From: Paludibacter jiangxiensis
Lineage (GTDB): Bacteria; Bacteroidota; Bacteroidia; Bacteroidales; Paludibacteraceae
Assembly (NCBI GenBank): GCA_945870155.1
Contig: CAMBSB010000030.1
Coordinates: forward strand, 1 to 41,675
DNA: 41,675 nt
Direction: 5' to 3'
The notes beneath the pieces are model-generated. The model was given only the letters and a program-made list of their open reading frames with translations. It was not told the DNA's origin and did no database searches. This document shows, one piece after another, positions 1 to 41,675 of the stretch (its first letter is position 1; every line of letters begins with the position of its first letter). The translations under genes and the position numbers were made by a program.

Positions 1-30
1 TCTTGAAACAAAAAAGTATGCAAAAAAAAC

Positions 31-71
31 ACCTCACCCGTCCTGCGGACACCCTCTCCAACTGGAGAGGG
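31..71. repeat. Dispersed intergenic repeat, copy 1 (CCTCACCC / CCCTCTCC hairpin)
   Basis: A CCTCACCC segment is followed by a short perfect palindrome, ccctctcca (52-60) and tggagaggg (63-71). The same type of element, in the opposite orientation, occurs at 18385-18419, and a diverged form lies at 23248-23294. Elements of this look are common between genes in Bacteroidota genomes; their function is unknown. Confidence 0.7.
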
Positions 72-124
72 AAAAAGGTATAAAGTGTTTGACTTCGCCC
101 ACTTCGCTCGAAAAACTTACGCTC

Positions 125-201
125 GGTAGGCTCAAATCGTCCAAACTCCTTCCGACGGAATACGTCGGAACTCAAACACGGACGATTTTTAACCGCCTAC
201 C
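125..201. repeat. Nested palindromic (REP-like) element
   Basis: Three pairs of inverted arms are nested around one centre: ggtaggc (125-131) with gcctacc (195-201), aatcgtcc (135-142) with ggacgatt (180-187), and ttccgacg (150-157) with cgtcggaa (163-170). The reading frame across it (89-295) is best seen as a by-product of the repeat. Together with copy 1 it fills the non-coding stretch before the first gene. The rest, 202-418, is AT-rich with no clear signal. Confidence 0.65.
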
Positions 202-418
202 TCACTTGTTTTTCGGCTCACCGGACGAGGTCAGTCCGATTCCGAAAGGTAGTGGTCAAATTATATGTTTTAAATTCAATATGTTATATGTATAATCAAA
301 TTTTGTCATGTACTAAAAAAGTAAATTTACAATTATAATCAATTATAAATCAATTCATTTAATAACTTGCGAAAGTTGAGTTATAATTATTACATTCAAC
401 TACTAATACAATTTTAAT

Positions 419-3400
419 ATGAACAAATCGAGTAAAAGCATATTTATATTGCTGATAATGTGTTTATTCTCATTAGGAATGAAAGCTCAGGTAGTAAATA
501 CAACAACTGACATTTTGTGGCCGTTCGATTTAGGAAGTGCCGGACAAGTAGCCACATATACCACTGGCACAAAAGATTATTTTAGTCAGGATTATGTGTT
601 GGTGGGAAGTAATTTAAGTTATAAAGATTTCAGAGCAAGCACTGCCGATGGCAATACTTATACACGTTTCCAGCCTTTGATACAAACAGGAGCTCCATCT
701 GAAATAGATTTGATTGCTTTTACTGTTAAACCAAAGTCGGGTTTAAGTTTTACTCCTACAAGTGTTTCGTTTTCGTGTATGCGTTATGGTACAGATGGAG
801 GAAGTATTGATGTAAGCTGGAAATCGACCAATGGCACTGTTACCACACTTCAAACGGCAATTAAACCGAACAGGGACAATAATGCGGCAGGAGGTTCTAT
901 TATAAACATCGATTTAAGTACTCTTGGCATACCTGCATCGGCGGGAGAGTGTTCATTGCAAATTTACGTTTATGCATTGGGAAACACAAAACAAGCCGGA
1001 CTTGCCGATGTAAAAATAACCGGAAAAGTGGAGGGAACTATAAATAATGTTGCTTCGTATAAGCTTACAACATCTGTTTCTCCTTTATTGGCTGGGAGTA
1101 TTGCTAATGTTCCCGGCGGTAATCAGTTCGACGAAGGAACTGATGTAGTATTAACTGCTACTCGAAATTTTGGTTATGTATTCTCGCATTGGGCTAATGA
1201 AGTTGATGCAGTTGTTTCGTCTCAAAATCCTTATACGCAAAAGATGACTGCCAACACAAGTTTGAAAGCAGTTTTTACACCTATAAATACCTACGAACTT
1301 AAATTCAATGTGCGCGGTGGAGCAGTAGATTATATGATTACGGTACAGCCAGCTCCAACTATTGTCGATACCAGAAAAATGTACGAAGAAGGAACCAATG
1401 TAACACTTAATGCGGGCAATAATCCTTTATTTACTTTCAATAATTGGGGTACGGGCGAAACAAATGCTCAACTCATTGTTCCAATGTCATCGAACAAAGA
1501 AATAACAGCGGTGTATAGTTCTGTTGATTATATTGCAGGTTGGGATTTTTATTTTGCAGGAGCAAGCAGTCGAACCGCCGATTTTTATTCCAATGGAGAT
1601 AATCAAACTTCTACACTTATTCTGCGAAATACTGAAGGTACAATACAAGGTTGGCTGGATAAGTCACAGGTAGCCGGGGGTGGTTACGAAGGTAAACCGG
1701 CCGCTGTAAACTGGAAACCGCTTGCCGATAAGTATTATTATCAGTTGAGTTTCAACGCAACGGATTTTACCGACATGAGTGTTTCATCGGCTATGTTGCT
1801 CAATTACAATGCCTATTCCATTCAACGAATTGAGTATTCTATTGATGGTACAAACTTTATAAAATTGGATTCAATTGAAATGACAACCCCAAAAGTATGG
1901 TATCCAAAAACAGTAGCATTGCCCATTGCAGCCAATCATGCTCCGAAAGTTTATATACGCTGGATACCCAATTACAATTCAACAGTAGTAGGAACTGCAT
2001 TTACCAACGATGGAACTTCATTAGCCGAGATATTTATTTTTGGTAAAACAGCGGTTTTAAACGATGGTGTAGCTCCGGTCTTAGTTTCAACAGTGCCAGC
2101 AAACAATGGAACAGGAGCTTCTACGACCGGAAAAATTGTATTAACTTTCGACGAAAAGATACAAATTGCAAACGGAACCACTGCAACACTGGGAGCTAAA
2201 ACGCTTAGTCCGGTAGTTTCAGGAAAAACAATAACTTTCTCATACACAGGGCTCGATTATAACGCGGCATATACATTTACTTTAGCTGCCAATACAGTTT
2301 CCGATTTAGGTGGAAATCTATTAACTTCTGCTATCAATATAACTTTCAATTCTATGAATCGTCCGGTAGTTACCAAGAAATCTTTCGATTTTGTTGTTGG
2401 CGTAAATGGCGATTTTAAAGCAGCTTTAGCAGCAGCTCAAACAGCTTCAACAAGTGGTAACCGTTTCCATATTTTCTTTCCCAATGGTGAATATAATATT
2501 GGCGCAAATACGGGCGATGCAAATCAAAAAACAACCATTGCTTTGCCAAAAATATCCTATATAGGTCAAAGTTCGGATGGAGTTGTGCTATATAACAAGA
2601 ATACAACTGAAGGAATCGGCAGCACTGCCACCATGTATTTTACAAGTTCAGCCAATGACCTTTATTTACAGGATATGACTTTGAGAAATAAAGATTTCAG
2701 AAATGGAACTTCTATGGGTCGTTGTGTTGCTTTACAGGATCAGGGTACGAAAAACATTTATAAAAACGTTAAACTCCAAAGTAATCAGGATACTTATTAT
2801 TCAGGAAGCGGACGTTTGTATTTCGAAAATAGTGCATTGCATGGTACTGTAGATTATCTTTGCGGAGGAGGCGACGTGTTTTTCAACGAATGTTTGCTTT
2901 ATCTCGAAGAACGTAGTGGAAATGTTATTACAGCACCTGCAACCAGTTCAAGTTGGGGTTATGTGTTCTCTAATTGTACTATCGATGGTTTTCCAATTAA
3001 TAATAATAGTTATCGTTTAGGTCGTCCGTGGCAAAATGCTCCACGTTCAATATATATTAATACTAAAATGAACATTCTTCCTGCTGCTGATGGTTGGACC
3101 GAAATGGGCGTTGTTCCGGGTTTATTTGCCGAATACAACAGTGTAACTTCCACGGGAGCCATTGTTGATTTAAGTATGCGCAAAAAATCATTTACTTACA
3201 ATGGTGTAACCACTCCTGTAAATCCATATCTTACAGCTCAACAAGCAGCTTCGTACACCATCGAAAATGTATTGGGAGGAGCAGATGCCTGGCAACCAAA
3301 ATTATACACCGATCAGGCTTCGGCACCCATAATTAGTTTAACGGGAAATACCTTAAACTGGGACAATAATAACTATGTGCTTTGCTGGGCTATTTTTGAA

Positions 3401-3721
3401 GATGGTAAATTTAAAGAATTTGTAACTACAAATAGCTATAATCTACCAACAGCTTTCGGCGGTGCAACTTTTCAAGCTAATTATACAGTACGAGCAGCCA
3501 ACGAAATGGGAGGGTTAAGTGTACCGTCAAATACTATAGAATATATCGCTACAGGGATTGATAATCCAACCTTCAATGCTGTGAAAATTAGCGAAGATTA
3601 TTTTACCATCGAAGGCAAAAAACTCAATACATTAGTCGGATTTAAAGGTGTAGTTATCATTCGATCAAAGTATTCCAATGGCTTCATTTCTTCAGAAAGA
3701 TTACTCAAAACAATATATTAA
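419..3721 (+). CDS. Modular secreted pectin methylesterase (CE8)
   Basis: This is probably an exported pectinesterase that removes methyl esters from homogalacturonan so that lyases can act. A signal peptide covers residues 1-23, ending near KAQ. Two InlB-like beta repeats follow (about 210-290 and 293-368), then a beta-sandwich region (about 370-545), a bacterial Ig-like Big_5 domain (about 548-645) and the CE8 parallel beta-helix (about 655-990). Catalytic signatures are visible: D791 in NQDTYYS, D812 in TVDYLCGGGD and R869 in LGRPW, matching the two aspartates and the arginine of the family. The C-terminus (about 1050-1100) looks like a degenerate sorting tail (YFTIEGKKLNT, then VVIIRSKYSNG) rather than a canonical T9SS domain. 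At 1100 aa it is far longer than a plain CE8 enzyme (300-400 aa) because of the added modules. A stem-loop follows the stop. Confidence 0.92.
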   Translation: MNKSSKSIFILLIMCLFSLGMKAQVVNTTTDILWPFDLGSAGQVATYTTGTKDYFSQDYVLVGSNLSYKDFRASTADGNTYTRFQPLIQTGAPSEIDLIAFTVKPKSGLSFTPTSVSFSCMRYGTDGGSIDVSWKSTNGTVTTLQTAIKPNRDNNAAGGSIINIDLSTLGIPASAGECSLQIYVYALGNTKQAGLADVKITGKVEGTINNVASYKLTTSVSPLLAGSIANVPGGNQFDEGTDVVLTATRNFGYVFSHWANEVDAVVSSQNPYTQKMTANTSLKAVFTPINTYELKFNVRGGAVDYMITVQPAPTIVDTRKMYEEGTNVTLNAGNNPLFTFNNWGTGETNAQLIVPMSSNKEITAVYSSVDYIAGWDFYFAGASSRTADFYSNGDNQTSTLILRNTEGTIQGWLDKSQVAGGGYEGKPAAVNWKPLADKYYYQLSFNATDFTDMSVSSAMLLNYNAYSIQRIEYSIDGTNFIKLDSIEMTTPKVWYPKTVALPIAANHAPKVYIRWIPNYNSTVVGTAFTNDGTSLAEIFIFGKTAVLNDGVAPVLVSTVPANNGTGASTTGKIVLTFDEKIQIANGTTATLGAKTLSPVVSGKTITFSYTGLDYNAAYTFTLAANTVSDLGGNLLTSAINITFNSMNRPVVTKKSFDFVVGVNGDFKAALAAAQTASTSGNRFHIFFPNGEYNIGANTGDANQKTTIALPKISYIGQSSDGVVLYNKNTTEGIGSTATMYFTSSANDLYLQDMTLRNKDFRNGTSMGRCVALQDQGTKNIYKNVKLQSNQDTYYSGSGRLYFENSALHGTVDYLCGGGDVFFNECLLYLEERSGNVITAPATSSSWGYVFSNCTIDGFPINNNSYRLGRPWQNAPRSIYINTKMNILPAADGWTEMGVVPGLFAEYNSVTSTGAIVDLSMRKKSFTYNGVTTPVNPYLTAQQAASYTIENVLGGADAWQPKLYTDQASAPIISLTGNTLNWDNNNYVLCWAIFEDGKFKEFVTTNSYNLPTAFGGATFQANYTVRAANEMGGLSVPSNTIEYIATGIDNPTFNAVKISEDYFTIEGKKLNTLVGFKGVVIIRSKYSNGFISSERLLKTIY

Positions 3722-3739
3722 GTATTGAATTAATTGTTT

Positions 3740-3778
3740 GATAAGCAGTTTGAAGTAATTTTCAGACTGCTTATCTTA
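3740..3778 (+). terminator. Probable intrinsic terminator after the CE8 gene
   Basis: The arms gataagcag (3740-3748) and ctgcttatc (3767-3775) pair perfectly and can extend inward with mismatches. The element lies 19 nt after the stop at 3721. Its downstream T-tract is weak, so termination may be partial. Confidence 0.55.
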
Positions 3779-3902
3779 ATTTTACCTGAATGGTTAAATT
3801 TAGATAAAATAACAATAAATAATTGATTATTATTACAATAGTATTAACTTTATCGTCGTGAAAATAAACTAATTTATAATTTAATAATTATCAGATTTAA
3901 AT

Positions 3903-6287
3903 ATGAAGAATTATTTAAAATTACTAGCAGTTATAGCTTTTTTGCTTGTTTTAATGGCTGCTAAAAACCGTCCGGTTCATATTTTTATGGCTGGCGATAG
4001 TACCATGGCTAATAAGCCTTTTTATAAAAATGTAACCGACTCGCTCACAGGTGAAATATCACATGAGATTTTTCTCGAACGTGGTTGGGGACAACTGCTT
4101 CCGGAGTATTTTGGCGAAAATGTGATAATTAAAAACTTAGCTCAAAATGGGCGAAGTACCAAAACTTTTGTAACTGAAGGTTGGTGGGAAAAAATTATTT
4201 CCAATGTTCAAAAAGGCGATTTTGTGGTAATTCAGTTTGGTCACAACGATAGTTCATTAACAAAGTCAGGACGTACCACGCCGGATGAATACAGGTCATA
4301 CCTCATTCGTTTTGTTGACGAAGTGAAAGCAAAAGGCGGAAATCCTATTTTGTGTACTTCGGTGGCTCGACGCAAATTTGATAAAGAAGGCTTGTTGGTC
4401 GATACGCATGGTGTTTATCCTGAAATTGCCCGACAAGTTGCAAAAGACAAGAAAATACCTTTAATTGATATGCAAAAACAGACTTCGGAGTGGCTGACGG
4501 CAGAAGGAGTAGCAAAATCGAAACAGTTTTTCCATAAATATGCTCCGGGAGTGAGTAAACTTTTCCCAAAAGGACTGGACGACAATACGCATTTCAACGA
4601 AAAAGGGGCAAACATCGTAGCCGGTTTTTTTGTTGATGCTATAAAAACTCAAAAAATAACAATATTGACAAACGAACTGAAGGAAAATATAAAACCTTAT
4701 GTTTCGCAGGTTTGGGTTTCGGATTTAGGCAATGGTAAATACAAAAATCCTGTGCTTTATGCCGATTATTCCGACCCCGATGTGTGTCGCGTTGGTAAGG
4801 ATTATTACATGGTGGCTTCATCGTTCGGCAATACACCGGGGCTTCCAATTTTGCATTCAAACGATTTGGTAAACTGGACTTTAGTTAGTTACGCAATTCA
4901 AAATTTAACTCCGGAATCGGTTTTTAAAACCATGCAACACGGTAATGGCGTTTGGGCACCAAGCATCCGCTATCACAACAATGAGTTTTACATCTATTAT
5001 GGTGACCCTGATTTTGGAATTTATATGACCAAAGCAAAACGTGTAACCGACAAATGGTCGCCACTTACTTTGGTTAAAGAAGGCAAAGGATTAATTGACG
5101 CTTGCCCGTTTTGGGACGAAGATGGACGTGCTTACGTGGCTCACGGATACGCCGGCAGTCGTGCAGGTATGAAAAGTGTGTTGGGTGTTTTCGAGATGAC
5201 TCCCGATGGAAAAAAAGCTATTACTGAAAGTCGCTTGGTATTTGATGGACACCCAGAGCATACCACAGTGGAAGGTGCAAAATTCTATAAACGAGATGAT
5301 TATTATTATATTTTTGCTCCTGCTGGCGGTGTAAAACCGGGATGGCAGTTGGCAATGCGCTCAAAAAGTATTTACGGACCGTACGAAGCGAAAATGGTTT
5401 TGGCGCAAGGAAAATCTGAGATTAACGGACCACATCAAGGTGCGTGGATAGATACACCCGATGGGAAAGAAGACTGGTTTATGCATTTTCAGGATTTGTA
5501 TGCTTATGGTCGGGTAGTGCATTTGCAACCCATGCGTTGGGTAAACGATTGGCCGGTGATGGGCGAGGACAAAGATGGTGATGGTTGTGGAACTCCACTT
5601 ACATCGTATCAAAAACCTAATGTTGGAAAAACCTATCCTATTGCAACACCGCTGGAAAATGACGACTTTGATGGTCTTACGCTCGGACTTCAATGGCAAT
5701 GGCAAGCCAACAGCAACCCACTTTGGTCATTTGCAGCTGGTGATAAGGGCTATTTGCGACTTTTTGCATGGGAAACCATAGGCCTAGCTAAAAACCTGTG
5801 GGATGCGCCGGCTTTGCTGTTACAAAAATTTCCTGCTCCCAACTTTAAAGCTACAACTAAACTTAGTTTTTCACCTTTCAAAAATGGCGAACGTGCCGGA
5901 TTAGTCGTAATGGGTCAGGATTATGCTGCTGTTACAATCGATAGCACTGACAAAGGACTAAGCTTGAATTTTGTAACTTGTAAAAATGCACCCGCCGGAA
6001 ATGCCGAAACGCTGATTAACTCCATTCCTTTCATTGGCAAGGAAGTTTATTTAAGAGTAGAATTAAAACAAACCCGTTCGCTTAACAAAGAAAACATATT
6101 ACAACCCAAAGCAAATTGTACTTTTAGTTACAGTACGGATGGCAAAAAGTTTGTTGTTATTGGCGAAGACTTTGCAGCTTGGGAAGGAAAATGGATAGGA
6201 GCGAAGGTAGGTGTTTTCTGTCAGCGACCAAAACCATTAAATGATTCGGGCTATGCAGATTTCGATTGGTTTAAAATAGAAAAATAA
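3903..6287 (+). CDS. Fusion enzyme: CE12-type SGNH acetylesterase + GH43 glycosidase
   Basis: An exported two-enzyme fusion. After a signal peptide (about 1-20), residues 25-255 form an SGNH hydrolase of the rhamnogalacturonan acetylesterase type: S33 in the AGDST block, N115 in GHNDS, and D227/H230 in DNTHF. Residues about 280-560 form a five-bladed GH43 propeller with candidate catalytic carboxylates D291 (YSDPDV, base), D399 (LIDACPFWD, pKa modulator) and E457 (VEGAKFYK, acid). Residues about 575-794 resemble the concanavalin-like C-terminal domain found in xylosidase/arabinofuranosidase-type GH43 enzymes. A single chain would remove acetyl groups and a side-chain arabinose or similar sugar from rhamnogalacturonan. 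The exact GH43 specificity (arabinofuranosidase, xylosidase or galactosidase) cannot be set from sequence alone. No T9SS tail is seen, so the periplasm is the likely location. A possible -7 box, TAacTTTA, lies at 3845-3852. Confidence 0.9.
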   Translation: MKNYLKLLAVIAFLLVLMAAKNRPVHIFMAGDSTMANKPFYKNVTDSLTGEISHEIFLERGWGQLLPEYFGENVIIKNLAQNGRSTKTFVTEGWWEKIISNVQKGDFVVIQFGHNDSSLTKSGRTTPDEYRSYLIRFVDEVKAKGGNPILCTSVARRKFDKEGLLVDTHGVYPEIARQVAKDKKIPLIDMQKQTSEWLTAEGVAKSKQFFHKYAPGVSKLFPKGLDDNTHFNEKGANIVAGFFVDAIKTQKITILTNELKENIKPYVSQVWVSDLGNGKYKNPVLYADYSDPDVCRVGKDYYMVASSFGNTPGLPILHSNDLVNWTLVSYAIQNLTPESVFKTMQHGNGVWAPSIRYHNNEFYIYYGDPDFGIYMTKAKRVTDKWSPLTLVKEGKGLIDACPFWDEDGRAYVAHGYAGSRAGMKSVLGVFEMTPDGKKAITESRLVFDGHPEHTTVEGAKFYKRDDYYYIFAPAGGVKPGWQLAMRSKSIYGPYEAKMVLAQGKSEINGPHQGAWIDTPDGKEDWFMHFQDLYAYGRVVHLQPMRWVNDWPVMGEDKDGDGCGTPLTSYQKPNVGKTYPIATPLENDDFDGLTLGLQWQWQANSNPLWSFAAGDKGYLRLFAWETIGLAKNLWDAPALLLQKFPAPNFKATTKLSFSPFKNGERAGLVVMGQDYAAVTIDSTDKGLSLNFVTCKNAPAGNAETLINSIPFIGKEVYLRVELKQTRSLNKENILQPKANCTFSYSTDGKKFVVIGEDFAAWEGKWIGAKVGVFCQRPKPLNDSGYADFDWFKIEK

Positions 6288-6485
6288 ATAATTATTCGAT
6301 TTTTTTATTTCAACAACAAAATTGTAAATATAAACCTTATTGCACTAGTAATCAGTTAAATGTCTATCTCTAAATCTAATCAAATGCCTTTTTGATGTAC
6401 GAAATGTTGTGTGGGACATAAATTAATGTGTGAATCTTCCAAAAAATTGATAAACTTTTGTAAGGTTTATATTATTTGAATATTA

Positions 6486-6493
6486 TATCTTTG
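6486..6493 (+). promoter_or_regulatory. Bacteroidota -7 box (TAtcTTTG) for the coiled-coil lipoprotein gene
   Basis: TATCTTTG matches the TAnnTTTG consensus in full and lies 78 nt before the start codon at 6572. A TTTG at 6457-6460 could act as the -33 element, although the gap of 25 nt is long. The rest of 6288-6571 shows no other clear signal. Confidence 0.5.
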
Positions 6494-6571
6494 TATTCTA
6501 ATATCAAGTATATTTAAAATAGCTTGGTTGTTTGACGACTTTATACAATTAATCATTAAATCCCCAAAAAA

Positions 6572-7450
6572 ATGAAAACATTCAAATTTATTGCAATTAT
6601 TGCATCAGTTGTATTTTTTACAACATCTTGTGTCGAGAATTCGGGAAAGTACAAATCCATTGTTTCTCAACGTGATTCATTGGCAATGGAAAAGCAAGCT
6701 CTGGATTCTAATTACAATCAAACTCTTGTGCTTTTGAACGATATTGAATCAGGATTTTCAAAAATTAATGAAAGTCAAAGTCAAATGAAGGTTAATCTCA
6801 AGGGAATAGAAGGAAAAAAGAATAACAAAAGAGAAATAATTGGTGCTCAAATGCAAGCAATAAAAGAAACGCTTGAGCAAAATAAATTAAAAATTGAAGA
6901 ACTAAAGCAACTGGCAGCTAAAAATGGTAGAACAAATAACCTGTTGTCAGAAACTATTAAACGTCTGCAAAAAGAGATGGATGATAAGGTTGTACTAATT
7001 GAAACATTACAATTAGAACTAGATCAAAAAAATATTAAAATTGTAGAACTTACTTCAACTATTGACAATCAAAGTAAAAATATTGCAGAACAGCAAACAG
7101 TATTGGAACAGCAAACTTCTACAATCAAAGTACAGGATACTGACCTGAATACAGTGTGGTATTGCATAGCAACGTCAAAAAAATTAAAAGAAACTAAGGT
7201 TATCACAGCAGGCGGGCTTTTTCAATCTAAAAAAGTTTTGGATACCGAATTTGATAGTACAGCATTTACTCAGGCAGATATGAGAAATATCTCTTCTATT
7301 CCTACGAATAGTAAAAGTATAAAAATTCTCTCTATTCACCCTAAAAACACTTATAATTTAGTTAAGGATGATAGTAAAAATATTTCAATTGAAATTACCA
7401 ATCCTTCAAAATTCTGGAGTGTTTCTAAATACTTAGTAGTTCAAATATAG
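6572..7450 (+). CDS. Predicted lipoprotein with long coiled coil
   Basis: The N-terminus MKTFKFIAIIASVVFFTTSC fits a lipoprotein signal peptide with C20 as the lipidated cysteine. Residues about 30-190 are rich in Q, K, E, L and N with heptad-like spacing and predict a long coiled coil. Residues about 195-292 form a small globular region beginning TVWYCIATSKKLKETKVI. I recognise the overall type, a periplasmic or outer-membrane-anchored coiled-coil protein frequent in Bacteroidota, but no named function. The gene has its own promoter-like box upstream and a strong terminator downstream, so it appears to be an independent unit unrelated to the flanking pectin genes. Confidence 0.8.
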   Translation: MKTFKFIAIIASVVFFTTSCVENSGKYKSIVSQRDSLAMEKQALDSNYNQTLVLLNDIESGFSKINESQSQMKVNLKGIEGKKNNKREIIGAQMQAIKETLEQNKLKIEELKQLAAKNGRTNNLLSETIKRLQKEMDDKVVLIETLQLELDQKNIKIVELTSTIDNQSKNIAEQQTVLEQQTSTIKVQDTDLNTVWYCIATSKKLKETKVITAGGLFQSKKVLDTEFDSTAFTQADMRNISSIPTNSKSIKILSIHPKNTYNLVKDDSKNISIEITNPSKFWSVSKYLVVQI

Positions 7451-7485
7451 TTTTAAATTCAGATTATTTTGCAATTCAAAAATGC

Positions 7486-7516
7486 AACCCCTCGTAATTT
7501 TACGAGGGGTTTTTTA
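7486..7516 (+). terminator. Intrinsic terminator
   Basis: The arms aacccctcgt and acgaggggtt form a strong stem with a short AT loop, followed by a run of T. It lies 36 nt after the stop at 7450. Confidence 0.9.
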
Positions 7517-7585
7517 ATTTCATAAACTCAAATGAATACTTGTTTAACAAAACTAATACAGAGATTTATAATATGGGTTTATATG

Positions 7586-7617
7586 TTTGGAATTTTAAAT
7601 AAATATGTTTACATTTG
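7586..7617 (+). promoter_or_regulatory. Bacteroidota promoter for the VF530-like gene
   Basis: A TTTG at 7586-7589 (-33 type) is followed after 20 nt by TACATTTG at 7610-7617, a perfect TAnnTTTG -7 box. The start codon is at 7663. Confidence 0.65.
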
Positions 7618-7662
7618 ATGCTTGATTGCCACAATAAAATATAAAATTAACAATCCAAATCA

Positions 7663-7887
7663 ATGAATAATCAACCGAATGATCCTTTACACGGAATTAC
7701 GCTCAAAGAGATTTTGGAACAGCTTGTGGCATTTTATGGCTGGGAAGAATTGGATAAACGCATAAGAATCAATTGCTTTTGTATAAATCCTAGTATAAAT
7801 TCAAGTTTAAAATTCTTGCGAAAAACGCCCTGGGCAAGAGCCAAAGTTGAGGAATTGTTTGTTTTATATACCCTGAAAAATAACTGA
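7663..7887 (+). CDS. VF530-family small DNA-binding protein (DUF2132)
   Basis: This 74-aa protein matches the VF530/DUF2132 family in length and pattern: [17 protein letters not shown] near the N-terminus, [10 protein letters not shown] in the middle, then [19 protein letters not shown] (about 46-64) and VEELF. Family members are small helical proteins reported to bind DNA; the biological role is not established. It is a single gene with a consensus promoter upstream and a large palindromic element downstream. Nothing links it to pectin metabolism. Confidence 0.85.
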
Positions 7888-7930
7888 TTGTAAATGTCAG
7901 AAGTGAATTTTCTTTATAAAAAGATTTATT

Positions 7931-8255
7931 GGTATAGGCGTTTTAGAGCGCATACTTAAAAGTCTTAGATAGTTTTGTTTAATGAAATTCTCTACCATTA
8001 TTTATAGGACAATTTCTGAATTGTAGTTATTTGCGCCACGAAGTGGCAATATATTATAACCCAATGGCAACGCCTTGGGGATAAAAAAAATGAATATCGA
8101 CATGCGCCCTGAAAGGGCAAAATATGTATATTGCCCTTTCAGGGCGCATGTTTCGTATCTATATATCAACCCAAGGCGTTGCCATTGGGCTAAAATATAA
8201 TTGGCTTACAGCCAAAAAATAATACAGAATGTTATGCGGTCTAAACGCCTATACC
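7931..8255. repeat. Large nested palindromic element (about 325 bp)
   Basis: Three concentric inverted pairs fill the gap between 7887 and 8305. The outer pair is ggtataggcgttttaga (7931-7947) with tctaaacgcctatacc (8240-8255). The middle pair is cccaatggcaacgccttggg (8060-8079) with its near-exact reverse complement at 8170-8189. The core is a perfect pair of 20-bp arms, 8101-8120 and 8131-8150, around a 10-nt loop. A smaller hairpin, gccac-gaa-gtggc, lies at 8035-8047. Similar ATGCGCCCTGAAAGGGC-type palindromes are scattered in Bacteroidota genomes. No protein-coding frame is convincing here. Confidence 0.85.
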
Positions 8256-8304
8256 AAAAGATTTTTTCTATTTTAAATTTAGAACATAAAAAACAAACAA
8301 TATT

Positions 8305-10359
8305 ATGAAAACAAAAATGATTACCTTGTTGATAATGATGGTCTTATCTTTATCTCTATTTGCTATTTCGAAAAGTGAGAACACTCAACTTATAGTGAAT
8401 AAAAATATTTATATCGAAACGACTTTAGCAGAGCAAGTTACTAAATCTATTATTTCCGTTGCAGGTGAAAATTCACGTTTTCGTGTGGAGCGCGGTGTGG
8501 CTCAGGTGGCAGCGTTGTGGCGCAAAGAAGATGGAACACCCGATGAATTTGCTACGTTTTGCAAAAGTAGTTTTATAGCCAACGATGCTCAATTGCAGAT
8601 TTTATTTGAAAAACTCCAGCGAAATCTGGAAATTATCAGCGGTTATTTTCATAAAATTGATTTGGAACTAAAAGAACCAGTGCAACTTACGGGCTCTGAA
8701 ATTACTCCTGTGGACGAGCTTTTTGGTGGGTATGACATCAGTTCACACTTGGATGATGATCTTTTTGCCAATAAAACAGCATTTATAACAGCCTTAAATT
8801 TCCCCTGCTTTTCGCTCGAAGAAAAAACTAAAATGGGTAAACAATGGACTCGCTTACAATGGGCTTACGCGCGTTTGGGTGATAGATTTATTACCCGCAT
8901 TCCGGCCGATGTGTTGCAAAATATGTCGCAGGTGCTCGCCACTGCTGATGCTTATATTTCCGCTTATAATATTTGTATGGGAAAGCTACAAAACGACAAA
9001 GGAGAAAGCCTTTTTCCTGCCGAAATGAAGTTAATTAGCCATTGGGGTTTGCGCGATGAATTGAAATCGGATTATTCCGACAAAAAACGCGGTCAGGAAA
9101 AACAGGAAATGATTTACTCGGTAATGAAGCGAATTATCAATCAAACCATCCCGGCTGAAGTGGTGAATGATGAAAAATATGCCTGGAATCCTATGTCAAA
9201 TAATTTTTATTTAGCTGGGAAACAAATGATTGCAAAGCCTGAGAGCAATAAACGATATGAAGTGCTGCTTGAAAACTTCAAAGCCAATAAGGAAATTGAT
9301 AAATACTCACCGCAAATGCCCAATGCTTTGGTTCGGAATTTTAATGGTTATTTGGAGATTCCACAACAGGATGTGGAGTCTTTGTTTAAAGGATTACTGA
9401 CTTCGCCCGAAGTAAAAAAAGTGGCAGCTTTGATACAGAAAAGATTGGGTCGCAAACTTCGACCTTATGATATTTGGTACAATGGCTTTAAGTCGAAACC
9501 CGATATGACTGAAGACGAATTAAGCCAAATTACTTCCAAAAAATACCCGAATCCCAAAGCCATGGAAGCAGATTTACCCGTGATACTTAAAAAATTAGGA
9601 TGGAATGCCGACAAAGCTAATCAAATTGCATCGTTAATAAAAGTTGATCCGGCTCGTGGTTCAGGTCATGCATCGGGTGCTGTGATGCGAAACGATTATG
9701 CACACTTGCGCACCCGTATTGCGCCTACAGGCATGGATTATAAGGGTTATAATATTGCTATTCACGAGTTTGGGCACAATACCGAACAAACTATTACACT
9801 GAATGATGTGGATTATTGGATGCTCAATGGAGTACCAAATACTGCTTTTACCGAAGCCGTTGCATTTCTTTTCCAAAAACGCGACCTTGAATTGCTTGGT
9901 TTCCAAAACTCAAACTCGGACGCGGATAAAAATCTGGCATTGGACGATTTTTGGTCGTGTTACGAAATTATGGGCGTAGCCTTGCTCGATATTGCAACTT
10001 GGGAGTGGATGTACGCTCACCCCGATGCTACTGCTTTGGAATTGAAGGAAGCTGTCTTATCCAAATCAAAAGAAATTTGGAATAGTTATTATGCCGGCAT
10101 CATGGGCGGAAAGGATGAAACTATTTTGGCAATTTATTCCCACATGATTGATAATCCACTTTATTTATCGAATTATCCTATCGGTCATTTAATTAGTTTT
10201 CAGGTTGAAGGCCAGATTAAAGGCAAATCTCTGTCAGATGAAATTCAAAGAATGTACACACAGGGACGTTTGATACCTCAAGTATGGATGAATAACAGTG
10301 TTGGCAAAGATATCTCAGCCGAACCTTTATTACAGGCAGTGAGAGATGCACTTAAATAG
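8305..10359 (+). CDS. Exported zinc metallopeptidase, M3-like gluzincin
   Basis: A signal peptide (about 1-20, MKTKMITLLIMMVLSLSLFA) precedes a large mostly helical protein. The zinc site is H487-E488-F-G-H491, with a likely third ligand E517 in FTEAVAF, 26 residues after H491. This spacing resembles the M3 (thimet/oligopeptidase F) peptidases. The rest is too diverged for me to assign a subfamily. It would cleave peptides in the periplasm or outside the cell; substrates are unknown. It lies just upstream of the ankyrin-repeat gene (34 nt from stop to the chosen start), so the two are probably co-transcribed. Confidence 0.72.
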   Translation: MKTKMITLLIMMVLSLSLFAISKSENTQLIVNKNIYIETTLAEQVTKSIISVAGENSRFRVERGVAQVAALWRKEDGTPDEFATFCKSSFIANDAQLQILFEKLQRNLEIISGYFHKIDLELKEPVQLTGSEITPVDELFGGYDISSHLDDDLFANKTAFITALNFPCFSLEEKTKMGKQWTRLQWAYARLGDRFITRIPADVLQNMSQVLATADAYISAYNICMGKLQNDKGESLFPAEMKLISHWGLRDELKSDYSDKKRGQEKQEMIYSVMKRIINQTIPAEVVNDEKYAWNPMSNNFYLAGKQMIAKPESNKRYEVLLENFKANKEIDKYSPQMPNALVRNFNGYLEIPQQDVESLFKGLLTSPEVKKVAALIQKRLGRKLRPYDIWYNGFKSKPDMTEDELSQITSKKYPNPKAMEADLPVILKKLGWNADKANQIASLIKVDPARGSGHASGAVMRNDYAHLRTRIAPTGMDYKGYNIAIHEFGHNTEQTITLNDVDYWMLNGVPNTAFTEAVAFLFQKRDLELLGFQNSNSDADKNLALDDFWSCYEIMGVALLDIATWEWMYAHPDATALELKEAVLSKSKEIWNSYYAGIMGGKDETILAIYSHMIDNPLYLSNYPIGHLISFQVEGQIKGKSLSDEIQRMYTQGRLIPQVWMNNSVGKDISAEPLLQAVRDALK

Positions 10360-10393
10360 ACATAATACTACCATTTCCCGTAAAATATTTAAT

Positions 10394-12301
10394 ATGAAGA
10401 TTTTCTTGAAACCGCTAATATCATTAGTTTTTATTATTATTTCAATTAGTAATAATTCACTTTATGGTGAGGATTTTGAAGCCATTGCTCGTCGCGGACA
10501 AGTGGAAGAAGTGAAAGTAATTCTGGCTAAAGGTGCTAATCCTAACATGAAATGGAACAAACAAACTTTTTTGGCTCATTCATTAGATAATAAATCGCAT
10601 GAACTCACAATTTTGATAATCAATGCGAAGGGAATTAAAATAAATGAATGGAGTATACAACCTCAACCTGAAGTTTCGTGGAAATTCACGGCGTTGATGA
10701 AAGCAGTACCTTACCCCGAAATGGTAACACTTTTGCTCGAAAAAGGTGCCTTGATTGATTTACAAGACGAATTACTGCATTGGGATGGAATGCCCGACAT
10801 AAATGGTGGAAATACTCCGCTTATGCTTGCTGTAGAGGAACATACGGAATCGGCCAAAATACTGATAAACAAAGGTGCAAAAATTAATATCCAAAATCGG
10901 GGTGGATATACGGCACTTATGAAAGCTGTGGGAAATACCGAAATTGCTAAAATTTTGATTGACAAAGGAGCAAATCTTAATATACAATCCAAAGGTGGTG
11001 AAACTGCTCTAATGCTGGCTGCCGAAAAATACAACGATGTTGTAAAATTGCTTTTGGATAAAGGAGCTAACATTTTATTGCGACAAAGTACCTATAAAGT
11101 TTCGCCCAATGCATTGGATTGTGCAGCGAAGTTTGGAAATATTGAAGCAGCCAAATTAATTTTGGCAAAAGCAGTAAGTTTGGGAGTTAAACCGGAAGTG
11201 ATAAGCGGGGCATTGCATTGGGCAGTGGTTTCTAACCAGTTGGAGATGGCAAAATACCTACTCGATGAAGGTGCAATTATTGAAGGAACTGACGAACTGG
11301 GAGGATATACGCCACTTATGGAGACATCTATGCTTGAGATGGTGCAGTTGTTGGTAAAGCGTGGAGCCAACGTAAATGCTAAAAGCAAATTCAATTATAC
11401 TCCTCTGCATAAAGCAGTTTTCAACTTTATGGGCGCTGACCCCAATGAAAAAAATTGTGAGAAAATTCTCAATTTATTGTTGGAAAAAGGTGCGAATGCC
11501 AATGTTCAGGATGGGAATGGTGTTTCTCCCCTGATGACTGCAGTACAGAAAATTACACCGACAAAAATTCTTATAGCCAATGGTGCTTCGATTAATTTGC
11601 AGAATAAAAATGGCGAAACAGCTTTGATGTATGCTGTAAAAGGCGGTTTGATTAAAGTTGTAATTATGGTTCCGGTTGTGGGTGTTTCCATTGAATCGGT
11701 CAAACTACTTTTAAGCAAAGGTGCAGATATTAACTTACAAGATAAATGGGGAAAAACTGCTTTGATGCATGCTGCAGGTGCTGTAACCGCCATTGGTAAT
11801 AAATATAATACATATACAGATGCAATGGAGCTTCTGCTCGAAAAAGGAGCTAAGTTGGAAGTGAAAGATAATGAAGGACATACAGCTTTGTATTGGGCTC
11901 AACGTTACAATAGACCCAAATCTGCAGCCATATTACTGGCAAAAGGAGCTGACTCGGCTCAAAAATATGATAAATCAACTGATAAATCAAACGTAAAAGC
12001 CGGTATAGTAGGAACTTGGGAAAATATCTTGAAAGCTGAAAATGTAGAAAACACCCTTAAGAAAGAAATCATCACCATGGTAAATAGGGTTGTTTTTAAT
12101 GCCGACTGGTCATACAGCAAAGTGTTGATTGTAAAAAATCAGCTTATTCCCGATGGTGGAAATTACAATGCTTACGAATTGAGAGATGGCAAAATTTGGT
12201 TATTCAATGCGCTGGGAACCAATGTTGTAATTGAATACAAATTTGAAGGAAATACACTGATACTTAATGGAGAAAAATACAATAAAGTGGTGAAAAAATA
12301 A
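10394..12301 (+). CDS. Exported ankyrin-repeat protein
   Basis: I chose the ATG at 10394 over the in-frame ATG at 10346, because 10394 starts a clean signal peptide (MKIFLKPLISLVFIIISIS) and avoids overlap with the upstream peptidase gene. About a dozen ankyrin repeats follow, recognisable by GxTxLMxA and AKILIxKGAxINxQ blocks. They are interrupted by one stretch rich in hydrophobic residues (KVVIMVPVVGVSIESVKLLL). The last roughly 100 residues (from GIVGTWENI) look like a small lipocalin-like beta domain. Such proteins bind other proteins; the partner may be the neighbouring peptidase, by analogy with exported ankyrin inhibitors of enzymes, but this is inference. Confidence 0.85.
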   Translation: MKIFLKPLISLVFIIISISNNSLYGEDFEAIARRGQVEEVKVILAKGANPNMKWNKQTFLAHSLDNKSHELTILIINAKGIKINEWSIQPQPEVSWKFTALMKAVPYPEMVTLLLEKGALIDLQDELLHWDGMPDINGGNTPLMLAVEEHTESAKILINKGAKINIQNRGGYTALMKAVGNTEIAKILIDKGANLNIQSKGGETALMLAAEKYNDVVKLLLDKGANILLRQSTYKVSPNALDCAAKFGNIEAAKLILAKAVSLGVKPEVISGALHWAVVSNQLEMAKYLLDEGAIIEGTDELGGYTPLMETSMLEMVQLLVKRGANVNAKSKFNYTPLHKAVFNFMGADPNEKNCEKILNLLLEKGANANVQDGNGVSPLMTAVQKITPTKILIANGASINLQNKNGETALMYAVKGGLIKVVIMVPVVGVSIESVKLLLSKGADINLQDKWGKTALMHAAGAVTAIGNKYNTYTDAMELLLEKGAKLEVKDNEGHTALYWAQRYNRPKSAAILLAKGADSAQKYDKSTDKSNVKAGIVGTWENILKAENVENTLKKEIITMVNRVVFNADWSYSKVLIVKNQLIPDGGNYNAYELRDGKIWLFNALGTNVVIEYKFEGNTLILNGEKYNKVVKK

Positions 12302-12349
12302 ATAAAAGTAAAAACTTTTTTTGTGCTTATTTGCTGATAATTTAAATTA

Positions 12350-12377
12350 AAACCTTGTTAAATACAAGGGTTTTTTT
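12350..12377 (+). terminator. Intrinsic terminator after the ankyrin gene
   Basis: The arms aaccttgt (12351-12358) and acaagggtt (12364-12372) pair with one G-T, followed by a T7 run. The remainder up to the regulatory site at 12675 has no convincing gene; the short frame 12389-12571 has no recognisable features. Confidence 0.75.
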
Positions 12378-12674
12378 ATTTATAAGTTTTGTTAAGTTGG
12401 AAAGCTTATAAAGAAAGGTTTTGTATGCGCTTTTTGATAAGCTATTTAATCTATAAGCCTACAATTATTAATTCTTTAGTATCTGTTAATCGTAATAAAG
12501 CAGGGTTTACAAAAAGCAAAATAAAGCAAATAAGTTATAAATGCCTCCAAAGTTTGATTTGGAACATATAATTTTTTCTGAAAGCATAAGATTTTGATAA
12601 AATTTAATGGCTGGTTAAGACCATAAGTATTTGAAATTCAAATAGATTAAACCTTCTAAATATAAGTATTTTTT

Positions 12675-12731
12675 TCTCCACATATTCAGTCAAAAATTCC
12701 ACATCATATATTATTATTCAATTTAATTTAG
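12675..12731 (+). promoter_or_regulatory. Candidate HTCS operator and promoter A (before PL9 gene 1)
   Basis: The direct repeat CCACAT occurs at 12678-12683 and 12699-12704 (21-bp period) with AGTCA between (12688-12692). After exactly 19 nt comes TAATTTAG (12724-12731), a near match to the TAnnTTTG -7 box. The same architecture recurs at 27156-27212 and, on the minus strand, at 30469-30522. A 21-bp direct repeat next to the -33 region is what an AraC-type activator such as the nearby HTCS would be expected to use. The regulator assignment is inference. Confidence 0.65.
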
Positions 12732-12768
12732 CGTCATGATAAAATCGAAAAATTAAACAAATAATATT

Positions 12769-15495
12769 ATGAAACGAATTTACTCCTTTGCAATTTTATT
12801 TTTTTGTGTCTTGAACTTTATTTCAGCCCGAACAATTTATGTTTCAACTACGGGCGATGATGCTAATCCGGGAACAGAAGCATCTCCCTATTTAAACATT
12901 CAAAAAGCAGTGGATGAAGCAGTTCCGGGTGATATGATATTCCTTCGAGGTGGAACTTATATGCTTACCAAACGTATTAAAATTCAGAAAGCCGGTACTT
13001 CCGAAGCACGCATCAGCATGTTTGGATATCAGGGTGAACGCGTTATAATTGATGGTACAAATATAGCAGTAACATCGGTCAATGAATTCAAACAGGCGCG
13101 TTGCATTTATGTCAACCATTTTGGCGATTATTGGCATTTTAAGAACATGGAATTTACTAATGCCAAAGACAATGGTATGAAAATGGAAGGAAGTTACAAT
13201 ATTGTAGAAAATTGTAAGTTTTACGGCAACAACGATACAGGACTTCAGATAGGGATGTATAAGGATTTTTCTATCGAAGAAACACAATCGTTTCCAATTT
13301 CAGGTGAACCTCAATTTAATCCTAATTACAGCTATTGTAAATATAATGTAGTAATTAACTGCGACTCCTGGTATAACTATGATAGCAAATCCTTTAGTGG
13401 AAGTGATGATGGAGGCGATGCCGATGGTTTTGCTGCCAAACTTTTTCCCGGTCCCGGAACTGAATTTCGTGGCTGTCGTGCATGGAATAATTCCGACGAC
13501 AATTGGGATTTGTACATGGTTTATCATCCTATAGTTATTGATAATTGCTGGAGTTGGAAAGCAGGTTACACTCCTAGTAATTCAGGCATAGGTAATGGTA
13601 ACGGTTTTAAACTCGGGGGCGGAGGAACATCGGGTGGTGCTGCATTTGCACAGTCAGTTGGGGCTCATGTTGTGCGTAATTGTGTTGCTTTCGATTGTTT
13701 GCACAAGGGTTTCGACCAAAATAATGCTTACGAAGCCATGTACATTTTTAATAACGTATCATTTGGAAATGAATACAATTATCGCTTCCCTACAGTTTTT
13801 CAGTATGGAACTATGTATATGCGCAATAATATTGGTTTTAAACCCACAACATTGAATCACGAATTTCTATCAGTTGACAAAGAAGGAGCTCAGGTGCCTA
13901 ACACTGCTTTTAACAGCTGGACAACTTTTGATGGTTGTGACGCCTACAAAGATGGAAATAAGGTGAATGGAGTTGCTGTAAAGGCTCAGGATCATTCGGC
14001 ACAATTCAAAAGTTTGTCTTCTACATTATTTTTAGCCAATCGTCAAGCTGATGGAAGTTTACCCGAAAATGATTTTTGTAAGTTAATTTCAGGAAGTAAA
14101 TTTATAAATTCAGGAGAAAATATCGAAAACTTCACACCTGCTGCTCATAGTCCGGGTGGTTTAACCTTACCCAATGTTTCCATTTTATACAATGATGGAA
14201 AAGCCGATATGGGAGCTTACGAAACAGGATTAGCTACTACTGCAACACTTTCGTTAATTTCAGGTAAAGCTGACCAGACAATTTTCACTGGAAATGCTAT
14301 CACTCCAACTATTTATAAATGGGGAGGTGCAGCAACTGATGTAACTGTGAGCAATTTACCTACAGGTTTAGAGCTAATTAAAGATGCTATAGCAAAAACT
14401 GTAACTATTTCAGGCATTCCAACTACAGAAAACACATATTCTGTGGTAAATATAGGTGGTTCAAATACAATTACATTGACAGGAGTGATAAAAATTTCAA
14501 CTCAGGCAGCTGCCACTTTAGTCTTAACCGAAGGTAAAGCAGCTCAGGAAGTATTTTTTGGTAATGCCATGATAAAAACAGTTTTTACCTGGGGTGGAGG
14601 AGCAACTGATGTTACTTACACTACATTGCCTGCGGGTATTGTAGCTGTAAAAGACATGACAGCAAAAACACTTACTTTTACCGGAGCTCCAACCGAGGAT
14701 GGTGCATTTTTAGTAAGTTCTGTGGGCGGTATGGAAGGTTCAACAGTTTCCATCAATTGTAATATTACACGTGTATTACCAACAAAAATTCTTACAGGTG
14801 ACTGGTATCATTTACAGGATTCTATCAATAAATTACCTGCCGACCTTCAAGGAGTATTAACAATTGGAAATGGAACAAGTTCGGCTAATCCAACTGTTTT
14901 AAATCCGGGATATGTTGAAACAACCGGTTCAGCTCCAAGTGGATGCACAATAGGTGCAATTAATGTAGAACGAAGTGGAGGATATGTACAATGGACTTTA
15001 CCTAGTTTAGTTGAACTGAAATCGAATATTCATTTTACAGGAACACGTACTTTGAATATTGAGTATACAGTGGGTGGTGTAACTAAAACATGGACTTCGG
15101 CTTCGTTGGCAAAACAAACCATGTTGAATTGGGACATGATGTTAGCCATTGGACTTGAACCAACCAAGAAACCGGTTACAATTAAATTTATAAACACAAC
15201 ATCTAGTGGTGGAATACGTGTTTACGATTTCTTTGTAAAAACTTTTGATGTTTCATCGGCTGTTGAAAAAGTTCAAGAACCAAAAACTACATTCCAAATG
15301 TATCAAACTGAAACAGCTTTGATAGTTTATGGTGAAATTGCTCAATTGAAAGTATATAATTTATCGGGAGCTGTAGTTGCTCAATCTACCATGTCGCAAA
15401 TTGTGGAAACAAACAAATTGACAAACGGTATTTATCTTGTTCATATACAAGATAAATCGGGTAGAGTTCTAACTCAAAAATTTATTAAAAAATAA
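12769..15495 (+). CDS. PL9 pectate lyase 1 with T9SS tail
   Basis: Secreted endo-acting pectate lyase. A signal peptide (1-20) is followed directly by the PL9 right-handed beta-helix (about 22-490). By spacing against Dickeya Pel9A, D219 (in DADGFAAK), D243, D244 and D247 (DDNWD) correspond to the calcium ligands, and K281 (NGFKLGG) to the catalytic base. Two Ig-like/putative-adhesin-type repeats follow (about 495-660, with repeated WGGxATDVT motifs), then a beta-sandwich (about 670-830). The T9SS sorting tail occupies about 838-908, with LKVYNLSG, NGIYLVHI and a basic end. It would be exported by type IX secretion and held at or released from the surface. It is the first of three PL9 genes in a row and lies 37 nt behind a candidate HTCS-controlled promoter. 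Confidence 0.93.
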   Translation: MKRIYSFAILFFCVLNFISARTIYVSTTGDDANPGTEASPYLNIQKAVDEAVPGDMIFLRGGTYMLTKRIKIQKAGTSEARISMFGYQGERVIIDGTNIAVTSVNEFKQARCIYVNHFGDYWHFKNMEFTNAKDNGMKMEGSYNIVENCKFYGNNDTGLQIGMYKDFSIEETQSFPISGEPQFNPNYSYCKYNVVINCDSWYNYDSKSFSGSDDGGDADGFAAKLFPGPGTEFRGCRAWNNSDDNWDLYMVYHPIVIDNCWSWKAGYTPSNSGIGNGNGFKLGGGGTSGGAAFAQSVGAHVVRNCVAFDCLHKGFDQNNAYEAMYIFNNVSFGNEYNYRFPTVFQYGTMYMRNNIGFKPTTLNHEFLSVDKEGAQVPNTAFNSWTTFDGCDAYKDGNKVNGVAVKAQDHSAQFKSLSSTLFLANRQADGSLPENDFCKLISGSKFINSGENIENFTPAAHSPGGLTLPNVSILYNDGKADMGAYETGLATTATLSLISGKADQTIFTGNAITPTIYKWGGAATDVTVSNLPTGLELIKDAIAKTVTISGIPTTENTYSVVNIGGSNTITLTGVIKISTQAAATLVLTEGKAAQEVFFGNAMIKTVFTWGGGATDVTYTTLPAGIVAVKDMTAKTLTFTGAPTEDGAFLVSSVGGMEGSTVSINCNITRVLPTKILTGDWYHLQDSINKLPADLQGVLTIGNGTSSANPTVLNPGYVETTGSAPSGCTIGAINVERSGGYVQWTLPSLVELKSNIHFTGTRTLNIEYTVGGVTKTWTSASLAKQTMLNWDMMLAIGLEPTKKPVTIKFINTTSSGGIRVYDFFVKTFDVSSAVEKVQEPKTTFQMYQTETALIVYGEIAQLKVYNLSGAVVAQSTMSQIVETNKLTNGIYLVHIQDKSGRVLTQKFIKK

Positions 15496-15508
15496 CTGTT
15501 ATTTTCAG

Positions 15509-15541
15509 ACCTGACAGGTTTTTATTACCTGTCAGGTTTTC
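15509..15541 (+). terminator. Terminator or attenuator between PL9 genes 1 and 2
   Basis: The arms acctgacaggt (15509-15519) and acctgtcaggt (15527-15537) are perfect reverse complements, with a T-rich loop and TTTT after the stem. No new promoter is obvious before the next start at 15571, so partial read-through is plausible. Confidence 0.8.
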
Positions 15542-15570
15542 TATTCCTTTAAATCAAAATATAAATTAGA

Positions 15571-18333
15571 ATGAAAAAAATTACACTTTCTCTGTTGGGA
15601 TTATTGTTTTTTGTAGGAATGGTTTCAGCCCAATTTTCAGAAACTTTCGAAACCGGAATGCCTGCATCTGCTCCTTCGTCCGAAACTACTGCATTGCTGG
15701 CATCAGGTACATGGAAAATCAATGGGGTTTTTGGCAAATCAGACAATGGCAGTAATCGTTTAGCAATGAATACAAATGCTTATGCTATTACCCCTGCCAT
15801 CGATAAACCTTTATCGCTTAGCTTCTCACATCGCGGTAGTGGCAGTGGCAAAATTCTGACAGTATATAAATCAATTGATAACGGAGCAAACTGGACAAGC
15901 ATAGGCACTGCAACTGTGAATTCTGCTTCCACTTACGGCTCAAGCAATATGTCGGTAGGCGAGGCTGGTACAAAAGGTGTTTTACTTAAATTCAGTTGCG
16001 GTTCTGCCACTATATACGTCGATAATGTGGTTGTTACTGTTTCAGCCATGGGTGATGAACCTACTACTCAGGCATCGCTTACTGCCAGCGAAATAACAGG
16101 TTCGTCAATGAAAATTAATTTTACCAAAGGAAATGGCACAGGTCGTTTATTGGTATATTCAAAAGCTACTGCTGTAACCTGGATTCCTGTTGATGGAACA
16201 CCTTATTTGAATTTGCCCAAATTGCTCGATACCAATGTAATGGGTGTATCAGCCGGAAATGCTGATAATGTGGTGATTACAGGGCTTGAAGCCGGTGAAA
16301 CCTATCATTTTGCAGTTTTTGAATTCAATGGCACGAATGAGAATACTAACTATCTGACATCTTCTGTTGGTCGACTTTCGCAAATAACTTCACAAGTGGC
16401 CAGTATTACCATAAATCCATCAATTATTAACTTTGGTTCGGTAAAAACATCAACTTTCAGTAAACGCAGTTTCACTGTTTCAGCAAAATATTTGTCACCT
16501 GCCGATGGAAATATTGCACTTACAACAAGTTCAGATTTCATGATTTCAACATCCTCATCGGATGGTTTTGGAACTTCACTCAACTTAGCTTATTCAGCCG
16601 GAACACTATCAAGCACAATAGTTTATGTTCAATTTCTGCCCTCAGCTTTGCAAAATTATTCAGCTTCATTAAATTTAAACGGAGGTGGAGCAACATCACA
16701 ATTATCATTACTTGGAATTGGTTCAAACACCGATTCCAAAGTTTATTACTTATCTCCAACCGGAAGCGACAGTGGGGAAGGTTCTTTCGACTCTCCGTGG
16801 TACAATCTTCAAAAAGCCGTGGATGCTGCTGTTCCCGGCGATACCATCATTTGCCGTGGAGGAACTTATTTCCCGAATATGATGAAAGATGGAACGAAAA
16901 CCACAGTACGTCTGACAACTATAGGTACTGCTGCAAAAAAGATTACGATAAAAAATTATCCCGGCGAAGCTCCTATTTTCAACTTCAAAGATCAACCAAA
17001 AAAAGTGAGCGTACGTGGTATTCAATTGGATGGTAATTATTGGCATATTTATGGTTTACATATAACTCAAGCCGGTGATAACGGTATAAAATTAGAAGGT
17101 AATTATAATAAAATTGAACGTTGTACATTTAGCTATAACGATGATACAGGTATTCAATTGGGATTCGGACACAATTTTTCAGATACGCACCCTGGAATTT
17201 CTTCGAACAATGGGAGTTATTGTGCTTATAATGATGTGGTTGATTGTGACTCCTACCTGAACTGCGATGCTGATAATTTTGGTAGCGATGCCGATGGTTT
17301 TGCCTGCAAAATGCACAATGGAATTGGAAACCGCTTTATTCGTTGTCGTGCATGGGACAATGCCGATGATGCTTGGGATTTGTATGAAACCGATTATCCA
17401 GTTTACCTGATAGAATGTTGGGCATGGGGTTCCGGTCGTGCCGAAAATTTCACCTGGGTACAGGCTGCCGGCTCGTTTCAGGGCAATGGAAACGGCATAA
17501 AAATGGGTGGAAATGGCACAGGCGGCTCATCCGAAGGAAAACATGAAGCATGGAATAGTGTGGCTTTTAATTGTAATAAAAGTGGTTCTGTTAAAGGTTT
17601 TGATCAAAATAGTCACAATGGAGGTGTAAAACTGGTTAATTGTTTGGCATTTGGTTGTGGATACGATTTTATGTTCGAAAAATCGTCGAACGATTGCGAG
17701 TATTACAACAATGTTTGTTTTGGAAATATCGAAATTGCAGGAGGATTGAACAGCAATAATGCTATGCTTTCTACTTCTGACAAAGCCTGGACAAACGTCA
17801 TTCGGGGTTTTGGTGCTTCTGATTTTGTGAGTTTAAGCGAAACCGATGCCAAAGCGCCACGTGGTGCAGATGGAAGTATGCCAACTAAATTTGCCCGACT
17901 TAAAAGTGGAAGCGTTTTGGTTGATAAAGGATTGAATCTTGTACCTCCATTTACGAATGATTTCCCATTTTTAAAGCAAAATGTTTATAGTTCTTCACGC
18001 GATATAGGTCCTTACGAATTACAGGAAGGTAATGTAAATACTGGTATTCAACTCATTATGAATTTGGATGCTAAATTAGTTCTTTCAATACTGCCAAATC
18101 CTTGCAAATCAGAAGCAATTGTAAAATTCAGCAGTGATTTTCCCGGCTCGGCTACTCTGAAAATTGTGGGTTTAAATGGTCAGACTATCAAAGAATGTTA
18201 CAAAGTTCAAGCTGATGCAGGCGTGGAGTATTTTATTCCTGTTTCGGTTAATTTACTCAACAATGGTATTTATTTTTGCCAGTTAAACATTGGCAATCAA
18301 ACCAGAACAACTAAATTGATAGTTGTAAAATAA
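15571..18333 (+). CDS. PL9 pectate lyase 2 with N-terminal accessory domains and T9SS tail
   Basis: A signal peptide (1-20) leads into a jelly-roll-like domain (about 22-155, starting FSETFETGMP), then a fibronectin-III-like segment (about 160-275) and an Ig-like/choice-of-anchor-type segment (about 278-385). The PL9 helix runs from about 392 to 810. Calcium ligands D575 (DADGFACK), D599, D600 and D603 (DDAWD) and catalytic K644 (NGIKMGG) are all present. A T9SS tail ends the protein (about 835-920, with SILPNPC, GLNGQTIKE and NNGIYFCQL). It differs from PL9 gene 1 mainly by carrying its extra domains at the N-terminus. The gap from the previous gene is 75 nt and contains a hairpin. Confidence 0.93.
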   Translation: MKKITLSLLGLLFFVGMVSAQFSETFETGMPASAPSSETTALLASGTWKINGVFGKSDNGSNRLAMNTNAYAITPAIDKPLSLSFSHRGSGSGKILTVYKSIDNGANWTSIGTATVNSASTYGSSNMSVGEAGTKGVLLKFSCGSATIYVDNVVVTVSAMGDEPTTQASLTASEITGSSMKINFTKGNGTGRLLVYSKATAVTWIPVDGTPYLNLPKLLDTNVMGVSAGNADNVVITGLEAGETYHFAVFEFNGTNENTNYLTSSVGRLSQITSQVASITINPSIINFGSVKTSTFSKRSFTVSAKYLSPADGNIALTTSSDFMISTSSSDGFGTSLNLAYSAGTLSSTIVYVQFLPSALQNYSASLNLNGGGATSQLSLLGIGSNTDSKVYYLSPTGSDSGEGSFDSPWYNLQKAVDAAVPGDTIICRGGTYFPNMMKDGTKTTVRLTTIGTAAKKITIKNYPGEAPIFNFKDQPKKVSVRGIQLDGNYWHIYGLHITQAGDNGIKLEGNYNKIERCTFSYNDDTGIQLGFGHNFSDTHPGISSNNGSYCAYNDVVDCDSYLNCDADNFGSDADGFACKMHNGIGNRFIRCRAWDNADDAWDLYETDYPVYLIECWAWGSGRAENFTWVQAAGSFQGNGNGIKMGGNGTGGSSEGKHEAWNSVAFNCNKSGSVKGFDQNSHNGGVKLVNCLAFGCGYDFMFEKSSNDCEYYNNVCFGNIEIAGGLNSNNAMLSTSDKAWTNVIRGFGASDFVSLSETDAKAPRGADGSMPTKFARLKSGSVLVDKGLNLVPPFTNDFPFLKQNVYSSSRDIGPYELQEGNVNTGIQLIMNLDAKLVLSILPNPCKSEAIVKFSSDFPGSATLKIVGLNGQTIKECYKVQADAGVEYFIPVSVNLLNNGIYFCQLNIGNQTRTTKLIVVK

Positions 18334-18384
18334 TCATCGAAATAAATTATTATTAAAAAAAAATGGCATTGTACCGATCTTATT

Positions 18385-18419
18385 CCCCTCTCCTCAAGGA
18401 GAGGGGTTAGGGGTGAGGT
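18385..18419. repeat. Dispersed intergenic repeat, copy 2
   Basis: The palindrome cccctctcct (18385-18394) with aggagagggg (18397-18406) is followed by ttaggggtgagg. It is the reverse orientation of the element at 31-71. It fills most of the gap between PL9 genes 2 and 3 and could act as a terminator-like hairpin. Confidence 0.75.
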
Positions 18420-18446
18420 AGTTACATTTAAAATTGCGTTATCTAT

Positions 18447-20306
18447 ATGAAAAAACTCTTACTTCTACTGTCAATTATATTTTTAACTACGTCACTCTCG
18501 GCGCGTCAACTTTATCTTTCGACCAGCGGAAGTGATGCCAACAACGGTTTGTCGCTTCAAACTGCATGGCTATCACCTAATTATGCCTTTAACGCATTGG
18601 TAGCCGGTGATACACTTTGGGTGAAAGGTGGAACTTACACGGTAAATTCAACCGTAAAATCGAAAAATGCTGGTACAAAAACTCAACCGATTAAAGTCCT
18701 TGCCCTCAAAGGTGAAAAACCTGTTTTCGATTGTTCATCGTTTAGAAACTACGGTAGTGAAAGTTCTACATACCGGGGCATGGATTTACGACAATCGTGG
18801 TGGCATGTTCGTGGAATTAAAATTTACAAAGCCGGACATAACGGAATTATTATTGCTGGTGAAAATATAATTGTTGAAGGTTGTACTATTCAGGAATGTG
18901 GGCACGATGGAATTTCAATCGGTGCAGGTTCGATAAATGCTTTGGTCATTAATTGCGACTCGTACCGGAATGCTGAAGTAGCCGGAAAGGGCGAAAATGG
19001 GGATGGCTTTGCAGCGAAAGAAGGCTCCGGAACTATTTTTCGTGTTTGCCGCGCATGGGAAAATTGCGATGATGGCTGGGATGTTTATGGTGGAAGTCAG
19101 CCTGTTTTGATTGATAGTTGTTGGTCGTTCGGGAACGGAGTGAATTATTGGCCTGACTTAATTCCTGATTACCAGGGTGATGGTAATGGTTTTAAACTTG
19201 GAGGCGGAGGCGGTGTTGATGGTAATGCACCGAATGTGGTTTTGCATAGCTTTGCATTCAGCAATGTGAGCAAAGGTTTTGACCAAAATCATAATGCCTG
19301 GGGTGTAACTTGTATAAATTGTACGGGTTACAATAATAACGGCATGGGGAATTTTGCATTTCAGGAAGTTCCTGCACAAGGTAAACATGTAATGATTAAT
19401 AATTTATCATATGCCGGAACCGGACAAAATATTGATTCCGGAAGTACCGAAACTACCAATAGTTGGAATCTCGGATTAAGTTTTACTAACGATATGTTCG
19501 AAAGCTTGAATGCAGCGGATGCAAAAACCGATAGAGATGAAAATTACCGATTGACTGACCCAAAACTCATTTCGCTTTTTAAATTAAAAAACACAAATCC
19601 AGCTATTGATAAAGGTACAGTCCAAACTTTTATTCGGCTGAAACCCTATTATGCCATACCTTATTCAGCAGCAAAACCCGATTTAGGAGCTAGAGAATTG
19701 GAAACCGGCACTTGGACATTTCCAACACCCGATGAAACACAGCCAGAGGATACTACAGGTACAAATCCGGGAATTCGACCATCAGGCATAAAACAAATAA
19801 TAGTCAATATTGCTACTCAATTTACTATTAATGCCGGAGCACAATCCACTGTTTGGGGTCCGTTTCGACTGGCATCTGCCGAAAGTGCTGTATTCGATTT
19901 TCAAGCGGTAGGTTCATCGAGTGGTGCAGCCATAATTGAATTCTCGAAAGATAATAATAACTGGGAACAAGTGGGAGCACAAGCCAAGAATGGAAGTACA
20001 AGTTGGGTAACTGGTAAATTAATTGACCTGAGTGCTGATACTGCACCTTGGGGACCAACAATTTACATTCGTTTTAATAACAACTCCACCAAAAATGTAA
20101 ATATAAAAAACTTGATTATCACAGGTACAATTTACACACTTAGTGGCATAGAAATAATTGACAACGATTCACCCTTGATATATTTAAGATATTTCAATAT
20201 TAACGGTCAGGAAGTTTCAGAAAACACGGAAGGTTTATTAATTCAAAAATCTGTTTTTGAAAACGGAAAAGTAAACATTCAAAAAATTTGCAGAAAAAAT
20301 ATCTAA
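18447..20306 (+). CDS. PL9 pectate lyase 3
   Basis: A signal peptide (1-19) is followed by a PL9 helix (about 20-425). D186 (GDGFAAK), D208, D209 and D212 (DDGWD) and K250 (NGFKLGG) match the calcium ligands and base of the family, with a two-residue deletion between the first two sites relative to its paralogues. Residues about 450-570 form a beta-sandwich, and the C-terminus (about 585-619) has a short degenerate tail (YLRYFNINGQEVSENT) instead of a full T9SS domain. It is the most compact of the three PL9 proteins. The stop lies 14 nt before the chosen start of the PL1 gene, which argues for one transcript. Confidence 0.92.
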   Translation: MKKLLLLLSIIFLTTSLSARQLYLSTSGSDANNGLSLQTAWLSPNYAFNALVAGDTLWVKGGTYTVNSTVKSKNAGTKTQPIKVLALKGEKPVFDCSSFRNYGSESSTYRGMDLRQSWWHVRGIKIYKAGHNGIIIAGENIIVEGCTIQECGHDGISIGAGSINALVINCDSYRNAEVAGKGENGDGFAAKEGSGTIFRVCRAWENCDDGWDVYGGSQPVLIDSCWSFGNGVNYWPDLIPDYQGDGNGFKLGGGGGVDGNAPNVVLHSFAFSNVSKGFDQNHNAWGVTCINCTGYNNNGMGNFAFQEVPAQGKHVMINNLSYAGTGQNIDSGSTETTNSWNLGLSFTNDMFESLNAADAKTDRDENYRLTDPKLISLFKLKNTNPAIDKGTVQTFIRLKPYYAIPYSAAKPDLGARELETGTWTFPTPDETQPEDTTGTNPGIRPSGIKQIIVNIATQFTINAGAQSTVWGPFRLASAESAVFDFQAVGSSSGAAIIEFSKDNNNWEQVGAQAKNGSTSWVTGKLIDLSADTAPWGPTIYIRFNNNSTKNVNIKNLIITGTIYTLSGIEIIDNDSPLIYLRYFNINGQEVSENTEGLLIQKSVFENGKVNIQKICRKNI

Positions 20307-20320
20307 ATATCATTTCATCC

Positions 20321-21577
20321 ATGAAAAAATCATTCACAATATTTTTTATAATAATTTCTTTATTTTCTTATTCACAGACACTTACTAATGTAATTGGACT
20401 TCCTGAAGGTTTTGCATCGTTGAATGGCGGTGTTACCGGAGGACAAGGCGGGCCGGTAGTTACAGTAACCAACGAAGATGAGTTGAAGGAAGCTGTTGAT
20501 GGCGTGAATACAGCAACAATTATTTTAGTAAAAGGAACTGTTTTTGTTTCGGGTGAATTATCTGCTCGTGGAAATAAAACTATAGTTGGATTGGGAACCG
20601 ATGCCCGAATTGAAGGGGGTGGTTTTGGCTGGAATACAAAATCGAATGTTATTGTTCAGAATATTACTTTTGAAGATGCTTCCGATGACTTATTGAAAAT
20701 CAACAACAAATGCAAAAATTTCTGGATTGACCATTGTACTTTCAGCGATGGTGATGGAACTTATGCCGGCTCTCATGATGGTATGCTCGACGTAACACGT
20801 GGAAGCGAATTTGTCACCATATCGTACAATAAGTTCTTTAATCATGATAAAAATATCTTAATTGGACACAGTGATAGCGAATCGGGCGATGTAATAATGA
20901 AAGTTACGCTCCATCACAATTGGTTTAATGGAACAATTCAACGTAATCCCCGTGTACGATTCGCCACAGTTCATTGTTACAACAATTATTATGTGGGAAA
21001 TACAACATACAGTGTTGCTTCAGCCATCAATGCCAAGGTATTAGTCGAAAACTGCTATTTTAAAAACTGCCCTATACCACTTCAGGTCGGAGTTCCGGGT
21101 TTTTCACCGGCTGGTTTTTTGGTTCAGAATGGTTGTTTTTTCGACAATTGCGGGACACTGCAAACCAAAGCGTATAACATGACCGGCTTATTTCCATATA
21201 CTTACAAACTGGACTCTGTAAAATATGTACCCTGCATTGCCGAATCGTTTGTAGGCGCATCAAAAACATACCGTACACCCGAAAATTTTACCTGCGACGA
21301 TGCAGAACAAACAAATGCCATACAACATATAAATGGAAATTCCAACCGTTTAATGCTCAATAACAACACTTTGATATTTAGTTGTAAAGATATATCGCAT
21401 GCTGAAATTAGCATTGTAAGTATTGATGGAAGATTAATTGATATTCCTTTTCGTGGGTGGTTAAGTGCAGGTGTTGACAATAAAATTGAATTAAATCTCC
21501 GGCATCTTTCTAAAGCATTGTTTCTGATAGTTTTTAAAACTGCGAATGAAAAATCGGTTCTTAAAATTCAGAAATAA
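20321..21577 (+). CDS. PL1 pectate lyase 1
   Basis: I chose the ATG at 20321, not the in-frame one at 20288, because it begins a proper signal peptide (MKKSFTIFFIIISLFSYSQ) and removes overlap with the previous gene. The PL1 beta-helix shows WIDHCTFSDGDG, then HDGMLDVTRGS with D157 as likely calcium ligand, and QRNPRVR with R208 as the catalytic arginine. The C-terminal 70 residues (about 345-418, with LIFSCKDISHAEISIVSIDG) resemble a weak T9SS-type tail. It probably cleaves polygalacturonate outside the cell or in the periplasm. Confidence 0.92.
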   Translation: MKKSFTIFFIIISLFSYSQTLTNVIGLPEGFASLNGGVTGGQGGPVVTVTNEDELKEAVDGVNTATIILVKGTVFVSGELSARGNKTIVGLGTDARIEGGGFGWNTKSNVIVQNITFEDASDDLLKINNKCKNFWIDHCTFSDGDGTYAGSHDGMLDVTRGSEFVTISYNKFFNHDKNILIGHSDSESGDVIMKVTLHHNWFNGTIQRNPRVRFATVHCYNNYYVGNTTYSVASAINAKVLVENCYFKNCPIPLQVGVPGFSPAGFLVQNGCFFDNCGTLQTKAYNMTGLFPYTYKLDSVKYVPCIAESFVGASKTYRTPENFTCDDAEQTNAIQHINGNSNRLMLNNNTLIFSCKDISHAEISIVSIDGRLIDIPFRGWLSAGVDNKIELNLRHLSKALFLIVFKTANEKSVLKIQK

Positions 21578-21881
21578 GTTTCTAGGTTGAAAGTTATATT
21601 AATAATTCATCAATTACCATGTGAAATATTTTATGGAATGGGTGCAGAGGAAATGAAATTACTAGTTTTTTTAATGCATGCAAATTCTGAAAAAATCATT
21701 ACATTTATACCAAAATCTATTGACACAATAACATAAACCTAAAAAACTCAGCTTCGCGCACATTAATCGTCACAAAGCATAAATTATCAGGTGTTTACAC
21801 TGAAAATGGGAACAGATCAAAAATTATTAGTTACTAATTATGCATGCTATTATAAATTAACTTTTTATCAATATTTAAATC
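21578..21881. other. Intergenic stretch without a recognised feature
   Basis: These 304 nt between the PL1 gene and the Gfo/Idh gene are AT-rich. I see no coding frame, strong hairpin or consensus TAnnTTTG box, and none of the direct repeats found before 12769 and 27257. Confidence 0.5.
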
Positions 21882-23246
21882 ATGGAAAATAAAATGAGTC
21901 GCCGAAATTTCATTGGCAAATCGGCAGTTGTAGGAGCAGCTGCTTTGTTAAGCAATGTACCAATCATAAGCAATGCTGCAAAAAAAGCACAGGCAAAAAC
22001 TGTAGTTTCTGGTAAAACAAAAGTCGCCATAGTTGGAACCGGTTCGCGGGGCACAAATATGTGGGGCAAAACCGTGATTAATGGTTATGCTGATATGGTG
22101 GAATATGTTGGTTTGTGTGATAAAAACCCGGGCAGACTTGAGGCCGCAAAAAAATATATGGGTGCAAGCTGCAAAACATACATCGATTTCGATACTATGC
22201 TGAAGGAATGTAAGCCTGATATACTGATAGTTACAACTATGGATTCCACTCACGATGAATTTATAATTAAAGGGTTAAATGCCGGCTGCAATATTCTGAC
22301 TGAAAAACCCATGACTACCGATGAAGTAAAATGTCAAACTATACTCGATGCTCAAAAACGATCAGGAAAAGAAGTGATTGTAACATTTAATTATCGGTAT
22401 TCTCCACATCGCGCCAAAATTTGGGATCTGATAAATTCAGGTGAAATTGGCGATGTAACTTCAGTCGATTTTCATTGGTACCTGGATACCAGCCACGGAG
22501 CCGATTATTTCCGTCGTTGGCATCGCAAACGCGAATTTGGAGGATCATTGTGGGTGCACAAAGCATCGCATCATTTCGATTTATTAGGTTGGTGGCTAAA
22601 TTCCGAACCCGAAGAAGTTTTTGCTTATGGAAACCTTGAATTTTATGGAAAAAATGGCAAACAACGCGGTACAAATTGCCGAAATTGCAGTCATAAAGAT
22701 AATTGCGATTTCTATTGGGATGTAAATAAAAACGATTACTACAAAATGTTATACACTGATAACGAACGACATGATGGATATTTGCGTGATGGTTGCGTGT
22801 TCAAAGAAGATATAGATATTTTTGACAAAATGTGTGCATCAATCAAATATGCCAATGGTGTTCAAGTGGCTTATTCGCTCACTGCATATTCACCTTACGA
22901 AGGCTACAGAATAGCATTCAACGGAACTAAAGGTCGCATCGATGCCTGGATTCAGGAAAGTAACCCTACTCATGATGGGGAATATGATGAAATAATGGTT
23001 ACACGTAATTTTGGAAAACGAAATTATATTCGTGTTCCTCAGTCCGAAGGTCATGGTGGAGGCGATAAATTGATGCACGATAAAATCTGGCGCAATGTAA
23101 CTGAAGATCCTTTCAAACAATCAGCTAACATTCGCGATGGGGCATTTGCTATTCTTACAGGCGTTGCAGCTCGTAGAAGTTGCGATAGTGGTAAGCCGGT
23201 GAAAATTGCCGATTTAACTGATTTGGTTCCAAAAGCAAAAAAATAA
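21882..23246 (+). CDS. Tat-exported Gfo/Idh/MocA-family oxidoreductase
   Basis: The N-terminus carries a twin-arginine signal (SRRNFIGKSAVVGAAALL), so the protein is probably folded with its nicotinamide cofactor before export to the periplasm. The Rossmann domain begins KVAIVGTGSRG (about 47-57), and the family EKP motif includes K142. A cysteine cluster, C266-x2-C269-x5-C275, could bind a metal. Members act on sugars or sugar derivatives, some as NAD-dependent glycosidases. The pectin context suggests a sugar or uronate substrate, but none can be named. The start could also be the internal ATG at 21894, which would still keep the Tat motif. Confidence 0.87.
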   Translation: MENKMSRRNFIGKSAVVGAAALLSNVPIISNAAKKAQAKTVVSGKTKVAIVGTGSRGTNMWGKTVINGYADMVEYVGLCDKNPGRLEAAKKYMGASCKTYIDFDTMLKECKPDILIVTTMDSTHDEFIIKGLNAGCNILTEKPMTTDEVKCQTILDAQKRSGKEVIVTFNYRYSPHRAKIWDLINSGEIGDVTSVDFHWYLDTSHGADYFRRWHRKREFGGSLWVHKASHHFDLLGWWLNSEPEEVFAYGNLEFYGKNGKQRGTNCRNCSHKDNCDFYWDVNKNDYYKMLYTDNERHDGYLRDGCVFKEDIDIFDKMCASIKYANGVQVAYSLTAYSPYEGYRIAFNGTKGRIDAWIQESNPTHDGEYDEIMVTRNFGKRNYIRVPQSEGHGGGDKLMHDKIWRNVTEDPFKQSANIRDGAFAILTGVAARRSCDSGKPVKIADLTDLVPKAKK

Positions 23247-23247
23247 A

Positions 23248-23294
23248 CCCTAACCCTCCCGATAACTATAGGGGCTTTCCCCAAAAGGGAGGGA
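23248..23294. repeat. Dispersed intergenic repeat, diverged copy
   Basis: It reads ccctaaccctccc (23248-23260), an inner palindrome ggggctttcccc (23271-23282), then gggaggg (23288-23294). The outer and inner parts can pair, giving a compound hairpin just after the stop at 23246; it may serve as a terminator. Confidence 0.6.
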
Positions 23295-23413
23295 GATAGC
23301 GTAAATCAATGTTTTGTGCTATTTTGAAAACATCAAAATTCACATTAGTTTGCAAACTGGACAAATCTTCAAACTTTCAAATTTTTTAAATCTTCAAATT
23401 CATAATTTCAGAC

Positions 23414-24781
23414 ATGTCAAAAAAATATCTATTAATTCTTTTTTTCTCAGTTTTTGCTGTTAGTCTTTTTGCAGCTACTTTTCGCACAGATTCACTTTAT
23501 TCAAAATGGATAATTGATTCACGTATGGGCGATTTCAGAAATAAAAATTCCACCGAAGGATTTAAAACGCCAAACAATACCCGAAATACAATTTGGGATT
23601 ACGTGACCGGATTAGTGGCAAAATCGATTCTTATGACTTATGAGCAATACAGTGCCGACCCACGTTGTGCCTACTATTTCGATGGTATTCAGGATTACGC
23701 CGACAACTCAACCATGGTGCTTGGTGCAAGTAATATTGATGATTTAAATGCAGCAAAAATTTATTTCGAGTTGTACCGATTTGCTTTGCAAAAAGGACAA
23801 ACCTCAAAAGCAGCAACCTACAAAGCCAATGCAACAATTTGTCGGAATAAATTAAAAACCGAACATACACGCATTGCAGGAAATTTACCCGGCAAAGGTG
23901 GTTTTTGGCATAAATACCAATATACCAATCAGATGTGGCTCGATGGACTTTATATGGGTCCGGCCATGTACGCCGAGTGGCAAGGGAATTTTGGTGTTGA
24001 ATTGGGAGATGCCGACAATACTGCTTCGTGGAATGATATTGCCTTGCAATTCGATACCGTTTTCAAATACACTTGGGATGCGCAAAAAAAACTCAATTAC
24101 CATGCCTGGTCGGCCGAACCGCTGAATGCAGCTTCATCTTTTTGGGCAAATGCCTCTACCGGACGTTCGCAGGAATTTTGGGGACGCGGTGTGGGCTGGT
24201 TCTTTGCAGCTTTGGTGGATGTGTTGGAATATATGCCGACGAATCATCCGGCCCGAACACGTTTGGTAAATTATACCAATCTGGTGGCCGATGGACTTAA
24301 ATCTCGTCAGGATGTAACGAGCGGCTGTTGGTTTCAGTTGTTACAGTTCGACAATTCCAAAAATGGAACTTCGTGCAATGTGAATAATTATTTGGAATCA
24401 TCGGCTTCGAGCATGTTTACATACTCTTATTTTAAAGGAATGCGTCTGGGTGTTTTGGATAAAATAATTTACAAACCTATAGCCGACAAAGCTTATAAAG
24501 GATTGATTGAGAACTTTGTAGTAGAAGAAACCAATGGTAAGATTAAATTGATTCAAAGCTGCGAATCGGCGGGTCTAAGCGGAACACGCAAAGGAGATGC
24601 TAATTATTACCTTTGTGGAAGCGATGTGGCTATTCACAATAATACCGAAGGTAAAGTCCTTGGACCATTTATCATGGCCAGTTTGGAGTACGAAAAAACC
24701 AAACAAACTGGCACATCTACAATTATCCCAAAAAAAAAGATGAAATCCTGTTGGTTCAAACAGCTGAAAGCCTCGAAATAA
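23414..24781 (+). CDS. GH105 unsaturated rhamnogalacturonyl hydrolase, frameshifted at its C-terminus
   Basis: It removes the unsaturated uronic acid left by lyases at the non-reducing end of rhamnogalacturonan oligosaccharides. A signal peptide (1-20) precedes an (alpha/alpha)6 barrel. Likely active-site aspartates are in NIDDLNA (D109/D110) and WLDGLYMGP (D177), matching the pair known in YteR; WGRGVGWFF and CGSDVAIHNN are further family blocks. The frame ends abruptly after a nine-A run with KKKMKSCWFKQLKASK, which is unlike any natural C-terminus. In the -1 frame the protein would continue as KKDEILLVQTAESLE and end with a T9SS-like tail at 24951. Possible causes are a one-base loss in the A-run (in the genome or in sequencing), transcript slippage, or programmed -1 frameshifting. 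Confidence 0.9.
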   Translation: MSKKYLLILFFSVFAVSLFAATFRTDSLYSKWIIDSRMGDFRNKNSTEGFKTPNNTRNTIWDYVTGLVAKSILMTYEQYSADPRCAYYFDGIQDYADNSTMVLGASNIDDLNAAKIYFELYRFALQKGQTSKAATYKANATICRNKLKTEHTRIAGNLPGKGGFWHKYQYTNQMWLDGLYMGPAMYAEWQGNFGVELGDADNTASWNDIALQFDTVFKYTWDAQKKLNYHAWSAEPLNAASSFWANASTGRSQEFWGRGVGWFFAALVDVLEYMPTNHPARTRLVNYTNLVADGLKSRQDVTSGCWFQLLQFDNSKNGTSCNVNNYLESSASSMFTYSYFKGMRLGVLDKIIYKPIADKAYKGLIENFVVEETNGKIKLIQSCESAGLSGTRKGDANYYLCGSDVAIHNNTEGKVLGPFIMASLEYEKTKQTGTSTIIPKKKMKSCWFKQLKASK

Positions 24782-24951
24782 GTTCTAAAGAAGCCACTTT
24801 TAAATCGGCAACTATTTTCGATAGTTGCGGAAAACTACTAACTGCCCGATATGGAAACGCTACCAACAAAGTAGTTTTGTCCGTCGAGTCGTTTCCTAAA
24901 GGTGCTTATGTATTGCAAGTTAATGGGCAGATTATTAAGTTGATGCTGTAA
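24733..24951 (+). other. Slippery heptamer A-AAA-AAG and displaced T9SS-like tail in the -1 frame
   Basis: The heptamer at 24733-24739 is in the correct phase of the GH105 frame (AAA at 24734, AAG at 24737). A -1 slip there makes GAT (24739) the next codon and opens a frame to the stop at 24949-24951. That frame encodes about 70 residues including SATIFDSCGKLLTARYG and FPKGAYVLQVNGQIIKLML, the typical shape of a T9SS sorting tail. The heptamer is the same one used in Escherichia coli dnaX. I did not identify a convincing stimulatory stem-loop just downstream. Confidence 0.7.
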
Positions 24952-24989
24952 GAAAAATATCATTTTAGATATTCAAATAAAGTAAAAAA

Positions 24990-26867
24990 ATGAAAAGAGT
25001 AACTTTCACATTTTTTGTAATATTATTCACTGCATTTCAAGCTGCATCACAAATTACCATTACCGAATCAGCAGGATGGCTAGAATCAGCTTGTGTGAAA
25101 TGGACACCATTTCAGGGAGCATCATCTTACAATGTTTATTACAGCGGTGGTGGAACTACTGATAAAAAACTTGATACCCAGCTAATTCGCAGTTACGGTA
25201 CTTATTTTCGTGCCGATGTGCTAGGACTTGCGGAAGGAACTTATACGTTGAAAGTTGTGCCCGTAGTTGGTACTGTCGAAAATATGGCTGCAGCAACTGT
25301 TAGTCCGGCACTAATAGTTAAACCACATGTAAGAGAAGGTTTTGCTTTTACAAATGGTGTAATTCCGGGTGCGTATAACCTCGATGGCACTGCAAAAGCC
25401 GGTGCAATTATCATTTATCTTACTGAAGCAAATGCCAATACTGTAAGTTGTGACGTTAAAAACGATAAAGGTGTAGCAACAACATATTCAGGGATAATGA
25501 ACATTCTGACCGCCCGAGGTAAAGGTTATGATAAAACGCCATTGATAATTCGTATGATTGGCTGTGTTAAAACCATAAGCAGTCTGAATGCAGGCAATTT
25601 TTTCTATTTTGGTGGTTTTAATAATACAACCCGTCTGATTGAAAATATTACAGTCGAAGGTGTAGGCGATGATGCAACTGCATATAGCTATGGATTTGGT
25701 TTTAAACGCTCTAAAGGAATTGAAATCCGAAATATTGGCATCATGATGTTTGGTGACGATGGTGTAGGTATGGATACGGATAATTTTAATATTTGGATTC
25801 ACAATAACGATTTCTTTTATGGCAAACCTGGCGCTGATGCCGATCAGGTAAAGGGCGATGGTTCCATCGATCTGAAATATAATTCCACACGTATTACACT
25901 TTCGTTCAATCACTTTTGGGATTCGGGTAAAGTAATGGGCATAGGTGGAGCTACCGGTGAAGACTCTCCATTGTTAGTAACTTACCATCATAATTGGTTC
26001 GACCATGCCGATTCGCGCTGCCCGCGCCTTACCAATACCAATTCGCATGTTTACAACAACTACTACGATGGCGTTGCCAAATATGGTGTTGGAACTGCTA
26101 AGGTTACTTCTGTTTTTGTCGAAGCAAACTTTTTCAGAGGCTACCAACGTCCAATGACTATCTCGGGTCAAGGGTCAGACACATATAGCTCTGCAACAGG
26201 AGCTTACGATTTGGATGGAACCTTCTCAGGTCAGGCTGGCGGTATGACTAAATCCTACAATAATAAACTGGATAATTGTATAAAATATGTATCGAACAAA
26301 CAACATGCTACTCAGTTCGATGCATACGAAGTGGAAAGTCGTAATGAACAAATTCCGGCAACCGTTAAAGCCGTAACCGGAGGTTATGTGTATAATAACT
26401 TCGATACCGAAGCAGGCTTTTACACCTACAGTCCTGAGACTCCTGATAATGCCAAAGCAAATGTAATCACTTATGCCGGACGTTTGAATGGTGGTGATTT
26501 CAAATGGAGTTTTAACAATGTGGTAGATGATGTTTCGGCGGACGTAAATCAGGCTTTAAAAGCTGCAATTGTGGGTTATCAATCAAAACTTGTTGCCATT
26601 CAGGGTGAAAGCGGTGGTGTAAGCGAAGTTAAAAGACCAACTAGGCTACAGCTAAATATTTATCCAAACCCAGTACACAATATATTGAAAATAAGCTCAG
26701 ATGCCATTATTATAGGAATAGAAATTTACAGTATTTCTGGCCTATTACTACAGACTTTTGAAGGTGGGATGACAAGTTTAGATATAAATCAACTTTCAAA
26801 AGGAATTTATTTGTTGAGCATAAAAACCGAAAATGAACAAATACAGAAAATAATTGTAAAAGTCTGA
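24990..26867 (+). CDS. PL1 pectate lyase 2 with fibronectin-like domain and T9SS tail
   Basis: A signal peptide (1-20) is followed by a fibronectin-III-like domain (about 22-108, WLESACVKWTPFQGASSYNVYY) and the PL1 beta-helix (about 115-530). Family blocks are visible: NIWIHNNDFF, GDGSIDLKYNS (calcium-binding region) and HHNWFDHADSRCPRL with R343 as the likely catalytic arginine, then VYNNYYDGV. A canonical T9SS tail closes the protein (about 550-625, with LNIYPNPVHN, IYSISGLLL and KGIYLLSIKTE). It starts 38 nt after the end of the displaced GH105 tail, so the two are probably co-transcribed. Two terminators follow. Confidence 0.93.
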   Translation: MKRVTFTFFVILFTAFQAASQITITESAGWLESACVKWTPFQGASSYNVYYSGGGTTDKKLDTQLIRSYGTYFRADVLGLAEGTYTLKVVPVVGTVENMAAATVSPALIVKPHVREGFAFTNGVIPGAYNLDGTAKAGAIIIYLTEANANTVSCDVKNDKGVATTYSGIMNILTARGKGYDKTPLIIRMIGCVKTISSLNAGNFFYFGGFNNTTRLIENITVEGVGDDATAYSYGFGFKRSKGIEIRNIGIMMFGDDGVGMDTDNFNIWIHNNDFFYGKPGADADQVKGDGSIDLKYNSTRITLSFNHFWDSGKVMGIGGATGEDSPLLVTYHHNWFDHADSRCPRLTNTNSHVYNNYYDGVAKYGVGTAKVTSVFVEANFFRGYQRPMTISGQGSDTYSSATGAYDLDGTFSGQAGGMTKSYNNKLDNCIKYVSNKQHATQFDAYEVESRNEQIPATVKAVTGGYVYNNFDTEAGFYTYSPETPDNAKANVITYAGRLNGGDFKWSFNNVVDDVSADVNQALKAAIVGYQSKLVAIQGESGGVSEVKRPTRLQLNIYPNPVHNILKISSDAIIIGIEIYSISGLLLQTFEGGMTSLDINQLSKGIYLLSIKTENEQIQKIIVKV

Positions 26868-26897
26868 TTTATACGAAAATATTTTATTGATATTTAA

Positions 26898-26928
26898 AAT
26901 CCACCCGAAACTTTCAGGTGGATTTTTT
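26898..26928 (+). terminator. Intrinsic terminator 1 after the PL operon
   Basis: aatccacccgaaa (26898-26910) pairs with tttcaggtggatt (26912-26924) with a single G-T, followed by a T6 tract. Confidence 0.9.
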
Positions 26929-26990
26929 ATTTTTAATGCAAAATGTTCTTATGCCAATATGCCTCACTAAAGCTGAAAATTTACTGAAAT

Positions 26991-27012
26991 CCCTTGTGAA
27001 TAAGGGTTTTTT
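26991..27012 (+). terminator. Intrinsic terminator 2 (back-up)
   Basis: The short stem ccctt (26991-26995) with aaggg (27002-27006) is followed by TTTTTT. It lies about 65 nt after the first terminator. Confidence 0.6.
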
Positions 27013-27070
27013 ATTTATTTTTTAAGTTCCTCAAAATCAACATTTTGTTAAAATTAAATTCAAGCCAATT

Positions 27071-27103
27071 TATCCACACTATAAGTCATTTTTTGCACAT
27101 CAT
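27071..27103 (+). promoter_or_regulatory. Candidate HTCS box B (upstream copy)
   Basis: CCACAC (27074-27079) and GCACAT (27095-27100) are spaced 21 bp apart with AGTCA at 27084-27088, exactly as in site A at 12675-12707. The two 33-bp sites share roughly 70% of positions. There is no -7 box 19 nt downstream. Its first unit lies 85 bp, close to four 21-bp steps, before that of box C, suggesting an auxiliary site on the same helix face. The 16 bases at 27063-27078 recur as an exact reverse complement at 30497-30512. Confidence 0.6.
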
Positions 27104-27155
27104 TTTATTTATTTCCCTCTTTTTCTGGAGAGTTGAAAAACATTAAATGTCAATT

Positions 27156-27212
27156 TCTCCACTTAATTAGTCAAATTTTGAACATACAAGTTTTGAATAC
27201 CATCTATATTTA
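27156..27212 (+). promoter_or_regulatory. Candidate HTCS operator and promoter C (before 27257)
   Basis: CCACTT (27159-27164) and GAACAT (27180-27185) are 21 bp apart with AGTCA at 27069+100 (27169-27173). After 19 nt comes TATATTTA (27205-27212), one mismatch from TAnnTTTG. The spacing equals that of the sites before 12769 and before the minus-strand gene ending at 30421. Confidence 0.65.
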
Positions 27213-27256
27213 CCATCAAAATCAAACAATTTATTAATCAATAAAATTTAGTCTAT

Positions 27257-29164
27257 ATGGAAAAACTTATTACACAATTTATAGCAATGATTGCTATATT
27301 ATTATTGAATTTTGTGAGTGTAAATGCTGCGGATGTACAACTAAGATTTAATGCTTCATTTACAAGCACTGCTTCTAAAGCATTTTCAACTACTGATGTA
27401 TTATATGCAGTTGATGCAGCAACTATGTCGACAAGCACAAGTAATGTAGTATTTGCATCACCAAATAATTTTAGAGTTCAGTTAAAAACAATCGTTCTAG
27501 AACTTAAAAGTACTTCGGCTGCTGCTATTAAAGTTTACGGTATGAGTTCTGGAGCAACTTCAACCCGTACAATTTATCAAGTTTCTGTAGCCGATAGTTA
27601 TGCTGGTACATATACTTTAGTAGATGATGTTACGCTGTCAGGTACAAAGATTACTTCAAATATCTATGGTCAGGTTGTTGCAACTTCCGAAACCGCAGTT
27701 ACTGGACTAAATATTCCTATGGGAAAATTTGTAAAAATAAGCTTCTGCACAAGTAGTAGCGGCGGTTCAACTCAAAATGTAAATATTAGCGGTTTTGATA
27801 TTACTCCCTTGCCTAGTAATCCAACAATTACAGCATTTATCGCTGAAGGTGTTTCAGCAACTATTAATCAAGGTGCTAAAACCATAACCGCAGAATTACC
27901 TTATGGTACAAATCTAACAGCAATTACACCCACTGTAACATTAGGTGGAACTGCTACAAGTTATGATCCTGCAGGTGCTCAAAATTTTTCAGCCGGTGCA
28001 GTAAATTATATAGCAAAAGACGGTACACCAGCTAACGATGTAACTTATGCTGTAACACTTACAGCAGCAGCTACAGCAAGTTCAGATAAAGCGCTTTCGG
28101 CGGTTACTATTGGCGGCTTCACTCCACAATACGATGCCGGAACGAAAACATACAGTATAATTTTACCTAAAGCAAGTAGTTTAACTCAACTTGTTTCATT
28201 CACAAAACCAATTACTGCAACAGCAAATTTTACTTCAGGGAATATACACAACTTTTCAAATCCGCTGGACATTACTGTTACTGCACAAGATAACTCTACT
28301 GAAGTATATCATTTACAGGTAATTGTAGGTACAAAAAACATCGCTTATGTTACCGTTTCCGGAAATTCTGATCCTTACTTGCGTGGAAGTTTGGTTGCCA
28401 AAGGATACTATGTTGAAGATGTAATTGCAGCAAGTCAAACAGCGAGTTATTTTGCAAATCACGATTTGGCAATTTTATTCGATGTTGTGAATAGTGCAAA
28501 TACATTGGCTTTGAATATGAAGGATTTAATTGGTACAAAACGTTTCTTGAATCTTAAAGCTTTTATGTATGGTAAAACAGGTTGGCCAACTGGTACAGGA
28601 GTTAATGTTGCTGCTTCAAAAGTGGCTACTGTGGCTACTAATTATGTTTCGCATCCAATTTTTAGTGGACTAACATTTTCCAATTCAGATATAACTTTGG
28701 TTGATGCTGGCGTAACAGGAAATGGGTTACAAGGTGTTACAACTCCGGGTACCGGAGCTAGTATTGCCAAAATGTTTGATAATGCTGCTGCTTCGTGCAT
28801 CATTGAAGACAATACTGTAGAAACTGCCATGTATTTGATGGTTGGACTTGCCAATGGTGCAACTGCCGGTTTGGCTTATATTAGTGCCGATGGTAAAAAA
28901 TTGCTGGATAATTCGGTTGCATATTTATTGGGTGATACTAAATATGTACCAACATCAACATCTTTAAAAAACAGTAATTTTAACGGCATTAGTTTCGTTG
29001 ATAATATTATACTAAATCCTAATCATGAATTTGTAAGTGTTTTTGATGCTTTAGGTCGTAAACTAATTAGTTCAAACAAAGAAATTAATATGGATGCTTA
29101 TTCAAGTGGAATTTATATTGTTAAATCTCAAAATGAGATACTAAAAATTTCTCATAATAAATAG
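27257..29164 (+). CDS. Secreted multidomain protein, GATase-like, with T9SS tail; function unknown
   Basis: A signal peptide (about 1-24) precedes a jelly-roll-like domain (about 25-195, with AIKVYGMSSGATSTRTIYQV and FVKISFCTSSSG) that resembles domains attached to Bacteroidota pectate lyases. Two DUF5018-like beta domains follow (about 196-280 and 283-362). Residues about 365-575 look like a class-I glutamine-amidotransferase-type fold (AYVTVSGNSDPYLRGSLVAKGYYVEDV) without a catalytic triad that I can recognise. The T9SS tail spans about 580-635 (FVSVFDALGRKL, SSGIYIVKS). No enzyme motif is evident, so a surface binding role is possible. Two candidate HTCS boxes lie upstream and a strong terminator lies downstream, so it is a single-gene transcript. 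Confidence 0.82.
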   Translation: MEKLITQFIAMIAILLLNFVSVNAADVQLRFNASFTSTASKAFSTTDVLYAVDAATMSTSTSNVVFASPNNFRVQLKTIVLELKSTSAAAIKVYGMSSGATSTRTIYQVSVADSYAGTYTLVDDVTLSGTKITSNIYGQVVATSETAVTGLNIPMGKFVKISFCTSSSGGSTQNVNISGFDITPLPSNPTITAFIAEGVSATINQGAKTITAELPYGTNLTAITPTVTLGGTATSYDPAGAQNFSAGAVNYIAKDGTPANDVTYAVTLTAAATASSDKALSAVTIGGFTPQYDAGTKTYSIILPKASSLTQLVSFTKPITATANFTSGNIHNFSNPLDITVTAQDNSTEVYHLQVIVGTKNIAYVTVSGNSDPYLRGSLVAKGYYVEDVIAASQTASYFANHDLAILFDVVNSANTLALNMKDLIGTKRFLNLKAFMYGKTGWPTGTGVNVAASKVATVATNYVSHPIFSGLTFSNSDITLVDAGVTGNGLQGVTTPGTGASIAKMFDNAAASCIIEDNTVETAMYLMVGLANGATAGLAYISADGKKLLDNSVAYLLGDTKYVPTSTSLKNSNFNGISFVDNIILNPNHEFVSVFDALGRKLISSNKEINMDAYSSGIYIVKSQNEILKISHNK

Positions 29165-29203
29165 TTGTTTTTCATGATTGAATAAAGTTTTTAAGCTCGA
29201 AAG

Positions 29204-29233
29204 CGTGTCGTAGTGATTACGACACGTTTTTTT
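29204..29233 (+). terminator. Intrinsic terminator
   Basis: cgtgtcgta (29204-29212) pairs perfectly with tacgacacg (29218-29226) and is followed by T7. The stretch from here to 29517 holds no gene that I can support. Confidence 0.93.
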
Positions 29234-29517
29234 ATTTGGTTATTAGGTTTAGTCTCTTTTACCCTGAGTTCGGTATAAGGAGCTATATTTCTATATATTA
29301 ATGCTTTAAATTGGTGAATTGATATTCAGCGAAACAAATAAGGGAATATCATGTTATTTTTAATTGCTAAGGGTGAAAGGCTTTCTCTCTTCATTAACTT
29401 TATTATTAACAAACTCTTGGTGAAAATTCTTAGATAATTTATTGAAGTGAACTTTTAATTTATTGATTTTTAAAATACTGTAAATTGAAATTAATTATTG
29501 AATAGAGCGCTAGAGCT

Positions 29518-29540
29518 AACCCTTCAGGGGGTTGGGGGGC
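29518..29540. repeat. Dispersed intergenic repeat (AACCC-TTCA-GGGGGTT type)
   Basis: aaccc, ttca, gggggtt and a following gggggc resemble the C/G-rich repeats in the spacers at 38414-38580 and 39412-39522. It is a single diverged copy between two converging genes. Confidence 0.5.
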
Positions 29541-29552
29541 TGTAGTATTTAC

Positions 29553-29591
29553 AAAAAAAAAGAGACTGTCCAATTAAGCACAGTCTCTTTT
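29553..29591 (-). terminator. Terminator of the minus-strand gene (can act in both directions)
   Basis: agagactgt (29561-29569) and acagtctct (29580-29588) form the stem. On the minus strand the stem is followed by a T-run (the A-run at 29553-29560 on the plus strand). It lies about 20 nt beyond the stop of the minus-strand gene. Confidence 0.85.
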
Positions 29592-29611
29592 CACTATCAA
29601 ACCTAAAAAAA

Positions 29612-30421
29612 CTATCTTACAAATTTCAAAGTTTCTTTTATCCCTTCGGTGCGTACCAAATATATACCTTTATCAAACTTTTCAACCGAAATGTTTTCAG
29701 TTGAGTTAGCTACTTTTTTACCAAGCATATTATATACTTCAATATCAAGACCTTTAGAATTTAAAACATGTGAGCCGTTATAACTGATTCCTTTATCGGC
29801 AAATACAGGATTTACAGCTGTAGGTGCTACATAATTAGTTGCAGATAAATAGGTTAAATTACATGCTGCATTACCAAATACATATAAAGTAGTTGCAGGG
29901 CCGGTATAAGTAATAGTTCCATCATTTAGTGCTGATGATGCAGGAAAATCAACAGCACCTACATAATTAGTACCATCTGTAACAAATACTTTTCTGGGAG
30001 ATGAAGCCGAACCTGTTATGCCGATAATATAAATGGTACTATTTCCGCTAACATTAAAACTCAAATAGCGTTGTGTAGGCATGTTAACTAATGGGGTTGC
30101 ATCGGTGTTCACTGCACCTGAATAACCTGCTCCATTTAATTGAAATCTGTTTGGAAATGAATACGTTCCAAAGGTTTTTGCGGATGCATTTACAGCACCC
30201 ATATTCAAATTTGTTAAAATACCAGTGATGTTTAACCCGTTAATATTTACTGGAAATGCTGGATTGCCGGCACTACCATCTCCAGTGCCTATACCTGCTG
30301 AAAGGGGGAATGCAGGTGCTGTTGCTGCTAAGGTTAAATCACCTCCTAAATTCCATACTTTTTGTGCATTTAATGCTATACAAAAAAATGTAACCGTTAA
30401 TAATAGTAATGTTTTTTTCAT
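29612..30421 (-). CDS. Small secreted jelly-roll protein with T9SS tail; function unknown
   Basis: This 269-aa protein starts with a signal peptide (MKKTLLLLTVTFFCIALNAQ) followed by KVWNLGGDLTL. Residues about 20-205 form a beta-rich domain with RYLSFNVSGNSTIYIIGITG and TITYTGPATTLYVFGNAACNLTYL. That pattern resembles the accessory beta-sandwich attached to many Bacteroidota pectate lyases and polygalacturonases, but here it stands alone. The last roughly 55 residues are a T9SS tail (LDIEVYNMLGKKV, FDKGIYLVRTEG). No catalytic motif is seen. It is the only minus-strand gene in the window and is divergent from the HTCS gene, with a candidate HTCS promoter 48 nt before the start. A surface pectin-binding role is my inference. 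Confidence 0.82.
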   Translation of the reverse strand: MKKTLLLLTVTFFCIALNAQKVWNLGGDLTLAATAPAFPLSAGIGTGDGSAGNPAFPVNINGLNITGILTNLNMGAVNASAKTFGTYSFPNRFQLNGAGYSGAVNTDATPLVNMPTQRYLSFNVSGNSTIYIIGITGSASSPRKVFVTDGTNYVGAVDFPASSALNDGTITYTGPATTLYVFGNAACNLTYLSATNYVAPTAVNPVFADKGISYNGSHVLNSKGLDIEVYNMLGKKVANSTENISVEKFDKGIYLVRTEGIKETLKFVR

Positions 30422-30468
30422 GATAAATTTATTTTAATTGTTTGTTTTTATAAAGAATAATATTACTG

Positions 30469-30543
30469 CAAATGTAGAAAGGATTTACATAATCAATGTG
30501 GATAAATTGGCTGTTTATGTGTATTTTTTGACTAATATGTAAG
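30469..30543 (-). promoter_or_regulatory. Candidate HTCS operator and promoter D (minus strand)
   Basis: Read on the minus strand, three units occur in line: TTACAT (30542-30537), ACACAT (30522-30517) and CCACAT (30501-30496), at 20- and 21-bp steps, with AGTCA at 30533-30529. After exactly 19 nt comes TACATTTG (30476-30469), a perfect TAnnTTTG -7 box. The start codon follows about 48 nt later at 30421. It is the best-formed of the shared promoters and lies next to the HTCS gene itself. Confidence 0.68.
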
Positions 30544-30583
30544 TTTATTTTCATTTTATGCCTTTAAAGCTATGTCATTTTTG

Positions 30584-30591
30584 TATTTTTG
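30584..30591 (+). promoter_or_regulatory. Bacteroidota -7 box (TAttTTTG) before the HTCS gene
   Basis: TATTTTTG matches TAnnTTTG and lies 70 nt before the HTCS start at 30662. None of the CCACAT-type units occurs at the 19-nt spacing in this direction, so the HTCS gene itself seems to be expressed without that box. Confidence 0.5.
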
Positions 30592-30661
30592 CATAAACTA
30601 TTAATTTTGAACCTGATTGAGATGAAATCATTTTTTAAAATTAAATACCTTAAATTAAAAT

Positions 30662-33600
30662 ATGAGAAAATTGATTTTTTATATTTCCATTTTTATATTT
30701 CCATTTTTTGGAAGTGCTCAATATCACTTTTCTTTTTCGCATTATACTTCCGATAATGGATTGTCACAAAACAGTATAACCGCTATTGTTAAAGATAAGC
30801 AAGGTTATATTTGGTTTGGTACACGCGATGGTTTAAACAGGTTTGATGGTTATAGTTTTAAAAACTATTCGTCAAAACTAGAAAATAAGTTATCCATTTT
30901 AAGTAATCGTATTTTAGAAATTAAAGAGGATAAGTGGGGTTTTATTTGGATTAAAACCTACGATGATATAGTATATCGTTTAAATACAGCTACCGAAATC
31001 TTTGAAAGAATTCAAAGTCCCAATGGCGGTATTAATAAAAGTAAAATCAATGAAATGTTTATTTTGCCTTCAGGTAGAATCTGGCTAACAACTTTTGATA
31101 GTGGTTGTTATGCTATTGAAACCAATCAGGATAGCCATAAGCTAATTATAACTGCATACAATAAGAAAAACAAAAAACTGAAGAGCGACCAAGTTGAAAG
31201 TATTTTTGAAGATAAGGAAAATAATACCTGGATATTAACTCAAAACAGTTTGTGCTTATTGGAGAATAATGGAAAAACTAGCTATCTATTTGATAACCTA
31301 TCATTTATAAATTACATAGAAAATGAGAAACGCATTATTTTTGGTTGTGTTGGTAAAATTATACAATACGAGAAACGAACCAAAACGTTTAATAAAATTG
31401 ATTTACCAAATGGTGAATCGATAGTTAATTTAGCTAGTTTTTCGCCAAATAATTATTTGTTTTCCACGCAGGGAAAAGGATTTTTTACTTTTGATGTACT
31501 TAGTTCTGAATTAAAACTTTTTTCGGTAGAAAAGTATCCCGAAATGAAAACCAATAATATTCAGAATATTTATATTGATAGAGCTGGCGATGCGTGGTTA
31601 GGTATCAGGTCTTCCGGTGTATTGCATTTTAAACCTCAAACCAACAAAATAAATTATATCTCTTCCAATATCAATATAGGTCAAATTTCGAACCCTAATT
31701 TTTTAATTTTTGAGGACGAAAAAGATTTGCTTTGGATTCAACCTTATTATGGCTCTTTTTCCTGGTTCGATAGGGTTAATAATCGTTTAGTGCCTTTTAA
31801 TAGTGTTTATAATGTCGATATAAATACTTTGTTTTCGTATGGTGTTAATCATGTTTTGTCCGATTCGCAAGGCGTTTTGTGGATAAGTACCAATCGAGGA
31901 AACGGTTTTTTTAAATGTACTTTCCTGCCCGATTATTTCAACCACCATCTGCTTGATAATAAATCTGTTTATAGTATTTCAAACGAAACCCGGTCAATTT
32001 TCGAAGACCGTGAGAAAAGACTTTGGGTAGCTACAAAAGATGGTGTAATTCATGTGTTTAATGATAACAAACAACAAATTGGAACTTTAAATAGCGATGG
32101 ACGCATCAAACAAGGAGGGAATTTGGATGTATTGGTCTATGGTTTTTTTCAAGATAAAAAGGGTATTATTTGGTTAGCTACAAAACGACAGGGTGTATTT
32201 AGACTTATACCGCAATCAACTAAAAATACTTTTAAAATTGAAAGGTTCACCCATAATCCTAACGATCCATATTCGCCTGTAAATAACGATTTTTATTCTA
32301 TTACTCAAGACAATACAGGCCGAATATGGGCGGGTAGCTATGGTGGAGGTTTGCACTTAATAGAAGAGTTGAATGGGAAAATACGTTTTATTCATGCTCG
32401 AAATGAGTTTAAAACTTATCCAATTTCTAATTGTTCCAAAGTTCGACAGATTTTTGTTGATTCAAAACAACATATTTGGGTAGCTACTACCGAAGGTATT
32501 GTGGTTTTTAAATCAAATTTTAAAAATTACAACAATATACCTTTTATTTATTACAATAAAAACGAAAGCATAAATAATGGATTAGGAGCCAACGACGTGC
32601 ATAATATAACTGAGGATAGCGAAGGTGTAATGTGGTTTGGAACATTTGGCGGTGGCTTAAATAAACTCAAAACTAAATCGATTGTTAATAATAAGTTTGA
32701 GTTCGAAATAATTGATAGATTAAAAGGTTTACCTAACAATATTGTATATACCATACTGGACGATAAGCAAGGTAATTTGTGGCTAACTACCGAAAATGCC
32801 ATTGTAAAATTAAATAAAAATAGCGGATTCTTCGAAATTTTTGGTAAAGGAAATGAATTAGAAAATGTTGAGTTTTCTGAAGCTTCAGCCTGTTTGCTAG
32901 CTTCAGGCGAAATTTGTGTTGGCTCAAAATCCGGTTTTTATTCTTTTAAACCGGAAGCAGTAATTAGAAGAGTAATTACGGCACCGCTTGTTTTTACCCG
33001 ACTTTTAATGTTTAATAAAGAAGTTGAAGTGGGTGGCGAAAAGTCAATTTTGCAGTCACAGCTTGATAAAACAAGCAAAATTGAATTTACTCACAAGCAA
33101 AATGTATTTACCATTGAATTTGCCACATTGGATATGCGAGCTCCTGAAAAGATACAATATTCTTATTTGTTGGAAGGCTTTGACAAAGAATGGAATAACG
33201 TACAAACTAAACATTTTGCAACCTATACTGCTTTGCCACCCGGAACCTATACTTTTAGGGTTAAATCAACCGATAGTGAGGGTATTTGGCTGAGTAATGA
33301 GCGTCAAATTGAAATAGAAATACTTCCTTCATTTTGGCAATCGATTTTTGCGAAAATACTATATGTGTTTTTAATTCTTGGTGTTTTTTTATTAGCCCTT
33401 TATATTTTTATAACCATCTTCAAACTTAAAAATAATGTACATCTCGAAAAGCAGATGACTGACATGAAACTTAGGTTTTTTACAGATATTTCGCATGAAT
33501 TACGCACTCCATTAACATTAATTTCGTTGCCTGTCGATAATTTGCTCGAAGAAGATATTGACCCTTCAATAAAAGAACAACTGAGCCATGTGAGAAGTAA

Positions 33601-35050
33601 TTTGGATAGGGTATTAATGTTGATTAATCAGATTCTCGATTTTAGAAAATTGCAAAACAACAAAATGCGCTTAACCATCGAAGAAGTTGATTTTGGTGCT
33701 TTTGTAAGCGAATGTAGCAGCAATTTTATTGAAATGGCTCAAGCAAAAGGAATAAATTTTAAAATTGAAAATATATCAAACGGTGTAAAGGTTTGGATAG
33801 ATCCCGAGCGCTTCGATTCAATTATTTACAACTTAATTTCTAATGCCATAAAGTTTACTCCGGCTGGAAAAAACATAATTATTAAAACTGAAACTACACC
33901 AAATTCAGCTGTTTTATCGGTTATAGATGAAGGAATTGGAATAGCTCAGGAGAAAATAAATTTTATATTTGATCGTTTTTTTAGTATTTCAACTATCAGA
34001 AGTTTGACACAAAAAAGTACCGGAATTGGGCTTGACTTGGTTAAAAAGATGGTCGATTTACACCATGCTACTATTCATGTTGACAGTCAGATAGATAAGG
34101 GCTCAACTTTCAGAATAGAATTTAAACTTGGTGTAATGCATTTTGAAAATGAAGATGTTGACATAATTGTATCTGATATAAAAGTTCCTGTTGAAAAATT
34201 TGGCGAAACAAATGATATTGATACTCCGGTTGAAATTGCAGTATTCGAAAATGAAAAACTTAGTCCATTAATTCTAATTGTTGAAGATAATGACGAATTA
34301 CGTCATTTTTTAAAGAATAGTTTAAAAAATCATTATAGGGTTGCCGAAGCCCAAAATGGGCTGAAAGGATGGAAAAAAGTTGAGTCTTTATTACCGGATA
34401 TAATCATTGCCGATTTGCGTATGCCTGAAATGGATGGTATGGAATTGACTGTTAAAATACGTGAGGATAAACGAACTTCGCACATACCGGTAATTCTGCT
34501 TACCGCCGTAACCGACATGGAAAGCAAACTTGCTGGAATGAAAGCCGGAGCCGATGATTATATCACAAAGCCTTTTAATTCTGCGTTTTTACATGCCAGA
34601 ATTGAAAATTTGATGAATCAACGAAAACAATTGCAGCAGTTTTACCGTACTCAAATTGTATCTTCTAAACCTGATTTTTCTTTGCCTCCTCTCGAAGTAC
34701 AATCGCAGGATGAGCTTTTTATGGAACATTTAATTCAGATAATGAATAATAACATTGAAAATTTTGACTTAAATATTGATTTTCTGGCAAATAAATTGAA
34801 TATGAGTAGAACAGTTTTCTTCAATAAATTAAAAAGTTTGACCGGTTATTCTCCTGTAGAATTTGTGCGTGAAGTGCGTTTTGAACGTGCAACTGAGTAT
34901 ATAACCGACACAAATTTATCTGTTTCTGAAGTTTCGTACAAAGTTGGTATTGATGATCCGCGTTATTTTAGCCGTTGTTTTAAATTAAAATATGGACTTA
35001 CACCTTCTGAATATAGAGTAAAACATCTGAAATCTAAAGATGTAAATTAA
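30662..35050 (+). CDS. Hybrid two-component system regulator (HTCS)
   Basis: A one-protein sensor and transcription factor spanning the inner membrane. A signal peptide or first membrane segment (1-19) is followed by a periplasmic double-propeller region of Reg_prop repeats (about 25-750, e.g. GYIWFGTRDGLNRFDG), a YYY domain (about 775-885) and a membrane segment at about 893-918. The cytoplasmic part has a histidine kinase with H945 (DISHELRTP) as phospho-acceptor, an N-box (LISNAIKFTP) and a G-box (STGIGLDLV), then a receiver domain with D1251 (IIIADLRMPEMDG), and a C-terminal AraC-type HTH (about 1365-1450, SLTGYSPVEF and YFSRCFKLKYGLTPSEYR). All phosphorelay residues are intact. In this family the periplasmic part senses oligosaccharides from the polysaccharide being used; a pectin fragment is expected here. 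It is the likely binder of the shared direct-repeat promoters. Confidence 0.96.
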   Translation: MRKLIFYISIFIFPFFGSAQYHFSFSHYTSDNGLSQNSITAIVKDKQGYIWFGTRDGLNRFDGYSFKNYSSKLENKLSILSNRILEIKEDKWGFIWIKTYDDIVYRLNTATEIFERIQSPNGGINKSKINEMFILPSGRIWLTTFDSGCYAIETNQDSHKLIITAYNKKNKKLKSDQVESIFEDKENNTWILTQNSLCLLENNGKTSYLFDNLSFINYIENEKRIIFGCVGKIIQYEKRTKTFNKIDLPNGESIVNLASFSPNNYLFSTQGKGFFTFDVLSSELKLFSVEKYPEMKTNNIQNIYIDRAGDAWLGIRSSGVLHFKPQTNKINYISSNINIGQISNPNFLIFEDEKDLLWIQPYYGSFSWFDRVNNRLVPFNSVYNVDINTLFSYGVNHVLSDSQGVLWISTNRGNGFFKCTFLPDYFNHHLLDNKSVYSISNETRSIFEDREKRLWVATKDGVIHVFNDNKQQIGTLNSDGRIKQGGNLDVLVYGFFQDKKGIIWLATKRQGVFRLIPQSTKNTFKIERFTHNPNDPYSPVNNDFYSITQDNTGRIWAGSYGGGLHLIEELNGKIRFIHARNEFKTYPISNCSKVRQIFVDSKQHIWVATTEGIVVFKSNFKNYNNIPFIYYNKNESINNGLGANDVHNITEDSEGVMWFGTFGGGLNKLKTKSIVNNKFEFEIIDRLKGLPNNIVYTILDDKQGNLWLTTENAIVKLNKNSGFFEIFGKGNELENVEFSEASACLLASGEICVGSKSGFYSFKPEAVIRRVITAPLVFTRLLMFNKEVEVGGEKSILQSQLDKTSKIEFTHKQNVFTIEFATLDMRAPEKIQYSYLLEGFDKEWNNVQTKHFATYTALPPGTYTFRVKSTDSEGIWLSNERQIEIEILPSFWQSIFAKILYVFLILGVFLLALYIFITIFKLKNNVHLEKQMTDMKLRFFTDISHELRTPLTLISLPVDNLLEEDIDPSIKEQLSHVRSNLDRVLMLINQILDFRKLQNNKMRLTIEEVDFGAFVSECSSNFIEMAQAKGINFKIENISNGVKVWIDPERFDSIIYNLISNAIKFTPAGKNIIIKTETTPNSAVLSVIDEGIGIAQEKINFIFDRFFSISTIRSLTQKSTGIGLDLVKKMVDLHHATIHVDSQIDKGSTFRIEFKLGVMHFENEDVDIIVSDIKVPVEKFGETNDIDTPVEIAVFENEKLSPLILIVEDNDELRHFLKNSLKNHYRVAEAQNGLKGWKKVESLLPDIIIADLRMPEMDGMELTVKIREDKRTSHIPVILLTAVTDMESKLAGMKAGADDYITKPFNSAFLHARIENLMNQRKQLQQFYRTQIVSSKPDFSLPPLEVQSQDELFMEHLIQIMNNNIENFDLNIDFLANKLNMSRTVFFNKLKSLTGYSPVEFVREVRFERATEYITDTNLSVSEVSYKVGIDDPRYFSRCFKLKYGLTPSEYRVKHLKSKDVN

Positions 35051-35093
35051 ATTCACTGATTTAAAAAAACCAATATAAATTTAAAAATTAAAA

Positions 35094-35885
35094 ATGAAAA
35101 CAAATCAATTTAAACTCATTTTGTCATTTCTCTTATTGCTCACAATTTCAGGCCTTTATGCTCAGAAGCAAGTAATTCTAGATAATTACTTTAATAATGA
35201 AGTGAACAAAAAAAACAATAAGCCATTTCATTATATATGGGATGACAAAGCCTTTAGTGGATTCTCCGAATTTGGGGAATTATTCAAACAAAGTGGCGCT
35301 GAAATATCTATTTTAAAAGAAAAACCAACTAAATTAAATCTGAAAAACGCAAGTGTTTATATTATTGTCGATCCTGATAATAAATTTGATGCTGATAAAC
35401 CAAATTACATGGATAAAAAAGCAGCTAAAGCCATAGCTTGCTGGGTTAAACGTGGTGGAGTATTACTTTTAATGACCAACGATAGTACAAATTGTGATTT
35501 AGAAAAAATCAATATACTGTCAACAAAGTTTGGCATTAAATATAACAAAGATTTTCATCATCCCGAATTGAGAGGCGATGATAAAAAAATTAGAAATTTT
35601 CCAAGTTGTGCATCGGTAAATTTACCATCACATCCACTTTTTGAAGGTGTAAGTAAAATTTTTATCAAAGAAATTTCATCTATTTCTATCTCTAAGAAAG
35701 CCAAGGCAGTACTAGTCGAAAATAATCATGTTTTTATGGCAGAAACAAACTATGGCAAAGGATATGTTTTTGCCGTAGGCGATCCTTGGCTATATAACGA
35801 ATATATTGACCATGCTATTTTACCGGCTGACTTCCAAAACAAACAAGCTGCTACGAATTTGGTAAAAATGTTGTTGGGTAAATAA
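35094..35885 (+). CDS. Exported GATase-like protein of unknown function
   Basis: A signal peptide (1-23, ending LYAQ) precedes a 240-residue alpha/beta domain: VILDNYFNNEVNK, YIIVDPDNKFDA, AIACWVKRGGVLLLMTNDS, PSHPLFEGV and YGKGYVFAVGDPWLYNEY. The pattern is that of the DUF4350/ThuA-like glutamine-amidotransferase fold found beside or fused to GH105-type enzymes in Bacteroidota. The catalytic cysteine is not evident. It starts 43 nt after the HTCS stop and may share that transcript. A role in the periplasmic handling of rhamnogalacturonan fragments is inferred only from company. Confidence 0.75.
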   Translation: MKTNQFKLILSFLLLLTISGLYAQKQVILDNYFNNEVNKKNNKPFHYIWDDKAFSGFSEFGELFKQSGAEISILKEKPTKLNLKNASVYIIVDPDNKFDADKPNYMDKKAAKAIACWVKRGGVLLLMTNDSTNCDLEKINILSTKFGIKYNKDFHHPELRGDDKKIRNFPSCASVNLPSHPLFEGVSKIFIKEISSISISKKAKAVLVENNHVFMAETNYGKGYVFAVGDPWLYNEYIDHAILPADFQNKQAATNLVKMLLGK

Positions 35886-35955
35886 ACGAATTTATTTTCA
35901 ATTATTTCGAAAAATTATTATGCATTTATATTGTTGATTAATAGCAATATAAATG

Positions 35956-35984
35956 TATTTTTGCATTTCCGTGTGCGAACACAG
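35956..35984 (+). promoter_or_regulatory. Upstream -7 box and LacI-type operator 1
   Basis: TATTTTTG (35956-35963) fits TAnnTTTG. Just downstream lies the imperfect palindrome CCGTGTGCGAACACAG (35969-35984), whose reverse complement matches operator 2 at 36037-36052 in 13 of 16 positions. Confidence 0.6.
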
Positions 35985-36018
35985 TTTGTTTTTTGTGTAG
36001 ATAATTCAAAAATATTTG

Positions 36019-36033
36019 TATCTTTGTGCACAA
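36019..36033 (+). promoter_or_regulatory. Main promoter -7 box overlapping a palindrome, uronate operon
   Basis: TATCTTTG (36019-36026) is a perfect TAnnTTTG box, with a TTG at 35993-35995 as possible -33 element. The perfect 10-bp palindrome TTGTGCACAA (36024-36033) overlaps its 3' part and the expected start of transcription. Confidence 0.65.
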
Positions 36034-36036
36034 GGA

Positions 36037-36052
36037 CTGTGTACGTACACGG
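36037..36052 (+). promoter_or_regulatory. LacI-type operator 2
   Basis: CTGTGTACGTACACGG contains the perfect 12-bp palindrome GTGTACGTACAC with a further C/G pair outside. It sits just downstream of the -7 box and 22 nt before the regulator's start codon, a classic place for autorepression. Confidence 0.7.
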
Positions 36053-36074
36053 ATTTTGTTAAATTAGATGCATA

Positions 36075-37151
36075 ATGGACGAAAATAAAAATATTCGAAT
36101 TAAAGATATTGCTCGCATGGCGGGTGTGTCTGAAGGTACTGTCGACCGTGTTTTGCACAAACGTGGCGATGTGTCTATTAAAAGTTTGGAGGCTGTAACC
36201 AAGGTGCTCGATGAATTTAATTACACGCCCAATATTCTGGCTCGTTCATTGGCATCCAAAAAAATATTTCGTTTCATTTATCTCATACCTCAAAATCAAC
36301 CTGGCGATTATTGGTCGACTGTTGAAAAAGGATTTGAGATGGCAATGCCCGAATTTGCAGGCTATAATGTGTTATTCGAAAAAGCGTGTTTTGATCAGTT
36401 CGATGTAAATTCTTTTAATGATGTGGCGGCTAAATTGCTTCAAAACTTGCCGGATGCTGTTTTTATTGCACCAATTTTTAAAGATGAAACTCTGCTGCTA
36501 ACTAATCAGTTAAGCGAATTTGGGGTGCAGTTTTCATTTATCGATTCCATGATTGAAGAAGCTGAATTTTTGACTTATTACGGTCAGAATTCAACTTTGA
36601 GTGGTTATATTGCTGCTAGGTTTTTAGTAGAACATTTAAATCCAAATGATTCAATTCTTGTTATTCGTACCAAGAGAAAAGGTTCAGTTTCTAATCAGAC
36701 TAAAAATCGATATCAGGGTTTTATGAATTATCTGAAGGAAAACGAATTTGATTCAAACTTTAAGATTATTGAAGCCGAATTACTCGACGATAATGAAGCT
36801 TCCAACAAAGAGTTATTGCGCAATTTATTTAATCAGAACCCCAATTTGCGTGCTGCTATCACTTTCAATTCAAAGGTTTTTAGGTTGGCCAAAAAGTTTG
36901 AAGCCTTAGAAATCAATAATGTACGACTTATCGGATATGATTTGCTGGACGAAAATATTGCTTATCTCAAAAAAGGTGTTATATCGTTGTTGTTAGCCCA
37001 ACGTCCTGAAAAACAGTCCTATTTATCAGCAAAAGATATGTGTAAAAAATTGATTTTCAATCAGGAAGTCAACAAAATTAATTATATGCCCATCGATATT
37101 CTTATCAAAGAAAATATTGAAGCTTTTATGCATTTTTTCGAATTAAAATAA
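36075..37151 (+). CDS. LacI-family transcriptional regulator of hexuronate use
   Basis: A 358-aa regulator with an N-terminal LacI HTH (about 6-55: IRIKDIARMAGVSEGTVDRVL, then the hinge helix NILARSLASKK) and a periplasmic-binding-protein-like effector domain (about 60-350, e.g. YLIPQNQPGDYWSTVEKGFE). It is the first gene of a run leading straight into uxaE (15 nt gap). Two matching palindromes flank the promoter in front of it. It most likely represses its own operon until a hexuronate or intermediate binds; the effector is not known. Confidence 0.92.
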   Translation: MDENKNIRIKDIARMAGVSEGTVDRVLHKRGDVSIKSLEAVTKVLDEFNYTPNILARSLASKKIFRFIYLIPQNQPGDYWSTVEKGFEMAMPEFAGYNVLFEKACFDQFDVNSFNDVAAKLLQNLPDAVFIAPIFKDETLLLTNQLSEFGVQFSFIDSMIEEAEFLTYYGQNSTLSGYIAARFLVEHLNPNDSILVIRTKRKGSVSNQTKNRYQGFMNYLKENEFDSNFKIIEAELLDDNEASNKELLRNLFNQNPNLRAAITFNSKVFRLAKKFEALEINNVRLIGYDLLDENIAYLKKGVISLLLAQRPEKQSYLSAKDMCKKLIFNQEVNKINYMPIDILIKENIEAFMHFFELK

Positions 37152-37166
37152 ATTAAAAAAAAGTAT

Positions 37167-38414
37167 ATGCAATTAGGTAAATTCAGTTTAGGTGTAGGCG
37201 ACCGCTTTTCGCATCAAGGCGAAGCACAACTACGTGGTATTATGAAAGCCAACAGTCAGGGTTTAGAAATAAATCCCGTATGGAACAAATCGAATCGTGA
37301 ACACACGTATGTTCACTCACATCCTGCTGATACGCGCAAAGAAGCGGATGCAGCAGTTGCGGCACTGGGTTACATCGGGCAGTATTTTGTGGATGCCGAC
37401 CATATTAATTTTAGCAATGTAGCTCCATTTGTAGCACATTCCGATTTTTTCACATTGGATGTAGCTTCGTTTATTGGTAAGGAAAGTAATCCTGCTGATA
37501 TTCAAGCGTTCATCTCGTCGTGTAGTAAATATGTTGGTAAACTTCAAATTCCTGGTTTCGACCATGTTTTAGAAGTAACACCTGAAATGTTGGAAAAAAT
37601 TGCCAATAAGTTTTTGGCTGCTACGCAACAAGCTGCTGATATTTATAACTTTCTGAAAACAGAAAAAGGAGTAGGTAATTTCATTACCGAAGTGTCGATG
37701 GACGAAGTGGAAAGTCCGCAAACACCACTCGAAATGCTTTTCATACTTAAAATGTTGGCCGATAAGGGCGTTCCTGCTCAGACCATTGCACCAAAATTTA
37801 CCGGTCGTTTTAATAAAGGAGTTGACTATAAAGGTGATTTAAAGCAATTTGCCAAAGAATTTGAAGAAGATGTATTGGTGATTGATTTTGCTGTTAAAGA
37901 ATTTGGTTTACCCGAAGAATTGAAATTAAGTGTTCACTCTGGAAGCGATAAATTTTCCATTTATCCTATTATGGCCGATGTAATAAAAAAACACAACAAA
38001 GGTTTACACGTAAAAACGGCTGGTACAACTTGGCTCGAAGAGGTAATTGGATTGTCTGTGGCTGGTGGTGAGGCATTGGATTTAGCTAAACAGATTTATG
38101 CCAATTCGTTTAATCGTAGCGAAGAGTTATGTGCACCTTATGCTGATGTTATAGAAATTGACAACTCACAACTTCCAAGTATCGATGAAGTTAATGCATG
38201 GACTAGCGAAAAGTTTGCAAACACCCTTCGCCATATTCCAGGACATGCTGATTATAATCCAAATTTCCGACAGTTAATTCATGTGGCATACAAAGTAGCT
38301 TCCGAAATGGGTGATACTTACACCGGAATGCTCGAAAAATATGCCGACATAATTGGCAATTGCGTGGAAGAAAATATTTATGACAGACATTTGAAAAGAT
38401 TGTTTAATTTATGA
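37167..38414 (+). CDS. uxaE: Tagaturonate epimerase (UxaE family)
   Basis: A cytoplasmic enzyme that by family assignment interconverts D-tagaturonate and D-fructuronate. It replaces the reductase/dehydratase branch of classical galacturonate catabolism. The N-terminus MQLGKFSLGVGDRFSHQGEAQ and the blocks VWNKSNREH, YFVDADHINFSNV, SVHSGSDKFSIYP, HVKTAGTTWLEE and RHIPGHADYNP are those I associate with UxaE; the many H, D and E residues fit a metal-dependent TIM-barrel epimerase. At 415 aa it is somewhat shorter than the Thermotoga enzyme. It is followed by mannonate oxidoreductase, which uses its product. Recognition is from memory of the family, supported by context. Confidence 0.82.
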   Translation: MQLGKFSLGVGDRFSHQGEAQLRGIMKANSQGLEINPVWNKSNREHTYVHSHPADTRKEADAAVAALGYIGQYFVDADHINFSNVAPFVAHSDFFTLDVASFIGKESNPADIQAFISSCSKYVGKLQIPGFDHVLEVTPEMLEKIANKFLAATQQAADIYNFLKTEKGVGNFITEVSMDEVESPQTPLEMLFILKMLADKGVPAQTIAPKFTGRFNKGVDYKGDLKQFAKEFEEDVLVIDFAVKEFGLPEELKLSVHSGSDKFSIYPIMADVIKKHNKGLHVKTAGTTWLEEVIGLSVAGGEALDLAKQIYANSFNRSEELCAPYADVIEIDNSQLPSIDEVNAWTSEKFANTLRHIPGHADYNPNFRQLIHVAYKVASEMGDTYTGMLEKYADIIGNCVEENIYDRHLKRLFNL

Positions 38415-38434
38415 CCCCTAGCCCCTAAAGGGGA
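38414..38434. repeat. C/G-rich intergenic repeat, left arm of spacer 1
   Basis: acccctagcccctaaagggga starts on the last base of the uxaE stop codon. Its reverse complement matches the right-arm copies at 38511-38531 in 19 of 21 positions, so the spacer can form a long hairpin. Confidence 0.8.
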
Positions 38435-38504
38435 ACTAAGTTACTTTCGGTTCATAATTCTCAACGTTAAAAGTGTTTATAACAAATTTATTAATACTAA
38501 CAAT

Positions 38505-38580
38505 TCTTACTCCCCTTTAGGGGATGGGGGTTATAAAAATCAATTCAAATCAACTCTTACTCCCCTTTAGGGGATGGGGG
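38505..38580. repeat. Tandem pair of the C/G-rich repeat, right arm of spacer 1
   Basis: An identical 26-bp segment (tcttac, tcccctttag, gggatggggg) occurs at 38505-38530 and 38555-38580, a 50-bp period. Both face opposite to the copy at 38414. The second copy ends 18 nt before the uxuB start. Confidence 0.88.
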
Positions 38581-38598
38581 ACTTAATTTTAATACATC

Positions 38599-39408
38599 AT
38601 GAAAAACTTATTCGACGTAAAAGGCAAAGTGATTGTTATCACAGGTGGTGCAGGTATCCTTGGAAAAGGAATGGCTGAATATATGGCTGAACAAGGCTGT
38701 AAAGTTGTAATTTTAGATAGAGCAGATGCAGGTGTTGCATTGGCCGAAGAGATTAAATCAAAAGGTGGAGAAGCTCTGTATTTGAATACCAATGTGCTTG
38801 AAAAAGAAGCTTTGGAGCAAAATGCAAAAGATATTGTTGCTGCTTTTGGTAGAATTGATATTCTGGTAAATGCTGCCGGAGGAAATATGGCCGGTGCTAC
38901 AATTGGTCCTGATCAAACTATTTTCGATCTTCAGATTGATGCTTTCGAGAAAGTTGTTGATTTAAACTTGTTTGGAACTGTATTACCTTGTATGGTATTT
39001 GGAAAAATTATGGTTGATCAAAAAGAAGGAAGTATAATCAATATTTCTTCTGAATCTGCCATTCGTCCATTAACCCGCGTAGTAGGTTACGGTGCTTCAA
39101 AAGCAGCTGTGACAAACTTTACAAAGTTTTTGGCTACTGAAATGGCTACTAAATTCAGCGAAAAAATTCGCGTAAATGCCATGGCTCCGGGCTTCTTCTT
39201 GACTGAGCAAAACCGTGCTTTAATGACTAATCCTGATGGTTCTCCAACTCCAAGAGGAAAATCTATTGTTGCTCACACACCATTTGGACGGTTGGGCGAA
39301 GCAGATGAATTATTAGGTACGCTTCATTGGTTATCAAGTGATGCTTCAAAATTTGTAACAGGAACCTTGACTGTTATCGATGGTGGATTTGATGCGTTTT
39401 GTATTTAA
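38599..39408 (+). CDS. uxuB: D-mannonate oxidoreductase, SDR type
   Basis: A short-chain dehydrogenase of 269 aa predicted to reduce D-fructuronate to D-mannonate with NAD(P)H. The cofactor motif TGGAGILGKGMA lies at about 14-25, NAAGG at about 91-95, a serine block ISSESA at 149-154, and the catalytic YxxxK is Y164/K168 (GYGASK). The long insert around NRALMTNPDGSPTPRG is typical of the Bacillus UxuB/YjmF-like group and separates it from KduD-type enzymes (about 253 aa). It sits between the tagaturonate epimerase and the KDG kinase, exactly where a fructuronate reductase is needed. Confidence 0.87.
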   Translation: MKNLFDVKGKVIVITGGAGILGKGMAEYMAEQGCKVVILDRADAGVALAEEIKSKGGEALYLNTNVLEKEALEQNAKDIVAAFGRIDILVNAAGGNMAGATIGPDQTIFDLQIDAFEKVVDLNLFGTVLPCMVFGKIMVDQKEGSIINISSESAIRPLTRVVGYGASKAAVTNFTKFLATEMATKFSEKIRVNAMAPGFFLTEQNRALMTNPDGSPTPRGKSIVAHTPFGRLGEADELLGTLHWLSSDASKFVTGTLTVIDGGFDAFCI

Positions 39409-39411
39409 TAT

Positions 39412-39437
39412 GCCCCCTAACCCCCTAAAGGGGGAAA
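39412..39437. repeat. C/G-rich intergenic repeat, left arm of spacer 2
   Basis: gccccctaac followed by cccctaaaggggga starts 3 nt after the uxuB stop. It is the inverted partner of the copy at 39499-39522, matching in 23 of 24 positions. Confidence 0.85.
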
Positions 39438-39498
39438 TAATTCTGATTCTAATAATAGACAATTTATTAATTAACTCAAAAAAGTGCTACCCGCAAAT

Positions 39499-39522
39499 TC
39501 CCCCTTTAGGGGGCTAGGGGGC
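39499..39522. repeat. C/G-rich intergenic repeat, right arm of spacer 2
   Basis: tccccctttaggggg followed by ctagggggc is the inverse of the left arm at 39412. It ends 9 nt before the kdgK start codon, so its fold could mask or expose translation initiation. Confidence 0.85.
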
Positions 39523-39531
39523 AGATATATT

Positions 39532-40608
39532 ATGATAAAATTAAAAGAAAACACAAAATATGCCCTAATGGTGGCTACCAGCATGGGTGTTCGCATTACT
39601 CCTGTGAACGGTCAGCCTGTTCATAGCAGTAAATTGTTTGAAATGGAAGTTTCTAGTGCAGAAACAAATGTGGCTAGTATTGCTTCTTACTTAGGACTGC
39701 CGGTGAAAGTTTTAACGACTTTTGTGAAGGATAGTCCAATTGCACAAATGATAAAAAGTAATTTACGTGCCCGCAACATGGACTACGAAGGTGCTGAAGT
39801 CCCTCAAGGCGATCCTTGGGGTTATCGTCACCAGTTTAATATAGCCGATAGCGGTTTCGGAACCCGTGGACCACGCGTATTGAACGACCGTGCCGGTGAA
39901 GTTGGACGTACCTTGAATGTTAAAGATTTTGATTTGGAACGTGTTTTCGAAAAAGAAGGTGTTCAGATTCTACATTTATCAGGTTTGATTGGCGCATTGT
40001 CGGTCGAAACCAGTGAATTCTGTTTACAATTGGCTCGTTATGCCAAGAAAACAGGAACTCGCATTTCATTCGATTTGAATTACCGTGCTTCATTCTGGAA
40101 AGGTCGTGACAAAGAATTGCGTGAAATTTTTACCGAAATTGCTTCGGTTGCCGATATCTTGATAGGTAACGAAGAAGATTTCCAACTTTGCCTTGGAATT
40201 AAAGGTCCTGAAGCAGGTGGTAAAGGTATTGAGGCCGAAATTGAAGGCTTCAAAGGCATGATTGGTCGTGTGAAAGCTGCTTTCCCACATGCTTCAGTTT
40301 ATGCTACAACATTGCGCGAAGTTATCAGTGTTAACGAACATCTATGGGGTGCTGTTATGCTTGAAGAAGAAAACTGGCATGTAATTATGCCACGCAAAAT
40401 TAATGTTCTCGACCGCATTGGTGGTGGCGATGGTTTTGTAGGTGGATTGCTGTATGCTATTCTTAAAGGTTGGGAACCTGATACTTGGCCAAAATTTGGT
40501 TGGGCTTCGGGTGCATTAGCCACTACTTTCCTTACCGATTACGCACAACCTGCCGACGAAGATATGGTTTGGAGCATCTGGGGAGGAAATGCGAGAGTAA
40601 AACGCTAG
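39532..40608 (+). CDS. kdgK: 2-dehydro-3-deoxygluconokinase (KDG kinase, PfkB family)
   Basis: I use the ATG at 39532. The frame is open back to a GTG at 39484, but that extension would translate the intergenic repeat. The 358-aa product has the ribokinase/PfkB fold. The N-terminal segment (YALMVATSMGVRITP), the substrate-side region (GDPWGYRHQFNIADSGFGTRG) and the C-terminal PfkB signature DRIGGGDGFVGGLLYA are visible, with the aspartate of GGGDGF as catalytic base. It would phosphorylate KDG to KDG-6-phosphate for the Entner-Doudoroff aldolase, which is not in the window. Confidence 0.88.
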   Translation: MIKLKENTKYALMVATSMGVRITPVNGQPVHSSKLFEMEVSSAETNVASIASYLGLPVKVLTTFVKDSPIAQMIKSNLRARNMDYEGAEVPQGDPWGYRHQFNIADSGFGTRGPRVLNDRAGEVGRTLNVKDFDLERVFEKEGVQILHLSGLIGALSVETSEFCLQLARYAKKTGTRISFDLNYRASFWKGRDKELREIFTEIASVADILIGNEEDFQLCLGIKGPEAGGKGIEAEIEGFKGMIGRVKAAFPHASVYATTLREVISVNEHLWGAVMLEEENWHVIMPRKINVLDRIGGGDGFVGGLLYAILKGWEPDTWPKFGWASGALATTFLTDYAQPADEDMVWSIWGGNARVKR

Positions 40609-40620
40609 ATTTATTTATTA

Positions 40621-40683
40621 TTTCGTGTTTCAGGTTTCGCGTTCACTCTAATAACGCGAAACACGAAACACAAAACACGAAAC
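40621..40683. repeat. Palindromic spacer repeat (TTTCGTGTTTC / GAAACACGAAA)
   Basis: tttcgcgtt (40635-40643) pairs with aacgcgaaa (40653-40661), and the outer parts tttcgtgtttc (40621-40631) can pair with the gaaacac and cacgaaac copies to 40683. It fills the gap between kdgK and the LarA-like gene and ends 3 nt before the latter's start codon. Its sequence is unrelated to the repeats in the two previous spacers. Confidence 0.75.
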
Positions 40684-40686
40684 ATT

Positions 40687-41675
40687 ATGATTTACTACGA
40701 AAAAGGTTCAATAGATATCGAATTCACTTCAGAAGATTTGAAAAAAGGTCTTTTTGAAGCGTTGGAAAAGATAGGAAAGAAGTACAAGGTGCTGGCTATT
40801 CCGCCCGATTATACACGTTTGCCAAGTAGGGCAGGGGAGTTGACCGAATATGCATGGCAGTTTTATGGCGATGCTATGACTGATGTTTTGCCTGCTTTGG
40901 GAACGCACTCACCCATGACGCCTCATCAGATTGATCACATGTTTGGCTCAATGCCGGCTTCGCTAGTTCGTGAACACGACTGGCGCAATGATGTGGTAAC
41001 CGTTGGATTTGTACCTGCCGAATTTGTAAAAGAAGTGTCGGGTGGTGCTGTGGAATTTCCATGGCCGGCTCAGGTAAATAAATTATTAATCGAAGGTAAT
41101 TTTGATCTTATTTTGTCACTTGGACAGGTTGTGCCTCACGAAGTTGTGGGAATGGCCAACTACAACAAGAATATTTTTGTTGGAACGGGTGGGGTTGAAG
41201 GTATCAATAAAAGTCACTTTGTGGGTGCTGCTTACGGCATGGAACGTATGATGGGTCATGCTGATACACCTGTACGCCGCATTTTCAATTACGCTTCGGA
41301 TAACTTTACGCAACATTTGCCTATTTTGTATGTGCAAACGGTAGTTGGTTTGGATAAATCGGATGGGAAAATAAAATGTCGTGGATTGTATATTGGTGAC
41401 GATTACGAAGTGTTTACCAAAGCAGCAAAACTAGCGTTGCAGGTGAATTTTGATTTATTGGATAAACCATTGACAAAAGTGGTAGTTTACCTCGATCCAA
41501 CCGAATTTAAAAGTACTTGGCTGGGCAATAAATCCGTTTATCGTACCCGTATGGCAATTGATGATGGCGGAGAACTGATTGTATTAGCTCCAGCTCTGAA
41601 AGAATTTGGCGAAGACAAGGAAATAGACCGTTTGATACGTAAATATGGTTATAAAGGAACGCCTAATACGCTGAA
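40687..41675 (+). CDS. LarA-like nickel-dependent racemase/epimerase (DUF2088), cut off by window end
   Basis: The frame begins at ATG 40687 (MIYYEKGSIDIEFTSEDL) and stays open to the last base, giving 329 residues of an expected 420 or so. Residues that in lactate racemase bind the nickel-pincer cofactor or act in catalysis line up: D41 and R44 in DYTR, H74 in GTHSPMT, H151 and K161 in HEVVGMANYNK (10 residues apart, as H174/K184 in LarA), and H177 sixteen residues later (as H200). It is therefore probably active, given LarB, LarC and LarE elsewhere. Its place after uxaE, uxuB and kdgK points to a sugar acid substrate, for instance C2 epimerization of an aldonate, rather than lactate. The substrate is inference. 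Confidence 0.85.
   Translation, partial: MIYYEKGSIDIEFTSEDLKKGLFEALEKIGKKYKVLAIPPDYTRLPSRAGELTEYAWQFYGDAMTDVLPALGTHSPMTPHQIDHMFGSMPASLVREHDWRNDVVTVGFVPAEFVKEVSGGAVEFPWPAQVNKLLIEGNFDLILSLGQVVPHEVVGMANYNKNIFVGTGGVEGINKSHFVGAAYGMERMMGHADTPVRRIFNYASDNFTQHLPILYVQTVVGLDKSDGKIKCRGLYIGDDYEVFTKAAKLALQVNFDLLDKPLTKVVVYLDPTEFKSTWLGNKSVYRTRMAIDDGGELIVLAPALKEFGEDKEIDRLIRKYGYKGTPNTL

Follow-up and report, generated by a model that had tools for sequence, protein, structure and literature searches.

Which regulator reads the paired repeats that lie before three transcripts of a pectin locus in Paludibacter jiangxiensis, and how far does its regulon reach? The window, i.e. the whole 41,675-nucleotide stretch of DNA that was analysed, had given rise to the proposal that these repeats are the operator of an HTCS encoded next door.

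Proposed operator sites and genes in the window

The sites, promoter boxes and genes concerned are as follows (models R1 and R2 are described further below).

12666..12704, + strand: operator 1, two half-sites with a 21-bp period, CCACATATTCAGTCAAAAATTCCACAT at 12678-12704, 0 mismatches to the pattern; its upstream GTCAA box (within 12666..12704, + strand) is degenerate
12724..12731, + strand: -7 box TAATTTAG, 5/6, 19 nt downstream of operator 1
12769..15495, + strand: target 1, PL9-like pectate lyase (Pfam PF22842), first of seven same-strand genes
15571..26867, + strand: remainder of the presumed transcript, with two PL9-like genes, PL1, Gfo/Idh/MocA, GH88 and PL1 (putatively co-transcribed)
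27062..27100, + strand: operator 2b, an additional copy lacking a -7 box; R1 25.2 bits, E=1e-4, outside the training set
27147..27185, + strand: operator 2, GTCAATTTCTCCACTTAATTAGTCAAATTTTGAACAT, pattern match
27205..27212, + strand: -7 box TATATTTA, 5/6, 19 nt downstream of operator 2
27257..29164, + strand: target 2, secreted protein without a Pfam domain
29612..30421, - strand: target 3, gene of a small secreted protein whose tail is of T9SS type, transcribed divergently from the HTCS gene
30469..30476, - strand: -7 box TACATTTG, 6/6, 19 nt downstream of operator 3, conserved
30496..30534, - strand: operator 3, GTCAAAAAATACACATAAACAGCCAATTTATCCACAT, footprint kept in relatives
30584..30591, + strand: probable -7 box of the HTCS gene, TATTTTTG, conserved as TGCAAAAATA on the other strand
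30662..35050, + strand: HTCS, with Reg_prop sensor, Y_Y_Y, HisKA, HATPase, receiver and AraC-type HTH
36075-37151: LacI-family regulator gene

All three hexamer pairs of the original prediction, with their 21-bp period, are present and end exactly 19 nt before a box, and so is the predicted fourth copy without a -7 box (27074-27100), part of operator 2b, which precedes operator 2 by 85 bp, or about 8 helical turns. Other details had to be adjusted. The paired repeat stands, but the CCACAT hexamer taken as its unit is smaller than the true half-site, GTCAAwwnnTmCACAT, which spans ~16 bp and occurs in two copies at a 21-bp repeat in the window sites; the hexamers themselves are loose in site 2 (CCACTT, GAACAT) and in the first hexamer of site 3 (ACACAT). 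The AGTCA reported between the units is found in sites 1 and 2, while site 3 carries AGCCA in register. Since sites 2 and 3 have an extra GTCAA 10 bp upstream of the first hexamer, GTCAA is part of each half-site. As for the TAnnTTTG-type boxes, only that of site 3 is perfect (TACATTTG), those of sites 1 and 2 matching at 5/6 positions. Two direct half-sites at ~21-bp spacing, as seen in the window and in the aligned sites, are the form of the predicted HTCS direct-repeat operators.

The 30662 protein runs from a periplasmic sensor to an AraC HTH in one chain, as do HTCSs as a class, and has the PDB sequence relatives 4a2l and 12aw. The Por_Secre_tail match of the 30421 protein (E=9.4e-6) is slightly below Pfam's cut-off. 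PDB sequence searches with the 30421 and 27257 proteins gave nothing meaningful, and single-sequence structure prediction of the former was poor (mean pLDDT 41). There is no SusC/SusD pair among the 21 window proteins scanned. Model searches found no further operator within 15571..26867 except for one weak match (E=0.6).

Chance expectation and distribution in the genome

Within the window, shuffles bear out the claim that the sites are not due to chance. The pattern CCACAT-N4-AGTCA-N6-CCACAT has five matches there at ≤3 mismatches against a shuffle mean of 0.05, and 0/100 shuffles reach five; the fifth match, at 23933, is inside the GH88 gene and without a box. When the box is included (CCACAT-N15-CCACAT-N19-TAnnTTTG), two matches at ≤3 mismatches compare with a shuffle mean of 0.07, and 1/100 shuffles reach two, site 2 being missed because it has four mismatches; at ≤2 mismatches there are two matches against 0 in 40 Markov sequences. 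The claim fails for raw genome-wide counts at ≤3 mismatches, where neither the operator alone (20 matches versus 27 for the reversed control) nor the operator with box (17 versus 16, match C4:18943 staying outside the inspection) is enriched, and we have therefore not used raw counts as evidence. The genome scan that had been proposed with the boxed pattern does give five matches at ≤2 mismatches, four of them in pectin loci. The genome-wide signal is confined to the best matches, to the box at 19 nt and to the downstream genes.

A search of the whole 5.8-Mb genome with the operator-only pattern, in which the box was scored separately, separates the 20 matches into six with at least 5/6 of TAnnTTTG at exactly 19 nt and 14 with at most 4/6 there. 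Three of the six boxed sites are those of the window, before a PL9 gene and genes 27257 and 30421; the others precede a PL9 gene, a PL1+CBM77 gene and, in a pectin PUL, the SusC gene. Across the genome, matches that have the box at this spacing are located at pectin genes, in agreement with the claimed pectin regulon. The PUL, on contig C113, comprises SusC, SusD, GH28, GH88 and pectinesterase genes together with a second SusC gene that has its own site, and carries the same operator as the window. Model R1, trained on the six boxed own-genome sites, adds two more, 27063 and C13:28904, both with E about 1e-4; C13:28904 precedes a PL1-like protein gene that adjoins a pectinesterase gene. In all, the models add own sites before a PL1-like lyase, the second SusC and an M48 peptidase. 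The peptidase site (C112:12747, E=6e-5) is a strong match of the second model, R2, outside its training set, and a weaker one (C154:2626, E=0.001) precedes a FabG-like gene; neither is a pectin gene, which counts against the regulon, as does the absence of any site at E≤0.001 from the contigs of 5/6 GH28 genes. Because 8/10 of the best own-genome R2 sites belonged to the training set, their E-values follow by construction.

Conservation beside HTCS genes

The operator signature adjoins the orthologous HTCS gene in 13/13 genomes seen. All 11 relatives with a 59-72% identical HTCS orthologue have it beside the HTCS gene with a perfect TAnnTTTG at 19 nt, ten of them in the adjacent divergent region and G032 at a distance of about 1.5 kb upstream. 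The same signature and box footprint stands beside the HTCS gene of L052, another Paludibacter genome (the footprint alignment of relatives, A3, misplaces L024). The signature lies upstream of HTCS-linked genes and is conserved at orthologous loci. It also follows the HTCS across genomes. R1 matches at E≤0.01 occur in 16/17 relatives with the HTCS or a ~40% identical paralogue versus 6/42 others (p=1e-8), two or more matches occur in 11/17 HTCS-bearing relatives versus 0/42, and among pectinesterase-bearing relatives only, the signature is present in 16/17 with an HTCS versus 4/12 others (p=9e-4), these Fisher tests counting related genomes as independent. G056 has a 38% identical HTCS yet no match at E≤0.01, and the HTCS of G010, which has a convincing site, is a contig-truncated fragment among the matches listed. 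Both the conservation and the co-occurrence support the claim of an HTCS operator.

The two non-enzymatic secreted proteins, 27257 and 30421, had been claimed as regulon members, and orthologues of both indeed stand behind the same signature in other species. G022 has orthologues of all three window targets behind it, with 60% identity for target 1, 46% for target 2 and 68% for target 3; a second relative of target 2 behind the signature is 49% identical over 397 aa (G025). Of the 47 R1 matches at E≤0.01 in relatives, five (G005, G024, G026, G041, G047; three partial) were left out; downstream of the remaining 42 we read 20 PL1/PL9/PL11/CE8/GH28/GH88 genes (Pfam) and 5 SusC genes.

Register to the -7 box

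The sigma-ABfr promoter consensus, in the portion of PMC7366714 consulted, includes TAnnTTTG at -7. Operator 3 and 11/11 HTCS-adjacent sites of relatives have a box matching it at 6/6 positions. The upstream element of such promoters, TTTG at about -33, is absent from the aligned sites when placed by eye from the box distance, and the proximal CCACAT half-site sits there; ending 19 nt before the box, this half-site covers the -33 region. Among 62 sites the spacing is 19 nt in 52, 20 nt in four and 40 nt in two, a histogram that is partly circular since most of these sites were found with a fixed-spacing model; at L022:6860 the box is at 20 nt. At least six gapped sites in relatives have a half-site period of 22 bp and retain the 19 nt to the box, and the boxes remain in register while operator and box are separated by spacers of unrelated sequence. 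The distance from box to ATG has a median of 46 nt and is within 15-110 nt at 47/53 sites (50 + 3 matches with the ORF scanned), a set biased towards pectin genes because some matches came from pectin clusters fetched whole. In its geometry, with 19 nt and a half-site over the presumed upstream promoter element, the arrangement would fit a putative class II activator promoter.

It is tempting to extend this to HTCS operators across Bacteroidota, which would fix the distance from proximal half-site to -7 box at 19 nt and leave the period free (21 or 22 bp), the HTCS acting as a surrogate -33 element, but we hold this general form to be tentative and rather doubtful. A search for same-register promoter pairs at other HTCS loci (26 of the named collection and 7 own) gave no pairs at threshold, in a test that is weak because in the positive control only 6/10 pairs kept register, including one that is not an operator. 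When seven other HTCS stretches of the own genome were scanned for 21-bp periodicity before boxes, a few faint candidates emerged, e.g. L235:6245 and L233:4840, 10/16 identical. If the 19-nt lock were general, it would help to explain the poor conservation of the -33 element in the phylum and would make HTCS promoters predictable from sequence.

Possible alternative readers of the repeats

The main reader might be another HTCS, either the ~40% identical paralogue (group B) or one of the C164 type, with 30662 as a bystander. Such a reading would account for G001, G012, G013, G025 and G037, where the signature is present with only a ~40% identical HTCS, and for G004 with a weak site about 2 kb from the paralogue gene; the C164 type also tracks the signature (11/14 genomes with it versus 11/45 without, p=4e-4, grouping by E<1e-180). 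We nevertheless find it improbable, given the constant position of the signature beside 30662 orthologues. The C164 type is absent among the matches listed for G012, G014, G016, G022 and G037, all of which bear the signature, and is listed for G018, G019 and G043, where no signature match reaches E≤0.01. In the own genome, the seven other HTCSs among the matches listed (nine candidates scored per genome) are all ≤37% identical, so that no ~40% paralogue is found among them. On the other hand, some genomes with the signature have only the paralogue, so that reading by 30662 may not be exclusive; the ~40% identical paralogue probably reads the same signature too. Paralogous Bacteroides HTCSs may likewise have one motif in common, according to the consulted part of PMC3878776.

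A regulator unrelated to HTCSs that shares the locus by chance, be it the LacI protein, a one-component AraC regulator or a sigma factor, is very unlikely to be the reader. The LacI-family gene lies close by, and proximity alone identifies no reader. LacI proteins normally read palindromes, unlike the direct repeat found here. The -7 box belongs to the sigma-ABfr type, the signature co-occurs with the HTCS (the LacI gene was outside that comparison), and two-turn direct repeats are the form predicted for all 16 Bacteroides HTCS motifs in the accessible part of PMC3878776. Duplicated promoter DNA or chance similarity of AT-rich sequence hardly comes into consideration, even though raw genome-wide counts at three mismatches do not exceed the reversed control: the spacers are unrelated while the boxes hold register, window shuffles fail to reproduce the sites, and in other species the matches are largely at pectin genes. 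The conserved footprint already contradicts it.

Discussion

We consider it likely, with a probability of roughly 80% as judged from sequence, that the repeats are the operator of the pectin-sensing HTCS (30662-35050) at sigma-ABfr promoters without a -33 element, that activation is of class II type, and that the regulon comprises the window transcripts and distant pectin loci. The periplasmic propeller of the HTCS would sense a pectin breakdown product, and phosphorylation of the receiver could then place two AraC-type DNA-binding domains side by side on one DNA face. Each domain would read a ~16-bp half-site through two boxes, GTCAA and mCACAT, separated by one helical turn, in keeping with the 21-bp repetition of half-sites seen in the sequence. 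The downstream half-site would occupy the -33 region, 19 nt before the TAnnTTTG box, and the HTCS could stand in for the -33 contact that the sigma-ABfr polymerase lacks there. The three window transcripts would be its targets, together with the distant SusC/D PUL and the PL1, PL1-like and PL9 lyases. A conserved -7 box of its own, without an operator at 19 nt, precedes the HTCS gene, which is therefore probably expressed constitutively.

If so, a pectin HTCS regulon from an environmental genus of Bacteroidota would have a testable operator with its register. Two secreted proteins without known catalytic domains would be placed in the pectin response, and dispersed loci (lyases, the SusC/D PUL and, in relatives, sugar-acid genes) would be joined into one regulon. 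The model also suggests a way in which HTCSs may engage the unusual sigma-ABfr polymerase.

In class II activation by AraC-family proteins (AraC, RhaS, XylS), tandem direct half-sites of two HTH boxes are bound and the proximal one overlaps the upstream promoter element. The Paludibacter sites would share this layout, but the promoter is of the Bacteroidota sigma-ABfr type (-33/-7) and the proposed activator is a phosphorylated membrane HTCS. Response-regulator fragments of B. thetaiotaomicron BT4124 and BT4663, whose receivers have a conserved S/CHIP motif with a further part (DK) in the DNA-binding domain, bind their PUL promoters by EMSA (PMC11253607, in part); 30662 similarly combines a receiver with an HTH_18 DNA-binding domain and has the motif as SHIP (the receiver part being compared), whereas locus and DNA differ. 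Our searches found no literature joining HTCS with DAP-seq and, among the matches listed for Paludibacter, pectin and HTCS, no title describing such an operator; PMC12125979, in the part consulted, deals with a regulator of Vibrio and has no bearing on this operator.

The closest comparison is with B. thetaiotaomicron, for which operators of 16 HTCSs have been predicted, including those of the rhamnogalacturonan/pectin regulons HTCS_Rgu-1 and Rgu-2; they are direct repeats with an average of 21 bp between half-sites of 12-16 bp (PMC3878776, excerpted text). The operator described here resembles them in form, as a direct repeat of ~21 bp with an AraC-type HTCS encoded in the locus. It differs in the genus and in its targets, which include both T9SS-tailed lyases and a SusC/D PUL, and in its fixed 19-nt register to the -7 box, no promoter position being given for the Bacteroides motifs in that excerpt. 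The repeats and their presumed control by the HTCS thus appear as a new and well-supported case of gene control of a known kind: for HTCSs, repeats in direct orientation at ~21 bp had already been predicted, and the addition made here is the fixed 19-nt register.

Structure and register of the repeat

Three transcripts in the window carry, just as had been predicted, a direct repeat at an identical distance of 19 nt from a TAnnTTTG-type box, and the box-less fourth copy is likewise borne out by the sequence.

Predicted operators in the window and the box of the HTCS gene
12678-12704, + strand: operator 1 (PL9-like gene 12769), CCACATATTCAGTCAAAAATTCCACAT, then 19 nt and box TAATTTAG
27159-27185, + strand: operator 2 (secreted protein 27257), CCACTTAATTAGTCAAATTTTGAACAT, then 19 nt and box TATATTTA
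30522-30496, - strand: operator 3 (secreted protein 30421), ACACATAAACAGCCAATTTATCCACAT, then 19 nt and box TACATTTG
27062-27100: box-less copy (hexamer pair 27074-27100), 85 bp or ~8 turns upstream of operator 2 on the same face; possibly a site for a second dimer
30584-30591, + strand: probable -7 box of the HTCS gene itself, TATTTTTG, conserved and without an operator

Chance is an unlikely source of these repeats: allowing up to three mismatches, the window holds five operators (one of them intragenic) against a mean of 0.05 in shuffled windows. When six promoters of the P. jiangxiensis genome and 62 sites from several species were aligned, GTCAA was found before the first hexamer too in both alignments. 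The half-site reads GTCAAwwnnTmCACAT, about 16 bp with two boxes ~10.5 bp apart; the original prediction was right about the 21-bp period but not about the CCACAT hexamer as the whole unit. The 21-bp repetition of half-sites places all four boxes on one side of the DNA, and the spacing of the two boxes fits the two HTH motifs of an AraC-type domain. The spacer between operator and box is constant in length and without clear sequence conservation in both alignments. A period of 22 bp, with the 19 nt to the box kept, is seen at six sites in relatives (L170, L174, L185, L195, L166:13048-13113 and L181:5921-5985), of which five precede SusC genes; L183:9822 is apparently a seventh. TAnnTTTG is given as the -7 consensus in PMC7366714. 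With the box centred near -7, the proximal hexamer would lie at about -36 to -31, the place of the -33 element.

Sites across the genome

The operator alone, with up to three mismatches, matches 20 places in 5.79 Mb, a raw count that carries no meaning because the reversed control gives 27. In six of these places a box matching at 5/6 or better stands 19 nt on (the other 14 reach at most 4/6 there): the three in the window and those on contigs C98 (PL9), C113 (SusC) and C193 (PL1 with CBM77). The scan originally proposed, CCACAT-N15-CCACAT-N19-TAnnTTTG, failed to exceed its control at up to three mismatches (17 versus 16), while at up to two mismatches four of five matches lie in pectin loci and the fifth on C4.

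R1, a sequence-only model built from the six boxed promoters, adds sites at 27063 and C13:28904, both with E of about 1e-4. The C13 gene product is T9SS-tailed and matches pectate lyase 9buj (E=1.2e-39); a pectinesterase gene adjoins. Reading of the C113 stretch revealed a second site there, and SusD, DUF4957/DUF5123, GH28, GH88 and pectinesterase genes lie between its two SusC genes. R2, a model from 62 sites that include eight of those it later finds in this genome, gives ten sites at E<=6e-5, of which 27063 and C112 are new beyond the training set. The latter (G000:C112:12747-12805, L209) is a strong operator with a box before a gene that we named M48 peptidase by eye from its sequence and that is not obviously a pectin gene; a weaker site on C154 (E=0.001) precedes a FabG-like gene. 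It is unlikely, as an informal judgement from counts, that sites and pectin genes coincide by chance, since Pfam matches of this kind are few in the genome (at E<=1e-5 three to PF00544, six to PF22842, three to PF01095 and six to PF00295). Five of the six GH28 genes of this genome lie on contigs without any site at E<=0.001.

Association with the HTCS

Of 59 relatives, 11 have an orthologue of the HTCS encoded at 30662 (59-72% identity) and six more a full-length match of 38-43%; the named contigs with 69-71% orthologues belong to Paludibacter or uncultured Bacteroidales. The proposal that the repeat is the HTCS operator and defines a pectin regulon gains support from conservation: in 11/11 relatives with an orthologue, and in a further Paludibacter genome (L052), the HTCS gene is neighboured by an operator whose TAnnTTTG, 19 nt on, is perfect; G032 has this operator at a distance of ~1.5 kb, where it precedes SusC. 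Co-occurrence points the same way. With R1, trained on this genome's six promoters only, 16 of the 17 HTCS-bearing relatives have a match (E<=0.01) versus 6/42 others (p=1e-8, related genomes counted as independent), and at least two matches occur in 11/17 versus 0/42. Pectin genes alone would not account for this link, since pectinesterase, found in all 17, has 12 other carriers of which only 4 have an R1 match (p=9e-4; kinship ignored). A second HTCS, of the C164 type, correlates with the operator and box too (p=4e-4, by our own grouping at E<1e-180 and ignoring kinship). It is absent among the matches listed for five genomes bearing them and present in three genomes without an R1 match. In the DNA-binding domains of the 59-72% group the recognition-helix regions SRTVFFNKLKSLTG and DPRYFSRCFK are identical wherever aligned (L028 ends at a contig edge and L030 has no match to the domain).

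Target genes and predicted regulon

Among 42 sites in relatives (E<=0.0085, downstream gene read), 20 precede PL1, PL9, PL11, CE8, GH28 or GH88 genes by Pfam, five SusC, five small secreted proteins (four adjoining the HTCS), four in all PfkB, MFS, BD-FAE and GH43+GDSL proteins, and eight proteins with no informative domain, one PL1-like by eye and one an orthologue of 27257. The PfkB sugar kinase behind an operator in two relatives (L183:1585-2607, L199:1285-2307) resembles KDG kinase. In G022, orthologues of the three window targets (60%, 46% and 68%) each lie behind the operator, that of PL9 with a poorer box, TAATTTCA. The placing of both secreted proteins (27257 and 30421, the latter two percentages) in the pectin regulon is upheld, and we concluded that they are predicted members.

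Sequence, register, conservation, co-occurrence and target identity carry the operator reading. We concluded that the repeat is the predicted operator of a pectin-responsive HTCS, and a ~40% paralogue may read it as well. The sensor itself may be constitutively expressed; it would respond to pectin, bind its operator in a phosphorylation-dependent manner and make a class II contact at the promoter.

Several neighbouring genes were also noted. A LacI-family regulator followed by UxaE tagaturonate epimerase, SDR, PfkB and Lar_N genes (36075-41673) likely forms a galacturonate catabolic cluster, in which a search found no operator. Directly after the HTCS gene lies a DUF4350-like protein (35094-35885, under Pfam's cut-off), and a protein largely of ankyrin repeats (10346-12301) adjoins the pectin cluster.

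Comparison with known systems

Searching other HTCS loci de novo for this geometry, a weak test, gave no instance. For 16 HTCSs of B. thetaiotaomicron, some for pectic glycans, direct-repeat operators ~21 bp apart have been predicted (PMC3878776). The fixed 19-nt register is a feature of the present sites that the accessible part of PMC3878776 does not mention. In its direct repeat of ~21 bp the window operator resembles the B. thetaiotaomicron predictions, and it is a further case of predicted HTCS operators, in another genus.
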